DNA from: Brevundimonas sp. M20
GTDB lineage: Bacteria > Pseudomonadota > Alphaproteobacteria > Caulobacterales > Caulobacteraceae
Assembly: GCF_006547065.1 (NCBI RefSeq)
Contig: NZ_CP041243.1
Coordinates: 2,247,001 to 2,311,000 of the forward strand
DNA length: 64,000 nucleotides
Direction: 5' to 3'
Each line of letters starts with the position of its first letter. Within the stretch, counting starts at the first letter, position 1. Position numbers and translations under genes: made by a program. A model generated the notes under the pieces. It worked only from the letters and a program-made list of their open reading frames with translations. It was not told the origin of the DNA and made no database searches. This document shows positions 1 through 64,000 of the stretch, one piece after another.

Positions 1-800
1 TATTCGATGGGGGCGTCGAACCAGACGTAGAAGACCTTGCCCTCCATGCCCGGACGCGGCCCGCCGTCAGGCCCGACCACCGGCACGCCCCACTTCAGGT
101 CGCGGGTGATGCCACGGTCGATCAGGCCTTCGTCAAGGTGCTTGTAGGCGATGGATTTGGCCAGCGTCTGCCAGTCGGTCTTGGTGCCCACCCAGTCACG
201 GATCGGCTGCTCGACCCTGGTTTGCAGCAGGTACAGGTGGCGGGTGTCGCGCACCTCGAGGTTCTTCGACCCCGAGACCGACGAATACGGATCGATCAGA
301 TCGGTCGGGTCCAGCAGGCGGCCGCAGTTGTCGCACTGGTCGCCGCGCGCGCCGACGAAGCCACAGTGCGGGCAGGTGCCCTCCACATAGCGGTCCGGCA
401 GGAAGCGGGCGTCGTCGATCGAATAGATCATCCGGTCGACCCGCTCCTCGATCAGCCCCTTCTCCTCCAGCACCTTGGCGAAATGCTGGGTCAGGCGGCG
501 GTTCGGCTCGTTCGAGGACCGGCCGAACCAGTCGTAGCTGAGGCCGAAGGCTTCACCGGCGGCCTTCTGGATCTCATGCTGCTCGTCGCAATAGGTGCGC
601 ACGTCCTGCCCGGCCTTGGCGGCGGCCAGCTCGGCCGGGGTGCCGTGCTCGTCGGTGGCGCAGATGTACAGGACATCATGCCCCTGCCCGCGCTTGAACC
701 GCGCCCACACGTCCGCCGGCAGCATCGAGCCCGCCAGATTCCCCAGATGCTTGATGCCGTTGATGTAGGGCAGCGCCGAGGTGATGAGGATGCGGGACAT
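1..800 (-). CDS. metG: Methionyl-tRNA synthetase, N-terminal part (cut by window edge)
   Basis: Charges tRNA-Met with methionine in the cytoplasm. The reverse strand reads from ATG at 800 ([20 protein letters not shown]) to the window edge, giving about 266 N-terminal residues. Visible class-I features are the HIGH-type motif KHLGNL near residue 17, the [10 protein letters not shown] segment, and a four-cysteine zinc knuckle (CPHCG...CDNCG). The KMSKS and anticodon-binding parts lie outside the window. A heptad inverted-repeat element starts 13 bp upstream of the start codon (813-917), so the promoter is inside it, beyond it, or shared with the gene upstream. Confidence 0.95.
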
Positions 801-812
801 GGATTCCGGGGA

Positions 813-917
813 GGGACTAGGGATCAGGGACCAGGGATTAGTCTGGTTAGTGGCGAGTGCGAACCGATACCGCAACCCCGCCGCCCACCTAATCCCTAAT
901 CCCTACTCCCCAATCCC
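813..917. repeat. Heptad inverted-repeat element 1
   Basis: The left arm (813-840) is four tandem 7-mers: GGGACTA, GGGATCA, GGGACCA, GGGATTA. The right arm (890-917) is the inverted counterpart: TAATCCC, TAATCCC, TACTCCC, CAATCCC. A loop of about 49 bp lies between. The right arm runs into the MATE gene and supplies its last codons (I-G-E) and its TAG stop. It belongs to the same family as the elements at 6376, 9288, 9880, 12559, 12907, 19006 and 40764. Confidence 0.85.
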
Positions 918-2255
918 TTGCGGCAGCCGCCGCGCCACCCTCACGAACCGCCCGGTCAGCAGGCTGCCGGACACCAGACTGGCGATGATCACCGCCCAGA
1001 CCAGACCATCGACGCCGATCTGGTGGGCCAGCACCCAGCCCAGCGGCATCATGATCGCGCCATAGGCGAAGAAATGCATGATCGTCGGCCACCAGACATC
1101 GCCCGCGGCGCGGTTGGCCTGCGCGGCGACGACCTGGATGCCGTCGGCCACGAAGAACAGGGTGGCCAGCACCAGCGCCGGTCCGGCGATGGCGATCAGG
1201 GCCGGATCGACCGTGTAGGCGCGCACCAGCAGCCCCGCCGTCGGCCAGATGATCAGGGCCACCAGCAGCGCCAGCGCCGTCACCACCCCGATCCCCGCGA
1301 AGCCCGCGCGCAGCACGCCCTCGCGGTCCCGCGCGCCATAGGCGCGGCCGACCAGCACCGCCGTCGCCGACGACAGCCCCATCGGCAGCATGAAGACGAT
1401 GGCCGACATATTGATCACGATGGCCCAGCTGGCGGTCTCGTTGGTGCCCAGCAGGCCCGCGATCACCGTCATGGCGGCGAAGGCGCCGACCTCGATGAAG
1501 TTGGATGCGCCCGCGCCCAGCCCGACCTTGACCTGCTCCCGCTCGGTCTCGCGATCCCGCGCGGGCCGCTTCCACAGGTTCCAGCTCTTCGCCTCGGGCA
1601 GACGCAGGATGTAGATGACGAGGAAGGCCGCCAGCGCCAGTCGCGCCCCGAACGTCGCCCAGGCCGAGGCCACCGCACCGTTGACGCCCAGCCCCAGCAG
1701 GTCCGGCACCAGCAGCAGGTTCAGGCCGATGTTCACGCCGTTCGCCACCCACATGGCCCACATGCCGGGCTTGGGCTTGGACAGGCCCTCCAGGAAGAAC
1801 TGGGCCGCCACCGAGATCAGGTAGAAGGGCATGGACACGGCGAAGACCACCAGCGGGCCGGACGCCCCGGCGCCGAGCCCCTCTTCAAAGCTCACGGTGT
1901 TCATCACCCACGGACCGAGGAAGGCCAGCGCCAGCATGGCGGCGATCCCGATCTGCAGCGCATAGACCATGCCCCGGCGCAGCACCGCGCCGATCTCGCC
2001 GTGCCGCCCCTCGCCGCGCAGGCGGGCGGTGACGATCTGCACCCCCATCATCAGGCCCACGGCGGTCGTCAGCACCACCGACGACGGCGCCCAGGCCAGC
2101 GAGTGATAGGCCAGCTCGCGCGACGCGTAGTGGCCGACCACGATCGCGTCGGTCAGCCCCATGGTCATGATGCCGATCCGCGCCAGCACCACCGGCCAGG
2201 CGAGATTCAGCAGTTCCTTCAGGGTGGCGCGGGTCTTGTCGTTCAGGGCGATCAT
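903..2255 (-). CDS. MATE family multidrug/sodium antiporter
   Basis: Inner-membrane efflux carrier of the MATE (NorM/DinF-like) family, expected to export organic cations in exchange for Na+ or H+. The 450-residue product has about 12 hydrophobic segments in two similar halves and starts MIALNDKTRATLKELLNLAW. ATG at 2255 is preferred over a GTG four codons upstream (2267). The C-terminus (LPQGIGE) and the stop codon come from a heptad repeat arm (903-917), so the native end has probably been replaced. The transported substrate cannot be deduced. Confidence 0.9.
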   Translation of the reverse strand: MIALNDKTRATLKELLNLAWPVVLARIGIMTMGLTDAIVVGHYASRELAYHSLAWAPSSVVLTTAVGLMMGVQIVTARLRGEGRHGEIGAVLRRGMVYALQIGIAAMLALAFLGPWVMNTVSFEEGLGAGASGPLVVFAVSMPFYLISVAAQFFLEGLSKPKPGMWAMWVANGVNIGLNLLLVPDLLGLGVNGAVASAWATFGARLALAAFLVIYILRLPEAKSWNLWKRPARDRETEREQVKVGLGAGASNFIEVGAFAAMTVIAGLLGTNETASWAIVINMSAIVFMLPMGLSSATAVLVGRAYGARDREGVLRAGFAGIGVVTALALLVALIIWPTAGLLVRAYTVDPALIAIAGPALVLATLFFVADGIQVVAAQANRAAGDVWWPTIMHFFAYGAIMMPLGWVLAHQIGVDGLVWAVIIASLVSGSLLTGRFVRVARRLPQGIGE

Positions 2256-2336
2256 GGGACGCGGCACAGGCCACGCCCCCGCCGCCGGGTCAACCGGGTT
2301 TGGGAGCGCCCGACATAAGCGCTCCTTCTGACCGGC

Positions 2337-2882
2337 TCAGCCGTGCTTCGCCACCAGCTTGCCGAACGCCGCCATGATGCTCGTCAGGAAGGTCTTGGTC
2401 CCCTCGACCTTCACCTCGCCCTTGTCATCGAAAAGCTCGCCCGCATTGCCGATATAGGCCTCGGGCTGTTGCAGGGTCGGCATGTCGAGGAAGACCAGCG
2501 ACTGGCGCAGGTGGTGGTTGGCCCCGAACCCGCCGATGGCGCCGGGCGAAACCGTGACGACGGCCGCGGGCTTGCCCGACCAGATGCTGTGGCCATAGGG
2601 GCGCGAGCCCACGTCGAGGGCGTTCTTCAGCGCGCCCGGGACCGAACGATTGTACTCCGGCGTCACGAAGACCATCCCGTCCACGCCCCGCATCTCGTCG
2701 CGGAACCGGGTCCAGGCGGCGGGCGCGGCCTCTTCCAGATCGGGATTGTACAGCGGCAGGTCGCCGATCTCGACGATCACGCCCTCCAGCCCCTCGGGCG
2801 CCTGACGGATCAGCGCCTCGGCCGTTAGCCGATTCAGGGAGCCCTTGCGCAGGCTGCCGACGATAAAGGCGATTTTGCTCAT
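2337..2882 (-). CDS. NADPH-dependent FMN reductase
   Basis: Flavodoxin-fold NAD(P)H:FMN or quinone/azo reductase of the YieF/ChrR type, 181 residues, cytoplasmic. The N-terminus (MSKIAFIVGSLRKGSLNRL) carries the phosphate-binding loop GSLRKGSLN. The middle motif TPEYNRSVPGALKNALDVGS is typical of the family. The start at 2882 is chosen because an AAGGAG ribosome-binding site lies just upstream. It probably takes part in quinone or oxidative-stress detoxification; this is inferred from the family. Confidence 0.92.
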   Translation of the reverse strand: MSKIAFIVGSLRKGSLNRLTAEALIRQAPEGLEGVIVEIGDLPLYNPDLEEAAPAAWTRFRDEMRGVDGMVFVTPEYNRSVPGALKNALDVGSRPYGHSIWSGKPAAVVTVSPGAIGGFGANHHLRQSLVFLDMPTLQQPEAYIGNAGELFDDKGEVKVEGTKTFLTSIMAAFGKLVAKHG

Positions 2883-2977
2883 GGGAGGCTCCTTCGGGAC
2901 GACCGCCGTCCTGCCCCTGATCTGGCGCCGCGCGGTCCGGTGGACAAGGGCGCGATGCAACGCCTAAACCTCACCCC

Positions 2978-4570
2978 ATGCCGAAGCTGACCTCCGCCAT
3001 CGACACCGCCTCCGCCGCCTTCAAGGCGCTGGACGCCCACAACCGCGCCCTGCGCGATGAACTTTACGAGAAGGTGGCGAAAGCCGGGCGCGGCGGCTCG
3101 GACGCCAGCCGCGAGCGCCACGTCTCGCGCGGCAAGCTGCTCCCACGGGATCGGGTCGAGCGCCTGCTGGACCCCGGCTCCCCCTTCCTCGAGATCGGCC
3201 AGTTGGCCGCCGGGGGCATGTATAATGACGAGGCGCCGGGCGCGGGCATGATCTGCGGCGTCGGCCGGGTCTCTGGCCGCGAGGTCATGATCGTCGCCAA
3301 CGACCCGACCGTGAAGGGCGGCGCCTACTTCCCGATGACGGTGAAGAAGCACCTGCGCGCCCAGGAGATCGCCGAGCAGAACAACCTGCCCTGCGTCTAT
3401 CTGGTCGATTCCGGCGGGGCCAACCTGCCGCATCAGGCCGAGGTCTTTCCCGACCGCGACCACTTCGGCCGCATCTTCTTCAACCAGGCCCGCATGTCGG
3501 CCAGGTCGATCCCCCAGATCGCCTGCGTCATGGGCTCCTGCACGGCGGGCGGCGCCTATGTCCCGGCCATGTCGGACGAAACCGTCATCGTCCGGGATCA
3601 GGGCACCATCTTCCTGGCCGGTCCGCCGCTGGTGAAGGCCGCGACCGGCGAGGTGATCTCGGCCGAGGAGCTGGGCGGCGCCGAGACCCACGGCCGCAAG
3701 TCCGGCGTGGTCGATCATGTCGCCGAGAATGACGAACACGCGCTGGAGATCGTCCGCTCCATCGTCGCCAACCTGAACACGGTGAAGCGCGTCGATCTGG
3801 ACGTGCGCGAGCCGCGCCCGCCCGCCCTGCCCGCCGAAGACCTGTACGGCATCATCCCCGACGACGTCCGCGCCCCCTATGACGTGCGCGAGGTCATCGC
3901 CCGCATCGTCGACGGCTCGGAACTGGACGAGTTCAAGGCCCTGTACGGCACGTCGCTGGTCTGCGGCTTCGCCCGCATCTGGGGCTATCCGGTCGCCATC
4001 CTCGCCAACAACGGCGTCCTGTTCTCGGAAAGCGCCCAGAAGGGCGCCCACTTCATCGAACTGGCCTGCAAGCGGAAGATCCCCCTGCTGTTCCTGCAGA
4101 ACATCTCGGGCTTCATGGTCGGCGGCAAATACGAGGCCGAGGGCATCGCCAAGCACGGCGCCAAGCTGGTCACCGCCGTCGCCTCGGCCGAAGTCCCGAA
4201 ATTCACCGTCCTGATCGGCGGCAGCTTCGGGGCCGGCAACTACGGCATGTGCGGCCGCGCCTACAGCCCGCGCTTCCTCTTCACCTGGCCCAACAGCCGT
4301 ATCTCGGTGATGGGCGGCGAACAGGCCGCCAGCGTCCTCGCCACCGTCCACCGCGACGCCGACAACTGGACGCCCGAACAGGCCGAAGCCTTCAAGGCCC
4401 CGGTCCGCCAGAAATACGAGGACGAGGGCAACCCCTACTACGCTTCCGCCCGCCTCTGGGACGACGGCGTCATCGACCCCGCCCAGACCCGCGACGTCCT
4501 CGGCCTCGCCATCAGCGCCAGCCTGAATGCCCCGATCCCGGAGACGACCTTCGGCGTGTTCCGGATGTGA
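2978..4570 (+). CDS. liuB: Methylcrotonoyl-CoA carboxylase, carboxyltransferase (beta) subunit
   Basis: Carboxyltransferase half of 3-methylcrotonyl-CoA carboxylase in leucine/isovalerate degradation. It moves the carboxyl group from biotin (on LiuD) to 3-methylcrotonyl-CoA. The 530-residue length matches the family. Visible crotonase-fold motifs include [33 protein letters not shown] and [20 protein letters not shown]. The enoyl-CoA hydratase (5402) and biotin subunit (6542) on the same strand identify the substrate as methylcrotonyl-CoA rather than propionyl-CoA. Two small secreted-protein genes sit between it and liuC. Confidence 0.93.
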
Positions 4571-4645
4571 TGTAGCTCGGGCGCATCCCAAGGCGGCTTC
4601 GCGCGTACTGTAAAGTTCCTTCCCGCCAGTCCGGAGTAACCGTCC

Positions 4646-5011
4646 ATGATATCCGCCCCGTTCGCCGCCCTCCTGATCACCGCCTTCGCGCCGTCGGTCG
4701 ACACCCCGACCTTCCCCGCCGACTTCCATGGCCGCTGGGACCTCAGCGCCGAAGCCTGCAATCGCGATGAAAGCGGCACGGCCCTGACCATCAACGCGCG
4801 CCAGATCATCGGCTACGAGGACACCTCGACCCTGAAGTCAGCCCACGTCCTCGACGGCGGTTCGCTACACGTCTTCGTGGACAACGAATCCGCCGACGGC
4901 GACCGCGAGATCCAGATGGTCATCTGGCGCAGTTCCGACGGCGGCGAGTGGCTGAACATCGAAGGCGACTCCCGTCCACGCGCCGTCCGCTACGCCCGCT
5001 GCGGCGCGTGA
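4646..5011 (+). CDS. Small exported protein, copy A of a tandem paralogue pair
   Basis: 121 residues with a short hydrophobic N-terminus (MISAPFAALLITAFAPSV), probably a signal peptide. No known function. The mature part begins with FHGRWDLSAEACNRDESG and ends VRYARCGA. The same pattern (FHGDWSSDLSKCGDRESG...YRCPQ) occurs in the next gene, so the two are diverged tandem duplicates. Two conserved cysteines suggest one disulfide. The stop overlaps the GTG start of the next gene (GTGA), implying translational coupling. Confidence 0.75.
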   Translation: MISAPFAALLITAFAPSVDTPTFPADFHGRWDLSAEACNRDESGTALTINARQIIGYEDTSTLKSAHVLDGGSLHVFVDNESADGDREIQMVIWRSSDGGEWLNIEGDSRPRAVRYARCGA

Positions 5012-5409
5012 AACTGGCCGCCCGTCATCTGCTGTGCGCCGGTCTGGCCCTCCTGGCCGGACCGGCCCTCGCCGCCTCCGGGCAGAATGGCCCACCGGTC
5101 ATCCCCGAGCGCTTCCACGGCGACTGGAGCAGCGACCTGTCGAAATGCGGTGACCGCGAGAGCGGCCTGAACCTCAGCATCGACGCGGGCTTCATCACTT
5201 ATTTTGAAGCCGCCGACACCGTCCTCGCCGTCCGCCCCGCCGAACTGGACGGCATCAACATCCACGTCCGGCACGAGGACTACGACGGTATGGAGGAAAC
5301 ATACCGCACCCTGATACTGTCGGATGATCGACAGACGCTCAGCTTCACCTACGGTGACGGTCCCGAGTTCGTCGCCTACCGCTGCCCCCAAGGAAAACAA
5401 GATGGCTGA
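5008..5409 (+). CDS. Small exported protein, copy B of a tandem paralogue pair
   Basis: 133 residues. GTG at 5008 is chosen because it overlaps the upstream stop (GTGA) and gives a clean signal peptide (VKLAARHLLCAGLALLAG...ALA). An in-frame ATG at 4948 would put an unlikely basic sequence in front. The mature protein resembles the previous gene (FHGDWSSDLSKCGDRESG, two conserved Cys). It overlaps the liuC start by 8 bp, so the pair is embedded in the liu operon. Function unknown. Confidence 0.75.
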   Translation: MKLAARHLLCAGLALLAGPALAASGQNGPPVIPERFHGDWSSDLSKCGDRESGLNLSIDAGFITYFEAADTVLAVRPAELDGINIHVRHEDYDGMEETYRTLILSDDRQTLSFTYGDGPEFVAYRCPQGKQDG

Positions 5410-6307
5410 CAAGCCCACCGAAACCCAACCCGAAGACGCCCTCGACATCACCGACGCCGAGGCCGCCGAGATCAACGCCATCGCCCATCCGCTGGTCGCC
5501 GATCCGGCGCCGGACGCCAACGATGATCTGGTCCAGATCGACGCGACCGCCGACGGCGTGGTCTTCGTCACCATCAATCGCCCGCACAAGCGCAACGCCT
5601 TCGACGCCGCCGTCATCGGCGCCCTGCGCGAGGCCTTCGAGACCCTGCACGGCGCCGACAAGGTGCGTCTGGTCTTCATCCGCGGCGCGGGCGGCACGTT
5701 CAGCGCCGGCGCCGACATGGGCTGGATGAAGGACGCGGCGGGCTGGTCGGAAAGCGACAACCGCGACGACGCCATGAGCCTGGCGCGGATGCTCAAGGCC
5801 CTGCATGACGTTCCGGCCCTGACCTGCGCCATCGTCGAGGGCTCGGCCATGGGCGGCGGCGCCGGCATCGTGGCCGCCTGCGACATGGCCGTGGCCGTCG
5901 AGGGCGCCCGCTTCGCCTTCTCCGAGGTCAAGCTGGGCCTGATCCCGGCGACCATCGCCCCCTATGTGGTCGAGGCCATCGGCGCCCGCCGCGCGCGCCA
6001 GCTGTTCCTGACCGCCAACATCTTCGACGCCGACTACGCTGCCCACGCGGGCCTGATCGACATGGTCCTGCCGGAAGGCTCTGTGGACGAGTTCATCTCC
6101 ATGCTGACCGACAGCCTGTCGGGCAACGCGCCGGGCGCCATGGGCGACGCCAAGCGTCTGGTCCACTACGTCGCCGCTCACGACAAGATCGACGGCGGCC
6201 TGATGGACGAAACCGCCAAGCGGATCGCCCGCGCCCGCGTCTCCGAAGAAGGCCAGGAAGGCGTCGCCGCCTTCCTCGAAAAACGCGCCCCCAAGTGGGC
6301 GGAGTAG
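5402..6307 (+). CDS. liuC: Methylglutaconyl-CoA hydratase (enoyl-CoA hydratase family)
   Basis: Crotonase-fold hydratase, 301 residues, expected to convert 3-methylglutaconyl-CoA to HMG-CoA in leucine catabolism. Motifs: NRPHKRNAFDAAVI, FSAGADMGWMKDA (the form usual in LiuC/AUH proteins) and EGSAMGGGAGIVAACDMAVA with the oxyanion-hole glycines. ATG at 5402 (MADKPTETQPEDALDITDAE) is preferred to an upstream start inside the previous gene. The acidic extension of about 38 residues before the catalytic domain is longer than usual. It lies between liuB and liuD. Confidence 0.88.
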   Translation: MADKPTETQPEDALDITDAEAAEINAIAHPLVADPAPDANDDLVQIDATADGVVFVTINRPHKRNAFDAAVIGALREAFETLHGADKVRLVFIRGAGGTFSAGADMGWMKDAAGWSESDNRDDAMSLARMLKALHDVPALTCAIVEGSAMGGGAGIVAACDMAVAVEGARFAFSEVKLGLIPATIAPYVVEAIGARRARQLFLTANIFDADYAAHAGLIDMVLPEGSVDEFISMLTDSLSGNAPGAMGDAKRLVHYVAAHDKIDGGLMDETAKRIARARVSEEGQEGVAAFLEKRAPKWAE

Positions 6308-6375
6308 GAAACCCGCCGTGGAGCGCGGACCTCCACGTCCGCGCTCCCGCTGCTGCACGGTCCGAGGTGTCGGAA

Positions 6376-6481
6376 GTGATTGGTGATTGGTGATTGGTGG
6401 GTGGCGGGTTCAAGGCCGCTGTCTGCCTTGCTTGCATCGGCGCCCACGGCATCGAACCACAAATCACTAACCACCAATCAC
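6376..6481. repeat. Heptad inverted-repeat element 2
   Basis: Left arm: GTGATTG three times, then GTGGGTG (6376-6403). Right arm: AAATCAC, TAACCAC, CAATCAC (6461-6481). The element lies between liuC and liuD and would fold as a hairpin in the polycistronic mRNA, so it could be an RNA-processing or attenuation point. No other feature was seen in the 234-bp gap. Confidence 0.85.
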
Positions 6482-6541
6482 TTGCCATTCGCGTTCCATC
6501 CGGATGTGGCGCCTTCGCTCGCGCCACTCTAAACAACCCCC

Positions 6542-8479
6542 ATGTTCAAATCCGTCCTTGTCGCCAACCGTGGCGAGATCGCCTGCCGCGTCTTCCGCAC
6601 CGCCCGCGCGATGGGGATTCGCACCATCGCCGTCTATTCCGAGGCCGACGCCGACGCCCTGCATGTGCGCGAGGCCGATGAGGCCGTGCTGATCGGCCCG
6701 GCCGCCGCCCGCGAATCCTATCTGGTCGCCGAAAAGGTGCTGCAGGCCGCGAAGGACACGGGCGCCGAGGCCATCCACCCCGGCTACGGCTTCCTGTCCG
6801 AGAACGCCGACTTCGCAGAAGCCGTCATGGCGGCGGGCATCATCTGGATCGGCCCGAAGCCGGACTCGATCCGCGCCATGGGCCTGAAGGACGCGGCCAA
6901 GAAGCTGATGATCGAGGCGGGCGTGCCCGTCACCCCCGGCTATCAGGGCGAGGATCAGTCGGACGAAACCCTGACCGCCGAGGCGAACAGGATCGGCTTC
7001 CCGGTCCTCATCAAGGCCGTCGCCGGCGGCGGCGGGAAGGGCATGAAGAAGGTCGACCGCGCGGAAGACTTCGCCGACGGCCTCGCCTCGGCCCGCCGCG
7101 AGGGTCAGTCCTCCTTCGGTGACCCGCGCGTGCTGATCGAAAGCTACATCACCCGCCCGCGCCACATCGAGGTTCAGGTCTTCGGCGACAGCCACGGCAC
7201 GGTCGTCCACCTGAACGAGCGCGACTGCTCCCTGCAACGCCGCCACCAGAAGGTCATCGAGGAGGCCCCGGCCCCCGGCATGGACCAGGCGACCCGTGAC
7301 GCCGTCACCGCCGCCGCCGTCCGCGCGGCGAAGGCCGTGAACTATCAGGGCGCCGGCACCATCGAGTTCATCGCCGACGCCTCCGACGGCCTGAAGGCCG
7401 ACCGCATCTGGTTCATGGAGATGAACACCCGGCTGCAGGTCGAACACCCGGTCACCGAGGCCATCACCGGCGTCGATCTGGTCGAATGGCAGTTCCGCGT
7501 CGCCGCGGGCGAGCCCATCCCGCTGAAGCAGGACGAGATCGGCATCAACGGCTGGGCCATGGAGGCCCGCCTCTACGCCGAAGACCCGGCCAACGGCTTC
7601 CTGCCGTCGATCGGCAGGCTGGAGCATTTTGTACTGCCCGGCGATCCCCGTCGTCCCTACGCGGCCTACGATGTCCGTATCGACACCGGCGTCATGCAGG
7701 GCGGTGAAGTCAGCCAGTTCTACGACCCGATGATCGCCAAGCTGATCGTTCACGGGAATACGCGTGAAGCTGCGGCTGAAGCCCTCGCCGACGCCGCCGG
7801 CGACGTCGAGGTCTGGCCGGTAAAGACCAACGCCGCCTTCCTCGTGAACTGCCTTGAGCACCCCCGGTTCGTCTCCGGCGATGTCGACACCGGCTTCATC
7901 GCGGCGGAGGAAGCCGTGCTGACCACCTTCACCCTCAGTGACCACGGCCTGCAGGGCGCCGCGCGGGAGGTTCGCTTTGAGGACGGCATAAACGGTGTGG
8001 GCCGCGATCCTTTCGCCCCTTGGGAATCCTGGACCGAGGCGGCTGGCCTTCGCCTGAACGCCTCACCGTCCTTGAAGCAAACCCTCTTCGTGGACGGTGT
8101 CCGCACCGTCATCGAGATCGACGACGCCATCGCGGCGCAGCATTCGCATTTCGAACCCGAACGCGGGACCACGATCTACTTCGAGAGCGGTGCCCCGTTC
8201 AGGGTGTCATCCCTCTCACCGAGGGGCGCCGCCGCTGGCCCCGCATCCGACGGCTCCCTCCGCGCCCCCATGCCCGGCAAGATCGTCGCCGCCCCGGCCG
8301 TCGCGGGCGACACGGTCGCCAAGGGCGCGCCCATCGTGGTGCTGGAAGCCATGAAGATGGAGCACGCTCTCGTCGCACCCTTCGACGGCGTGGTTCAGAG
8401 CGTTTCTGTTGTCGTCGGCGATCAGGTGGGCGACGGTGTCGTCCTCGCCGTCGTCACCCCTGTTGAAAGCCTGCCCTGA
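6542..8479 (+). CDS. liuD: Methylcrotonoyl-CoA carboxylase, biotin-containing (alpha) subunit
   Basis: Biotin carboxylase plus biotin carrier, 645 residues. N-terminal biotin-carboxylase domain (VLVANRGEIACRVFRTAR), ATP-grasp loop GGGGKGMKKV, metal/bicarbonate motif MEMNTRLQVEHPVTE, then a BT-like linker and a C-terminal biotinyl domain with EAMKMEH (biotinylated Lys about 605). It carboxylates biotin with ATP and bicarbonate and passes the group to LiuB. Its stop shares a base with the next start (TGATG). Confidence 0.94.
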   Translation: MFKSVLVANRGEIACRVFRTARAMGIRTIAVYSEADADALHVREADEAVLIGPAAARESYLVAEKVLQAAKDTGAEAIHPGYGFLSENADFAEAVMAAGIIWIGPKPDSIRAMGLKDAAKKLMIEAGVPVTPGYQGEDQSDETLTAEANRIGFPVLIKAVAGGGGKGMKKVDRAEDFADGLASARREGQSSFGDPRVLIESYITRPRHIEVQVFGDSHGTVVHLNERDCSLQRRHQKVIEEAPAPGMDQATRDAVTAAAVRAAKAVNYQGAGTIEFIADASDGLKADRIWFMEMNTRLQVEHPVTEAITGVDLVEWQFRVAAGEPIPLKQDEIGINGWAMEARLYAEDPANGFLPSIGRLEHFVLPGDPRRPYAAYDVRIDTGVMQGGEVSQFYDPMIAKLIVHGNTREAAAEALADAAGDVEVWPVKTNAAFLVNCLEHPRFVSGDVDTGFIAAEEAVLTTFTLSDHGLQGAAREVRFEDGINGVGRDPFAPWESWTEAAGLRLNASPSLKQTLFVDGVRTVIEIDDAIAAQHSHFEPERGTTIYFESGAPFRVSSLSPRGAAAGPASDGSLRAPMPGKIVAAPAVAGDTVAKGAPIVVLEAMKMEHALVAPFDGVVQSVSVVVGDQVGDGVVLAVVTPVESLP

Positions 8480-8835
8480 TGTCCCTGATCGCCGCCTTCG
8501 CCGCCGGACTGGCCCTGTCCGCCTCGCCGTCGCCCCAGACCGACGCCCTGTCCGATCTGAAACCGGCGGATCGCGCGGACCTTCAGTGCATGACCCTGCT
8601 CACGGCCATGGTCGGCGCCGAGCAGAATGAGACCACGCGGCTGACCCTGACCTCCGGGATCACCTACTATCTCGGTCGGCTTCAGGGCCGGACCCCGGAC
8701 GTCAAATGGGTGGACCGTCTGATGGCCTACGCCCGCACCGAACCCACCGCCGCCCTCGAGGCCAACCGCACCCGCTGCGCGGGAGAAATGCAGGAGATGG
8801 GTCGGGTCATGACCGCGGCGGCTTCAGGCGGTTGA
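8479..8835 (+). CDS. Hypothetical exported protein
   Basis: 118 residues starting MSLIAAFAAGLALSASPS, a probable signal peptide. The mature part is mostly helical with two cysteines (LQCMTLLTAMVG and TRCAGEMQEMG). The TGATG junction with liuD suggests coupled translation, but nothing in the protein suggests a role in leucine breakdown. No family recognised. Confidence 0.7.
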   Translation: MSLIAAFAAGLALSASPSPQTDALSDLKPADRADLQCMTLLTAMVGAEQNETTRLTLTSGITYYLGRLQGRTPDVKWVDRLMAYARTEPTAALEANRTRCAGEMQEMGRVMTAAASGG

Positions 8836-8848
8836 TCGCGAACAGCCC

Positions 8849-9145
8849 TCAGCCCAGCCCCAGTCCGCCCACCGGCGTCGTCACGGTCGCATCCTCGAAC
8901 GTGGCGATCAGCGGCAGGCCCCGACGCAGCAAGGTCTTCACCGCCTCGTCGGCCAGGGCGTCGCGGTGGGCGGCTTCATTGATCCAGACCTCGCTCACCC
9001 GGATGGCCTCCGGGTCGGCCGGATCATGCGACACGACATAACTCAGGCACCCCGGCATCCCCAGCGCCACCCGGTCCAGCAGAATCGCCGTCAGCGCCTC
9101 CCGCTGACCCGCCCGGGCCGTCATCCGACCGATCAAACCGTACAT
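8849..9145 (-). CDS. Antibiotic biosynthesis monooxygenase (ABM) domain protein
   Basis: 98-residue single-domain dimeric alpha-beta barrel protein of the ABM/YgiN-like quinol monooxygenase type. It begins MYGLIGRMTARAGQREALTAIL and contains the family pattern LSYVVSHDPADPEAIRVSEVWINEAAHRDAL. Members oxidise quinols or aromatic metabolites without a cofactor; the substrate here is unknown. It converges with the gene ending at 8835. Confidence 0.85.
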   Translation of the reverse strand: MYGLIGRMTARAGQREALTAILLDRVALGMPGCLSYVVSHDPADPEAIRVSEVWINEAAHRDALADEAVKTLLRRGLPLIATFEDATVTTPVGGLGLG

Positions 9146-9287
9146 GCCGTCGCCTTCCGTTGCGGCAGCCTCTACGCCCGTGCATCCCCCCTGTCTTCAC
9201 GGGGAAACTACTGAGCCCCACGTTAACGCCGGTCACCAGAACAGCCTCTGACCTTCGCGCGAAAGTGGCGGAGCCGGAGCCCGGAAA

Positions 9288-9376
9288 GTGGCTAGTGGCT
9301 AGTGGCTAGTGGGTGGCTTGGACCCTGGCCGGCGCGCGCTGACCGCCGTCCCTGTCATCCACTAGCCACTAGCCAC
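9288..9376. repeat. Heptad inverted-repeat element 3
   Basis: Left arm: GTGGCTA three times, then GTGGGTG (9288-9315). Right arm: TAGCCAC twice (9363-9376). Its core is clearly similar, in inverted orientation, to the core of the element at 12907-13002 (both hold GGGTGGCYTGGACC followed by a GCGCTGACCG block), which shows common descent. It is the only feature seen in the 328-bp gap between 9146 and 9473. Confidence 0.85.
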
Positions 9377-9473
9377 TTGGCGTCCCCGCCCTGTCCCTAC
9401 CGATCACAGCTTTCGGTCCGACACCCGCCCCTCCCCGCTGGCGCCCGGCCCCGCATCGCGCCATATCCCCACC

Positions 9474-9872
9474 ATGCCCCTGCACATGATCAAGCTCTGC
9501 GTCGGCGTCTCCGAGGTCGAATGGCTGGAGCGGCGCGCCGAGGGCGGCCGGCCGCTCATCGTCCACACCCGCATGACACCCAAACGCGCGACGGAGCTGG
9601 AGGACGGCGGCTCCCTCTACTGGGTCATCAAGGGCTCGGTCCTGTGCCGCCAGCCGATCCTCGACATCTCGACGCTCGGCGAAGGCAGCCAGAGCCGCTG
9701 CGAGATCACGCTGGAGCCCCGCGTCATCCGCACCGCCCCCCTCGCCCGCCGCCCCTTCCAAGGGTGGCGCTATTTCGAGCCCAAGGACGCCCCCGCCGAC
9801 CTGACGGCCGCCGACGCCTCGGACCTGCCGGATGATCTGGCGCGGGAACTCCGGGAGTTGGGGGCGTGGTGA
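9474..9872 (+). CDS. DUF1489 family protein
   Basis: 132-residue cytoplasmic protein of the alphaproteobacterial DUF1489 family, recognised from MIKLCVGVSEVEWLERR, TRMTPKRATELEDGGSLYWV and IKGSVLCRQPILDI. Function unknown. ATG at 9474 is used; a second in-frame ATG four codons later is possible. Elements 3 and 4 flank the gene, so it looks like a stand-alone unit. Confidence 0.85.
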   Translation: MPLHMIKLCVGVSEVEWLERRAEGGRPLIVHTRMTPKRATELEDGGSLYWVIKGSVLCRQPILDISTLGEGSQSRCEITLEPRVIRTAPLARRPFQGWRYFEPKDAPADLTAADASDLPDDLARELRELGAW

Positions 9873-9879
9873 AGTCGAA

Positions 9880-9998
9880 GGATTAGGGACTAGGGATTGG
9901 GGATTAGGCGCAGCCGCTGAACCGAGGTCGCCCTTCCCCGTTCACGGCGAAGCTGATCTAACCCCTTCCCTAATCCCCAATCCCTAGTCCCTAATCCC
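9880..9998. repeat. Heptad inverted-repeat element 4, abutting a start codon
   Basis: Left arm (9880-9906): GGATTA, GGGACTA, GGGATTG, GGGATTA. Right arm (9971-9998): TAATCCC, CAATCCC, TAGTCCC, TAATCCC, the exact inverse. This is one of the best-preserved arm pairs (about 27 bp perfect). The right end lies 4 bp before the ATG of the patatin gene at 10003 and takes the place where a ribosome-binding site should be. Confidence 0.9.
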
Positions 9999-10002
9999 TC
10001 CC

Positions 10003-11844
10003 ATGCCCCCCGCTCGCTCCGACCGGCTCTCCGACGCCCTGCACCGCATCTTCGAGCGGGGCGGAAACACGCCCGCCAGCTGGTTCGCGCTGACGGGCGG
10101 CGAGACCCTGTTCGCCGAGGGCGATCCGGCGGACACTCTCTACCTGCTGCGCGCGGGCCGTCTGGGCGTCTTCCGTAGCGAGAGCAACGATCAGCCGCCC
10201 CAGTTCGTCGGCGTCATCCGCCCCGGCGAACCGGCGGGTGAAATGGCCATGCTGGCGGGCAGCCCGCACACCGCCGACGTCGTCGCCCTGCGCGATTCCG
10301 AGGTTCTGGCCCTCCCCCGCGACGCCTTCTTCGAGGCCGCCCGCACCGAGCCCGACCTGATGGTCGAGCTGTCGCGCCTGATGATCCAGCGCGCCCGCGA
10401 CCGGCGCTCCGGCGGCGGCGAGCCCAGCGTCTTCGGCTTCATCTCCGCCCGCCCCCGGCCCATCCGCGCCTTCGTCGAGCGGATCGCCGCCGCCATCGAA
10501 GCCGCCGGCTTCACCTGTCAGGTCATCGACCACTCAGCCCTGTCCTCCGCCGCCGACTGGTTCAGCCGGGTCGAGGATTCGCACGACTTCGTCCTGTACG
10601 TCGCCGAGGCTGACGAGCCCGCATGGGCCGCCCTGTGCGCCCGTCAGGTGGATCGCCTGTTCGTCGTCGGCCAGTGCCTGCTGGCCCCGCCCAACCGGCC
10701 GCTGCCCCATGCCGGAGTTCTGGACGCCCAGCGCCGCACCGACCTGATCCTGCTGCGCGACCCGCGCATGGCCCGGCCGCACAACACCGCCGTGTGGATC
10801 GACGCGGTCCAGCCGGGCCGCTGGTTCCAGGCCATGGAAGGCGATCCCGCCGACGCCGCCCGCATCGCCCGCGTCATCACCGGCACGGCGGTGGGCGTGG
10901 TCATGTCCGGCGGCGGCGCCCGCGCCTATGCCCACATCGGCGCCCTGAAGGCCCTGTGCGAGGCCGGCGTGCCCATCGACTTCGTCGGCGGCGCCTCCAT
11001 GGGCGCGGTGGTCGCCGCCGGTCCGGCCATGGGCTGGACGCTGGACGAGTTGGAGGACCGCATCAGACGCTCCTTCGTCGACAGCGACCCGCTCAGCGAC
11101 ATAACCTTCCCCATGCTGGCCATGAGCCGCGCGAAGAAGGTCGATAACCTGCTTCAGGCCGCCTACGGCGACACCGACCTGGCCGACCTGCACCTGCCCT
11201 TCTTCGCGGTCTCGACCAACCTCACCTCGGGCCGGATCGAGATCCATCGCCGGGGCCTGATGCGCCGGGCCATGCGCGCCACCATCGCCATCCCGGGCCT
11301 GCTGCCGCCTGTGGTTCTGGACCGTCAGGTGCTGGTGGACGGGGCGGTGCTGAACAATTTGCCCGCCGAGGTGATGCGCCAGATGAACGCCGGGCCGGTC
11401 ATCGGCATCGACATGTCGCAGGCGCGCGGCGTCGATCCTCACATGATCGAGCATCCGCCGTCGATCTGGCGGCTGATCGCCACCGGCGCCTGGCGTCGCG
11501 GTCCGCCCATCGTCTCCATCATGATGCGCTCGGCCACCCTGACTTCGGACGCCGAGATCGAGCGGTCGCGGGGCATCGTGGACATTCTGGTCCAGCCCAC
11601 GCCCGACGGCGTCGATATTCGCGACTGGAAGGCCTACGGCCCCGCCGTCGACGCCGGCTACCGCGCCATGGCCGCCGAACTGGAGGCGCTGGACGGCCCG
11701 GTCACCGGCCTGCGCCGTCGTCGTACCGTCGCCGCGCAATCAGGAACAGGCGTGGAAACGGCAGAAGGGTCACCCCGTCCGGACGAGGCGGAAAAGCCCG
11801 CGAAAGGGCGTCGGAAAGCGCCGAAAGCCAGGCGGCCTTCATAG
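10003..11844 (+). CDS. Patatin-like phospholipase with cyclic-nucleotide-binding domain (NTE family)
   Basis: 613 residues. Residues 10-130 form a cNMP/CRP-like sensor (GETLFAEGDPADTLYLLRAG...GEPAGEMAMLAGSPHTADV). A linker follows, then a patatin hydrolase with oxyanion motif SGGGARAYAHIGAL, nucleophile GGASMGA (Ser332) and catalytic Asp in LVDGAV (Asp446). It resembles neuropathy-target-esterase-type (lyso)phospholipases. The basic C-terminal tail (11703-11844) is antisense to the conserved 3' end of tam and is probably a late extension. No Shine-Dalgarno is visible because element 4 abuts the ATG. Confidence 0.9.
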   Translation: MPPARSDRLSDALHRIFERGGNTPASWFALTGGETLFAEGDPADTLYLLRAGRLGVFRSESNDQPPQFVGVIRPGEPAGEMAMLAGSPHTADVVALRDSEVLALPRDAFFEAARTEPDLMVELSRLMIQRARDRRSGGGEPSVFGFISARPRPIRAFVERIAAAIEAAGFTCQVIDHSALSSAADWFSRVEDSHDFVLYVAEADEPAWAALCARQVDRLFVVGQCLLAPPNRPLPHAGVLDAQRRTDLILLRDPRMARPHNTAVWIDAVQPGRWFQAMEGDPADAARIARVITGTAVGVVMSGGGARAYAHIGALKALCEAGVPIDFVGGASMGAVVAAGPAMGWTLDELEDRIRRSFVDSDPLSDITFPMLAMSRAKKVDNLLQAAYGDTDLADLHLPFFAVSTNLTSGRIEIHRRGLMRRAMRATIAIPGLLPPVVLDRQVLVDGAVLNNLPAEVMRQMNAGPVIGIDMSQARGVDPHMIEHPPSIWRLIATGAWRRGPPIVSIMMRSATLTSDAEIERSRGIVDILVQPTPDGVDIRDWKAYGPAVDAGYRAMAAELEALDGPVTGLRRRRTVAAQSGTGVETAEGSPRPDEAEKPAKGRRKAPKARRPS

Positions 11845-12520
11845 CGGGATCATCCGCCAGCGCCGTCAGGTGCGGCCGCAACGCCGTGCCCTTCATCCAT
11901 TCCAGCACCGGCGCCTCGCCGGTCAGGGCGTGCAGATAGGTGGTCGACCAGATATCGATATCCCCGCACCGCTCGGCCAGCGCGTCGTAATAGTCCGCCG
12001 GGTCCAGCAGGGCCTGAATGGTCCGCCGCTCCTCCAGCCGGTCGGCCCACGGCCCTTCTCCGCGCACCTGCCGCATCACCCGGTAATGCAGGGTGTCCCA
12101 CGACAACGGCATCTGCACCGCGATGACCCCGCCCGGCGCCAGCAGACCCGTCAGCCGCCGCAGCAATGCCCGGTGGTCCGGCAGCCATTGCAGGGACGCG
12201 TTGGCGAAGATCAGGTCCAGCGGCCCCTCCGGCTCCCATGTGGCCAGATCGCCCTCGACCCAGTCCACATCGGCTCCCAGCCCCCGCGCCTGCTCCAGCA
12301 TGGCCGCGCTGGCGTCCAGCCCGGTCACATGGGCCCGCGGATGCCGCCGCTTCAGCAGGGCCGCGTGCTGCCCAGCGCCACAGCCCAGATCGACGATCGA
12401 CCGCGGCTCCAGATCGCCCGGCAGCCGCAACAACAGATCCAGCGCCGGCCGATCCCGCTCGGCCTCGAACCGGCTGTACTGTTTGGGGTCCCAGAGGGTG
12501 GCGGCTGCGGCGTTGCTCAT
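11702..12520 (-). CDS. tam: Trans-aconitate 2-methyltransferase
   Basis: 272-residue SAM-dependent methyltransferase that esterifies trans-aconitate. Motif I is IVDLGCGAGQHAALL, followed by GLDASAAMLEQAR and the family segment FANASLQWLPDHRALLRRL. The ending LLPFPRLFLIARR is typical of Tam. The start MSNAAAATLWDPKQYSRF at 12520 fits the family better than an ATG four codons upstream. It converges with and overlaps the patatin gene by 143 bp. Because this C-terminus is conserved, the overlap arose in the patatin reading frame. Confidence 0.88.
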   Translation of the reverse strand: MSNAAAATLWDPKQYSRFEAERDRPALDLLLRLPGDLEPRSIVDLGCGAGQHAALLKRRHPRAHVTGLDASAAMLEQARGLGADVDWVEGDLATWEPEGPLDLIFANASLQWLPDHRALLRRLTGLLAPGGVIAVQMPLSWDTLHYRVMRQVRGEGPWADRLEERRTIQALLDPADYYDALAERCGDIDIWSTTYLHALTGEAPVLEWMKGTALRPHLTALADDPAMKAAWLSALSDALSRAFPPRPDGVTLLPFPRLFLIARRRYDDGAGR

Positions 12521-12558
12521 AGGGTGGAGCATAGGCCGTTGAGAGCGGCGCCGGGCAA

Positions 12559-12658
12559 GTGATTGGTGATCAGGTGATTGGTGATTAGCGGTTTCGGACA
12601 GCCTGCCTCACCAACTTGGCCCCGGTGACGCCGGCAGCAATCACCAATCACCAATCAC
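12559..12658. repeat. Heptad inverted-repeat element 5
   Basis: Left arm: GTGATTG, GTGATCA, one extra G, GTGATTG, GTGATTA (12559-12587). Right arm: CAATCAC three times (12638-12658). Flanks GGCAAGTGATTG and CAATCACTTGCC extend the pairing. It lies upstream of tam and downstream of tRNA-His. Confidence 0.85.
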
Positions 12659-12721
12659 TTGCCACGCGCAAACCGCGCGTCAGACAGGAACACTGTTTCC
12701 GGGAGAAAGCGTGGAAGGCGA

Positions 12722-12798
12722 TGGTACAGCCTCTCAGGTTTGAACTGAGGACCTCCGGCTCCACAAACCGGCGCTCTAACCAACTGAGCTAAGGCTGC
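12722..12798 (-). tRNA. tRNA-His (GTG), without encoded G-1
   Basis: Cloverleaf read on the reverse strand: acceptor GCAGCCT/AGGCTGT (first pair G:U), D-stem GCTC/GAGC, anticodon stem CCGGT/GCCGG around TTGTGGA (anticodon GTG), T-arm CTCAG-TTCAAAC-CTGAG, then A73 and an encoded CCA. The base before position 1 is T, so the usual tRNA-His G-1 is not encoded, and the discriminator is A instead of C. This fits the alphaproteobacterial clade whose HisRS does not need G-1. Confidence 0.95.
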
Positions 12799-12906
12799 AC
12801 ATATCCGCGCGAGCGGCGTCTTTAGCTGCGTCGGTTGTGGGGATCAAGAACCAATTGCGCCGATGCGGATGCGATCTGCGACGCCCTTGAACGCACAGCC
12901 CGGAAA

Positions 12907-13002
12907 GTGGCGAGTGGCGAGTGATTGGTGGGTGGCCTGGACGTCGGTCAGCGCCCACCGGCCACGGTCCAGGCCACCCACTAACCACTAATCACCAATC
13001 AC
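12907..13002. repeat. Heptad inverted-repeat element 6
   Basis: Left arm: GTGGCGA, GTGGCGA, GTGATTG, GTGGGTG (12907-12934). Right arm: CACCCAC, TAACCAC, TAATCAC, CAATCAC (12975-13002). Pairing continues inward through GGCCTGGAC/GTCCAGGCC. The core is an inverted relative of element 3. It lies between tRNA-His and the M48 peptidase gene. Confidence 0.85.
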
Positions 13003-13046
13003 TTCGCCGCTCAGGCGCCCGAACACACGGGCGCCGACCTCCCGCC

Positions 13047-13790
13047 TCAGCTCCAGCCCCGGCTGGCGATGTATTGCTCAAGCGCGGTGATCCGCGTGGT
13101 GTCGGACGGGTGAGTCGAGGCGAACTCGGGCGTGGAGCCCTGACGCTGTTGCTGCATCAGCCGCCACAGGGTGACAGACTCGGCCGGGCGGTATCCCGCG
13201 CGCTGCATGTAGTCGACGCCCAGACGGTCGGCCTCCAGCTCATCCCGGCGCGAGAAGGGCAGCAGCACGCCCAATTGAGCGCCCAGACCGCCGATGGCGC
13301 CCGCCGCCTGGCCATAGTCCCCCGCCGCGCCCTGCACCCCGCTGAGAACCAGTCCGGTCGCGGCGCTGGTGGAATAGCGCTCGGCGGCGTGGCGGGCGAC
13401 GACGTGACCGACTTCGTGCCCCAGCACGGCGGCCAGCTGATCGTCATTGCGGACCAGCGCCAGCAGGCTGGTGGTCACCCCGATCTTGCCCGACGGCAGG
13501 ACGAAGGCGTTCGGCGCGTCACTGACGAACAGGGCGTACTCCCAGCGTCGGTCGCCCAGCCCCGCCGCATTGACGATCTTGCCGCCGACCGTGCGGATAC
13601 GGTTCAGCGCGGCCGGGTCGTTGGACTGCCGCTGGGTTCGCAGGGTCTCGGCCCAGACCGCGTCCGCCTGCTGGGTCAGGGCGCTGTCGTCCACGATCAG
13701 GAACTGGTTGCGGCCCAAGGTGTCGTTGTAGGCGCAGGCCGACAGCGCGGCTCCGGACAGCAAAAGGGTGGCGAGGATGGCGCGTTTCAT
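13047..13790 (-). CDS. M48 family zinc metalloprotease, lipoprotein
   Basis: 247-residue periplasmic Zn peptidase of the BepA/LoiP type, probably acting in outer-membrane protein quality control. The N-terminus MKRAILATLLLSGAALSAC is a lipoprotein signal with a lipobox at Cys19. The zinc motif HEVGH is at residues 125-129 and the third ligand lies in DELEADRLGVDYM. The start at 13790 is chosen because it directly gives the signal peptide. No TPR domain follows, so it is the short, LoiP-like form. Confidence 0.9.
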   Translation of the reverse strand: MKRAILATLLLSGAALSACAYNDTLGRNQFLIVDDSALTQQADAVWAETLRTQRQSNDPAALNRIRTVGGKIVNAAGLGDRRWEYALFVSDAPNAFVLPSGKIGVTTSLLALVRNDDQLAAVLGHEVGHVVARHAAERYSTSAATGLVLSGVQGAAGDYGQAAGAIGGLGAQLGVLLPFSRRDELEADRLGVDYMQRAGYRPAESVTLWRLMQQQRQGSTPEFASTHPSDTTRITALEQYIASRGWS

Positions 13791-13930
13791 GGGGTCTCTC
13801 CGCAATCAGCTTGGCCGTACAAAACGTCATCCCCGCCGAAAGGCTCCGGGGCAAGAGGGCGATGGACGCAAGCGCAATGTGACGCCTTCGGGCTCTCACC
13901 GCCCATCCAGCTCCCCGGCCCAAACAAAAA

Positions 13931-13957
13931 CGCCCCGGGGCCGAAGCTCCGGGGCGT
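13931..13957 (-). terminator. Rho-independent terminator of exbB-exbD-tonB
   Basis: CGCCCCGG and CCGGGGCG pair around a short loop. On the reverse strand the hairpin is followed by TTTTTGTTTG, 27 bp after the tonB stop. Confidence 0.85.
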
Positions 13958-13983
13958 CCCTGTCTTGTCGCTTTCGCTCAGCC

Positions 13984-14706
13984 TTAGTCCGGCATCTGGA
14001 AGCGCGAGGTCCAGCGGACCACCGCGCCTTCAGCGGCGCCGTCCACCGTCCGGGGCGAAACCCGCGAACGACGGGCCGCGGCCAGAGCGGCCTGGCCGAA
14101 GCCGGCGCCGGCGGGATCTTCCGAAACCACCGAACAGTTCGTCAGGCTACCGTTCGGTTGAACGTTGCACTGGATCGTAACCCGGCCGGATTCGATGCCA
14201 CGCGAGATCGCGCGTTCCGGGTAGTCCGGCAGGACCTGACGGGCCCAGCTCGGCTGCGTGATCACCGACTGACGCGCCGGCGGAGCCGGAACGGGCGCCG
14301 GTTGGGGCGGCGTGGTGGTCACCACCGGCGGACCGGGGTTCTCAATACGCTGATCCTTCGGCGTCGGCGCGAGGACGACGGGCGGCGGCGAGACCGGGCT
14401 CTGAATCGGAGCCGGGACGCGCACCTGCAGCTTCGGCGGCGGGGGCTGGTTGCTCGGCGGCGGCGGCGGCGGCGGAGGCGGCGGAGGTTCGGGCAGAGGC
14501 TCGATGATCTCCACGTTCACCGCGTCGTCGACGTACCGGATTTCCCGCAGCTTGAACTGCATGTTGACGAAATAGATCGCCAGCAGAACGAACAGGGAGG
14601 TGACGACGAGCAGGCTGACGATGAGCACGCCGGGGGGAACCCCGAGGAAGCCCTTCTTGCGCGGCGCGTCGTACCGGCTGCGATGATATTCAACAGTCTC
14701 GGTCAT
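13984..14706 (-). CDS. tonB: Energy transducer TonB
   Basis: 240 residues. Short cytoplasmic N-terminus, one membrane segment (GVLIVSLLVVTSLFVLLAIY), a long Pro-rich periplasmic spacer with a run of 11 prolines, and a C-terminal TonB fold (PDYPERAISRGIESGRVTIQ...). It carries proton-motive energy from ExbB/ExbD to outer-membrane receptors. Last gene of the exbB-exbD-tonB operon, followed by a terminator. Confidence 0.92.
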   Translation of the reverse strand: MTETVEYHRSRYDAPRKKGFLGVPPGVLIVSLLVVTSLFVLLAIYFVNMQFKLREIRYVDDAVNVEIIEPLPEPPPPPPPPPPPSNQPPPPKLQVRVPAPIQSPVSPPPVVLAPTPKDQRIENPGPPVVTTTPPQPAPVPAPPARQSVITQPSWARQVLPDYPERAISRGIESGRVTIQCNVQPNGSLTNCSVVSEDPAGAGFGQAALAAARRSRVSPRTVDGAAEGAVVRWTSRFQMPD

Positions 14707-14723
14707 GGTTGAACCGTCTCCCG

Positions 14724-15161
14724 TTACTGAGTCGACTGGTCTTCGCCGACCAGAGCCACGGAATAGAAACCGTGATCCTGGAGCGAATTCATGACCTGCA
14801 TGAAATCACCGTATCGGGTCGTCTGGTCCGCGCGGATGAAGATACGCTCATCCGACGGCAGCTTGTTCCCGATCAGCTTGCCCAGCTCGGCGCCGACCGA
14901 AGTGATGTCCACCTCGTCGTCACCGATATAAGCCGAGCCGTTGTTCTGGATAGACACATAGAACGGCTTCGGGGGGTTTTGCTGAGGTTTAGCGACCGCA
15001 GCAGGAAGTTTCACCTCCACCGACACGGTGGCGAGCGGAGCCGCCACCATGAAGATGATGAGCAGAACCAGCATGATATCAACGAAAGGCGTGACGTTGA
15101 TTTCCGAGTTCTGCTCAATGGCCCACTTGCCACCGCCGCCGCCTCCAAGTTTGGCGGCCAT
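14724..15161 (-). CDS. exbD: Biopolymer transport protein ExbD
   Basis: 145 residues. One N-terminal membrane helix (NVTPFVDIMLVLLIIFMVAA) holds the conserved proton-carrying Asp, followed by a periplasmic domain. Partner of ExbB and TonB. It starts 5 bp after the exbB stop. Two further exbD copies occur at 57729 and 58313 and share the NVTPFVDIMLVLLIIFMVAAP segment. Confidence 0.93.
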   Translation of the reverse strand: MAAKLGGGGGGKWAIEQNSEINVTPFVDIMLVLLIIFMVAAPLATVSVEVKLPAAVAKPQQNPPKPFYVSIQNNGSAYIGDDEVDITSVGAELGKLIGNKLPSDERIFIRADQTTRYGDFMQVMNSLQDHGFYSVALVGEDQSTQ

Positions 15162-15166
15162 CCGGG

Positions 15167-16054
15167 TTACGCCCCCTTGTCGAGGTTACGCGAGATCGCG
15201 TTGATCAGTTCAGCGTTGAAGCCGTCCGAACGGGTGCCGTAGGCCGCGATGCGCGTGTTGAAGTAGTTGTAGAACACGACCGCCGGAATAGCGGCGAACA
15301 GGCCGATGCCGGTGGCGAGCAGGGCTTCAGCGATACCCGGAGCAACGACGGCCAGGTTGGTCGTGTTGGTGTTCGCTATACCGATGAACGAGTTCATGAT
15401 GCCGTACACGGTGCCGAACAGACCGACGAACGGACCGATCGAGCCGGTCGAGGCCAGGAACTGCTGGCCGCCCGACAGGCGCTTGGCCAGACCCGATTGA
15501 ACCGCCGACGTCGCTTGTTGAGCGCGCAGCAGGGCCGAGTCGGAGTGTTCGCCGGTGACCGAGAGGCCGGCCTGACGCGACAGTTCGATTTCGTCGGTGG
15601 CCGCGGCGGCCATGTCGGCCAGCGGGTTGCCGTCGAACTCGTCCGAGGTGGCGACCTTACGCATGTCAGCGATGGTGCGGGCCTGACGGAACGATTCCAG
15701 GAAGCGGTCGGTGGCGCGGTTCAGCGAACCGAACTCGAACAGCTTGATGAGCAGCAGGGTCCACGAGAAGATCGAGGCCAGAACCAAGCCGATCATGACG
15801 ACCTTCACGACGATGTCGGCGTGTTGGAACATCGACGCGACGGTCATCTTGTCGCCTTCGGCAGCCGGCTCTTCAGCGGCGGCCGGTTCAGCGGCCGGAG
15901 CCGGGGTCGGGGCGGGGGTGGTGGCGGCCGGAGCGGCAGTCGAGGCCGCCGCGGTCGGGGCGGCCGTTTCCTGCGCGAGGACCGGCGAACCGACCATCAG
16001 GACGGCGGCGCCGGCCATGGCCAGAAGAATGTTGGTCTTTTTGAAGTCGAGCAT
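15167..16054 (-). CDS. exbB: MotA/TolQ/ExbB proton channel family protein
   Basis: 295 residues. A cleavable-looking signal (MLDFKKTNILLAMAGAAVLM...VLAQ), then an Ala/Pro-rich periplasmic stretch of about 40 residues, then three membrane helices with the ExbB channel motifs (GLFGTVYGIMNSFIGIA, ALLATGIGLFAAIPAVVFYN). It forms the proton channel with ExbD. First gene of the Ton operon. Confidence 0.92.
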   Translation of the reverse strand: MLDFKKTNILLAMAGAAVLMVGSPVLAQETAAPTAAASTAAPAATTPAPTPAPAAEPAAAEEPAAEGDKMTVASMFQHADIVVKVVMIGLVLASIFSWTLLLIKLFEFGSLNRATDRFLESFRQARTIADMRKVATSDEFDGNPLADMAAAATDEIELSRQAGLSVTGEHSDSALLRAQQATSAVQSGLAKRLSGGQQFLASTGSIGPFVGLFGTVYGIMNSFIGIANTNTTNLAVVAPGIAEALLATGIGLFAAIPAVVFYNYFNTRIAAYGTRSDGFNAELINAISRNLDKGA

Positions 16055-16735
16055 AGTTCGCCAGGTCCTGCTTTGGTGTCTGACTCGTGGAACCCAGGGA
16101 GCAGACCAATCTGGCGGCCGGCCCCCGATGAAAATCTCGCCCGTAAACTCAGGGATTCACAGAACCCCGATCTACGGAACGCCTCCTGAACGCTTCCGGT
16201 TGCCTGAAGGCTCCCGGGGCGGTGTCGGCAGGTGTGGGGAAACCGTTTTCCCAACTCCTCCCGGCCGCTCGCAAAGGAAAGCGGTCAAGCTCCTTTGGCG
16301 AACGCATACCAGAGCGTCAAGTGCGCAACGCCGCTTTTCCCCTCGGGGGAGAGCACGCGCGTTCGTTGCGGAAGTTTCAGGTTGAAAGCGTCAATTTCAT
16401 GATGGTTCGGCGGAACGTTCGACCCTTTATGAGGGCGCACGGATGATCTTTTTGGAATATTGCACCGCACAATGGAATTTCATTCCACGGTTGTCGCGCG
16501 ACCAGGACGACCCTGCCCGTTAATCACTATGAACAGGGTCATTCACACCAAACAGCGATCGGTTTTGACGTGACGTGAACCATCGCCCGCCTCCCGGCGC
16601 CGACGCGCCTGCGGGAGCGATCCGCCGCGCGAATACGCGATAATACGCAGTCGCGGAAACGGGCCTGCGCGAGGGTGCGGCGGATTGACGTGAATCGGGG
16701 GATCTCGGGGGCTGGCGGCCATCTTTTGAAGGAGA
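16055..16735. other. 681-bp gap without a convincing gene, upstream of exbB
   Basis: Short reading frames here lack ribosome-binding sites and family features. It should hold the exbB promoter. The most regular site is a dyad TGGAAT-TTC-ATTCCA at 16473-16487, in a locally AT-rich stretch, which could be an operator. It does not look like a Fur box. tRNA-Phe begins at the far end. Confidence 0.5.
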
Positions 16736-16811
16736 TGGTGCCCGGGGGCGGATTCGAACCACCGACACGCGGATTTTCAATCCGCTGCTCTACCAACTGA
16801 GCTACCCGGGC
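16736..16811 (-). tRNA. tRNA-Phe (GAA)
   Basis: On the reverse strand: acceptor GCCCGGG/CCCGGGC, D-arm GCTC/GAGC, anticodon stem GCGGA/TCCGC around TTGAAAA (anticodon GAA), T-loop TTCGAAT, A73 and encoded CCA. It lies just downstream of yacG, a common alphaproteobacterial order. Confidence 0.96.
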
Positions 16812-16874
16812 GCCGCGCCGAAGCGAGGGAGCGGGGTCTATAGACAAGCCCATTCCCGGTGGCAAGCACCTCTG

Positions 16875-17057
16875 TCAGTCTTCTTTGAACGGACCGCGTT
16901 CGCCGTCATCCGTCGGCTCGTCGTTGCGCACCGGAATGGTGTAGCCGCCGGTGAACCAGCGCTGCAGGTCCACATCCGCGCAACGCTTGGAGCAGAAGGG
17001 TTTGTAATCAGGACTCGCGGGCGCGCGCGTGCAGATCGGACAGGTCGCCATGGTCAC
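16875..17057 (-). CDS. yacG: DNA gyrase inhibitor YacG (zinc ribbon)
   Basis: 60 residues with a four-Cys zinc site (CPIC near the start, CSKRC near residue 22), followed by ADVDLQRWFTGGYTIPV as in YacG. The family binds GyrB and inhibits gyrase. The start overlaps the stop of the RNase E/G gene as ATGA, so translation is coupled. Confidence 0.9.
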   Translation of the reverse strand: MTMATCPICTRAPASPDYKPFCSKRCADVDLQRWFTGGYTIPVRNDEPTDDGERGPFKED

Positions 17058-18076
17058 TCGGCCTCAATGGAAAAGACGCCCGGCCCCGCCGCGGCGTCGA
17101 TCTTCAGATGGGCCCGGGGCCCCAGTTCCGCCACCAGCGGCCCGGTGAGAGTCGCCAGCTCCGGACCGCAATGCAGGCTGATCCGCGCCCGCCCCGTATC
17201 CTCCAGCATCGCCGACCTCAAACGACGCACCGCCTCCTGCGCCAGCTGGACCGGACGCAGACGTCGCGCCGCCGGATCGGCGTACAGCACCTCCTCCAGC
17301 GGGGTCTCGCGCCAGGGCAGGGACAGCATCAGCACCCCGAACCGGTTCACCGGCCCGATCACCACCGCCGGATCGCCGCCGAAGGCCGCCTTCGCCGCCT
17401 TCAGAATCATCTGGCCGTCATGCTGGCTTCCGATCAGGTCGATCGCGACCAGCCCGCCCCAGCGATTCAGCCGGATCAGCCGCGCCGCCTCTTTCAGGGC
17501 CAGACGATTCGTCTCGTCCCTCGGCCGGGCGCGTCCCATGTCGTGGGCGTTCAGGTCCACATCGACGGTGATCATCGCCCGCGTGCGCTGGACGTGGACC
17601 AGCCCGCCCGGCACGGCGGCGGGCGCCTGCGCCTCGTCCATCGCGCGCCGGCCGGCCTCGATGGCCTCGCGTCCGGTGATGATCCCGGCGCCGGGGGCCA
17701 GCCGCTCCAGCGTCTGTGTCAGCGTCGGCCCGGCGGCCAAAAGACGGACATCCCCCTGCCCTGCCGCGATCCAGCGCGCGACCGGCGCCTTCTGTTCGCG
17801 CCGTTCGGCGGTGATCTCGACCTCGACCTTGGCCCCGACCGGCGCGGAAATCCCGCCCTTCAGCGGCATGAAGGCCTCATGCCCCCCGCCCACATCGATA
17901 AAGGCGCCCTTCAGGCCCGGCGCGGACTGCCGCACCCGCCCGACCGAACGCGCGCCCAGCCGCGTCTGCGGGACGTCGTCGGCTCTCTCTATGTATATGT
18001 GTTCGGCGCGGCCGTTCCGTTCGACCACCGCCCGCAGCTCGCCGGGCGTGTCATCGAGGAAGACCTCGACCGTCAC
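17054..18076 (-). CDS. rng: Short RNase E/G family protein
   Basis: 340 residues. N-terminal S1-like part (VGRVRQSAPGLKGAFIDVGGGHEAFMP), then the RNase E/G core with acidic residues in MITVDVDLNAHDMG and LVAIDLIGSQHDG where the Mg-binding catalytic Asp residues are expected. The CPxCxG zinc-link motif of RNase E/G tetramers is missing, and the protein is about 150 residues shorter than RNase G. It overlaps maf and yacG by ATGA junctions. Catalytic activity is likely but not certain. Confidence 0.85.
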   Translation of the reverse strand: MTVEVFLDDTPGELRAVVERNGRAEHIYIERADDVPQTRLGARSVGRVRQSAPGLKGAFIDVGGGHEAFMPLKGGISAPVGAKVEVEITAERREQKAPVARWIAAGQGDVRLLAAGPTLTQTLERLAPGAGIITGREAIEAGRRAMDEAQAPAAVPGGLVHVQRTRAMITVDVDLNAHDMGRARPRDETNRLALKEAARLIRLNRWGGLVAIDLIGSQHDGQMILKAAKAAFGGDPAVVIGPVNRFGVLMLSLPWRETPLEEVLYADPAARRLRPVQLAQEAVRRLRSAMLEDTGRARISLHCGPELATLTGPLVAELGPRAHLKIDAAAGPGVFSIEAE

Positions 18077-18648
18077 GGCTTCCAGCCCACGCCGGTCAGC
18101 AGGTTGACGCTCTCATACAGCGGCAGGCCCATCACGGCCGGATAGCTGCCGACGAGACGGGTCACGAAGGCCCCGGCCCGGCCCTGGATGCCATAGCCCC
18201 CGGCCTTGCCCTTCCATTCGCCCGACGCGATGTAGTCGGCGATCTCGGCGTCGGACAGGACCTTGAAGGTCACGCGGGTCTCCACGACCCGATGGCGCAC
18301 CTGCCCGCCCTTGGCCACGGCCACGCCGGTATAGACCCGGTGCCCCCGTCCCGAGAGCAGCTTCAGAAAGCGCACGCATTCCGCCTCATCGGCGGCCTTT
18401 TCGAGGAAGCGGCGGCCCACGGACACCACGGTGTCGGCGGCCAGAACCACGGCCTCTGGCGCGCGCTCGGCGACCACCTGCGCCTTGCCGATGGCCAGAC
18501 GCGCGGCGAGGCGCGGCGGCGTCTCCCCGGCCAGCGGGGTCTCATCGATGTCGGCGGGCTCGATTCGGTCGGGCTTGATCCCGACCAGCGCCAGCAATTC
18601 CACGCGGCGCGGACTGGCCGAAGCCAGCACCAGTTCAGGACGCGACAA
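18073..18648 (-). CDS. maf: Maf family nucleotide pyrophosphatase
   Basis: 191 residues, with the Maf phosphate loop LASASPRRVELL at the N-terminus, AADTVV and the K-A-GGYGIQG motif. It hydrolyses non-canonical or modified NTPs to monophosphates and prevents their incorporation. It starts 12 bp after infA and overlaps the next gene (ATGA). Confidence 0.93.
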   Translation of the reverse strand: MSRPELVLASASPRRVELLALVGIKPDRIEPADIDETPLAGETPPRLAARLAIGKAQVVAERAPEAVVLAADTVVSVGRRFLEKAADEAECVRFLKLLSGRGHRVYTGVAVAKGGQVRHRVVETRVTFKVLSDAEIADYIASGEWKGKAGGYGIQGRAGAFVTRLVGSYPAVMGLPLYESVNLLTGVGWKP

Positions 18649-18660
18649 CGCGCGCGTCCC

Positions 18661-18879
18661 TTACTTGAAGCGGTAGGTGATACGGCCCTTGGTCAGGTCG
18701 TAGGGGGTCATTTCGACCAGCACCTTGTCGCCTGCCAGCACGCGGATGCGGTTCTTGCGCATCTTGCCCGCGGTGTGGGCGATGATTTCGTGGTCGTTCT
18801 CAAGCGTCACGCGGAACGTCGCGTTCGGCAGCAGTTCGCTGACGACGCCGGGAAACTCGAGCAGTTCTTCCTTAGCCAT
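18661..18879 (-). CDS. infA: Translation initiation factor IF-1
   Basis: 72 residues of OB fold starting [20 protein letters not shown] and ending [11 protein letters not shown]. It binds the ribosomal A site during initiation. ATG at 18879 matches the universal family start; an upstream in-frame start would add four unusual residues. First gene of infA-maf-rng-yacG. Confidence 0.97.
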
Positions 18880-19005
18880 GCGGCCTCTCACGCCCGTTGG
18901 ATACGATTAAACGACGCGCGCCGGGCGGCAGCGCACGCCGAAGGAGCGGCCATATGCCTGAAAAAGGCGGGATAGTCGAGGCGTCGGCCGCTTCGCGACC
19001 AACGA

Positions 19006-19113
19006 GTGGCGAGTGGCGAGTGATTAGTGGTGAGTGGGACTGGTCGAACGAGTTGCGCACACCGGAGCAAGTCCAGGGCTCTGACACTCACCACTCGCCA
19101 CTAATCACTCGCC
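19006..19113. repeat. Heptad inverted-repeat element 7
   Basis: Left arm: GTGGCGA, GTGGCGA, GTGATTA, GTGGTGA (19006-19033). Right arm: TCACCAC, TCGCCAC, TAATCAC (19088-19108), then TCGCC. It lies between UPF0262 and infA, where other alphaproteobacteria often have a phosphotyrosine-phosphatase gene; that gene is absent here. Confidence 0.85.
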
Positions 19114-19136
19114 GCTCCGGCGCGCAGCGCCGGGCG

Positions 19137-19598
19137 TCACCGCCGATACAGCGCCGTCACCAGGGTGAACAACCGACGCGCCGTCTCGTGATCGACGGTG
19201 ATCTTGCCGTCCAGCCGCGATTTCAGCAGCTCGGCGCCTTCGTTGTGCAGACCCCGGCGGCCCATATCGACGGCCTCGATCTTGGACACGTCGGTCCCGC
19301 GCAGCACTTCGTAATAGCTGTCGCAGATGTCGATGTAGTCCTTGATGGTCTTGCTCAGCGGCGACATCGACAGGCCGTGGGCCTTCGCGAAGTGCGGCCC
19401 GGCGATGTCGAACACCAGCCGCCCGTCCTGTGACGACAGCTTCAGCGCATAAGGGCCGGTCTCGGCGCCCGCGGGCTCAAAGCTGTTCTTCTCCACCAGA
19501 TCGAAGATGGCGACGCGCCGCTCGTGCTCGATCTCGGCCGAGGCCGCCGGCAGGGACGCGGCGTCCAGCGTGATCGAGGCCAGCCGATGGTCGCTCAC
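19137..19598 (-). CDS. UPF0262 family protein
   Basis: 153 residues of the alphaproteobacterial UPF0262 family (HERRVAIFDLVEKNSFEP, LSSQDGRLVFDIAG, LSMSPLSKTIKDYIDICDSYY). Function unknown. GTG at 19598 is chosen because it overlaps the stop of the upstream DUF2948 gene (GTGA) and matches the family start; longer versions read through that gene. Confidence 0.88.
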   Translation of the reverse strand: MSDHRLASITLDAASLPAASAEIEHERRVAIFDLVEKNSFEPAGAETGPYALKLSSQDGRLVFDIAGPHFAKAHGLSMSPLSKTIKDYIDICDSYYEVLRGTDVSKIEAVDMGRRGLHNEGAELLKSRLDGKITVDHETARRLFTLVTALYRR

Positions 19599-20107
19599 CG
19601 GGGGGCCGCCCCGTTCGAGGTCCCGTTCAGCACCGCTTCCAGCGAGCCTTCCAGATGGGTCGGCGCCATCTTCGCGGGCCAGCGCTCCGACAGGTCGGTC
19701 AGCACCGCGTCCAGGCATTCCACGTCGATCCGCAGATCACCGCCGCCCGCGAACATCATGATGACCCGCCCGCCCGGCGCCTCGCCCGGCTCGAAATGCA
19801 TGGCCAGCAGCTCCAGCGCCGTCTCCGGCCCGCGCGGCAGGCGACGGCTCTTGACCGAGACCACATCGCCGAACTGCATCGCCGCCATCACCCGGGTGCC
19901 GCCGCATTCCCAGCAGAACCGGCTCAGCGTCACCGTCAGCAGGCGCGCGCCGCGCTCCCAGACAATGTCCACCGGACGCATGATCGCATCCTGCAACGCC
20001 ACCGAGATGATGCTCAGGTCATGGTCGTCCTCGGCCAGCAGGCGCAGGGGCTCCATCGGCGACTTGATCGCCTTTTCCTCCGCCGCGCCGTCGGCCTCAG
20101 TGCTCAT
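19595..20107 (-). CDS. DUF2948 family protein
   Basis: 170 residues. The family hallmark [20 protein letters not shown] begins near residue 20. It starts inside the end of murA (11-bp overlap) and ends in the GTGA junction with UPF0262, so murA, this gene and UPF0262 form a tight operon. Function unknown; murA linkage is common in alphaproteobacteria. Confidence 0.87.
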
Positions 20108-21386
20108 GCGCCTCGCCCTTGATCCGCCGGATGTTCGCGCCACAGGCGCCCAGCTTCTCTTCCAAACGCTCGAAACCGCGATCCAGATGATAGACCCGGC
20201 CGACCGTGGTCTCACCCTGCGCGACAAGTCCGGCGATGACCAGACTCACCGAGGCCCGCAGATCGGTCGCCATCACCGGCGCGCCGTGCAGCACCTCGAC
20301 GCCCTTCACCACCGCCTCGCCCGCGTGAACGTGAATGTCCGCGCCCAGTCGCGCCAGCTCCGGCGCATGCATGAAGCGGTTCTCGAAAATGGTCTCGCGG
20401 ATGGTGCTTTCGCCCTCCGCGGTCGTCATCAGCGTCATGAACTGCGCCTGCAGGTCGGTGGCGAAGCCCGGATAGACCTCGGTTTCCAGATTCACCGCCT
20501 TCAGACGCTGCTTCGGATCACGCTTCACGATCACCCCGTCCTCGGTCGGGCTGATCTCGACGCCCGCGGCGACCATCTTCTCGGTCAGGGCGGTCATCAG
20601 CTCCGGGCGCGCCTTGGTCAGGCGCACCTCGCCCCCGGCCATGGCGGCCGCGACGGCGTATGAGCCCATCTCGATCCGGTCCGGAATCACCGACCACTCG
20701 GCGCCGCCCAGCGAGGTCACCCCGGTGATGGTCAGCACATCCGTGTCGATACCCTCGATCTTCGCGCCCATGGCGGTCAGGCAGCGGGCCAGGTCGCCGA
20801 TCTCCGGCTCCCGCGCCGCCTTGCGCAGCACCGTCGTCCCGTTGGCCATCACGGCGGCCAGCAAGGCGTGCTCGGTCGCGCCGACCGAGACGAACGGGAA
20901 CTCGATCTCGGCGCCCTGCAGACCGCGCGGCGCCCGGGCGGTGACATAGCCCTCGTCCAGTTCGATCTCGGCGCCCAGCGCGGTCAGGGCCTGCAGGTGC
21001 AGGTCCACCGGACGCGCCCCGATGGTGCAGCCGCCCGGCAGCGAGACCTTGGCCTCGCCCGTGCGCGCCAGCAGCGGCCCCAGCACGTTGAAGCTGGCCC
21101 GCATCTGGCGGACCAGATCATAGGGGGCGAAGGTCGAGCTGATGGTGCGGCCGTCGAACAGGGTCTCCTGCCCGTTCGCGCCGTCGCGCTCGGTCACTTC
21201 CACGCCCAGCGCCTGCAGCAGCTTGCCCAGGAATTTCGTGTCCGCCAGACGCGGCATATTGGTCAGCAGCAGCGGCTGATCCGTCAGGATCGAGGCGGCC
21301 ATCAGCTTGAGGGCGGAATTCTTGGCGCCGCTGACGGGAATCACCCCGTTCAGCTGGGCGCCGCCGGTGATGGCGATGCTGTCCAT
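20097..21386 (-). CDS. murA: UDP-N-acetylglucosamine 1-carboxyvinyltransferase
   Basis: 429 residues. First committed step of peptidoglycan synthesis: transfers enolpyruvate from PEP to UDP-GlcNAc. Typical features are the N-terminal [16 protein letters not shown], the catalytic Cys loop [15 protein letters not shown] (fosfomycin target) and [14 protein letters not shown] Cys rather than Asp in the loop predicts fosfomycin sensitivity at target level. Confidence 0.96.
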
Positions 21387-21436
21387 GACGTCTCTTGAAG
21401 GCCGAAGCGGGGAGCTCCGGCGGATCGACTATCCTA

Positions 21437-21483
21437 GACCATTTTTGCTTCAGGTCGGCACGACCTGAATCCAAAAAATGGTC
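21437..21483. repeat. Long nested hairpin upstream of murA
   Basis: GACCATTTTT pairs with AAAAAATGGTC, and inside it TTCAGGTCG pairs with CGACCTGAA across a 3-base loop. It lies 51 bp before the murA ATG. It could be a REP-like repeat or regulatory hairpin. Confidence 0.75.
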
Positions 21484-21492
21484 CGGAATTAT

Positions 21493-21550
21493 GCTGAAGC
21501 GAAATCTGAGTTCAGTTGGGCGAGCCCAACTGAACCGATTTCGCTTTAGC
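21493..21550. repeat. Second long nested hairpin upstream of murA
   Basis: The 14-bp stem GCTGAAGCGAAATC/GATTTCGCTTTAGC (one G:U) encloses a perfect 12-bp stem GTTCAGTTGGGC/GCCCAACTGAAC. It follows the hairpin at 21437 by 10 bp, with the same outer-stem, inner-stem design. Confidence 0.75.
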
Positions 21551-21601
21551 GCGGTCGGATGGTCCTGTGAAAGGCCGCTCGAACGGTACGCGCGATGACA
21601 T

Positions 21602-21832
21602 TCAATTGCTCGGTCTTGCGACCTTCGTCGCAACCTTGCGACGGCGCAGATTGTCCCGCAGCGCCTTGGCCAGACGCAGGGCCTTCTCGGCCTTTGCCCG
21701 CTCGGCCTCGACGGCCGGGCCAGACGGCGTCGTCACCTCGGCGGCGGCCTTCACCGGCGACTCAACCGGGGCCGAAGGAATGACCTCCGGGGCGGCTGCG
21801 GCTTCGGGAGCGATCGTGACGGGCTTGTCCAT
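21602..21832 (-). CDS. Small hypothetical protein
   Basis: 76 residues. MDKPVTIAPEAAAAPEVIPS begins an Ala/Pro-rich half. The C-terminal half is a charged helix (AERAKAEKALRLAKALRDNLRRRK). The ATG at 21832 separates it from low-quality upstream sequence that is antisense to tRNA-Thr. No family recognised. Confidence 0.6.
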   Translation of the reverse strand: MDKPVTIAPEAAAAPEVIPSAPVESPVKAAAEVTTPSGPAVEAERAKAEKALRLAKALRDNLRRRKVATKVARPSN

Positions 21833-22012
21833 GACTCGGATCAGAGCCCGCGCCGCGCCCCGGCGCAAGACCCGGACACCGTTAACGCGGCGCCTTGTCC
21901 ACCGCCCGGGCGCCCTCCGCCTGCCTCTGATCTCAAACTTTTCGCATCGGATTGGAAATAGAGCTTGGCCCCCGCCGCGACGTTGGCTATAGGGCCGCTT
22001 CCTCGGAAAGAG

Positions 22013-22087
<75 letters not shown>

Positions 22088-22097
22088 TTCTGAAGTC

Positions 22098-22128
22098 AAA
22101 GGCCCGATCCTCCCGGATCGGGCCTTTT
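22098..22128 (+). terminator. Terminator after tRNA-Thr
   Basis: GGCCCGATCC pairs with GGATCGGGCC across a 3-4 base loop, followed by TTTT, 11 bp after the tRNA. Confidence 0.88.
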
Positions 22129-22150
22129 GCTTATTCGGGCCTTCCTCTTC

Positions 22151-22269
22151 GCTATCGTCATCCCGGCGAAGGCCGGGACCCAGCGGCGCCGCGACGGCGG
22201 CGAAACCCGCTCTCAAAGACACAGGCAGCGTTGCTCCCGACAGATTCGCGCGCCCGGGATGACGATAGC
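22151..22269. repeat. Palindrome-ended CATCCCGG-type element
   Basis: Perfect 16-bp terminal inverted repeats: GCTATCGTCATCCCGG at 22151-22166 and its complement at 22254-22269. The left end has a further small hairpin (CCCGGCgaaGGCCGGG). This GTCATCCCGG...GAAGGCCGGGA motif is a familiar alphaproteobacterial intergenic repeat. The 119-bp size with terminal repeats is MITE-like. Confidence 0.8.
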
Positions 22270-22332
22270 CACAGGGCGCACTGCGACACCTCGACCGCGA
22301 CTCCTTCGCAAGTCCGTGCTACGCCACTGACC

Positions 22333-22698
22333 ATGCTTCGGCGCGCGCAACTCCTGATGAACAAGCTGGGCCTTCTGGCCGTGCTGCTGTTCGCCATAGG
22401 CGCCGTCTGGCCGGCCGCTGCGGCTGTGGCCTGCGTCGAGCCGGTCGAGGCGTCCATACAGGCTGTTCAGGCTGAAGCCGCCTCCCCCTTCGCCCCACCG
22501 TGCGAGGACCCGGCCTGTGAGCATTGCGTCGGCGCCTGCGGCCATGGCTGCTGCCACGCCCCGCACGTCGCCTCGCCCCATACCCCCGCGACCGCCCTCA
22601 ACCTGATGGCCCAGTCGCATGACGCCCTGCGCTGGGCGTCCTCGCCCGGCGCTCCGGTGCAGGCCGCCTACGGCCTCGAACGCCCTCCACGGGTCTGA
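22333..22698 (+). CDS. Small exported Cys/His-rich protein heading a metal-efflux operon
   Basis: 121 residues. The hydrophobic N-terminus (MLRRAQLLMNKLGLLAVLLF...AAA) is a likely signal peptide. The middle holds a dense metal-ligand cluster (CEDPACEHCVGACGHGCCH). It lies 103 bp upstream of czcB on the same strand. By position and composition it could be a periplasmic metal-binding or sensing accessory like CzcI or CopL; this is inference, without a firm family match. Confidence 0.65.
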   Translation: MLRRAQLLMNKLGLLAVLLFAIGAVWPAAAAVACVEPVEASIQAVQAEAASPFAPPCEDPACEHCVGACGHGCCHAPHVASPHTPATALNLMAQSHDALRWASSPGAPVQAAYGLERPPRV

Positions 22699-22801
22699 TC
22701 CGGCGCGTCCTTTAGCGGCGCGTCCTCCCTCATCCTGATCAGACATCCGGCCCGCGCCGGTCGCGCCTTCCTGAGCGCCCGCGGGTCAACCGAGGACACC
22801 C

Positions 22802-23956
22802 ATGGCTACCCGCAAACACTGGCTGATGACCGGCGCCGCCGTCATCGCCGCGCTCGGCATCGGATTCGGCGCCGCCCGCCTGTTCGATTCGCCCTCCCCT
22901 GCCGCCGACTCCCACACCGAGGGCGAAGAAGGCCATTCCGACGAAGAGGCCCCCGAAGGCTTCGTCGCCCTGACCGAACAGGAGGCCGTCGCCGCCGGCG
23001 TCACCCTGACCGGGCTTCAGCGCGGCGGCGGCACGGAGCTTCGCCTGCCCGGCCACGTCTCTCTGGCGCCCGGCGCGGAAGCCCGCGTTGACGCCCCGCT
23101 CGCCGGGACGGTCACCGCCGTTCACGTCGGCCCCGGCGCCCGCGTGCGGCGCGGGACGGTGCTGGTCACCCTGCGCAGTCCCGAGGGCGCCGCCGCCCGG
23201 GCGGACGCCGACACCGCCGCCGCAGAGGCCGAGGCCGCCCGCGCCGCCCTGACCCGCGACGAGACCCTGTTCGAGCGCGGCTACATGCCCCGCGCCCGGC
23301 TGGACGTGACCCGCGCCGAGGCCCGGTCCGCCGAGGCCCGTCTGCGGTCGGCCCGCGCCCGTGTCGCCGCCTTCGGCAATCCGGGCAGCGACGGCGTCGT
23401 GGTCGTCCGCAGTCCCGCCGACGGGGTCGTCACCCGCCTGATCGCCGCCCCCGGCGTGACCCTGCATGAGGAGGCCCTGCAGGTGGCCGAGATCGCCGAC
23501 ACCGGCCGCGCCGAACTGGTCTTCGACGCCCCGCCGTCCGCCGCTCGTCTGCTGACCATCGGCTCGACCCTGCGCGCCGAGACCGCCGACGGCGCCGTGC
23601 TGCAGGCCGTCGTCGTCGCCGTCGCTCCGGCGACTCAAGGCGGCACCGCCACCATCCGCGCCACGGCCCAGGGCGCCGCGCCCGCGCCCGGCACGGTCCT
23701 GTCGGCCCGCCTGCCGGTCGGCGGCGGCAACGGCCTGACCGTCCCCGCCGACGCGGTCCAGACGGTCGAGGGCGTGACCTCGATCTTCGTGCGCGAAGGC
23801 GACGGCTTCCGCGCCCGCCCCGTCACCGTCGGCGCCACCGCCGGGGGCCGCACCGAGATCCTGTCGGGCCTGACCGGGTCCGAACGCATCGCCGGCGCCG
23901 GCGCCTTCGTGCTCAAGGCCGAACTGGCCAAGGGCGAAGCGGAGCATGGGCACTGA
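22802..23956 (+). CDS. czcB: Heavy-metal RND efflux periplasmic adaptor (CzcB-like)
   Basis: 384 residues. N-terminal membrane anchor, an acidic/His segment (HTEGEEGHSDEEAPEGF), then membrane-fusion-protein architecture: barrel-sandwich halves (LPGHVSLAPGAEARVDAPLAG), an alpha-hairpin with heptads (residues about 130-185) and a beta-barrel. It links CzcA to an outer-membrane channel. No czcC-type channel gene is present nearby, so a channel encoded elsewhere must be used. Confidence 0.88.
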   Translation: MATRKHWLMTGAAVIAALGIGFGAARLFDSPSPAADSHTEGEEGHSDEEAPEGFVALTEQEAVAAGVTLTGLQRGGGTELRLPGHVSLAPGAEARVDAPLAGTVTAVHVGPGARVRRGTVLVTLRSPEGAAARADADTAAAEAEAARAALTRDETLFERGYMPRARLDVTRAEARSAEARLRSARARVAAFGNPGSDGVVVVRSPADGVVTRLIAAPGVTLHEEALQVAEIADTGRAELVFDAPPSAARLLTIGSTLRAETADGAVLQAVVVAVAPATQGGTATIRATAQGAAPAPGTVLSARLPVGGGNGLTVPADAVQTVEGVTSIFVREGDGFRARPVTVGATAGGRTEILSGLTGSERIAGAGAFVLKAELAKGEAEHGH

Positions 23957-23958
23957 TC

Positions 23959-27123
<3,165 letters not shown>

Positions 27124-27132
27124 GAAGGCGGG

Positions 27133-27156
27133 AGGCCCGGTCCTCGGACCGGGCCT
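27133..27156. terminator. Hairpin between czcA and a convergent gene
   Basis: GGCCCGGTCC and GGACCGGGCC pair around 2 bases, just after the czcA stop and before the convergent gene ending at 27165. The T-tract is weak (TT), so termination strength is uncertain. Confidence 0.6.
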
Positions 27157-27164
27157 TCAGCACC

Positions 27165-27749
27165 TCAGTCGACCGTGCGTTCGTTCTGGTAGACCGGGCG
27201 ATGGTTGCTCGGCGGGCCGCCGGGGCGGGCGACGCGGGACTCGAACTCGGCGGCCGCGTTCGGGTCGTAGCGGCCCGGGAAGACGTAGCCGCTGTCGCTG
27301 AAGTAGGGATAGCCGCCCAGCTGGCCCGAGCCATAGGGGTAGCCGTAGCCGCCGTAGAGACCGTTCTCGGTCTGGCGGTAGCTGAGGCTGAGGCGGGCGT
27401 TGTCGCCGACGGGCAGGGTCACCGCCATGCCGTAGTCGCGGTAGCCGCCGGTGCCGATTCCGGCGACGAACTCGCCGTGCATCTTGCGGTCATCGACCGG
27501 GCGGTCGGCCCGCTCGCGGGAATAGGGGGTCGCGTCCGGATCGCGGCTTTCCAGCCAGCGGTCGATCTGCTGGTCCGTGGTGAGGTTGTGCGGCCGGGCG
27601 GCCTGCCGGGCTGCGCCCTCGGCGGTCGGCGCGGCAGGCGCGGCGGCCACCGCCGTCAGGTCCACCGTGGTCGCCGGAGCGGTCGTCACGATCTCGTAGG
27701 GATCGCCGCCGGCCAGAGCCGCCGCGAATATGAGGGCCGAAATCATCAT
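27165..27749 (-). CDS. Hypothetical exported protein
   Basis: 194 residues with a probable signal peptide (MMISALIFAAALAGG). The middle part MHGEFVAGIGTGGYRDYGMAVTLPVGDNARLSLSYRQ looks like short amphipathic beta strands, followed by a Gly/Tyr-rich stretch (YGGYGYPYGSGQLGGYPY). Probably periplasmic or outer-membrane associated. No family recognised. Confidence 0.75.
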   Translation of the reverse strand: MMISALIFAAALAGGDPYEIVTTAPATTVDLTAVAAAPAAPTAEGAARQAARPHNLTTDQQIDRWLESRDPDATPYSRERADRPVDDRKMHGEFVAGIGTGGYRDYGMAVTLPVGDNARLSLSYRQTENGLYGGYGYPYGSGQLGGYPYFSDSGYVFPGRYDPNAAAEFESRVARPGGPPSNHRPVYQNERTVD

Positions 27750-27797
27750 GCGCCTACTCCCTGTACAGGCCTACCCTAACCCTGATTGCGGCAAAGG

Positions 27798-28274
27798 TCA
27801 GGCGGTTCCGTCGCCCCGGTTCAAGGGGTCGCGCAGCGGCTGGCCTTCCGGCACGAATTCAAGCGCCACGGAGTTGATGCAGTAGCGCAGGCCGGTGGGC
27901 GGCGGGCCGTCGGGGAAGACGTGGCCCTGATGGCCGCCGCAGCGGGCGCAGACGGTCTCGGTCCGCACCATGCCGTAGCTGGTGTCGGTGATGGCCCTCA
28001 CATGGCTTTCATCGACCGGCTGGGTGAAGCTGGGCCAGCCGGTGCCGCTTTCGAACTTGGTCCCCGCGCGGAACAGCGGCAGGCCGCATTCCCGGCAGCA
28101 GAAGACCCCGGCCCGCTTCTCGCCCAGCAGGACGCCGCAGAAGGGCGCCTCGGTGCCGTGGGACAGAAGGACCCGGGCCTCCTCGGCCGTCAGGTCCGCC
28201 TCGAGCCGCTCGCGCTCGGCCTCGGTCGGCGGGGTGAGGTCATATCCGGAGGGGGAGCGATGGGTGTCGGTCAT
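27798..28274 (-). CDS. msrB: Peptide-methionine (R)-S-oxide reductase
   Basis: 158 residues. It repairs Met-R-sulfoxide in proteins. Two zinc CxxC pairs (CRECG, CARCG), substrate-site FESGTGWPSF, and the catalytic Cys in GLRYCINSVALEF. ATG at 28274 (MTDTHRSPSGYDLTPP) is used; an upstream start would run into the end of the terminase gene. No signal peptide, so cytoplasmic. Confidence 0.94.
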   Translation of the reverse strand: MTDTHRSPSGYDLTPPTEAERERLEADLTAEEARVLLSHGTEAPFCGVLLGEKRAGVFCCRECGLPLFRAGTKFESGTGWPSFTQPVDESHVRAITDTSYGMVRTETVCARCGGHQGHVFPDGPPPTGLRYCINSVALEFVPEGQPLRDPLNRGDGTA

Positions 28275-28318
28275 GGGAGTCCAGATAGGAGGTGAAGGGT
28301 CGCGGCGCCAGCGCGGGA

Positions 28319-30109
28319 TCACAGCATGCGAAGCCTGGGGCCGCGCTGGCCCGGGCGGTCGATCAGCAGGTCGGTGACGGCCCAGACCAGGGCGTCGGCG
28401 CGGTCCAGCGAGCCCTCGCCCAGTTCGGCGCCGAGCAGCATCAGTTCCTCCTCCAGCGCATCGAACAGACCGGCGTGCTTCACCCGGCCCTGTTCGTAGA
28501 GGGCGGCGACGGGTTCGGCGCGCAGCATCTTGCCTTTCGTGGCGCGGACGGTGCGGACCGGCAGGGGGCGATCAACGGCCTTGAGCACGGACGCGACCAT
28601 GTCCCCGCCCTGATTGACCTCGGCCACGATGCAGGTCGCCCCGACCTCATGCGCGAGGGCCACGGCGCGGCGGGCCCATTCCTCGGGCGAGAGCCCGTGG
28701 GCGGACCGGTCAGCCAGAACCACCGCCTCGCGAACCCCGTCCGGGCGCAGGCGTGACGCGGCCGCGATGATGCCGCACGCGTCCCCCGTGGCGGTGGCCG
28801 GAGGGTCGATGGCGACGACGATCCGCTCGTAAGTGGCCGTACCGTCCTTCGGACTACTTGAGGGCGGTCGTCCTTCTGCCCCAAGGGGAGAAGGATGCTG
28901 TGTGTCGGGAGACCTCGCCAGCGCCATCATCGTCGCCGTGAACAGGGCGCCGTCGAGGTCGACGATCCTGCCGTCCAATTCCTGGGCTTCGCGGCGGGTG
29001 CCGCCGTAGAGGTCGCGCAGGCCCTCGATGAAGCCGGGCGCGAGGTGGGCGGCGTTGTCGGCGCTGCCCGCATGGGTCAGGGCGCAGGAAGCCTCGTCCT
29101 TGAGACGGATGAGGGCGCGCATGGGTCTGGGTGTGGTGGTGACGAGGAGGCGTGGGGGGTGTCGGAGGCGCGGACCAACCCCTCCACCATCCGTCGCCGG
29201 AGGCTCCGGATGGTCCCCCTCCCCACCTTCGGTGGAGAGGTGAGCGCAGGCGTAGCGTCCGGCGAACGGTGTGGGCTTCGACATACCGGCCGCGTCGGGT
29301 CGGGAGGTCCCCGAACGGGCCGACGGTCCGCGGCCCAAGGACAATGGCCCCGGCAACCGCAGCCCCATCCGGAGCAGGGCGAGCGTTTCGGCGGCGCCGC
29401 GGGCGCCGGTGGGGCGCCAGGCGCAGAATTCGTCGGCCCAGGCGGCGCTGAACTGGGGACCGCGCAGGCTGTCAGGGTCTTCGGCGGAGAAGGCGTAGGC
29501 GATGCAGCCGTTGGCGAATTTCAGGCGGCGGCGCGAGCTTTCGAAGACCGGACGGGTCTTCGCCGTCCAGCGCGGCAGGCTGCGGATACCCGAGACGCCC
29601 TCGATCATCACCTCGCGCACGTCGTGCAAGGTTGGACCGATCAGGGCCAGACGGCCGCCGGCGCCGAGGGCCTCGGCCTGATCGGCCAGCCACTCGGCGC
29701 CCGCCTGGGTCTTGCCCGCGCCGCGTCCGCCCAGAAACAGCCAGGTGCGCCAGGGCTCGCCGTTCGGCAGGGCCTCGGGCGGGGTCTGGGCCGGACGCAG
29801 ATCGAGCGGCGGCGGGACCGGTTCGGGGTCAGGTTCTGACGGCGGGGGTTCGGCGGCGTCGCTGACGACGGGCTGGCCGCGATGACGGCGGCGCGCCTGC
29901 CAGAAGCGCAGGGCGATCATGCCGATGCGACCCAGACGGCCGAAATCCTCGACCCGCCCCTCACCGGCCGCGTCGGCCATGGTGGCCTCGATCGAGTCGA
30001 GGGTGGCGTCGGGATCGTCGGGATGGAAATGGAAGACCATCTCCTCACGCCGCTCCTCGCGCCGGAGGCGGCGTTCGGTCCTGGGGGGTGTGTCCGGGGT
30101 CGCGTTCAT
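28319..30109 (-). CDS. Terminase large subunit, gene-transfer-agent type, with in-frame repeat insertions
   Basis: DNA-packaging motor ATPase/nuclease. Walker A GGRGAGKT (127-134), Walker B in AAWADEFCAW (about 222-231), adenine/coupling motif LLVTTTPRP, nuclease acids in VAIDPPATATGD (Asp435), CIVAEVN and ADALVWAVTDLL, all intact. At 596 residues it is about 150 longer than usual: a proline-rich N-terminal part of about 110, and two low-complexity inserts at about 253-318 and 401-425 that match palindromic DNA repeats. No portal, capsid or protease gene follows; msrB does. Probably a relocated GTA gene. Confidence 0.88.
   Translation of the reverse strand: MNATPDTPPRTERRLRREERREEMVFHFHPDDPDATLDSIEATMADAAGEGRVEDFGRLGRIGMIALRFWQARRRHRGQPVVSDAAEPPPSEPDPEPVPPPLDLRPAQTPPEALPNGEPWRTWLFLGGRGAGKTQAGAEWLADQAEALGAGGRLALIGPTLHDVREVMIEGVSGIRSLPRWTAKTRPVFESSRRRLKFANGCIAYAFSAEDPDSLRGPQFSAAWADEFCAWRPTGARGAAETLALLRMGLRLPGPLSLGRGPSARSGTSRPDAAGMSKPTPFAGRYACAHLSTEGGEGDHPEPPATDGGGVGPRLRHPPRLLVTTTPRPMRALIRLKDEASCALTHAGSADNAAHLAPGFIEGLRDLYGGTRREAQELDGRIVDLDGALFTATMMALARSPDTQHPSPLGAEGRPPSSSPKDGTATYERIVVAIDPPATATGDACGIIAAASRLRPDGVREAVVLADRSAHGLSPEEWARRAVALAHEVGATCIVAEVNQGGDMVASVLKAVDRPLPVRTVRATKGKMLRAEPVAALYEQGRVKHAGLFDALEEELMLLGAELGEGSLDRADALVWAVTDLLIDRPGQRGPRLRML
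28835..28909. repeat. Palindromic repeat inserted in the terminase gene (short)
   Basis: About 75 bp containing the imperfect hairpin CCTTCTGCCCC/GGGGAGAAGG (28872-28894). It encodes about 25 Ser/Pro-rich residues (401-425) just before the nuclease motif VVAIDPP and keeps the frame. The boundaries are estimated from where family-like protein sequence resumes. Confidence 0.7.
29156..29353. repeat. Palindromic repeat inserted in the terminase gene (long)
   Basis: About 198 bp, exactly divisible by three, with two hairpins: ACCATCCG/CGGATGGT (29187-29214) and CCTCCCCACC/GGTGGAGAGG (29217-29241). It encodes about 66 Gly/Pro/Ser-rich residues between LALLRMGLRL and PPRLLVTTTPRP, which are normally almost adjacent in GTA terminases. 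Confidence 0.75.
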
Positions 30110-30330
30110 CCCGTGATTATCCCACGGTCCGGAAGGGGGTGATGACGTTTGACGCTGGCCCCGAGCCGAGGGGTTTCAGAACAAGAGGTTAGAGAGGGGG
30201 ATTGCGCAGGCTGGGGCGACATCCGAACAGTGGTCATCCGCGTAAAAAACGCCCCACCTGAAAAAGAGGGGTCGGCTTTGAACCTTTGCCGTTCTGGCGA
30301 CCTCTATCGAGCCGAGCAGATGACCGCCTG

Positions 30331-30804
30331 ATGCCGTATGATTTGAGAGAAGCCTTGCGCCCGGAGACCGAACGCGCCGCCCACGAGCTGAACGCGGCGT
30401 ACAAATTGGTCATCGCCGCCCGCCGGTGGCGGGCCCGACTGACGGATATCCTGAAACGTGACGGGGCGTCCGACAGCGACTTCTCGGTCCTGTATCATCT
30501 GGCGGCCGCGCCCACGGGCCTGAAGCAGGGCGAACTGGCGGAACGGATGGGCGTGAGGGGACCGACCCTGACGCGGCTGCTGGACGGACTGGAGGCCCGG
30601 GGCTGGGTCCGACGGGGCGAGATCATCGGCGACCGCCGGTTCAAGCTGATCAAATTGACCACGCTCGGCTGCGACACGGTGCGGGACCTGGACCCCCTGG
30701 CGCGGTCGCTCCGCGATCACATTTTCGACGGCTGCACGGACGAACAGATCATCGCGTTCCAGGCGATGCTGGACCGGATTCTGGAGCGCAGCGCCGCGGA
30801 TTGA
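30331..30804 (+). CDS. MarR family transcriptional regulator
   Basis: 157 residues, winged helix (LKQGELAERMGVRGPTLTRLLDGLEARGWV, then RRGEIIGDRRFKLIKLT wing). ATG at 30331 (MPYDLREALRP) is preferred over a start 15 codons upstream. It diverges from the terminase gene and has no obvious target operon; autoregulation is likely. The 221 bp upstream holds no gene. Confidence 0.88.
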   Translation: MPYDLREALRPETERAAHELNAAYKLVIAARRWRARLTDILKRDGASDSDFSVLYHLAAAPTGLKQGELAERMGVRGPTLTRLLDGLEARGWVRRGEIIGDRRFKLIKLTTLGCDTVRDLDPLARSLRDHIFDGCTDEQIIAFQAMLDRILERSAAD

Positions 30805-30811
30805 ACGGGGC

Positions 30812-31000
30812 TCACTGCGCCGTGGGACCGCGAAATCCGACGGCGTCACCCGCCGCGCGACGGCGGCGAAGGATGTCAGACCAGTGATCGGCCAGCACCA
30901 GCAGTCCATGACGGCGATTGTCGTCAGGTTCGCTGACGGCCTCGGCGATCAACCGGGACATCTCGGCGCGGACTTCAGAAGGCGGTTTCAGCGGGGTCAT
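30812..31000 (-). CDS. Small hypothetical protein
   Basis: 62 residues if started at MTPLKPPSEVRAEMSRLIAE. A longer frame (88 residues) starts at 31078 inside the end of the receiver gene. The helix-rich body AEAVSEPDDNRRHGLLVLADHWSDIL resembles short alphaproteobacterial proteins of unknown role. Start uncertain. Confidence 0.6.
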   Translation of the reverse strand: MTPLKPPSEVRAEMSRLIAEAVSEPDDNRRHGLLVLADHWSDILRRRRAAGDAVGFRGPTAQ

Positions 31001-31064
31001 GCGAGGGGAAGCCCCCGCCCCTGAGTCGGGTTTCAGCGGGACCGCAAAGAAAAGCCGTGCCTTG

Positions 31065-31466
31065 TCAGTGTGCAACATCCGGGGACCCCGCGCCGGGGCC
31101 GGATTTCAGCAGCTGATCGACATGGGCCGTCAGGGTTTCGGGCGAGAAGGGTTTGAGCAGTGTGGCCTCGGCCCCGAAGGCGCTGGCGGTCTGCAACAGA
31201 TAGCTGCCGTCCAGCACCCCGCCCGCCGAGATCGCGAGGATGGGGAAGGCCCGCCCGCGCTCGCGCAGCTTCAGGATGGTCTCCAGCCCGTCGCGGTTGG
31301 GCATGAGGATGTCGAGGATCATCAGATCGACCGGCTGTTCCTCCACCAGCGCCGCCGCCGCCAGACCGTCACGCGCGGTCAGGGTCCGGTGCCCCGCCCC
31401 GCCCAGCACCGCCGAGATGAAGTCCAGCACATCGGGATCGTCATCCACCACCGCGATCCGCGCCAT
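31065..31466 (-). CDS. Single-domain response regulator receiver
   Basis: 133 residues, CheY-like with no output domain. Acidic pocket VVDDDPD, phospho-acceptor Asp in LMILDILMPNRDG, switch Ser in LAISAGG and Lys in LLKPFSPE. Probably a phosphorelay or motility component as is common in Caulobacterales. No kinase gene is adjacent, so its partner cannot be read here. Confidence 0.9.
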   Translation of the reverse strand: MARIAVVDDDPDVLDFISAVLGGAGHRTLTARDGLAAAALVEEQPVDLMILDILMPNRDGLETILKLRERGRAFPILAISAGGVLDGSYLLQTASAFGAEATLLKPFSPETLTAHVDQLLKSGPGAGSPDVAH

Positions 31467-31662
31467 CCGCCGTCTCCCTCCGAAGCCCTTCCCGGGGCCA
31501 CGGTTCAGCCTTGGGAACGGAATGTCAACTTTGACGTGTGCGACGCGGGGTCGCTGAAAGGGATGGTGCGGGGCGCAAGGCTCCCGCTAGAACAGCGGCA
31601 TGAGTATCGAAGACGACGCCCTGCCGACGGTGACGACGCCGGAAGCGGCGGAGTAGGATTGG

Positions 31663-32292
31663 ATGGCCGGCCCGCACGACGCCCTGATCACCGCCGCCGC
31701 CAAGGCCGCGCTGGGGCCGTTGGAGTTCCGGCGGAAGGGGCGGTCGCGGGTCTGGATCGCCGATCACGGCTGGTGGCTGAATGTCGTGGAGTTCCAGCCC
31801 AGCGGCTGGCAGCGCGGCAGCTATCTGAATGTCGCCGCCCACTGGCTGTGGTCCGACAGCGGCTATCTGAGCTTTGACCACGGCGGGCGGATCGACGGCT
31901 TCATTGCCTATGAGGGGGACGCGCAGTTCGCCGAGGCCGCCGCCGCTCTGGCCGACAAGGCGGCTGTGGGCGCGCGTGCGCTGGCGGCGGCGATCACCTC
32001 GCCTGAGGCGCTGGCCGGGATTCTGAGAGCCTCCGACGCCGTCGCGCGACCGGCGCTGAAAGCCAGTTGGCCCGGCTATCATCTGGCCGTAGTGGAAGCG
32101 CTGTCGGACCGGGCCGCCGAGGCGCGCCTACTGCTGGAGGCGATCACGGATGACCGGGTGAAGCCCGCCGCATCGCACATGGCGGGGCTGGTGACCGACC
32201 CGGCCCGGGTGAGGCAGGGCGTGTCCGATCTGATCGACCGCCAAAGGGAAGCCTTGAAGCTTCCCGGGCTGTCGGGGTCGACGTTCGCCTGA
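31663..32292 (+). CDS. DUF4304-like hypothetical protein
   Basis: 209 residues. The N-terminal half (ALGPLEFRRKGRSRVWIADHGWWLNVVEFQPS, then GSYLNVAAHWLW) has the pattern of DUF4304-type proteins. The rest is helical. Function unknown. An 18-codon frame (31600-31656) sits just before it and may be a leader or a remnant. Confidence 0.7.
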   Translation: MAGPHDALITAAAKAALGPLEFRRKGRSRVWIADHGWWLNVVEFQPSGWQRGSYLNVAAHWLWSDSGYLSFDHGGRIDGFIAYEGDAQFAEAAAALADKAAVGARALAAAITSPEALAGILRASDAVARPALKASWPGYHLAVVEALSDRAAEARLLLEAITDDRVKPAASHMAGLVTDPARVRQGVSDLIDRQREALKLPGLSGSTFA

Positions 32293-32295
32293 CGC

Positions 32296-32661
32296 CTACT
32301 CCCGCCAGTAGGACGAACTGCGCCAGACACGGGTCCAATAGCCTACGAAGCCCAGGATCGTCCCGCCGACGACATAGCCGATCAGGCTGAGCAGCACCGG
32401 CTCCTTGGCGAAGAAAAATCCCGCGCAGAGGCCCATCAGGGCGCCGAGGGCGGCATGGAGTCCGCCGAGCGTCTCGCGCGGCAGGTCGTGCACCCACATC
32501 AGCAAAGCCCCCAGAATCGACAGGCACAAGGCCACGCCGGCGCCGAACAGAAGCCGCAACCCGTCGTCCTGCATCAGTCCTCCGGCCGCCGCCGAGGCGA
32601 CGGCTGCGATCACGAAGATCGTGCTGGCCGGGATCAGAAAGGCGGGCGGTTCCTTCGACAT
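32296..32661 (-). CDS. Small integral membrane protein
   Basis: 121 residues with about four hydrophobic segments (from IPASTIFVIAAVASAAAGG to SLIGYVVGGTILGFVGYW). No family recognised. It converges with the gene ending at 32292, 3 bp away. Confidence 0.72.
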   Translation of the reverse strand: MSKEPPAFLIPASTIFVIAAVASAAAGGLMQDDGLRLLFGAGVALCLSILGALLMWVHDLPRETLGGLHAALGALMGLCAGFFFAKEPVLLSLIGYVVGGTILGFVGYWTRVWRSSSYWRE

Positions 32662-32700
32662 GAGAGGATCATCGACGGGCGGACCTGACGGCGCAAGGCG

Positions 32701-33816
32701 TCAGCGCCGATAGTCCGGCGTCGCCAGCGGCATCGGCGTCGGGTTCAGGGCGACCCAGCGGACGGCGAGGTCGCAGAGTTCAGCGCCCGCCCCGTCGCGG
32801 GTGCGGGCCTCCCGGATCAGGACGGCGGCGCGGGCGCGGTCGGCGTCACCGAGGGGCGCGCCCGTGGCGGTGTGGTCGAGGAAGGCCTGGCCCATCTTGC
32901 GGTAGTCGGCGTCCCAGTTGACGCCGCCGTTGCGCTCGACCTCGTCGGTGATCCGGCCGGCGATGCGGATGACCTCGCCCTGCACCGTCTTCGCCGCGCC
33001 GCTGGAGGGGACCAGCGCCTGCCACAGGGCGTCGTGCTGGTCGGCCGGTTTGCCGGGCGGGACGAGGATCGGCGCCTTGCCGTCGTGCATCCTCCGGCGG
33101 GCGACCGGCGTGACGTCGAAGGGGGCGTAGAGCCGGTCGAGCGCGTCGCTGAACTCGTCAACCGAGTCCGGGTTGAAGCTCGCGCGGTGGAACTCGAAAT
33201 TCTCGCCGATCCGGGTGACGGCGGCCTGCATGTCCGGGGTGACCGGGCTGCCGGACGCGCCGCCTGAGAATGCGCCTTTCAGCCGGTCGAGCAGGCCCGG
33301 TTTGGCGGCGGGCGTCGCGGCCAGCAGCAGGGGCGCGATGTCGGCCATCGAAACGATCTGGATATTGCTGCACTGGCGCAGACCCAGCTCCAGCGGAGTC
33401 AGGCCCGCGCCGTTGCGGGCGTCGGCGCGGGCGCCCCGGGCCAGCAGAAGCCGCACAGCCTCCGCCTTCCCCGACGCCGTGGCGCGATGCAGGGGGGTAT
33501 CGCCGGAGCGGTCCGTCGCATGGATGTCGGCGCCCAGTTCAAGCAGCAGGGCGACCTTGCCGTTCCAGGCGCCAGCGTGGTGATACAGGGGCGTGCGCCC
33601 GTAGCTGTCCAACGCCTCCAGGTCCGCGCCCTGCTCGACCAGCCAGCGGATAAGGGGTTCCGGCGCGTCATTGAAGGCCAGCGCCGTCTGTTTGCCGTAG
33701 CCGCCCCGCGCCTCCAGCTCGCAGGTGTCGAAGACCGCCTTCAGCGCCTCGAGATCGCCCGCCGTCAGCAGATCGCCGAAGGCCTTGGGCAGGGTCTTCT
33801 TCTTCGCCTTGGACAT
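32701..33816 (-). CDS. Ankyrin repeat protein
   Basis: 371 residues. Ankyrin repeats cover about residues 35-165, with consensus units such as YGRTPLYHHAGAWNGKVALLLELGA and SGDTPLHRATASGKAEAVRLLLARGA. The C-terminal half (from about 200) is a helical domain of unknown type. ATG at 33816 has a GGAAGG site upstream. No signal peptide. Probably a protein-protein interaction scaffold. Confidence 0.83.
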   Translation of the reverse strand: MSKAKKKTLPKAFGDLLTAGDLEALKAVFDTCELEARGGYGKQTALAFNDAPEPLIRWLVEQGADLEALDSYGRTPLYHHAGAWNGKVALLLELGADIHATDRSGDTPLHRATASGKAEAVRLLLARGARADARNGAGLTPLELGLRQCSNIQIVSMADIAPLLLAATPAAKPGLLDRLKGAFSGGASGSPVTPDMQAAVTRIGENFEFHRASFNPDSVDEFSDALDRLYAPFDVTPVARRRMHDGKAPILVPPGKPADQHDALWQALVPSSGAAKTVQGEVIRIAGRITDEVERNGGVNWDADYRKMGQAFLDHTATGAPLGDADRARAAVLIREARTRDGAGAELCDLAVRWVALNPTPMPLATPDYRR

Positions 33817-33970
33817 GGGAGGCCTTCCGGAGGTCAACGCAACAGCGGGGATCAAACACGGTCGCCGGAAGCCGGTCCATCGTCGGGTCGTGAATACGGC
33901 GGCGCGGGAAACCGGTTGTCAGGCTTTACCCGTCAGGGTGGCGGTCTCCCTCGCAGCAGATGGACACCTG

Positions 33971-34720
33971 ATGCGCCCCTCCCCGGCGGTTCTGGCCCTC
34001 GGCCTCGCGCTCGTCGTCGCTCCGGCGGCGGCGGAGGCGTGCGCCGTGCCGCGTCCGTTCGATCCGCATTGGGTGAAGGACGCCGACGCCGTGGTGGCCG
34101 GTCGGGTGACAGAGCACAGCCGCGAGCGGGTGAAGGTTCGCGCCCAGGAGATGAGGTGGGTCCCCACTCCGGATGGCCAGGTTCAGGTTCCCGAGGAGCT
34201 GTCGCTCGAACGCGAAACCGTCACCGTCGACGTCGCGGTGGATCAGGTCCTGATGGGCGAGGCGCCGAAGCAGCTGCGGCTGGACTGGCCGCAACAGTTC
34301 GTGCCGGGAGAGACCGGTTTCGCGCCCGGACACTATGTGATCGCGCTGAAGCGTGGGCCGTCGGGGCGGCCGGACGATGAGCGCCTCGTGATCTATTCCA
34401 GCCTGTGCCGGGGCGGGCATCTGTACGCCCCCAGCGGCTCCGCGCGCGGCATGGCCTTTATCCGGGTGCTGATGGGGCGAGACCCCGAAGCGCCGCCCCC
34501 GCCGAAGCGGCCCGACCCCATCGCGGAGCCGCGCGGGGTCCACGCGGCGGCCCCCGCCCCCGCGCCAAACCCCGCCCTGGAGCCGTCCTGGGGCAGTTTG
34601 CAGTTCGAGGAGCCCGAAGGGTGGAGACGCGTTCCGGTCCTGCCCGTGGTGCTGGCGAGCGGCGCGCTGGGCGGGGTGCTGGTGGCGGCGATCCTGCTGC
34701 GACGGCGGAAGCGAAAATAG
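33971..34720 (+). CDS. Hypothetical exported protein with C-terminal membrane anchor
   Basis: 249 residues. Signal peptide (MRPSPAVLALGLALVVAPAAAEA), a domain starting ACAVPRPFDPHWVKDADAVVAG, a Pro/Ala-rich linker (about 185-215) and a C-terminal membrane helix with an RRRKRK stop-transfer. The opening resembles netrin/TIMP-like 'ACAV.P' secreted domains, but this is weak. ATG at 33971 is used, not an upstream in-frame start antisense to the ankyrin gene. Confidence 0.72.
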   Translation: MRPSPAVLALGLALVVAPAAAEACAVPRPFDPHWVKDADAVVAGRVTEHSRERVKVRAQEMRWVPTPDGQVQVPEELSLERETVTVDVAVDQVLMGEAPKQLRLDWPQQFVPGETGFAPGHYVIALKRGPSGRPDDERLVIYSSLCRGGHLYAPSGSARGMAFIRVLMGRDPEAPPPPKRPDPIAEPRGVHAAAPAPAPNPALEPSWGSLQFEEPEGWRRVPVLPVVLASGALGGVLVAAILLRRRKRK

Positions 34721-34727
34721 CCGCCGA

Positions 34728-35060
34728 TCAGCGCGGAAGGGCGTTGATCCAGGCCTCGACGGCGGCGGTGTCGGACATGTCGCCGTCGAAGCGGTGGGTC
34801 GGGGTGACCGGCTGATTATGGCCGCGCGGGCGGCCGATGTAATACTTCATCGGCAGGGACATTGAGCCCAGACCGCTGGGCATGCGGACGCCACGAACCT
34901 CCATCTAGATGGTGTCGGCGCCGGTCTCGCGTCAGACGGGAACCGCGCCGAAGCGGGTCCACAGGTCGACGGCGTCGAGGCAGGCTGACATGCAGGTCTC
35001 GTCGGTCAGGACGAAGACCCGGCCCTGACAGACACCCAGAACCCCATGACTCACCCCCCG
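34728..35060 (-). pseudogene. S41 family peptidase relic (C-terminal fragment)
   Basis: The reverse strand reads VFVLTDETCMSACLDAVDLW, then a TGA (34932-34934), RETGADTI, a TAG (34905-34907), then MEVRGVRMPSGLGSMSLPMK and RFDGDMSDTAAVEAWINALP before the final TGA. All segments are in one frame and resemble the C-terminal catalytic part of tail-specific (S41) proteases, with Ser in MSACLD. The N-terminal half is missing. Two in-frame stops and the truncation mark it as dead. Confidence 0.7.
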
Positions 35061-35148
35061 GGATGCTTGGATGAGGGACGTTATGGCGCCGGGCCGTCCG
35101 CACCAACCGTCGGATGCGAGCCGCCCCGGTTGATGCGGCAGGCGCCCG

Positions 35149-36156
35149 TCAGACCTCCGGGGCGGCCACCACGATCTTTCCCCGGGCGCGACCGGAATCC
35201 AGCCGGGCGAAGGCGGCGTTGAGATCCTCGAACGGCAGGACCTGATCGATCACCGGACGCAGGGTTCCCGCCTCGAACAGGGCGGTCAGCTTTTCGAGCT
35301 GCGCTCCGTTCGCGCGCATGAAGAGGAAGGCGTAGTCGACGCCCCGCGCGGCGGCAGCATGGCGGACCCGGCGGCTCATGAGCCCCAGCAGTCCGCGCAT
35401 GAGCCAGTTCATTCCCGCCGCCTTGCCGAAGGCCGGATCGGGCGGGCCGGACAGGGAGATCAGCTTGCCGCCCGGTTTGAGCACCTGAAGCGACCGTTCG
35501 AGGGTGGCCGGATCGAGGCTGTGCAGGACCAGATCGTAGCCGGACAGCTCGGTCGCGAAATCCTGGCTGTGGTAGTCGATGACGACATCGGCGCCGAGGC
35601 CGCGCACCAGATCGGCGTTGGCGGCGCTGGTGGTGGTCGCCACGGTTGCGCCGAGATGCTTGGCCAACTGGATCGCCAAGGTCCCGACACCGCCGGACCC
35701 GGCCTGGATGAACACTTTCTGGCCCGGCTTCAACTGCCCCACCTCGACCAGAGCCTGCCAGACGGTCAGGCCGACCAGCGGGATCGAGGCGGCCTCGGCG
35801 ACGGACAGGTTGGCGGGGGCGCGGGCGACATCCGCCTGATCCACGGCGATCCGCTGGGCAAAGCCGCCGATGCGGCCGTCGCGCGGGCGAGCGTAGACGA
35901 CGTCGCCGACCTTGAAGCGCTGAACAGCCGGGCCGACCGCCGTGACCCTGCCCGCCACATCGTGCCCGAGCACCACCGGCGGACGGTAGGGCAGGAGCGG
36001 CTTGAAGGCGCCGTCCCGGATTTTGGAATCGAGCTGATTGAGCCCAGCGGCGCCGATCTCGATCACGACATCCGCATCGCCCGGCACGGGCTCGGGCCAG
36101 TCGCCGAAACGGAAGGCGCCGCCCTTTTCGTAGCGGTCCAGACTCCAGGCTTTCAT
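35149..36156 (-). CDS. NADP-dependent medium-chain alcohol dehydrogenase / quinone oxidoreductase
   Basis: 335 residues of the zeta-crystallin-like MDR group. GroES-like N-terminus (GHDVAGRVTAVGPAV), nucleotide fold with VFIQAGSGGVGTLAIQLAKHLG. Structural zinc cysteines are absent, as expected for quinone reductase types. Start MKAWSLDRYEKGGAF at 36156. It follows the SDR gene by 7 bp and probably shares its TetR-controlled promoter. Confidence 0.9.
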   Translation of the reverse strand: MKAWSLDRYEKGGAFRFGDWPEPVPGDADVVIEIGAAGLNQLDSKIRDGAFKPLLPYRPPVVLGHDVAGRVTAVGPAVQRFKVGDVVYARPRDGRIGGFAQRIAVDQADVARAPANLSVAEAASIPLVGLTVWQALVEVGQLKPGQKVFIQAGSGGVGTLAIQLAKHLGATVATTTSAANADLVRGLGADVVIDYHSQDFATELSGYDLVLHSLDPATLERSLQVLKPGGKLISLSGPPDPAFGKAAGMNWLMRGLLGLMSRRVRHAAAARGVDYAFLFMRANGAQLEKLTALFEAGTLRPVIDQVLPFEDLNAAFARLDSGRARGKIVVAAPEV

Positions 36157-36163
36157 GGCGGCC

Positions 36164-36952
36164 TCAGCTCGTCTTGCGATAGCGGTCGGCCGGGACTGTG
36201 TTGCCGAAGCTGGGCAACATCGCCTGACGGGCGCCCTGGAAGGCGTCCCACAGGGCGCCGTCGTGCAGGGGCGGAATGGTGATCGCCTCCCGACTGTCGA
36301 AACCGGCGAGAGCGGCGTCCACCAGATCACCGACCTCCATCAGGGGCGGCAGCTTGTCCGGATCGGCGCCGGAGCGGTCCCAGATTTCGGTGCGGGTCGC
36401 GGCCGGAAGCACGGCCTGCACATAGACGCCCCGGGGCCCCAGTTCCTGGGCCAGCCCCTGTGACAGGTACAGGACGAAGGCCTTGGTCGCGCCATAGACC
36501 GACAGGCCCATCTCCGGCGCGAGACCGACGACCGAGCCGATGTTGATGATGGCCCCCGCCCCGGCGCGGGCGAAGCGGGGCGCGACCGCGCCGGCCAGAG
36601 CGGCGACGGCGGAGACATTCAGGCTGACCAGTTTGAGGACGTCATCCGTAGCCTGACGGGTGAAGCCGCCGCCCAGACTGGCCCCGGCATTGTTCACCAG
36701 CACGCCGATCCGCTCATCATCTCGCAGGCGGGCCGCGACGGCCTGAAGATCGTCCGGCCGGGTCAGGTCCGCCTGAAGCACGTCGATGGCCGCCCCGGTT
36801 TCGGCGCGCAGGCGATCGGCGAGCGCTTCCATCCGCGCCTTGTCGCGAGCGACCAGCACCAGATCATGGCCCCGGCGGGCGAACCGGTCGGCGTAGGTCG
36901 CGCCGATGCCGCTGGAGGCGCCGGTGATCAGGACGGCGGGACGGTCAGACAT
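36164..36952 (-). CDS. Short-chain dehydrogenase/reductase
   Basis: 262 residues. N-terminal cofactor motif TGASSGIG, NNAG motif (LVNNAGASLGG), catalytic Ser region (IINIGSVVGL) and YGATK (Tyr, Lys). Substrate unknown. ATG at 36952 (MSDRPAVLITGASSGIG) is used. It is divergent from a TetR gene, with a dyad operator between them, so it is the likely regulated target. Confidence 0.92.
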   Translation of the reverse strand: MSDRPAVLITGASSGIGATYADRFARRGHDLVLVARDKARMEALADRLRAETGAAIDVLQADLTRPDDLQAVAARLRDDERIGVLVNNAGASLGGGFTRQATDDVLKLVSLNVSAVAALAGAVAPRFARAGAGAIINIGSVVGLAPEMGLSVYGATKAFVLYLSQGLAQELGPRGVYVQAVLPAATRTEIWDRSGADPDKLPPLMEVGDLVDAALAGFDSREAITIPPLHDGALWDAFQGARQAMLPSFGNTVPADRYRKTS

Positions 36953-36979
36953 GGGGTCAGCTCCTGTTTTCCAATCATG

Positions 36980-36996
36980 ACAATCATCATGATTGT
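36980..36996. promoter_or_regulatory. Candidate TetR operator
   Basis: Perfect 17-bp dyad ACAATCAT-C-ATGATTGT in the 99-bp gap between the divergent SDR and TetR genes. An AT-rich stretch with more ATCATCATG motifs follows. Position and symmetry fit an operator that represses both promoters. Confidence 0.75.
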
Positions 36997-37051
36997 TGCC
37001 AAATATGATCATCATCATGTATCCGTCAATCCCAACGATGGAGATGAGGCG

Positions 37052-37606
37052 ATGAAGGTCAGCCGGGAGCAGATGCAGGCCAACCGGAGGCGTATTCTGG
37101 ACGCGGCCGGTGAGAAGTTCCGGGAGAAGGGCTTTGACGCCGTCAGCGTGGCGGAAGTGATGAAGGCCGCCGGGCTGACCCACGGCGGCTTCTACGGCCA
37201 TTTCGCCTCGAAGGACGACCTGATCGCGCAGACGGTCTCGCATCTGACGACGGAGACCCTGACCCGTCGCGGGGACGGTCTGGAGGCGTATATCGACGCC
37301 TATCTGTCGCCGGGACATCGGGATGATCGGGCCGGAGGCTGTCCGACGGCCGCCCTCGCCGCCGATGCGCCCCGTCAGTCGCCGGACGGGCGGGCGGCGA
37401 TGTCACAGGGCGTGCGGGCCCAGATAAACCGCTTCAGCCGGGCGCTCTCCGCGACGCCCGACGAGGCGGACCGGCAGGCGGCGATCGGCGCCTGGGCCGC
37501 GATGGTCGGCGCGGTGATCCTGTCGCGCGCGGTCGATGACGAAGCCCTGTCGGATGAAATCCTGACCGCGACCCGGGCCAGTCTCAGGGCGAAGACAGCC
37601 GGCTGA
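37052..37606 (+). CDS. TetR family transcriptional regulator
   Basis: 184 residues. N-terminal HTH (RRRILDAAGEKFREKGFDAVSVAEVMKAAG, then LTHGGFYGHFASKDDL), typical of the TetR_C_33/NemR-like group. ATG at 37052 follows a GGAGATGAGG site. It is predicted to bind the dyad at 36980-36996 and to control the SDR/MDR pair. Confidence 0.9.
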   Translation: MKVSREQMQANRRRILDAAGEKFREKGFDAVSVAEVMKAAGLTHGGFYGHFASKDDLIAQTVSHLTTETLTRRGDGLEAYIDAYLSPGHRDDRAGGCPTAALAADAPRQSPDGRAAMSQGVRAQINRFSRALSATPDEADRQAAIGAWAAMVGAVILSRAVDDEALSDEILTATRASLRAKTAG

Positions 37607-37612
37607 ACGATC

Positions 37613-38650
37613 TCACCCGTCGGGGATCAGCCCCTTGCGGACCATGCTGTCCCCGGCGGCGATGATCGCCTCGCGCGGGGGACGCGGGGTCCAGCCGAGG
37701 AGACGCCGGGCCTTGTCGTTGGTGGTTTTTTTCACATAGCCGAGGTCGGCCACATAGGGCCGCACCTGCCGGTTGAAGACCGCGCTCAGACGCAGGACCA
37801 GATCGGGGATGGTGCGGGTCGGCACGCGTTCGGCGGACGCGCCCAGAGCCTCACGAAGGGTGTCGGCGATCTGCTTCATCGACAACGGAACCCCGTTGGA
37901 GATCAGGAAGCGCTGACCGGCGGCCTGCGGCGCCGTCATCGCGGAGACATGTGCCGCCGCAACGTCGCGAACGTCCACGATGGGGATGTACAGGTTCGGC
38001 AGGCCCGGCACGGCGCCCGTCAAAAGGCGCTGGATGATGTGGTTCGAGCCGGAGATGTCCCGGCCCATCACCGGTCCCATGACGGCGACGGGCAGCAGGC
38101 TGGTCAGTTCCAGCGTCCCGCCTTCGGAGGCGATGAAATCCCACGCGGCGCGTTCGGCCAGTGTCTTGCTCTTGCCGTAGGCGTCGACACCGGGGCCGTC
38201 GAGGATGGTCCAGTCATCGTCGTTGAAGACCCGGCCGTCGCGCCGGTAGCCCCAGCTGACGGCGTGGAAGGCCGATGTCAGCACTACACGGCCGACGCCC
38301 GCGTCCCGCGCGGTCCGCAAGACCCGGAGCGTGCCGTCCACGGCGGGCGCGATCAGCTGGTTCTCATCCTCGACATGGCCCGGCTGAACCGGCGAGGCGA
38401 CGTGCAGGACGACGTCGATGCCGCTCATGGCCCCCGCCCAGCCGTCGTCCCGCATCAGATCGGCGGCGACGAACCCCAGAGCCGTGTCATCCTGAAGTCC
38501 GGCGTCATGCAGGACAGCGCGCACGTCGCCTTCGCGATCAAGCGAGCGGAGCGTCGCCCGGACCCGATGGCCCTGTTCGATCAATTGCAGGATGCAGTGT
38601 CCGGCGATGAAGCCGGAGCCGCCAGTGACGAGGACGTGTTTGCGGGTCAT
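37613..38650 (-). CDS. NAD-dependent epimerase/dihydroflavonol-4-reductase-like protein
   Basis: 345-residue extended SDR. Cofactor motif TGGSGFIAGHC, VLHVASPVQPG, and the active-site Tyr-Lys in DAYGKSKTLAE. It resembles bacterial aldehyde/ketone reductases of the DFR group. ATG at 38650 overlaps the stop of the AraC regulator gene (ATGA), so the two are coupled. Confidence 0.88.
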   Translation of the reverse strand: MTRKHVLVTGGSGFIAGHCILQLIEQGHRVRATLRSLDREGDVRAVLHDAGLQDDTALGFVAADLMRDDGWAGAMSGIDVVLHVASPVQPGHVEDENQLIAPAVDGTLRVLRTARDAGVGRVVLTSAFHAVSWGYRRDGRVFNDDDWTILDGPGVDAYGKSKTLAERAAWDFIASEGGTLELTSLLPVAVMGPVMGRDISGSNHIIQRLLTGAVPGLPNLYIPIVDVRDVAAAHVSAMTAPQAAGQRFLISNGVPLSMKQIADTLREALGASAERVPTRTIPDLVLRLSAVFNRQVRPYVADLGYVKKTTNDKARRLLGWTPRPPREAIIAAGDSMVRKGLIPDG

Positions 38651-39645
38651 GGCTGAAGCTCTCCGGTGACGGCGGGGGCGGTGCGTTGTTCGCGCCACCG
38701 CGAGGGGCTGGTCTGTTCCCAGCCGCGAAAGGCGCGGGCGAAGGAGTTCGGCTCCTCGAAGCCGAGCAACATGGAGATGGCGGTCGTATCGAGATCGGTA
38801 TCCGCCAGCAGACGGCCGGCCGTCGTGCGCCGGACCCCGCCGAGCTGGATCTGGAAAGAGGTTCGGTCCCGGGTCAGCCGACGCTGAAGCGTCCGAATGC
38901 TGGTCCCGAGACGACCGGATACCGCCTGCACGGTCGCCGGGCGCCCCTCGCTGAGCTGGCGGGCGATCGCCACGCGCACCAGACCGATGAAGGTGGAAAA
39001 GCCCTCCCCTCGCCCCAGCCGGGCCTCGAGCTGTTCAAGGACGTGGCCGAAGGCGCCGCTGTCAGCGGTGACGAAGGGAACTGTGAGGGCGTCACGGTCA
39101 AAGACCATCGCATCCCATGTCGCGCCGAACACGACCGGGCAGCCGAAGTGGCGCTCGAGCAGGGCGCGGTCCGCCGGACGGCGTGACAGCTCCACCCGGA
39201 CCGGCGCGACACGCCCGCCGCTTCCACGCCCGGCGAGCGCCGCCAGCGAAGCGAGGACGGTGTCCACGAGCAGACGCGGCGGGGCGCCGGTCGCCTGAAG
39301 CCAGCGGTAGCGGACCACCACCTCTGTTCCGAAGCTTTCTATCTCGACCAGTTCTGGGCAGGTCAGGCTCTTGTACCGGGACAGGCTGGACAGGGCGGTG
39401 CCGAAGTCCGGCGCATGCAGCGCGACGATGGCGGCCACGCCATAACCCCCGTCGATCCCGCCGGCGCCGAACCGCAGCCCCGCCGCACGATCCTCGATCT
39501 CCTGCCCGGCGGCGGTCCAGAGGGCGAAGAAGTCGCTGGTGTCCCAGGCGTTCGACGCCGGTACGCCCGCGCGCTCGCACAGGCGGTTCAGATCAAACGC
39601 CTCAAGGGCGCGTGGCGACAGGGTGAAGGTCCCGGGGGTCCGCAT
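38647..39645 (-). CDS. AraC family transcriptional regulator
   Basis: 332 residues. N-terminal ligand domain of the OruR/ArcR (Arabinose_bd) type and a C-terminal pair of HTHs (VQAVSGRLGTSIRTLQRRL and TAISMLLGFEEPNSFARAFRGWEQTSPSRWR). A start 12 codons upstream (39681) is possible. It overlaps the reductase gene, which is its likely target. Confidence 0.88.
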   Translation of the reverse strand: MRTPGTFTLSPRALEAFDLNRLCERAGVPASNAWDTSDFFALWTAAGQEIEDRAAGLRFGAGGIDGGYGVAAIVALHAPDFGTALSSLSRYKSLTCPELVEIESFGTEVVVRYRWLQATGAPPRLLVDTVLASLAALAGRGSGGRVAPVRVELSRRPADRALLERHFGCPVVFGATWDAMVFDRDALTVPFVTADSGAFGHVLEQLEARLGRGEGFSTFIGLVRVAIARQLSEGRPATVQAVSGRLGTSIRTLQRRLTRDRTSFQIQLGGVRRTTAGRLLADTDLDTTAISMLLGFEEPNSFARAFRGWEQTSPSRWREQRTAPAVTGELQP

Positions 39646-39706
39646 GGATCGAAAATACCGGCGGCCAAGGGTCGTCGACAAATCCGATCACGCCAAATCG
39701 CGGGCC

Positions 39707-40423
39707 TCAGACCGGCGCCGCCCCTTCCGTCACATCCCCGAACACCCGGCGGAAGCTGGTTTTCAGGGCGTCGTCGGCCTCGTCCATGGTGGCGGGGACG
39801 CCGAGGTCGACGAGGCTGGTGACGCCGTGGTCCTGGATGCCGCAGGGGACGATGCCGCCGAAGTGGGTCAGGTCGGGTTCGACGTTCAGGCTGATGCCGT
39901 GGAAGCTGACCCATTTGCGGACCTTGACGCCGATGGCGGCGATCTTGTCCTCGCGGCTCCAGCCCGGTCCCTTGCGCTCGACCCAGACGCCGACGCGGCC
40001 CTCGCGCACGTCGGCGGGGACGTTGAACTCATTGAGGGCGCCGATGATCCATTGTTCGAGGCCGCGGACGAAGGCGCGGATGTCCTTGCCGCGCTGGTTC
40101 AGGTCCAGCATCACATAGGCCACGCGCTGGCCGGGGCCGTGATAGGTGAACTGGCCGCCCCGTCCGCTGCGGTGGACCGGGAAGCGCCCGACGTCGAGCA
40201 GGTCCTCGTCCTTTGACGAGACGCCCGCCGTGTAGAGAGGCGGATGCTCCAGCAGCCAGACCAGTTCGGGCGCCTCACCGGCGGCGATGGCGGCGGCGCG
40301 GGCCTCCATGGCCTCGACGGCGGCGGGATAGTCGACATAGCCCCTTGAGACCGCCCATTCGACGGGGCGGCCGTCGACGCGCGCCAGCTTTGATATGGTT
40401 TCGCTTAAGGACTGGGAAAGCAT
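39707..40423 (-). CDS. lipB: Octanoyltransferase (lipoate biosynthesis)
   Basis: 238 residues. It moves octanoyl from ACP to E2/H-protein lysines. Family motifs: [22 protein letters not shown], the Lys in [21 protein letters not shown], and the catalytic Cys in [17 protein letters not shown] at 40423 is used; a start 14 codons upstream would cover a CCCC-GGGG hairpin and overlap the divergent gene. Confidence 0.93.
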
Positions 40424-40453
40424 GATGCCCCCAATGTGGGGATCAGGAGCCCC

Positions 40454-40750
40454 ATGCAAGACCACTCCGCCGTATCACCTTCAGTATCAGAGTCCCCCGT
40501 GAGCCAGATCGAATCCGTCGATGTCGAGATTTCGGTCGTCCTGGGGCGCTCCGTGCTGCCCATGAGCCAGCTGCTGAAAATGGGCCGGGGAGCGGTGATC
40601 CCGCTGGATGCGTCGGAGCACGACGAGGTCTGGATTCTGGCCAACAACCATCCGGTGGCGCGTGGCGAGATCGAGATCCGGGATGACCGGATCGCGATCA
40701 CCGTGACGCGGGCGGCGGACGTGTATGACTTCATGGCCGGGGCGGCTTGA
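40454..40750 (+). CDS. FliN/YscQ-type flagellar switch (SpoA domain) protein, orphan
   Basis: 98 residues. A short acidic N-terminus and a SpoA surface-presentation domain ([52 protein letters not shown]). FliN forms the C-ring with FliM and FliG. ATG at 40454 follows AGGAG at good spacing. It sits alone beside lipB, 20 kb from fliM; it may be a second FliN paralogue. Confidence 0.85.
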
Positions 40751-40763
40751 GGGCAGCACTCAG

Positions 40764-41217
40764 AAATTAGGGCGTAGGAATTAGGGCGTAGGGAGTTTTT
40801 GGCGGAGTTTCGGGTGTCCGGAGTTCGTAGCTACAAAGACCTGCTGGTTTGGCAAAAAGCGATGGATGTCGCAGCGGCCACCTATGAAAACCCGCGCCTA
40901 TCCACGCGAAGAACTGTTCGGCCTGACCTCCCAGAGCCGCCGAGCCGCCGTATCGATCGCCGCCAATATCGCCGAGGGGCTACGGTCGTGACAGCCGCCC
41001 GAGCTTCATCCAGTTCCTCCGTGTGTCACAAGGCTCGCTGAAGGAACTTGAAACCCATCTGCTGCTTGCTGCTCGCGTGACCGTGACAGAGTCCCGGACG
41101 ATCGAACCGATTCTGCGTGATCTGGATGAACTTGGTAAAATGCTGCGAGGCCTGATCAAAGCGCTGAACAGTCGACGCAGCGCTGACCCTACGCCCTAAT
41201 TCCTACGCGCTAATTTT
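40764..41217. mobile_element. Heptad inverted-repeat element 8, gene-carrying form
   Basis: Left arm 40764-40793: AAATTA, GGGCGTA, GGAATTA, GGGCGTA, GGG. Right arm 41187-41216 is its inverse with one mismatch in 30 bp (GCGCGTA for GGGCGTA). It encloses a four-helix-bundle gene whose TAA stop lies inside the right arm. The 7-bp period and GGRNNTA-like units link it to seven shorter elements in this window. I infer it is the full-length form of the family. Confidence 0.8.
40799..41199 (+). pseudogene. Four-helix-bundle (S23p/IVP family) protein gene, two frameshifts
   Basis: The family sequence can be followed through three frames: VRSYKDLLVWQKAMDVAAATYE, then TRAYPREELFGLTSQSRRAA..NIAEG, then GYGRDSRPSFIQFLRVSQGS and LKELETHLLLAARV to GKMLRGLIKALNS. 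Each shift is one extra base in a run: A4 at 40887-40890 and G4 at 40976-40979. With both removed, a normal protein of about 130 residues results. The start is TTG 40799 or nearby. The family is found in 23S rRNA intervening sequences and is related to Avd of diversity-generating retroelements. Confidence 0.82.
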
Positions 41218-41219
41218 CT

Positions 41220-41774
41220 CTACCCAGCCGCCTTCACCAGCACCGCGTCCACCGGCTGGATGACGCCGTTGGAGGCGGCGCTTTCGGTGCCGGTGAGGGT
41301 GGCGGCGGCGCCGTCGGGGGCGGTGACGCGCAGGGTCTGGCCCTCGCGGGTGAAGGTCAGGACGCCGTCATCCATGGTGCGCATCTCGACCCGGCCGTTG
41401 GTGGCGCGATCAAGGGCGGCGTTGATATCGGTGCGGGTGACGGCGCCGGGCACGATGTGGGCCTGAAGCAGCTTGGCGCCCTGGGCCGGCTGATCCTCGC
41501 CCGGCGCGCCGCCGGCGGCGGTGAAGGCCGAGTCGGTGGGGGCGAAGATGGTGTAGGGGCCGACGCCTTCCAGAGCGGTTCGCAGGCCAGAAGCCTGCAC
41601 CACGCCGTCCAGCATGCCGAGATCACCGCTGTCCTTCAGGCTGGCCGCGAGGGTGCTGGTCGAGGGCCGCGGCGCGCCGGCGGCCTCGGGCGTCTCCGGC
41701 GTCTCCCCGCAGGCGGCCAGACCGAGGTTGAGCGTGAGGGCGACCGCGGCCGCCCCGATCAGAATCTTGCGCAT
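41220..41774 (-). CDS. Fasciclin-domain lipoprotein
   Basis: 184 residues. Lipoprotein signal with lipobox LAAC (MRKILIGAAAVALTLNLGLAAC), then one FAS1 domain (LDGVVQASGLRTALEGVGPYTIFAPTDSAFTA and the C-terminal NGVIQPVDAVLV). Probably a surface or periplasmic adhesion-type protein. It ends 3 bp from element 8. Confidence 0.9.
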   Translation of the reverse strand: MRKILIGAAAVALTLNLGLAACGETPETPEAAGAPRPSTSTLAASLKDSGDLGMLDGVVQASGLRTALEGVGPYTIFAPTDSAFTAAGGAPGEDQPAQGAKLLQAHIVPGAVTRTDINAALDRATNGRVEMRTMDDGVLTFTREGQTLRVTAPDGAAATLTGTESAASNGVIQPVDAVLVKAAG

Positions 41775-41787
41775 CGGTCGGGCTCCG

Positions 41788-42750
41788 TCAGGCCAGCAAC
41801 TGGATCACGGCCTGGACCAGCCGGGTGGTCGGATCGACCTGGTACACATAGCCGTCGTTGTAGCGATACCAGCGGTCCGGCGTGTCGGCGTACCGGGCGC
41901 GGTAGTCATAGGGGACGTTGTAGATGTCGTAGCCCGAGGGCATGGGCTGGCCGACGGTCCATTGCTGGCCGGTCAGCAGGGCCGCGATCTGGCTGATGCC
42001 GTTGTTCTGGCGGTCCACACCGTAGATGACGCCGTCGGCGTAGCGGTAATCGTACCGGTCCGGCAGGCGGTAATAGTCGGTGAAATAGGTCGGGGCGGGC
42101 TGGTAGCTGTATTGCGTCGGCCAGATCGAGCCGGTCGACAGGGCCCCGCCGAGAACCGGCAGCCAGCCCAGCAGTCCGCCCGAGGTGTTCACCCGGTACA
42201 GATAGCCGTCGTCATAGCGGTAGCGCTCGCCATTCCGCGCCCAGCGATCCCAGACATGGTCATAGCGGGCGCGGCGCTCGGCTTCGATGCGCCGCGCCTG
42301 CCCGGGCGGCAGGCAGCCGTTGTCCTTGCGCGCCAGTCCGGGCGGGCAGCCGTTGATGACGACACGCTCGCGCCGGGGCTCGAAGCGAACGAGGTCACGG
42401 ACGATTCGGTCGCGGTCGCGATCCCGGTCGCGTTCCAGAACCGGGATGGGCGCGGGGACAGGCGCGACGCGGACAGGCCGGTCGGGACGCCCCGGATTCG
42501 GGCGGTCCTCGCGACCCTCACGGTCGGGGCCGCGATCCGCGCGCTGTTCGGGCCGCGCCTGGGGAGCACGCTCGCCGCCCCGGGCCTGTTCAGGTCCACG
42601 CGGCTGCGCCCGGTCCGGTCCCCTGTCCTGTGCGGGGCCGCCACGCGGAGCGCCCTTTTCAGGGCCGTGGCCGCGACCGTGATCCTGCGCCATCGCCGCC
42701 GGCGCTGCGGTCATGGCCAGCGCGAGCGCCAGCGGAATAAGTCTGGACAT
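41788..42750 (-). CDS. Exported Arg/Pro-rich protein with YxDGxxYxV repeats
   Basis: 320 residues. Signal peptide (MSRLIPLALALAMTAAPAAMA), an Arg/Gly/Pro-rich low-complexity region to about residue 100, a conserved NGCPPGLARKDNGCLPPGQARR segment, then three similar units around YDDGYLYRVN, YADGVIYGVD and YNDGYVYQVD. RcnB-like proteins share some features, but the assignment is weak. It lies 13 bp upstream of the fasciclin gene on the same strand. Confidence 0.75.
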   Translation of the reverse strand: MSRLIPLALALAMTAAPAAMAQDHGRGHGPEKGAPRGGPAQDRGPDRAQPRGPEQARGGERAPQARPEQRADRGPDREGREDRPNPGRPDRPVRVAPVPAPIPVLERDRDRDRDRIVRDLVRFEPRRERVVINGCPPGLARKDNGCLPPGQARRIEAERRARYDHVWDRWARNGERYRYDDGYLYRVNTSGGLLGWLPVLGGALSTGSIWPTQYSYQPAPTYFTDYYRLPDRYDYRYADGVIYGVDRQNNGISQIAALLTGQQWTVGQPMPSGYDIYNVPYDYRARYADTPDRWYRYNDGYVYQVDPTTRLVQAVIQLLA

Positions 42751-42863
42751 GTTCGATCCTCAACAGCGCCCCGCGGGTGTCAAAAACGTCTTCTTTGAAC
42801 ACCAGTTCCGGCGCCCCCTTCCCTTTCCCCGCGACCTCCGCTATCAGCCGCCCTCCGATGCGA

Positions 42864-42948
42864 GCGGTCGTGGCGGAATTGGTAGACGCGCAGCGTTGAG
42901 GTCGCTGTGGGGCAACCCGTGGAAGTTCGAGTCTTCTCGACCGCACCA
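42864..42948 (+). tRNA. tRNA-Leu (GAG)
   Basis: Acceptor GCGGTCG/CGACCGC, anticodon stem CAGCG/CGCTG around TTGAGGT (anticodon GAG), a class II variable arm (TGGGGCAACCCGT), T-loop TTCGAGT, then A73 and CCA. 85 nt. Confidence 0.96.
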
Positions 42949-42949
42949 T

Positions 42950-43035
42950 CCTGCTTCGCCCCTTGCGGGGCTTCGCAGGACTGGACATTGGAGTGAGGCG
43001 AAGCAGGATGCCCTGCGAAGCCTTGGCGTAGCAGG
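42950..43035. repeat. Interleaved inverted repeats between tRNA-Leu and a GIY-YIG gene
   Basis: CCTGCTTCGCC (42950-42960) pairs with GGCGAAGCAGG (42997-43007). GGCTTCGCAGG (42969-42979) pairs with CCTGCGAAGCC (43012-43022). The pairs cross (A-B-A'-B'), a pseudoknot-like layout. A further GGCGTAGCAGG (43025-43035) is a near copy of the first right arm. It begins 2 bp after the tRNA. Confidence 0.75.
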
Positions 43036-43056
43036 GCTGCCCTTACCGAGGTCGCC

Positions 43057-43305
43057 GTGCACTACGTCTATCTGCTCGAAAGTCACGCCGATCCGGCCAG
43101 ACGCTATGTCGGCGTGACTTCCGATCTGAAAGCTCGCCTGCTGGAGCATAACAGCGGGAAATCCATACATACCGCGAAGTACGCTCCTTGGCGGATCGTC
43201 ACCTACATTGCCTTCTCGAGTCGCCGTCAGGCAGAGGCGTTCGAACTGTATCTGAAGTCGGGCTCGGGGCACGCTTTCGCGCGTAAACGGCTTTGGTCAT
43301 CTTGA
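43057..43305 (+). CDS. GIY-YIG nuclease family protein
   Basis: 82-residue single-domain GIY-YIG protein (UPF0213-like). Core VYLLES...RRYVGVTSDLKARLLEHNSGK, with Tyr5, Tyr17, Arg27, His31 and a Glu near 60-63 as expected active-site positions. Start GTG 43057. There is no separate DNA-binding domain. Its position right after tRNA-Leu and crossed inverted repeats suggests a small mobile or domesticated element. Confidence 0.87.
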   Translation: MHYVYLLESHADPARRYVGVTSDLKARLLEHNSGKSIHTAKYAPWRIVTYIAFSSRRQAEAFELYLKSGSGHAFARKRLWSS

Positions 43306-43423
43306 CCGTGGCGGGCCCATGGTGGACAGAAACCAGACACCCCGGGCGCGCATGGCCGCGCCTGACTTATTCAAGGCGAATCATCGGCTAAGGCTGGTTT
43401 GAAACACTGAGGGAGGCCGCAGC

Positions 43424-44839
43424 GTGAGCAATACCGCACCGGCCCCCCATTCGCCCCAAGACGAAGACATCGAACACATCGCGCTGGACGAGGACTACGT
43501 CCTGACGCCCGGCTTCGTGGAGAAGGTGGTCGACGCCGCCGATGACGGCGACGGGCTGAAGCTGCGCGCGCTGCTGGAAGACCTGCACCCCGCCGACGTG
43601 GCCGACCTGATGGGCTTCCTGACGGAGCAGCATCGCGGCGTGGTGGTGCTGTGGCTGCCGCCGGAGCTGCTGGCCGAAACCCTGCCCGAGCTGGACGACA
43701 GCATCCGCGAGGAGGTGCTGGAGCGCGTGCCGCACGGGACGCTGGCCGAGGCGCTGCAGGAACTGGATTCGGACGACGCCGCGGCGGTCGTGGAGGATCT
43801 GGAGGATGATCAGCGCGAGAAGGTGCTGGCCGCCATGCCCGAGGTCGATCGCGCGGCGATCGAAAGCTCGCTGGGCTATGCGGAGGACTCCGCCGGACGT
43901 CTGATGCAGCGCGAGGTGATGGCCGCGCCGCAGTTCTGGAACGTCGGCGACACCATCGACCACATCCGCAAGCAGGGCGAGGAACTGCCCGAGCTTTTCT
44001 TCGACATCTATGTGGTCGACCCGGTGAACCGCCCCATCGGCGGGGTGGCGGTCAGCCAGCTCCTGCGCAGCCCCCGCGCGACGACCCTGCTGGACATCAT
44101 GGAGCCGGTGAACGAGATCGCCGTCGACCAGGACCAGGAAGAGGTCGCCTACATCTTCGAGAAATATCACCTGATCTCGGCCCCGGTCATCGACGCGGCG
44201 GGGCGTCTGGTCGGGCAGATCACCGTCGATGACATCGTCAACATCATTCAGGAAGAGAACCGCGAGGACATCCTGCGTCTGGCCGGCGTGTCCGACGAGG
44301 ACCGGGGCTCGTCCGTGTCGGAGATCGTGCGCGGTCGCGTGCCCTGGCTGGCGATCAATCTGGCGACGGCTGCCCTGGGGGCCAGCGTCATCGGTCTGTT
44401 CGAGGGCACCATCCAACAGATCGTCGCGCTGGCCGTTCTCATGCCCATCGTGTCGGCCATCGGCGGCAATGCGGGGACGCAGGCCCTGACCGTGACCGTG
44501 CGCGCGCTGGCGACACGCGAACTGAACTCGGCCAACGCCATGCGGACCTTCCTGCGCGAACTGGCGGTCGGCGTCGCCAACGGTCTGGTGCTGGCCCCGC
44601 TGATCGGGGTCGCGGCGGGATTCTGGTTCCGGGACGAGGACTGGCGCATCGGTCTGGTGATCGCGGCGGCCATGGTGCTCAACCTGCTGGTGGCGGCGAC
44701 CATCGGGGTGCTGACGCCGCTGACGCTGTCGAAGTTCAAGTTCGACCCGGCGGTGTCCTCGGCGGTGTTCGTCACGGCCACGACGGATTTCTTTGGTTTC
44801 CTGATCTTCCTCGGCCTCGCGACCCTCGTCCTGCTCTGA
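43424..44839 (+). CDS. mgtE: Magnesium transporter MgtE
   Basis: 471 residues. N-terminal MgtE_N superhelix (ALLEDLHPADVADLMGFL...), two CBS domains (about 150-270; QITVDDIVNIIQEEN) and five C-terminal membrane helices with the selectivity segment AIGGNAGTQAL. It gates Mg2+ uptake by intracellular Mg2+. GTG start at 43424 after GGGAGG. No M-box-like leader was recognised in the 118 bp upstream. Confidence 0.93.
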   Translation: MSNTAPAPHSPQDEDIEHIALDEDYVLTPGFVEKVVDAADDGDGLKLRALLEDLHPADVADLMGFLTEQHRGVVVLWLPPELLAETLPELDDSIREEVLERVPHGTLAEALQELDSDDAAAVVEDLEDDQREKVLAAMPEVDRAAIESSLGYAEDSAGRLMQREVMAAPQFWNVGDTIDHIRKQGEELPELFFDIYVVDPVNRPIGGVAVSQLLRSPRATTLLDIMEPVNEIAVDQDQEEVAYIFEKYHLISAPVIDAAGRLVGQITVDDIVNIIQEENREDILRLAGVSDEDRGSSVSEIVRGRVPWLAINLATAALGASVIGLFEGTIQQIVALAVLMPIVSAIGGNAGTQALTVTVRALATRELNSANAMRTFLRELAVGVANGLVLAPLIGVAAGFWFRDEDWRIGLVIAAAMVLNLLVAATIGVLTPLTLSKFKFDPAVSSAVFVTATTDFFGFLIFLGLATLVLL

Positions 44840-44862
44840 CGAAACCGTGAGCGGCGTGGGTC

Positions 44863-46452
44863 TTGCGGGGTCTCTCCGTAAGCGAAAGCGTCCGTCCCGA
44901 TCTGGAACACATCCCTGTGGTTGATACGAACAGGCCCCGTCTGAAGGTCTCCCGTGCGGGGATCGTGCTCATCAAGAGCTTCGAGAGCTTCCGGCCGCGC
45001 GCCGTGCGGCGCGAGGACGGACGCTGGGTGATCGGTTATGGCCACACCGCCTCGGCCCGCGAGGGGCTGACGGTAGGCGAGGCGGATGCGGAACTGCTGC
45101 TGCAATACGACCTGATCCCGGTGGCCAAGGCCCTGAACGAACAGGTCCAAGCCCCGCTGAACCAGCACCAGTTCGACGCCCTGGCCAGTTTCGCCGTGTC
45201 GGTGGGCGTGGACCGCTTCCTGGGCTCGGACGTGCTGAAGCGCGTCAATGCGGGACAGACGGGCGAGGCCGCCGACGCCCTGATCGGCTGGCCGGAGACG
45301 GTGACGGCGGATGCGGCCCTGCGTCGCCGGGCGGCGGAGCGGGCGCTGTTCGTGGCCGATCCGGCCGCGCCGGTGCTGCTGTCCGACCTGCTGGCCGCGC
45401 CCCTGCCCCCGCCGCCGGTGATGGTTACGCCGGAGGCCGTCGAGACTGTCGAACCGGAGCCGGTCGGTGGACCTGTCGCCGAAACGGCGAACGACCCCGC
45501 GCCGCTGAGCCGCGCCGCCGCCGTGGCCTCGCTGCTGGGCGAGCCGCATGCGCCGGAGGCGGAGCCTGAAGCGCCCGTCGAAAGTCCCGCGCCGGAACCG
45601 GAAGTCGAAGTTACGCCCGAGCCTGTGGAGCCCGAGCCGGGCCCCGAAGCCGTCGCCACGCCCAGGCCGCTGCCGCTGCCGTCCGTCTGGGCGCCGCAAA
45701 AGCGGGCCGATGTGAGCGAGGCGCCGAACGCCGCCTTCTTCCAGCGGTATTCGCCTTATTCGACCCTGGCGGTCGGGCCTCTGCCGGGGTTCCCGACGCT
45801 GGGGCCGGTCGCCGAACCGGAGGTCGAGCCCGAGCCGGTCGCGGAACCTGAGCCGGTCGCCGAAGCGGAAGCGCCCGTCATCGCCGAGGCGCCGGGCGAG
45901 GCCGCCCAGCCTGAGCCGGCGCCGGAGCCGGTGGCCGAAGCCGTCGAGGCCCCGGCGGCCGCGCCGGTCGAGCCGCTGATCGTCGCCGCTGCACGAGCAG
46001 AAGCGCCCGTCGAACTGCCGGTCTTCGGACAGGCCCCGACGGCCTCGCCCTTTCCCCCGCTGGAGCTGACCCCGGCGGTCGAGGCGGACTTCGTCGAGGT
46101 CGACCGTCCCGTCTGGGGCGCCGAACAGCGCGAACCGGCGACCGGGACCGAAGAAACGGTGCTGTTCGAGGACGAACCGCCGCTGGCGGTGCTGCGTCAC
46201 GAGGTGGAGCCCGCCGCACCGCGCCGCTTCGACTGGATCGAGACCGGCCCCTACATGATCATGGGCGGGCTGGGTCTGTTCTCGTGCGCCGCCTCGGCGG
46301 CGGCCTTCCGCAAGGCCATGTCCGACCGCTCGCCGCTGGACGACTTCTCGGTGATCGCCTGGGTTCTGGCCCTGATCGGCGTGATCTGCGTGGGCGTCTC
46401 GGCCTGGAACCTGTACCGCAAGGCCGGGAAGCGGGCCGACGACGAGGGCTGA
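44863..46452 (+). CDS. GH24 lysozyme domain with C-terminal membrane anchor
   Basis: About 529 residues. Residues 30-165 are a phage-T4/endolysin-type GH24 lysozyme (LIKSFESFRP with the candidate catalytic Glu, WVIGYGHTASA, LNQHQFDALASFAVSVG). A long Glu/Pro/Ala-rich spacer (about 185-450) with repeated EPEPVAE-like units follows. Two C-terminal membrane helices (MIMGGLGLFSCAASAAAF and IAWVLALIGVICVGVSAW). Start TTG 44863 is uncertain; GTG 44917 is an alternative. No holin or phage genes are nearby, so it is probably a host cell-wall enzyme. Confidence 0.8.
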   Translation: MRGLSVSESVRPDLEHIPVVDTNRPRLKVSRAGIVLIKSFESFRPRAVRREDGRWVIGYGHTASAREGLTVGEADAELLLQYDLIPVAKALNEQVQAPLNQHQFDALASFAVSVGVDRFLGSDVLKRVNAGQTGEAADALIGWPETVTADAALRRRAAERALFVADPAAPVLLSDLLAAPLPPPPVMVTPEAVETVEPEPVGGPVAETANDPAPLSRAAAVASLLGEPHAPEAEPEAPVESPAPEPEVEVTPEPVEPEPGPEAVATPRPLPLPSVWAPQKRADVSEAPNAAFFQRYSPYSTLAVGPLPGFPTLGPVAEPEVEPEPVAEPEPVAEAEAPVIAEAPGEAAQPEPAPEPVAEAVEAPAAAPVEPLIVAAARAEAPVELPVFGQAPTASPFPPLELTPAVEADFVEVDRPVWGAEQREPATGTEETVLFEDEPPLAVLRHEVEPAAPRRFDWIETGPYMIMGGLGLFSCAASAAAFRKAMSDRSPLDDFSVIAWVLALIGVICVGVSAWNLYRKAGKRADDEG

Positions 46453-46582
46453 GACGGAGTTCAACTCACCTCGTAAGGTGAGCTTGACCGATGGCGTTCA
46501 TCGTTATCGGGGCAAGCTCACCCCAAGCTATTTTTTGGCGACTGCCGCTGGAACAAGGAACGGCGTTAGACCTTAGAGGGTC

Positions 46583-46756
46583 ATGACCCGTGACGAACAA
46601 ATCATCGAACTCGCCGCCCGTGCCAAAGCCGCTTTCAAGGAGCTTGGCGACGCCATTGCAGCCGCTGCCCCTGATGCCGACAAAGAAGTGATCGCTGATA
46701 AGTGCAACGCGATCTCTGACCAGATCGCAGAGTTGGGCGCCTGGGACCTCCCTTAG
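46583..46756 (+). CDS. Very small hypothetical protein
   Basis: 57 residues, MTRDEQIIELAARAKAAFKE, helical and acidic to neutral, ending ISDQIAELGAWDLP. A hairpin (GGTGAGCTTG/CAAGCTCACC) lies upstream at about 46478-46520, between the lysozyme gene and this one. No family. Coding status rests on open length and a helical amphipathic pattern only. Confidence 0.5.
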   Translation: MTRDEQIIELAARAKAAFKELGDAIAAAAPDADKEVIADKCNAISDQIAELGAWDLP

Positions 46757-46839
46757 AACCAAGGCGCCTACGCCTGCATCGTCATAGCGTCCCTTCCCGT
46801 CGCTTTCGCTCCGGAAAGGAATGGGCTACCTCGCCGTGC

Positions 46840-48000
46840 ATGAGCATTCCCTTCGCGCCCCAATCCATGGAATTCGGCCTCGGCGAGAACGCTGACGCCA
46901 TCCGCGACACCACCGCCCGCTGGGCCGCCGACCGGCTGGCGCCGCGCGCCGCCGAGATCGACGAGAAGAACGAATTCGCCCGCGACCTGTGGCCCGAGAT
47001 GGGCGAGCTGGGCCTGCACGGGATCACCGTCGAGGAAGAGTACGGCGGCCTGGGCATGGGCTACCTCGAACACGTCGTGGCGATGGAGGAGGTGTCGCGC
47101 GCCTCGGCCTCGATCGGCCTGAGCTACGGCGCCCACTCCAACCTGTGCGTCAATCAGATCCGTCGCTGGGGCACCGCCGAGCAGAAGGCGAAGTATCTGC
47201 CCAAGCTGATCTCGGGCGAGCATCTGGGGTCGCTGGCCATGTCGGAGGCCGGATCGGGCTCGGACGTGATGTCGATGCGCACCCGCGCCGAAAAGAAGGG
47301 CGACCGCTACGTCCTGAACGGCACGAAATTCTGGATCACCAACTCGCCCACCGCCGACACCCTGGTGGTCTATGCCCGCACGGGCGAGGGGAACGGCGGC
47401 GTCACCGCCTTCCTGATCGAGAAGGGAATGAAGGGTTTCAGCGTCTCCAAGAAGCTGGACAAGATGGGCATGCGCGGGTCGGACACCGCCGAGCTGGTGT
47501 TCGAGGACTGCGAAGTTCCGGAAGAGAACGTCATGGGCGGCGAAGGGCGCGGCGCGGCGGTGCTGATGAGCGGCCTGGACTATGAGCGCGCCGTGCTGTC
47601 GGGCGGTCCGCTGGGCATCATGCAGGCCGCGCTGGACGTGGTCCTGCCCTACGTCCGCGACCGCAAGCAGTTCGGCAAGGCCATCGGCAGCTTCCAGCTG
47701 ATGCAGGCCAAGGTCGCCGATATGTATGTGGCCCTGAACAGCGCCCGCGCCTACGTCTATGCCGTCGCCCGCGCCTGCGATCAGGGCAAGACCACCCGTT
47801 ACGACGCGGCGGGCGCGATCCTGCTGGCGTCTGAAAACGCGGTGAAGGTGTCGCTGGAGGCCGTGCAGGCCCTGGGCGGCGCCGGCTACACCAAGGAGTG
47901 GCCGGTCGAAAGGCTGGTCCGCGACGCCAAGCTGTACGACATCGGCGCCGGGACGAACGAGATCCGGCGGTTCCTGATCGGGCGTGAGCTGCTGGGGTAA
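46840..48000 (+). CDS. liuA: Isovaleryl-CoA dehydrogenase
   Basis: 386-residue acyl-CoA dehydrogenase. It oxidises isovaleryl-CoA to 3-methylcrotonyl-CoA, the substrate of LiuBD. Motifs: LAMSEAGSGSDVMSM, FWITNSP, and LDYERAVLSGGPLGIMQA, whose Glu matches the helix-G catalytic base characteristic of isovaleryl-CoA dehydrogenases. FAD-dependent; electrons go to ETF. Unusually it is about 38 kb from liuBCD. Confidence 0.9.
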   Translation: MSIPFAPQSMEFGLGENADAIRDTTARWAADRLAPRAAEIDEKNEFARDLWPEMGELGLHGITVEEEYGGLGMGYLEHVVAMEEVSRASASIGLSYGAHSNLCVNQIRRWGTAEQKAKYLPKLISGEHLGSLAMSEAGSGSDVMSMRTRAEKKGDRYVLNGTKFWITNSPTADTLVVYARTGEGNGGVTAFLIEKGMKGFSVSKKLDKMGMRGSDTAELVFEDCEVPEENVMGGEGRGAAVLMSGLDYERAVLSGGPLGIMQAALDVVLPYVRDRKQFGKAIGSFQLMQAKVADMYVALNSARAYVYAVARACDQGKTTRYDAAGAILLASENAVKVSLEAVQALGGAGYTKEWPVERLVRDAKLYDIGAGTNEIRRFLIGRELLG

Positions 48001-48038
48001 GGCCTTTCAAAACTGCCGTTCAGTGCTACCTTAAGACC

Positions 48039-48245
48039 ATGAGCAAGTCCGCCGGACATTATTCGGGGTGGGTGAAGCGTAGCGCCGCGACGGGCCGCTT
48101 TACCGCGCCGATCGGGCAGACGACGACCGGCAGGGGCTTCAAGGTCGTCAAGTTCGCTACGCCTCGCAGAATTGACGATGAGAAGCTGAGCGCCGCCTTG
48201 GCCTCTGGCCGGTTTGCAAAGGGCGCTCGTGAGCCGGGCGCCTAA
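48039..48245 (+). CDS. Small basic hypothetical protein
   Basis: 68 residues, MSKSAGHYSGWVKRSAATGR onward. The core VKRSAATGRF recalls a widespread group of 60-75 residue proteins with an RSaxTGRF motif and no known role. It overlaps the next gene by 17 bp, suggesting a co-translated pair. Confidence 0.65.
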   Translation: MSKSAGHYSGWVKRSAATGRFTAPIGQTTTGRGFKVVKFATPRRIDDEKLSAALASGRFAKGAREPGA

Positions 48246-48852
48246 CGGCTACCGAAAATCCGTCTTTGTGAACGCGCCGTTCTCCGACGATCGTCGCGAC
48301 GTCTTCGATGCAATCATCTTCGCGACACTGGCCTGCGGCTTCACACCCCGGTGTGCGCGCGAGTTCGACAATGCGGGGCAGGCTCGCCTAGACAAGATCA
48401 TCGCGCTGATCCGCGACTGCCATCTGGGCATCCACGACATCTCCTTCATGGAGCTGGATGAGGGCTTGCCGAGGTTCAACATGCCGTTTGAACTGGGCAT
48501 CTTCCTCGGGGCGGATCGCTTCGGGCTGAAATGGATAGGTCAGAAGGCCTGCACGATTTTCGACCGGGAGCCTTTCCGGTACCAGCGCGCGCTGTCGGAC
48601 ATCGCGGGACAGGATATCCGTGCTCACAATTGCGAGCCGGAACGGGCAAGCCGCGAAACCCGAAGCTGGCTCGCCCACCACTCCCGTCAGGGCGACCAAC
48701 TCCCCGGTGCGCAGACGATATGGACCATGCACACCCAGTTCGAAGCAGAACTGCCTGACCTCGCCGCAGCCTCCCTGCGGGAAGCCGGTGAACTGACGTT
48801 TGTGGAGCGTCGGCACATCGCCACGGAGTGGTTGCGGGTTCGTCTGGCCTGA
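48229..48852 (+). CDS. Uncharacterised Rossmann-like protein, possible defence effector
   Basis: 207 residues. Ordered motifs: SVFVNAPFSDDRRDVFDAI (12-30), CGFTPRCAREFDN, KIIALIRDCHLGIHDISFME, LPRFNMPFELGIFLGADRFG, YQRALSDIAGQDIRAHN. I recognise this as a recurrent bacterial family without assigned function. The FVNxPF start and the conserved Asp/Glu pattern recall nucleoside-deoxyribosyltransferase or TIR-like Rossmannoid enzymes, which is an inference. GTG at 48229 is preferred; TTG 48214 is possible. A strong terminator follows. Confidence 0.7.
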   Translation: MSRAPNGYRKSVFVNAPFSDDRRDVFDAIIFATLACGFTPRCAREFDNAGQARLDKIIALIRDCHLGIHDISFMELDEGLPRFNMPFELGIFLGADRFGLKWIGQKACTIFDREPFRYQRALSDIAGQDIRAHNCEPERASRETRSWLAHHSRQGDQLPGAQTIWTMHTQFEAELPDLAAASLREAGELTFVERRHIATEWLRVRLA

Positions 48853-48856
48853 TTCT

Positions 48857-48900
48857 GGAAAGGCCCGCCCCGGCGCTGGCCGGAGCGGGCCTTTCCTTTT
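48857..48900 (+). terminator. Strong terminator
   Basis: GGAAAGGCCCGC...GCGGGCCTTTCC stem with inner CCGGC/GCCGG, then TTTT. It ends the 48039-48852 gene pair and separates it from the convergent DUF3617 gene. Confidence 0.9.
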
Positions 48901-48914
48901 GCATAAGGCGCCGA

Positions 48915-49400
48915 TCAGGTGGCCGGACAGTCGCCGAGGCGTTCGCCGGTCATGGTGACGGTGGTTTCGGCCATGTTGGGGGCCGGGGCCGGGTCCATCT
49001 TCGTGTTCACCGTCATGACGTAGCGGCTGTTGAAGTCGCCGGTCACGCGGATGGTGCTGTCAGCCTTCATGCCCTGCATGGTGCAGGTGGAGCTGGAGAC
49101 CATGGCGTCACCGTCACGGGTGAAGGGCTGGGTGGTGCAATTTGCGCCGGGGGTCCGGTTTCCACCGGGCGCCTCGAAGGTGGCGCTCTGGATGCAGGTC
49201 TCGACCGGCGCCATGGCCGGGGCGCCGCCGGGCATGCCGGACATTTCAGTGGTCACTCTCCAGAGCCCGGGCCTGGGACCGTTCATCATCTCCGCCGCCG
49301 AAGGAGCCGCGCTGTCCGCAGTCGCTTCCGTCTTGGCCTCGCCGCCTTGGCCGCAGGCCGCCAGGCCGAGCGCGAGCGCGCCCGAGATCATGGTCCGCAT
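48915..49400 (-). CDS. DUF3617 family lipoprotein
   Basis: 161 residues. Signal with lipobox LAAC (MRTMISGALALGLAAC), then the DUF3617 pattern PGLWRVTTEMSGMPG...CTMQGMKADSTIRVTGDF with conserved Cys residues. Periplasmic; function unknown. ATG at 49400 is chosen for the signal peptide; longer starts run antisense to the next gene. Confidence 0.85.
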   Translation of the reverse strand: MRTMISGALALGLAACGQGGEAKTEATADSAAPSAAEMMNGPRPGLWRVTTEMSGMPGGAPAMAPVETCIQSATFEAPGGNRTPGANCTTQPFTRDGDAMVSSSTCTMQGMKADSTIRVTGDFNSRYVMTVNTKMDPAPAPNMAETTVTMTGERLGDCPAT

Positions 49401-49527
49401 GTCGTCGTTCCCTCCACCGGTCCTGTCGCCGGCACAGGTCCAATGACGAAAGTCACGGTGCGTTCCCGCAACAGGCGAGGAACCAGCCGCCTTCCCACAG
49501 CTTTGGCCTTTTTGACGGAGGTGTCCG

Positions 49528-49722
49528 ATGCCCGCCAAGTCCTCCGCACAGCAGAAGGCCGCCGGCGCCGCCCTGAGCGCCAAACGCGGCGACATCCCGA
49601 AATCGAAGCTGAAAGGCGCGTCGAAATCCATGGTCGAATCGATGACCGAAAAGGAGCTGGAGGACCTGGCTCACACCCCGCGCAAGGGGAAGAAGGAGCA
49701 TGCGCCGCAGGGCCGTTCCTGA
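49528..49722 (+). CDS. DUF3008 family protein
   Basis: 64 residues, MPAKSSAQQKAAGAALSAKR with SKSMVESMTEKELEDLAHTP as in DUF3008. Lys-rich and hydrophilic; unknown, possibly stress related. A GGAGG site precedes the ATG. Confidence 0.87.
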   Translation: MPAKSSAQQKAAGAALSAKRGDIPKSKLKGASKSMVESMTEKELEDLAHTPRKGKKEHAPQGRS

Positions 49723-49824
49723 ACCTGCGGTGTCGCATGGACGTTTCTTAAGTGGCGTAACGGCATAGCCGCGCCTAGATCAGTTCTTCCAGCCGCTTTC
49801 GCCCCCGGAAACGCCCGTCAGCCG

Positions 49825-50505
49825 ATGCCCGACTACGATTATCAGGCCGACACACGCCCGTTCTCACAGGTGATCGAGGACATCGGGGCGAAGAACGATC
49901 CCAAGCTCTACATCGGCGAACTGATCAATGCGTTCGGGGAGCGCGGATTCGGCGCGACCCTGCTGTTCTTCGGCCTGCTGAACATGGTGTTCGGCGCGGT
50001 GCCGGGGACGACGACGGTGCTGGGCGCGCCGATGCTGCTGATCGGCGTTCAGCTGGTGACCCGCCGGGACCAGCTGTGGATGCCGAGATGGCTGTTGGCC
50101 CGGTCCATTGAGCGGGCCACCTACCGCGAGGCCGTCGCCAAGGTGCTGAGCCCGCTGCGCAAGGTCGAGCGGCTGGCCCGGCCGCGGCTGGAGGTGATGA
50201 CCAACGAGCTGTCGGAAATCCTGATCGGCGTGGCCATCGTGCTGATCGCCGCGGTGCTGATGCTGCCGATTCCGGGCGGAAATTTCGTGCCGTCCTTCAT
50301 CATGTCGATGTTCGGTTTCGGCCTGTTGCAGCGCGACGGGCTGGCGGTGCTGGTCGGCTGGGCGGCGGTGGCGCTGGTCGCGATGGGCGGCGTGGTGGTC
50401 TGGCTGGCCTGGGAATGGGTGGCCCCCTACCTGCTGCCGGTCTGGCACTGGCTGCTGAGCTGGCCGGCGGAGCTCTGGCACGCGGTCACCGGCCTGTTCT
50501 CCTGA
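49825..50505 (+). CDS. exoD: ExoD family membrane protein (exopolysaccharide synthesis)
   Basis: 226 residues with about four to five membrane helices. ExoD pattern: GERGFGATLLFFGLLNMVFG, GTTTVLGAPMLLIGVQLV, LPIPGGNFVPSF. The family is named for a Sinorhizobium exopolysaccharide/alkaline-tolerance gene; biochemical role unknown. Confidence 0.85.
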   Translation: MPDYDYQADTRPFSQVIEDIGAKNDPKLYIGELINAFGERGFGATLLFFGLLNMVFGAVPGTTTVLGAPMLLIGVQLVTRRDQLWMPRWLLARSIERATYREAVAKVLSPLRKVERLARPRLEVMTNELSEILIGVAIVLIAAVLMLPIPGGNFVPSFIMSMFGFGLLQRDGLAVLVGWAAVALVAMGGVVVWLAWEWVAPYLLPVWHWLLSWPAELWHAVTGLFS

Positions 50506-50530
50506 CATCGGATCCCGGGCTGAAACGCGA

Positions 50531-50560
50531 GACGCCGGAGAGGTGAACCTCTCCGGCGCC
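50531..50560. terminator. Shared hairpin between exoD and flagellin gene
   Basis: GCCGGAGAGG/CCTCTCCGGC with loop TGAA, placed between the convergent stops at 50505 and 50579. No T-tract of note. Confidence 0.7.
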
Positions 50561-50578
50561 TGCGAGAACCTGGTGTGA

Positions 50579-51406
50579 TTACTGGAACAGCGACAGGACC
50601 AGCTGCGGCGTCTGGTTGGCGATGGACAGGGCCTGCACCCCCAGCTGCTGCTTCGTCTGCAGGGCCTGGAGCTTGGCGCTTTCCTTCGCCAGATCGGCGT
50701 CGACCAGATTACCGACCCCCGATTCCAGCGCGTCCGACAGCTTGCCGACGAACGTCAGGTGGGTGGTCAGCGCCTTCGACTTGGTGCCCAGACGCGCCAG
50801 GGCGCCCGAGACGTTGTCGATGGAGGCGTTCACGGCCGTGAGGGCCGCTTGCGACTTGGTCAGCGTTTCGATCGATTGCGTCGCCGCGACCGTAACCGTG
50901 GTGCTACCCAGAGCCATGACTTCAGCCGGGACCGTCAGGGTCGCGGTGCCCTCGGCGTTGGCCAGAGCCGTGAAACCGTCCGCAGCGGTCTTCAGCAGGT
51001 TGACCCCGTTGAAGGTGGCGTTGTTGGTCACAGAGGCGATCTGGTCACGAAGGGCCTTGAAGTCCTCGTTCAGGGCGGCGCGGGCCGCGGTCTTGAGCGA
51101 CTTGTCAGTCGCCGCGAGAGCTTTCTCCTTCATCTGCAGCAAGAGGTCGGAGACCGTCTCGCCCGCCGCCATGGCCACATCGGTCGCGGCGACGCCGCGG
51201 TCGAGTGACTGTTTCACCGCGTTCAGCGCCCCGATATCGGCACGTTGGCCCTGGGCGATAGCCCAGATGGCCCCGTTGTCCTTCGCCGACGAAATCTTCA
51301 GGCCGGTGTTGATGCGGCTCTGCGTCGTCGCCAGCTGGGCGTTGGTCGCGTTCAGGTTCTGGAGCGCCACTTGAGCGCCCACGTTGGTGTTGACCGACAT
51401 AACCAT
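50579..51406 (-). CDS. Flagellin
   Basis: 275 residues with conserved D0/D1 ends: SVNTNVGAQVALQNLNATNA, SRINTGLKISSAKDNGAIWA, and the C-terminal VQALSIANQTPQLVLSLFQ. The short central part gives the alphaproteobacterial size (about 28 kDa). Start MVMSVNTN at 51406. A sigma-54 promoter candidate is at 51484-51498. FlaF and FlbT genes upstream and flmG beyond them form a Caulobacter-like flagellin control and glycosylation module. Confidence 0.93.
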   Translation of the reverse strand: MVMSVNTNVGAQVALQNLNATNAQLATTQSRINTGLKISSAKDNGAIWAIAQGQRADIGALNAVKQSLDRGVAATDVAMAAGETVSDLLLQMKEKALAATDKSLKTAARAALNEDFKALRDQIASVTNNATFNGVNLLKTAADGFTALANAEGTATLTVPAEVMALGSTTVTVAATQSIETLTKSQAALTAVNASIDNVSGALARLGTKSKALTTHLTFVGKLSDALESGVGNLVDADLAKESAKLQALQTKQQLGVQALSIANQTPQLVLSLFQ

Positions 51407-51483
51407 CGGGTAGTTCCTTCCATTCTGGTCGGTTGTGAAGGGCCTTCTGGCCCTAGAACCGGTTCTGGTTCGCGCACGCCCTC

Positions 51484-51498
51484 GCAAGGATCGCGCCG
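51484..51498 (-). promoter_or_regulatory. Sigma-54 type promoter of the flagellin gene
   Basis: Reverse strand CGGCGCGATCCTTGC aligns with TGGCACRNNNNTTGC (GG at -24, GC at -12, exact spacing), 78 bp before the ATG. The leader that follows holds AGAACCGGTTCT and AGGGCC/GGCCCT hairpins, possible sites for FlbT action. Confidence 0.7.
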
Positions 51499-51589
51499 CG
51501 CTAAACCGTTGATTTGAATGGAAGGACGGGGGCGCAGGGGCTGCCGGTGGGCAGAATTGGCCGGGCGTCAGAAGGACTTTATGCGGACC

Positions 51590-51741
51590 TTCTCCCTCCC
51601 CGTCCCGGGGAAGGGATGTCGGCGCGAAGCGACGACAGGGTGGGGGCGGCCCGGCGAAGAGAGCGCGGCTGCCTTGCCTTAGCCCTCCCCACCCGGCTTC
51701 GCCTGCGGCTTAGCCACCCTCCCCGGGACGGGGAGGGAGAA
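51590..51741. repeat. 152-bp palindrome-ended repeat between flagellin and flaF
   Basis: TTCTCCCTCCCCGTCCCGGGG (51590-51610) pairs with the inverse ending at 51741 over about 24 bp. Inside, GGGTGGGGGCGG faces CCCTCCCCACCC. It sits 8 bp after the flaF stop and with the flagellin promoter fills the 342-bp gap. Confidence 0.8.
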
Positions 51742-51748
51742 TTGCGGG

Positions 51749-52114
51749 TTACGCCGCCTGCTGGCCGGGGCCGGCGAGGCCTTGCATGATGGATTTGTTG
51801 ATCTCGATCAGGGTCTCGAAATCGTTGTCCCCGCGCATGATCTCGGACGAGTGACGGCCGACGAACAGGCTGATCGAGATGATCTGCGCCCGCAGCGGCA
51901 TGGCCATGGCGTTGTTGGGGTCCGAGCAGTCGGTGGCGAGCGCCGACCACAGGCGGCGGTTCCAGTCGAGCGCCTCGATCCGGGTCTTGATATCCGACGG
52001 GTCAGCGGTCGAGGCCTGCATCAGCGCCCGGGTCACCTGCCCGAACAGCCGATACTCCGCCTCGCGCGGGGTCTCAGCCCGCGTCGCCGCGGTTTTGTAC
52101 GCCTGAAGCGACAT
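51749..52114 (-). CDS. flaF: Flagellar biosynthesis regulator FlaF
   Basis: 121 residues, FlaF family ([55 protein letters not shown]). In Caulobacter FlaF is needed for flagellin secretion/synthesis and opposes FlbT. It overlaps the end of flbT by 41 bp. Confidence 0.92.
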
Positions 52115-52496
52115 TCGCCAGACCTTCCTCGTAATCCACCAGTTTGCGGGCCGACATCAGGGCTTTGTAGTATTCGCGGGCCATCACGTGACGCGAGGCC
52201 GCGACGCACTCGGACAGGACGTCCGGGTTGCGCGAGGCGCCCATGAACTCGGTCAGGCGCAGCGCGAATTCGTCATAGACCTTGGGGGCCGAAGCCTCGT
52301 CCAGGTACATCATCATGACGGGGAAATAGATGCGCTTGGCGGGGGTGTCGGCCTCCGCCTGCTGCATGATGTCCTTCTCGCGCAGGACGCTGGCCTTGTT
52401 CTGAAGGATCAGCACGCCGCGACGGTCGCCGTTCTGGACGACAGCCCCGTTCAGAACAAATTTCTCGCCCGGTTTGAGCGACAGCTTCAACGGCAT
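52074..52496 (-). CDS. flbT: Flagellin post-transcriptional regulator FlbT
   Basis: 140 residues: [51 protein letters not shown]. In Caulobacter FlbT represses flagellin translation through the mRNA leader. Start at 52496 fits the family. Together with flaF it is transcribed toward the flagellin gene. Confidence 0.93.
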
Positions 52497-52657
52497 ATTG
52501 GGCGTCTTTCCCCTCGGGCCCGGCATACGGTTCTAGAAAGCCGGGAACCAACGCAGGCTAAACAGACGTGGTTAACCATCTCTTGTGAGGCGAGGGCGTC
52601 ATATCCCCTAAATCGCACCGCGTTCCCTGAATCGCAGTCCATCGCCCGAGTCCGCCC

Positions 52658-54460
52658 ATGTCCGCCGCCCAGATGATCGACGACACCGCCGCCCACGCCC
52701 CGGCTCCGGGCGCGCAGGGACTGGCCGGGGACGCCGCCTCCCCCGACGCGATCCGCAAGCTGTCGCGGTCGCTGGCCGGAGCCAAATCGATCAAGGCCCA
52801 GCGCAAGGCGGTCGAACTGCTGAAGCTGTCAGTGGCGGCGATTCGCATGGGCGACTTCGACAAGGCCACCCAGAAGGCGCTGGCGGCGCTGGAGCAGGAC
52901 GAGACCCTGGGCGTCGGCTGGCATGTGCTGGCCATCTGTCAGGAGAAGCTGAACCAGTTCGGCCCGGCGATCCACGCCTATGAGGCGGCGCTGAAGCTGC
53001 TGCCCGACGAGATCGACATCGCCCACGATCTGGGCCGACTGGCGCAGCGTCTGGGCTATCTGGACATCTCCGAAAAGCTGCTGGTGAAATTCCTGACGGC
53101 CAATCCGGGGCATGTCGAGGCGATCAACAACCTGGCCTGCGTGCTGCGCGACCAGAACCGGTATTCCGATGCGGTCGAACTGCTGCGGCCCATGCTGCAG
53201 ATCGAAAGCGACAACGCGGTGCTGTGGAACACGCTGGGCACGGTGCTGAACGACGAGGGGCGGCTGGACGAGGCCCTGACCTTCTTCGAGGAGGCCCTGC
53301 GGCTGGACCCGGCCTTCGCCAAGGCGCGCTACAACCGGGCCAACGTCCGCCGCCCGCTGGGCGATGTGAAGGGCGCCATCGAGGATATGGAAGCCGCCAT
53401 GCCGGGCGCCGAGACCGGCTATGAGGTCGCCATGATGAACATGGCCCGCGCCCTGATGATGATGGGCGAGGCCCGCATCCCCGAGGCGTTCGAGGCCTAT
53501 GAGGTGCGTCTGGACCCGAACCTGCCCGATGCGATGCAGGTGGCCGTGGACGCCCCGCGCTGGGAACCGAAGACGCAGGACCCGAAGGGCAAGCGCATCC
53601 TGATCGTCGGCGAGCAGGGCATCGCGGACGAACTGGTCTTCTCCAACTGCGTGCAGGACCTGATCGACGCGGTCGGGCCGGACGGTCAGGTCTATCTGGC
53701 GGTCGAGCAGCGGATGGTCGGCCTGTTCCAGCGCGCCTTCCCGCAAGCGGTGGTGGGCGGACACAAGGCGGTGCGGCTGGAAGGCCGCCTGACCCGCTAT
53801 GTCCCCTTCGCCGAAGAGATCGCCGAGGCCGAGGGCAAGCTGGATTACTGGGTTCCGATCGCCAGCCTGATGGCCGTGTATCGCCGGACGCTGGACAGCT
53901 TCCCCGGACCGCGCCCCTACATCGTCCCCTCCCCCGGGAAGGTCGAATACTGGAAGGGCGAACTGGCCAAGCTGCCCGAGGGGCTGAAGGTCGGGCTGCA
54001 CTGGAAGAGTCTGGTGATGACCGGGGCGCGGGCCGCCTTCTTCGCCGCCGGTTTCCAGCTGTGGGAGCCGATCCTGCGGGCGCCGGGCTGTGTGATGGTC
54101 AATCTGCAGTGCGGCGACGTGTCCGCCGACCTCGAAGCCGCCGAGGCGGCGGGGGTCTATATCTGGACGCCGCCGATCAATCTGAAGGACGATCTGGAGG
54201 ATGTGGCGGCCCTGTCGCTGGCCTGCGACGTGGTGCTGGGGCCGGGCATCGCGGGAACCAATATCGCCGCCGCCACGGGCGCGCGGACATGGATGGTGGC
54301 CGCGCCGGACGACTGGCACCTGATGACCACCGACCACTACGTCTTCTATCCCGAGACGAAAATCTTCGTGCGCAAGGCCGTCAACGGCTGGCCGGAGGTG
54401 ATCGACCGGATGCGGGCGGCGCTGGATCGGGTCGTCGCGGACGGGTGGAACGCCGCCTGA
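52658..54460 (+). CDS. flmG: TPR-containing flagellin glycosyltransferase, FlmG type
   Basis: 600 residues. Residues about 65-270 carry tetratricopeptide repeats (LLPDEIDIAHDLGRLAQRLGY, DNAVLWNTLGTVLNDEGR, LDEALTFFEEALRLDPAFAK). Residues about 300-590 are a GT-B-like glycosyltransferase (KRILIVGEQGIADELVFSN, DVVLGPGIAGTNIAAATGA, TWMVAAPDDWHL). In Caulobacter FlmG binds flagellins by its TPRs and adds pseudaminic acid. Divergence from flbT-flaF-flagellin supports this; the sugar is inferred. Confidence 0.82.
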   Translation: MSAAQMIDDTAAHAPAPGAQGLAGDAASPDAIRKLSRSLAGAKSIKAQRKAVELLKLSVAAIRMGDFDKATQKALAALEQDETLGVGWHVLAICQEKLNQFGPAIHAYEAALKLLPDEIDIAHDLGRLAQRLGYLDISEKLLVKFLTANPGHVEAINNLACVLRDQNRYSDAVELLRPMLQIESDNAVLWNTLGTVLNDEGRLDEALTFFEEALRLDPAFAKARYNRANVRRPLGDVKGAIEDMEAAMPGAETGYEVAMMNMARALMMMGEARIPEAFEAYEVRLDPNLPDAMQVAVDAPRWEPKTQDPKGKRILIVGEQGIADELVFSNCVQDLIDAVGPDGQVYLAVEQRMVGLFQRAFPQAVVGGHKAVRLEGRLTRYVPFAEEIAEAEGKLDYWVPIASLMAVYRRTLDSFPGPRPYIVPSPGKVEYWKGELAKLPEGLKVGLHWKSLVMTGARAAFFAAGFQLWEPILRAPGCVMVNLQCGDVSADLEAAEAAGVYIWTPPINLKDDLEDVAALSLACDVVLGPGIAGTNIAAATGARTWMVAAPDDWHLMTTDHYVFYPETKIFVRKAVNGWPEVIDRMRAALDRVVADGWNAA

Positions 54461-54498
54461 ACGGGGCCGTTGTCTCCCTGAGAAACAGGGAGGCGAAC

Positions 54499-54945
54499 AT
54501 GCCCGAACTCGACGACTACAGGGACGACCAGGAACAGTCAGAAATCTTTGACGAGACCCATCTGGATGACGACGGCGACGGCGATTTCCTGCTGGACGAG
54601 GCGGACCCGGTGCTGGACGTCACGCAGGCGGACGGCGACTCCGACGACGCGCCGTTCGACGAGGACGATCTGGATGAGGTCGAGGACAGCCTCGGCGCCT
54701 CCGGCATCGAGGCCGAGGCTGACGCCCTGCTGGGCGTGGACGGCGAGCGGCTGACCGAGATCGACGGAGAGAGTGGCGGCCAGAGCGGCGCCGACGAGGT
54801 GGAGCTGGTCTATTCCGGCCTGATGCGGAACGCGCGAGGCGCGCAGGCCAGCGCCGCCCACTGGGAGGCCAAGCGCCTGTCAGACGATGACATCACCGAG
54901 CTGGGCTATGGCCCGGACGGCGAAGACGATCACCCCAAAGACTGA
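54499..54945 (+). CDS. Acidic hypothetical protein
   Basis: 148 residues, MPELDDYRDDQEQSEIFDET onward, very rich in Asp and Glu (DEADPVLDVTQADGDSDDAP). The C-terminal part MRNARGAQASAAHWEAKRLSDDDITELGY may be a folded helix. ATG at 54499 follows GGGAGG. Unknown; possibly cytoplasmic. Confidence 0.72.
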   Translation: MPELDDYRDDQEQSEIFDETHLDDDGDGDFLLDEADPVLDVTQADGDSDDAPFDEDDLDEVEDSLGASGIEAEADALLGVDGERLTEIDGESGGQSGADEVELVYSGLMRNARGAQASAAHWEAKRLSDDDITELGYGPDGEDDHPKD

Positions 54946-54956
54946 GGAGAGAGACG

Positions 54957-55169
54957 ATGACGGCTCAATCCGGACATCCGACCCCGACGCAGGAAGACTG
55001 CGATACCAACACCCCGCACGCCAAGCGCGCCAAACCTCTGCACGGCAAACCGGATCAACTTGCGGACAAGCAGCACGACGCCGAGGGCCGGCAGGAGGCG
55101 CTGGTGGATGAGGGGATCGAGGAGACCTTCCCCGCCAGCGACCCGGTGAGCGTGAAGCGGATTACTTGA
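54957..55169 (+). CDS. Small hydrophilic protein with EETFPASDP motif
   Basis: 70 residues ending LVDEGIEETFPASDPVSVKR. This ETFPASDP tail is frequent in small alphaproteobacterial proteins of unknown function. It is 11 bp after the acidic gene and likely cotranscribed. Confidence 0.75.
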   Translation: MTAQSGHPTPTQEDCDTNTPHAKRAKPLHGKPDQLADKQHDAEGRQEALVDEGIEETFPASDPVSVKRIT

Positions 55170-55172
55170 ACC

Positions 55173-55381
55173 AGATCACCTCTCCATCGCCCGCTTCAAG
55201 GCGATGGAGAGGACAGATCGCGCAGCGATCAGGAGGGGGCGACGCAGGAGGTCAGGTATTGGCCGCCGAAACCGGTGCTTGAGATTCCTCCGGCGCTGAC
55301 GGAGCCGCCCTCTCCTGATCGACGCTGACGCGCCGATCTGTCCTCTCCATTCGCTTGAAGAGGCGAATGGAGAGGTGATTT
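55173..55381. repeat. Compound palindromic element with covarying hairpins
   Basis: 48-bp arms (55173-55220 and 55333-55381) are inverted copies. Each arm is itself a hairpin: CTCTCCATCGCC...GGCGATGGAGAG at left, CTCTCCATTCGC...GCGAATGGAGAG at right, differing by paired changes. Inside, CGATCAGGAG faces CTCCTGATCG. It fills the gap between 55169 and cysS. Confidence 0.8.
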
Positions 55382-55384
55382 ACG

Positions 55385-56794
<1,410 letters not shown>

Positions 56795-56956
56795 AGTGAG
56801 GCGATGGCCTTGAGTTTTCTTGCGGGACGGACCGTCCGCCCCATATAGCCGTGCTGCCGCGCGTGCGAACAGCATGTCCGGTCTATAAAGGGAGAGCGGC
56901 GCGCGTCCATCCGGGACCTTCGTTCCGGCGCTACTTCGTCGCCTGAGTTGAGAAGA

Positions 56957-57565
56957 ATGACCGTCACCCCCGTCCTGAGCAGCGACAACGATGAAGTTCA
57001 GCGCCCGTCGCGCGAAGAGGCCCTGAAGGCCGTCCGGACCCTGCTGGCGTGGGCCGGCGACAACCCGGATCGTCCCGGGCTGATCGATACGCCCAAGCGC
57101 GTGGTGGACGCCTATGGCGAGTGGTTCGACGGCTATGACGCCGATCCGGCCAAGGAGCTGGGCCGCGTCTTCGAGGACGTGCAGGGCTATGAGGACATGG
57201 TCCTGCTGCGCGACATCGAGGTGGAAAGCCACTGTGAGCACCACATGGCCCCGTTCCTGGGCAAGGCCTATGTCGCCTACATCCCGAACGAGAAGGTGGT
57301 CGGCATCTCGAAGCTGGCCCGTGTCGTCGAAATCTATTCGCGCCGCCTGCAGACGCAGGAAGTGCTGACCAACCAGATCGCCGACGCCATCGAATCAAGC
57401 CTGGCCCCGCAGGGCGTGGCGATTCTGATCGACGCCGAACACCAGTGCATGACGACCCGCGGCGTCCACCATCGCCACGTTTCGACCATCACGACGCGTT
57501 TCACTGGGGCCTTCAAGACCGATGCGGCGCTGAAGGACCGGTTCCTCAAGCTCGCAAAGGGCTGA
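56957..57565 (+). CDS. folE: GTP cyclohydrolase I
   Basis: 202 residues, GTP to dihydroneopterin triphosphate (first step of folate synthesis). Zinc ligands in [21 protein letters not shown] and [32 protein letters not shown] at 56957 follows GAGAAG; an upstream TTG (56948) is less likely. The 163-bp gap to the next gene shows nothing clear. Confidence 0.95.
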
Positions 57566-57728
57566 ATCGGTTCGCCTGACAGGCGTATTCGGGGCGTGAT
57601 GCGACGCTTCGGAACCTCCGTGACGTCGAAGCCGCTTTACAAGCCGGTTCCGGGACGCCAAGAGACGAACCGAAGCTTTCAGTGACGCTCGCCGCACGAC
57701 GCGCCGGGCCTGATGGAGACACCCACTC

Positions 57729-58163
<435 letters not shown>

Positions 58164-58188
58164 GCTTTTCGCCCATTCAGACGGATCA

Positions 58189-58219
58189 GGGCCGTCTCCT
58201 TCGGGAGGCGGCCCTTTTT
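58189..58219 (+). terminator. Terminator after exbD copy 1
   Basis: GGGCCGTCTCC/GGAGGCGGCCC stem followed by TTTTT, 26 bp after the stop. It would separate the two exbD copies transcriptionally. Confidence 0.88.
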
Positions 58220-58312
58220 CATGCCCCCTTCCCGCCCTGAAACCGCCGCCTGACCCTCGCCAGCTTCGCCTTACCGGCGCAATGCCGCGCCGGCTGACAG
58301 GGAGGATTGGCC

Positions 58313-58753
<441 letters not shown>

Positions 58754-58762
58754 GAGTCAGAA

Positions 58763-58790
58763 GGGCCGCTCCCCGCGAAGGGAGCGGCCC
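58763..58790. terminator. Terminator after exbD copy 2
   Basis: GGGCCGCTCCC/GGGAGCGGCCC around CGCGAA, followed by TCTTGT. It lies between convergent genes. Confidence 0.8.
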
Positions 58791-58816
58791 TCTTGTCGTC
58801 TCTTCGACGGGTCGGC

Positions 58817-59689
58817 CTACTGCACCGACTGGCGGGGCTGGTTCGGGGCCGCGGCGGCGGGCTGATAGGGGCGTTCGCCGGTCGGTTCGGGGGGCGAGGC
58901 CGCCGGACGGGCAGCCGGGCGCGGCGCGGGACGACGGGCGGGCGTCCGCTGGGCGGCCGGGCGCGGCGCAGGCGGCTGGGCGGAGGGCGCGGCAGCGGCA
59001 GGCTGGGGCGTCGGCGCGGCGGCGGCGGCCGGTTCGGGCTCAGCCTGGGCGGCGCGCGAGGCGCGGGCGGCCAGTTCCTGCTGGGCGGCGAAGCGGCGGG
59101 CCAGCTTCTCGGTCAGCGAGCGGGCGGCGTCCGGCTCCATCTGGGCCATGACGGCGGCCAGGGTGCGCGGGCGCATGGCGGCGGCGACGGGCAGGCGGAC
59201 ATCATCATCCAGCGTGGCGAAGACGCGGGCGGCCTCGCGCGGACGCATGGCCGAATAGACGGCGACCAGACGGTCGATCTCTTCCTTTTCCTTGCCTTCC
59301 ACCTGCCCCAGCATGGCGGCGACCTCTCGCTTGACCTGCTCGAGGGCCTGGACGCGGGCGTCCAGCTTCTGCTCGGCGGCGGTCAGCAGGGGCAGCATGG
59401 AGGCCATGTCGGTGTCGCGGGCGTCCAGCTCGGCGCGACGGGCCGACAGCGACTGGATGATCCGCAGCTCGGCCGGGGAGATGCCCGCCTGCTGGGCCAG
59501 TTGCTCGGGCGTCAGGGCGCAGACGGCGGCGGGCGCGTTGGGCGGAGCGCCGGCGGCGGCGGGCACGGCTTCCTCGGCCCAGGCCTTGGCGCCTTCGAAC
59601 AGGCCCGGCGCGACGCCGACGGCGCGCACCAGCACGACGCCGCCGATGGCGACGGCGATCAGGGGCAGAAGGCGGGGAATCCTGGCCAT
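58817..59689 (-). CDS. MotE family flagellar protein
   Basis: 290 residues. N-terminal membrane segment (LLPLIAVAIGGVVLVRAV), a coiled coil (about 90-140) and a MgtE_N/MotE-type domain (VAVYSAMRPREAARVFATLDDDVRLPVAAAMRPRTLAAVMAQM). The C-terminal third is Ala/Pro-rich. The family acts as a chaperone/stabiliser for MotC in rhizobia. Here it is last in fliL-fliM-DUF6468-motE. Confidence 0.82.
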   Translation of the reverse strand: MARIPRLLPLIAVAIGGVVLVRAVGVAPGLFEGAKAWAEEAVPAAAGAPPNAPAAVCALTPEQLAQQAGISPAELRIIQSLSARRAELDARDTDMASMLPLLTAAEQKLDARVQALEQVKREVAAMLGQVEGKEKEEIDRLVAVYSAMRPREAARVFATLDDDVRLPVAAAMRPRTLAAVMAQMEPDAARSLTEKLARRFAAQQELAARASRAAQAEPEPAAAAAPTPQPAAAAPSAQPPAPRPAAQRTPARRPAPRPAARPAASPPEPTGERPYQPAAAAPNQPRQSVQ

Positions 59690-59718
59690 GGGCGGTACTC
59701 AGATCCTCAAGGGGAAGG

Positions 59719-60279
59719 TCAGGCGGCGAACAGATCGTCGTCCAGATTGCGACGCGCCTGGTTGAGGCTTTGCTTCGCAGACTGGTTAGCGGCGCCGTGT
59801 TTGGTCAGGGCGCCGAGGATGGCGTGGACGTTGCCGGCGGCGGCCGAGGGACGGGCTGGAGCGGCCATGCCCTGAATACGCTCGGCCAGCGCCTGCATGC
59901 GGGCGGCGCGGGCGTCGTCCTCGTCCACCGGAGCGGCGGCGACCGGGGCAGGAGCCACGGGACGCGGAGCAGCAGTCGCGGCGGCGGCGCGGGCCGGCGC
60001 GTATTCGCCACCTCGGGCGATCAGGGTCTCCAGCTGGGCCTTGACCTCACGCGCCTTGATAATGCGGTCGTGGAGGAGATCGGTCTCCTGTCCCGAGGCG
60101 CGCAGGGAGGCCAGCGCGGCCTCGGCGCGACCCGCGGCGGTGTTCAGGTCGCTGACGGCCGAGGCAAAGGCCAGCTGGCCCGCGCGCAGGGCGGTCAGCT
60201 TGCGCTCCAGCCGCACGCCGTAGCCGAGCGCCGCGACCAGCAGCAGCATCAGGACGCCATCCAGAATCATGCCGGTCAT
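59719..60279 (-). CDS. DUF6468 family flagellar-operon protein
   Basis: 186 residues. N-terminal membrane helix (ILDGVLMLLLVAALGYGVRLERKLTALR), then a coiled coil region (about 40-100) and an Ala/Pro-rich tail. It begins at the fliM stop (overlapping base), so translation is coupled. Function unknown, but the family is tied to flagellar loci. Confidence 0.8.
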   Translation of the reverse strand: MTGMILDGVLMLLLVAALGYGVRLERKLTALRAGQLAFASAVSDLNTAAGRAEAALASLRASGQETDLLHDRIIKAREVKAQLETLIARGGEYAPARAAAATAAPRPVAPAPVAAAPVDEDDARAARMQALAERIQGMAAPARPSAAAGNVHAILGALTKHGAANQSAKQSLNQARRNLDDDLFAA

Positions 60280-61337
60280 CAGCGCTTTCCCTTCACCAGA
60301 CTGGAGGCGGCCTCGACGTTCACCGGGGCCTCGATACGCACGGCGATATGCTGGCCCTTGCGACCCATGCGGCCGACGGTCAGCGGAATGGACCCGGCGC
60401 GCACCGAGATGGGCGATTCAGGGTTCACGTTCAGCATCAGGGTGTCGCCGACCTTGAAGTCGAGCACCTTGGACAGGGGCAGCTGCTGCTCGTCCAGCAC
60501 GGCGCGGACCTCGGTTTCCGTGGTCCAGAGCTCGGTGGCCAGGTGGCCTTCCCAGATATTGTCGCGGCCGAACTTCTCACCCATGAACTGCTGCAGCAGC
60601 ATCTTCCGGATGGGTTCGAGCGTGGCGTAGGGGAGCAGCAGCTCGATGCGGCCGCCGCGGTCTTCCATGTCGATGCGCAGCTTCACCAGAATGGCGGCGT
60701 TGGCCGGGCGGGCGATGGCGGCGAAGCGCGGGTTGGTCTCCAGCCGGTCCAGATTGAAGTGGACAGGGGTCAGGGGCTCGAAGGCGGCGCGGGCGTCGGC
60801 CAGCACGACCTCGACCATCCGCTGGACCAGAACGCGCTCGATGGTGGTGTAGGGACGGCCCTCGATACGCAGGGCGGCGGTGCCCCGGCGACCGCCCAGC
60901 AGGACGTCGACGATCGAGTAGATCAGGTTCGAATCGACCGTCAGCATCCCGTAGTTGTCCAGCTCCTCGGCGCGGAAGACCGCGAGGATGGCCGGCAGGG
61001 GGATGGAGTTCAGATAGTCGCCGAAACGGATCGAGGAGATGTTGTCGAGGCTGACCTCGACGTTGTCGGAGGTGAAGTTCCGCAGGGAGGTCGTCATCAA
61101 CCGCACGAGACGGTCGAAGACGATCTCGAGCATCGGCAGACGCTCGTAGGAGACCAGCGCCGAGTTGATGATGGCCCGGATGCCCGAGCGCTCGGAGCCG
61201 TCGTCGTCGCCGAGGTCGAAGCCCAGCAGGCTATCGATCTCATCCTGATTGAGGACGCGTTCGGTCGCGATGGGCCGGTCGTCGGCCAGCGGCTCGGCGA
61301 ACGGATCGATGTCGTCGGCGAAGGCGGCGTCAGTCAT
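60279..61337 (-). CDS. fliM: Flagellar motor switch protein FliM
   Basis: 352 residues. N-terminal CheY-binding region LNQDEIDSLLGF, central domain (RLPMLEIVFDRLVRLMTTSL), and C-terminal SpoA domain (ATELWTTETEVRAVLDEQQL...). C-ring component controlling rotation direction. It starts 3 bp after fliL. Confidence 0.95.
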   Translation of the reverse strand: MTDAAFADDIDPFAEPLADDRPIATERVLNQDEIDSLLGFDLGDDDGSERSGIRAIINSALVSYERLPMLEIVFDRLVRLMTTSLRNFTSDNVEVSLDNISSIRFGDYLNSIPLPAILAVFRAEELDNYGMLTVDSNLIYSIVDVLLGGRRGTAALRIEGRPYTTIERVLVQRMVEVVLADARAAFEPLTPVHFNLDRLETNPRFAAIARPANAAILVKLRIDMEDRGGRIELLLPYATLEPIRKMLLQQFMGEKFGRDNIWEGHLATELWTTETEVRAVLDEQQLPLSKVLDFKVGDTLMLNVNPESPISVRAGSIPLTVGRMGRKGQHIAVRIEAPVNVEAASSLVKGKR

Positions 61338-61340
61338 CGG

Positions 61341-61994
61341 CTACTGAACCAGCATTTCTTCGATCAGCACGGCGTCGACCTTGCCGGGCGCGGCGATCAG
61401 GTTGACGCGGCGCAGGATCTCGGCGCGCAGCTGGAAGGTGCCGGAGGAGCCGGCGAGATCTTCCGGGCGCAGCTCGCGCAGGAAGCCCTGGAACATGTCC
61501 TGCATCCGCGGCATCTCGCCCTGCAGATGGGTGGCCAGCTCGGGGTCCTGCATCTCGAGCGTCAGCTTGAGCTTCAGATAGGACGGGCGGCCGTTGGCCG
61601 ACTGGATGTTCACCAGCAGGTCCGGCAGGGTGTAGAAGGTGACGCCGTCGGGGCCTTCGGCGATCGTGCCCAGCGAGGGATCAGCCTCGCCCTCGGCGCC
61701 GCCGCCGTGACCGCCGCCTTCCTTTTTCCCGGCCTTCTTGCCGTGGCCGCCCTCTTCCTTCTTTTCAGCGCCGTGGTCGCCGCCGCCGTGATCTTCGGCG
61801 GGCGCGGATTTGGGCTGCATCATCACAAAGGCCGCGGCCCCGCCGCCACCCAGAACCAGCACGGCGGCCGGAATGATGATGAACAACAGGGGCAGCTTCT
61901 TCTTGGCGGGCGCGCCTTCGCCATCCCCGGCCTCACCGTCGGTGACGGCCGGCAGATTGGCATCCGCGTCCTTCTTCTTGCCCAGTTTCAGCAT
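61341..61994 (-). CDS. fliL: Flagellar basal-body associated protein FliL
   Basis: 217 residues. One membrane helix (LPLLFIIIPAAVLVLGGGGA), then a long His/Gly/Lys/Glu-rich linker (EDHGGGDHGAEKKEEGGHGK), then the FliL periplasmic domain (FYTLPDLLVNIQSANGRPSYLKLKLTLEM). The linker is unusually long. FliL surrounds the stator. First gene of the reverse-strand flagellar operon. Confidence 0.93.
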   Translation of the reverse strand: MLKLGKKKDADANLPAVTDGEAGDGEGAPAKKKLPLLFIIIPAAVLVLGGGGAAAFVMMQPKSAPAEDHGGGDHGAEKKEEGGHGKKAGKKEGGGHGGGAEGEADPSLGTIAEGPDGVTFYTLPDLLVNIQSANGRPSYLKLKLTLEMQDPELATHLQGEMPRMQDMFQGFLRELRPEDLAGSSGTFQLRAEILRRVNLIAAPGKVDAVLIEEMLVQ

Positions 61995-62061
61995 GCGCCC
62001 CGCGCCCCGAGAATCTCAGGCTCCCAATTCAGCCGGGTTTGGTTAACGAGCCGTTTACAAT

Positions 62062-62076
62062 CGGCAAATCCTGCCG
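62062..62076. promoter_or_regulatory. Candidate FlbD (ftr-type) enhancer site
   Basis: Dyad CGGCA-AATCC-TGCCG in the fliL-flgF divergent gap. It is close to the ftr sites bound by FlbD in Caulobacter and lies about 95 bp upstream of the predicted flgF transcription start. It may activate flgF and repress fliL. Confidence 0.65.
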
Positions 62077-62130
62077 GGCGCCAAAACCGGCTTTGCGGCT
62101 GAAATGCCCGCCACCACTGGATTAACCCTG

Positions 62131-62147
62131 TTGGCACGACCGTTGCG
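62131..62147 (+). promoter_or_regulatory. flgF: Sigma-54 promoter of flgF
   Basis: TTGGCACGACCGTTGCG matches the -24/-12 consensus (TGGCAC-N5-TTGC) exactly, 27 bp before the GTG start. Class III flagellar genes in Caulobacter use this sigma factor. Confidence 0.9.
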
Positions 62148-62173
62148 AGGCGTTTGGGCGAAAGGAGCCGCCC

Positions 62174-62911
62174 GTGGAAAACGCCGCCTACGTTGGATTG
62201 TCACGCCAGATGACGCTTCGCCGCGAGCTGGACATCGTCGCGAACAACATCGCCAACGCTGACACCAACGGCTTCAAGGTCGAACAGCTGCTGGTCGGCG
62301 AGGAGGTGGGCGAGCGCGCCCGCAACGCCTTCGTCCGCCCCGGCGTCAGCTTCGTGCTGGACAATGGCGTGGGCCGGGACTTCAGCCAGGGCTCGCTGGC
62401 CCAGACCGGCCGCCCGCTGGATTTCGGCATCGAGGGCGAAGGCGCCTTCTTCACCGTGCAGGACGGCGCCGGGCTGGCCTACACCCGCGACGGGGCCTTC
62501 ACCCTGGACCCGACCGGACGCCTGACCACCAAGCAGGGCGCGGCGGTCATGGGCGACGGCGGCGAGATCGTTCTGGACCCGACACGCGGCGAAATCTCGG
62601 TCGGCGCCGACGGCACCATCACCCAGGACGAGGAAGTCGTCGGCCGCCTGTCGGTCGTGCGCTTCGACACCCTGGGGGCGCTCGAGAAGAGCGGCGACGG
62701 CCTGTACCGCAACGCCTCCAACGCCGTGAGCACCGAGGCGACCGACGCCAGCGTTCGTCAGGGGATGCTGGAAGGCTCGAACGTCAATCCGATCCTCGAG
62801 ATCACCAATCTGATCGAGATCCAGCGCGCCTACGAGAGCGTCAGCCGGATGATCGAGAACACCACCGACCTGTCCAAGCGCGCCGTCGAGCGCCTTGGTC
62901 GGGCGTCCTAA
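62174..62911 (+). CDS. flgF: Flagellar basal-body rod protein FlgF
   Basis: 245 residues. N-terminal rod motif (YVGLSRQMTLRRELDIVANNIANADTNGFK) and C-terminal motif (NPILEITNLIEIQRAYESVSRMI). Proximal rod. GTG start at 62174 with AAAGGAG upstream. Expressed from the sigma-54 promoter at 62131. Confidence 0.95.
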   Translation: MENAAYVGLSRQMTLRRELDIVANNIANADTNGFKVEQLLVGEEVGERARNAFVRPGVSFVLDNGVGRDFSQGSLAQTGRPLDFGIEGEGAFFTVQDGAGLAYTRDGAFTLDPTGRLTTKQGAAVMGDGGEIVLDPTRGEISVGADGTITQDEEVVGRLSVVRFDTLGALEKSGDGLYRNASNAVSTEATDASVRQGMLEGSNVNPILEITNLIEIQRAYESVSRMIENTTDLSKRAVERLGRAS

Positions 62912-62925
62912 GGGAGGACCGGGAC

Positions 62926-63714
62926 ATGCGTGCGCTCAGAACCGCGGCTTCGGGCATGGCCGCCCAGCAGCTGAACGTCGAGGTCATCTCGAACAACATC
63001 GCGAACATGAACACCGTCGGCTACAAGCGCCAACGGGCCGAGTTCCAGGACCTGCTGTACCAGAACCTCGAGCGGATGGGCGCGCAGTCGTCCACGCAGG
63101 GGACCGTGGTGCCGACGGGCATCCAGATCGGCGCGGGCGTGAAGGCCGGGGCCGTGTATCGCGTGACCGATCAGGGCACCCCCACCCAGACCGGCGGCAT
63201 GTACGACATGGCCATCGACGGTCGCGGCTATTTCCAGGTGCTGATGCCCTCGGGCGAGACCGCCTACACCCGCGCGGGCAATTTCGCGATCAACGGCGAA
63301 GGTCAGCTGGTCACCGACGACGGCTATGCGGTGCAGCCGAACATCAACATCCCGCAGGATGCGGTTGATGTGCAGATTTCGAAGTCCGGTCAGGTGCAGG
63401 TCTTCACCGACGGCAACACCACCCCGCAGGTGGTCGGCCAGATCGAACTGGCCTCCTTCTTCAACGAGGCGGGTCTGGAAGCCATCGGTGACAATCTGCT
63501 GCTGGAGACGGCGGCGTCCGGCCCGGCCAATGTCGGCGCGCCCGGCGAGATCGGCTACGGCGACATCCTGCACAAGTTCACCGAAGCCTCGAACGTCGAT
63601 GCGGTGTCGGAAATCTCGGCCCTGATCATCGCCCAGCGGGCCTATGAGATGAACTCCAAGGTCATCACCACCGCCGATCAGATGCTGTCGGTCAGCGCGC
63701 AGGTGAAGTCGTGA
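62926..63714 (+). CDS. flgG: Flagellar basal-body rod protein FlgG
   Basis: 262 residues, MRALRTAASGMAAQQLNVEV with NNIANMNTVGYKRQRAEFQD, the FlgG-specific insert, and VSEISALIIAQRAYEMNSKV. Distal rod. It follows flgF by 14 bp with GGGAGGA. Its stop overlaps the flgA start (GTGA). Confidence 0.96.
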   Translation: MRALRTAASGMAAQQLNVEVISNNIANMNTVGYKRQRAEFQDLLYQNLERMGAQSSTQGTVVPTGIQIGAGVKAGAVYRVTDQGTPTQTGGMYDMAIDGRGYFQVLMPSGETAYTRAGNFAINGEGQLVTDDGYAVQPNINIPQDAVDVQISKSGQVQVFTDGNTTPQVVGQIELASFFNEAGLEAIGDNLLLETAASGPANVGAPGEIGYGDILHKFTEASNVDAVSEISALIIAQRAYEMNSKVITTADQMLSVSAQVKS

Positions 63715-64000
63715 AGGCCCTGATCCTGGCCGCCGTCGGCGCCCTGACGTTCAGCCTGCCGCTGGCGTTCGCGGGCCCCGCCCTCGCCGGACCGGTGACG
63801 CTGAAGGCCAATCCGGTGGACGGCGACGGACAGGTGACGCTGGGCGACATCTTCGACGGCGCCGACGGCGCGGCGGGCGTCGTCGTGGGCCGCCGGGTCG
63901 GCCCCTCCATCGTGTTTGAAGCCGCCCAGTTGCAGAGCATGGCCCGTCAGGCCGGGCTGGAGTGGGCAAATCCGACCGGGCTGCGCCGGGTCGTGGTGCG
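63711..64000 (+). CDS. flgA: Flagellar P-ring assembly protein FlgA, N-terminal part
   Basis: GTG at 63711 overlaps the flgG stop. Signal peptide (VKALILAAVGALTFSLPLAFAGPALA) and the start of the SAF-type region (VTLGDIFDGADGAAGVVVGR). FlgA is the periplasmic chaperone for FlgI. Cut by the window end. Confidence 0.88.
   Translation, partial: MKALILAAVGALTFSLPLAFAGPALAGPVTLKANPVDGDGQVTLGDIFDGADGAAGVVVGRRVGPSIVFEAAQLQSMARQAGLEWANPTGLRRVVV

Follow-up and report, generated by a model that had tools for sequence, protein, structure and literature searches.

Small, probably mobile elements with an S23 gene between inverted heptad arrays form a widespread bacterial family

What are the eight inverted arrays of 7-bp repeats that lie within 41 kb of the Brevundimonas sp. 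M20 chromosome? They were noticed in a 64,000-nucleotide stretch (the window; NZ_CP041243.1, positions 2,247,001 to 2,311,000), and the original prediction grouped them into one family with matched arms, one copy of which carries a gene. The family and its matched arms stand, while the central role of that gene was missed. We consider it likely that these are S23 elements, in which an S23 (IVP) gene sits between inverted arrays of 7-bp (sometimes 8-bp) units, accompanied by gene-less derivatives of about 100 bp, and that they are mobile through S23-aided copying.

Table 1. Inverted heptad elements of the window and associated features.
Feature	Position in window	Strand	Remarks
Short element, GGGATTA-type arms	812..918	no strand	right arm and stop of MATE gene 903-2267(-) overlap
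Short element, GTGATTG-type arms	6374..6483	no strand	gene context unsure, because no GC3-rich ORF of at least 100 codons ends there
Short element, GTGGCTA arms	9287..9377	no strand	no gene stop found at either end
Short element, GGGATTA/GGGACTA arms	9877..10000	no strand	just past the stop of ORF 9474-9872(+); 2 bp ahead of the patatin start codon at 10003
Short element, GTGATTG arms	12557..12661	no strand	
tRNA-His	12722..12798	-	landmark separating elements 12557..12661 and 12905..13004
Short element, GTGGCGA/GTGATTG arms	12905..13004	no strand	
Short element, GTGGCGA/GTGATTA arms	19005..19117	no strand	
Full-size element, GGGCGTA/GGAATTA arms flanking a broken S23 gene	40765..41215	+	fills the gap from the FliN stop (40750) to the convergent fasciclin stop (41220)
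Broken PF05635 (23S rRNA IVS protein, S23) gene	40890..41148	+	two frames, one internal TGA

All eight arrays are real, every site having been read directly in the sequence. A detector requiring inverted, 7-periodic arms recovered seven of the eight copies in the window, compared with three matches altogether in 20 versions of the window shuffled by 3-base blocks. It missed the copy at 12559-12658, whose left arm contains an indel; visual inspection and folding both confirmed this copy. Reversal of the window without complementing gave six matches and is unusable as a control because inverted repeats survive reversal; reading the unit pattern backwards is equally invalid, since the reversed pattern matches identical arrays. 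RNA hairpin folding of the seven short copies yielded z values from -4.9 to -9.1. Each arm matched its own partner better than the arms of other elements of the same type, with 0 of 5000 partner permutations equally good for the GTG type (21 elements) and 64 of 5000 for the GGG type (12 elements), although the comparison carries a bias, since a match between own arms was itself a condition of detection. The proposed confinement of the unit to GKGRYKR did not hold: the arms of the full-size copy fall outside it, and other genomes contain GGCAGTA, GGTTCTA, GGGTGTC, GCGAATA and further units. We gave up the notion that heptads always create stop codons in all three frames, as GTGGCGA, GGCAGCA and GGGTGTC contain none.

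The S23 gene proved to be the centre of the family. All five PF05635 loci in the genome that contains the window are flanked by inverted arms (by eye), each with a different unit. Clear heptads are present at four of these, and the arms of the fifth (L001) are inverted and not clearly 7-periodic; L001 belongs to the GTGAGYA type, whose arms are inverted and weakly 7-periodic. Among 202 distinct S23 loci spanning many phyla, significant inverted arms were detected at 171, compared with 10 of 389 control positions shifted by 850 bp, and 7- or 8-bp periodicity at 149, compared with 2 of 389. The 202 loci derive from 221 by removal of repeated entries for the same locus; with these included, 193 of 221 had arms and 169 of 221 were periodic (controls, 12 and 1 of 429). 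No significant arms were detected at 31 of the 202 loci, several Caldilineaceae among them. The full-size elements thus hold a PF05635 gene within a long inverted repeat, and the short ones are gene-less. No catalytic gene is present in the elements, and we know of no catalytic residues in S23, relatives of which have solved structures (2gsc, 2rld). S23 is under purifying selection in the two sets tested: the domain of slot S23 genes is unbroken in 29 of 30 loci (the exception, L314, is broken across two frames), with a median dN/dS of 0.076. Armed S23 genes also occur on cyanobacterial plasmids, with 27 plasmid records matched, some of them non-cyanobacterial. Four plasmid loci were inspected, two of which represent one segment; the two Calothrix copies share sequence beyond the element and are therefore uninformative on movement. 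A single query of phage records for S23 returned no match.

The repeat unit follows the S23 lineage, a relation that had also escaped the original prediction. On a 62-row S23 tree with 12 hand-labelled unit types, 11 changes of unit were needed, the minimum, compared with a mean of 44.6 after shuffling. A second, rhizobial set (59 rows, seven unit types) required six changes, and for 47 named organisms that fall outside the main groups the Mantel r was -0.49 (0 of 1000 permutations). The same S23 clade with the same unit was found in more than one phylum and at sites that are unrelated. As read from these comparisons, each S23 version tends to keep its own unit, even between phyla; the link between unit and clade shows that the gene and its arms travel as one, and alone is not proof of recognition. 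Dictation of the unit by the host genome was rejected, as single genomes hold several S23 elements with differing units. Five such elements are present in the genome of the window (G000), and two or three in G604, G621, G554, G657, G623 and G536.

The copies of about 100 bp look like gene-less derivatives of full-size S23 elements. At one Mesorhizobium locus, gene-deleted elements have lost the middle of the S23 gene. Two of these share an orthologous core and have octads in both arms, compared with GGCAGTA heptads in their relatives; slippage and hairpin copying therefore do act, in keeping with the predicted copying between arms. Some genomes with gene-less arrays of a given unit have no typed S23 with that unit (16 of 70, 28 of 73 and 14 of 75 for three types). 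Could the arrays be ordinary tandem repeats, formed by slippage at gene ends, with the second arm copied by quasi-palindrome template switching, S23 as a passenger and no movement? The octads are what such a process would produce, unit number varies freely, and most short-element cores in the Brevundimonas genome are unrelated to one another. Against this, periodic arms accompany S23 far beyond the shifted positions, one clade and unit recur in unrelated places and across phyla, and related cores are commoner than in letter-shuffled sequence (11 of 595 pairs scoring at least 14, compared with 0.3), though arm remnants in the cores may contribute. This explanation is therefore unlikely, and slippage is kept solely as the route by which arms change. 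Arms may also take on the unit of a second S23 in the same genome, as would fit the slot arms of G604 and G554. The evidence is suggestive only, since an octad S23 was present in 5 of the 12 genomes searched, G657 has an octad S23 and non-octad slot arms, and G593 does not fit.

Occupancy of orthologous sites differs between species. At the Mesorhizobium-type site a full-length element is listed for 33 genomes, and among 20 further genomes 13 sites were empty, six shortened or different and one gapped. The tRNA-His slot was occupied in 12 of 30 loci, with five or more unit types distinguished by eye, and empty in 13, with three doubtful and two not evaluated. Element 12557..12661 is present in its own genome, G504, G058 and G025, and absent from 22 other evaluable loci; in other species the slot of 12905..13004 is empty or holds other unit types. 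An element was detected in 8 of 30 FliN slots. Empty alleles, the check attached to the original prediction, thus occur at each of the three window sites tested. The position is usually at a gene stop codon, with a stop at the arm end in 26 of 35 elements compared with 26 of 208 controls. From this occupancy we infer that the elements are mobile; many sites are common to several species, so movement would be infrequent. Empty sites for a target-site duplication test were found, with flanks too diverged for base-exact junctions. Inspection of the tRNA-His slot by eye for insertion into pre-existing terminator loops gave no clear result.

The position at gene ends and the strong hairpins also suit selected RNA or DNA structures (terminators, mRNA stabilisers or G-quadruplex regulators), as discussed for Xanthomonas. 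There, Rehm et al. (2015) described GGGNATC heptad arrays in two strains, which contain 70 and 75 convergent inverted pairs; most of the arrays were found to be transcribed and to occupy conserved positions (PMC4692102). Selection for structure is nevertheless highly improbable here, because empty alleles are common, the host genes are unrelated, many units lack GGG tracts and the association with S23 is left unexplained. The same report shows that the claim of no earlier description was wrong in part. The GGGNATC arrays of Xanthomonas and Nostoc resemble the present elements in their tandem heptads, inverted pairs and stop-codon proximity (PMC4692102), features that recur here with the units GGGATTA, GTGATTR and GTGGCGA in the Brevundimonas genome. 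That study reports no general association with mobile elements, and its main text contains neither S23 nor 'four helix' (PMC4692102). We found S23 between GGGATTC/GGGAATC arms in two of three genomes that have GGGAATC arrays, and the exact pattern of three consecutive GGGAATC units is absent from G000. In the non-subscription literature, no paper was found linking S23 genes to inverted heptad arms outside rRNA.

Short non-autonomous hairpins accompanied by a full-size partner gene are also seen in REPIN/RAYT systems and MITEs. In REPIN/RAYT the partner is a Y1 transposase (RAYT), whereas here it is S23 and the arms are tandem 7/8-mers. A MITE-like system, in which an unrelated transposase acts in trans and S23 is cargo, would explain the size, the inverted ends and the scattered gene-less copies. 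We consider this very unlikely, as S23 recurs as the gene between such arms and S23 clade goes with unit. The full-size form carries S23 only, and no transposase with ends of this kind came to notice in passing. The accessory protein Avd of diversity-generating retroelements (DGRs) belongs to the S23 protein superfamily (PMC10053308), but of three S23 proteins two scored 23.3 and 20.9 bits with the Avd model, far below the curated cut-off of 80, and the third gave no match.

A close likeness, again absent from the original prediction, is to intervening sequences (IVSs) of 23S rRNA, in which an S23 ORF lies in the loop of a long stem. IVSs with an S23 ORF in the 23S rRNA of Coxiella and Leptospira have been termed a selfish element, and that of Coxiella has tandem heptamers (GACAGAT) ahead of the ORF (PMC4990558). 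The same structure exists within our set: G264 has a heptad-armed S23 in two rRNA operons (L268 and L269), the only matches to LSU rRNA when Rfam was run on 20 loci. The window copies, in contrast, are intergenic and are therefore placed in the wider family only; together with the slots whose flanks were read, they lie between protein or tRNA genes. The present family further differs in having gene-less copies and lineage-specific units in both arms. The IVS-like design in 23S rRNA and the S23 genes with GGGAATC-like arms thus make two known oddities one family.

How might such an element move? We propose that it is co-transcribed with a host gene or rRNA, and that its arms form a long paired stem. 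S23, a protein that forms a pentameric bundle and is related to Avd, would recognise its own lineage's stem or unit and help to copy or insert its own element and gene-less copies bearing the same unit. Host enzymes (RNase III, reverse transcriptase or repair synthesis) could carry out the copying, and insertions would survive chiefly at gene ends. Unit number in an arm may grow by slippage, with template switching across the hairpin transferring units to the other arm, so that both arms would stay matched. A bolder version, which we hold tentatively and think somewhat less probable than not, is a new kind of mobile element in which the tandem 7/8-bp unit is a recognition code: each S23 lineage would read, and perhaps rewrite, the unit proper to it in both arms, whether in cis or on gene-less copies. 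It would insert the hairpin in rRNA loops or at the ends of transcribed genes and would bring no transposase with it; 23S rRNA IVSs would be the rRNA-resident branch.

Where IVSs come from and what S23p does have been described as unclear (PMC4990558), and intergenic relatives with empty alleles offer a system in which both can be tested. The common, functionless 'four helix bundle protein' (PF05635/TIGR02436) gains a testable role as the partner of a repeat code. The family unites the S23 intervening sequences of rRNA with G-rich heptad arrays, and is spread across many bacterial phyla.

All eight inverted heptad arrays claimed for the window by the original prediction were recovered, and the copy at 40764, predicted to carry a gene, holds a broken PF05635 gene (23S rRNA IVS protein, S23) whose intact relatives match PF05635 and TIGR02436 'four helix bundle protein'. 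The genome contains five PF05635 loci, all with inverted arms and, by eye, a different unit at each (GTGATTA, GGGATTA, GGGTGTC, GGGCGTA and GTGAGYA, the last being weakly periodic at locus L001). A degenerate pattern and targeted stretches together sampled at least 35 gene-less cores among the matches listed, short of a census, including the window's seven; these short elements span from 62 to 207 bp, the median being 107 bp. Most of the cores show no relation to one another; related pairs are modestly in excess (11/595 at score ≥14 versus 0.3 expected from letter shuffles).

Locations of elements and related features (G000, own genome; other G numbers, compared genomes; L numbers, individual loci)
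Feature	Coordinates	Description
Window	G000:C1:2247001-2311000	within a single-contig 3.3-Mb genome
Gene-bearing copy	window 40765-41215	between the FliN stop and a convergent fasciclin stop
Short-element cluster	window 6374-19117	six short elements within 13 kb; higher density than in the rest of the genome among the matches listed
Small inverted pair	L066 3334-3395	GGGTGTC type, 12-bp core; unit is that of own-genome S23 locus L004
Neighbouring S23 elements	L080, G018:C6:1300-6400	two GGGGCTA-type elements <2 kb apart on the same contig
Long array	L370, G308:C1:325500-328500	pure GGGAATC array, >60 units

The elements lie close to gene stops, with genes called from ORF length and GC3 alone. 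A long GC3-rich ORF ends -30 to +25 bases from an outer end in 26 of 35 own-genome elements (the gene-bearing copy included) versus 26/208 shifted positions, and ORFs end at both outer ends in 10/35 versus 0/208. Within the window this holds at an outer end for five of eight elements; no GC3-rich ORF end was found at the outer ends of those at 6374, 9287 and 12905. Across the genus, 53 of 61 S23 elements have a long GC3-rich ORF, oriented like S23, that ends -120 to +45 of the 5′ arm, most ending within 15 bases of it.

PF05635 is present in 43 of 81 genomes of the genus, where 63 S23 loci were compared, the window copy included (L013, for example, reads as GTGGCGA-armed). A scan of named genomes confirmed 548 relatives, of which the best 80 were used, and a search of 397 phylum genomes gave a match in 62; these scans added S23 loci from Planctomycetes, Bacteroidetes, Chloroflexi, Nitrospirae, Verrucomicrobia, candidate phyla and others. 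Under one fixed rule, significant inverted arms occur at 171 of 202 different S23 loci and are 7- or 8-periodic at 149, versus 10 and 2 of 389 controls shifted 850 bp to either side; the loci are mutually related and thus not independent trials, and a few borderline ones change class from run to run because the rule relies on random shuffles. Leaving aside the later-fetched Mesorhizobium-slot loci, the counts are 149 and 133 of 179. By set, with repeated loci counted, armed/periodic loci number 57/47 of 60 (genus), 65/60 of 78 (named), 23/22 of 27 (phylum), 19/17 of 26 (plasmid and extra) and 29/23 of 30 (slot). S23 genes without arms occur, several of them from Caldilineaceae. On two plasmids of Calothrix brevissima NIES-22 (L264/L265), an S23 with GGGTGTA arms adjoins a phage-integrase-family gene.

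Unit type follows the S23 protein. The 12 unit types assigned by eye in the genus fit a tree of 62 of its S23 proteins (window gene excluded) with 11 changes, the fewest possible, against a mean of 44.6 for shuffled labels; a second tree of 59 mostly rhizobial proteins gave seven types and six changes, again the minimum, with near-copies contributing to the clustering in both. Units called automatically at 170 labelled loci diverge as S23 identity falls: by 0.03 letters at 80-100%, by 1.5 at 60-70% and by 3.1 at 40-50%. A Mantel test on 47 named organisms, with Brevundimonas, Caulobacteraceae and Mesorhizobium excluded, gave r = -0.49, and 0/1000 permutations were as low. S23 gene and arms thus travel together, across phyla as well.

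Every genome whose S23 could be typed to a given unit also contained arrays of that unit type, which were rarer in other genomes: 11/11 versus 16/70 for GGCARYA, 8/8 versus 28/73 for GTGGCGA and 6/6 versus 14/75 for GGGAYTA, counts that include the S23 element's own arms, score untyped S23 fragments as absent and ignore kinship.

Comparison of occupied and empty sites revealed empty alleles at the window's tRNA-His slot in 13 of 30 genus loci; 12 were occupied, by at least five unit types as judged by eye, three doubtful and two not evaluated. The 12557 element, which neighbours this slot, is present in four and absent in 22 of 26 loci evaluated. For the FliN slot, where the gene-bearing copy sits, an element was detected at 8/30 loci, one as a remnant; heptad-like letters are visible by eye in three further loci (G014, G064, G079), and the detector found no element at the remaining 19. 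Genome G058 shares 95% identity with the window in FliN and 71% in S23, and its arms are GGCAGTA; its element would be either a separate insertion at the same place or the product of very fast decay. One operon junction, which we take to be aguB/aguA, carries three S23/unit types among 17 genus loci.

A further slot was compared in the Mesorhizobium-type genus (146 genomes), at what we read from its flanks as an acyl-CoA dehydrogenase/3-hydroxyisobutyrate dehydrogenase junction. The full element was listed in 33 genomes; 20 others fetched comprised 13 empty alleles with an ordinary short spacer, six shortened or different ones and one gapped by Ns. The S23 domain is intact at 29 of 30 slot loci (broken in L314), and median dN/dS is 0.076 (362 pairs passing a synonymous-difference filter); another S23 set gave 0.14 (9 pairs). 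Loci L333-L337 lack the middle of S23. Because break points are nearly identical in L333, L334, L335 and L337 (about 156 and 375 on L308), their deletion is probably a single inherited event; L336 represents a second, separate one. After deletion, L335 retains its GGCAGTA unit, and the left arm of L334 (G657) passes from GGCAGTA heptads to AGTAGC hexads with the right arm unchanged. In L333 and L337 the two arms have changed jointly: both carry octads (GGGCAGTA, GGGGAGTA), and the core between them matches intact neighbours at about 78-84%. L332 (G593) is a near-perfect heptad-array palindrome with almost no core and different units, TAGTGAG and TAGTCAG.

In genome G264, heptad-armed S23 genes lie inside the 23S rRNA of two rRNA operons, between about 1186 and 1248 of the RF02541 model. 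This interval lies near helix 45. IVSs are known from this place in 23S rRNA (PMC4990558), and the same paper reports for the Coxiella IVS up to three tandem heptamers ahead of the S23 ORF. Two further S23 genes of G264 are L270, which has GTGAGGA arms and lies where Rfam detects no rRNA, and L271, which is unarmed. Among the phylum genomes, 3/397 contain exact triple GGGAATC arrays. Two of these, G308 and G223, have S23 between GGGATTC/GGGAATC arms, in what we take to be the accB-accC spacer; the G223 gene reached only a partial score in the phylum scan, and the third genome, G199, gave no PF05635 match. Pattern matches number 209 in the whole G308 genome. We predict a link of S23 with such arms to Xanthomonas itself.

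These observations suggest a model in which the element would be transcribed along with its host gene, its arms would pair with each other, and an S23 pentamer would recognise the resulting stem or the unit. Host enzymes may then copy or insert the element, while slippage and template switching would hold its arms matched.
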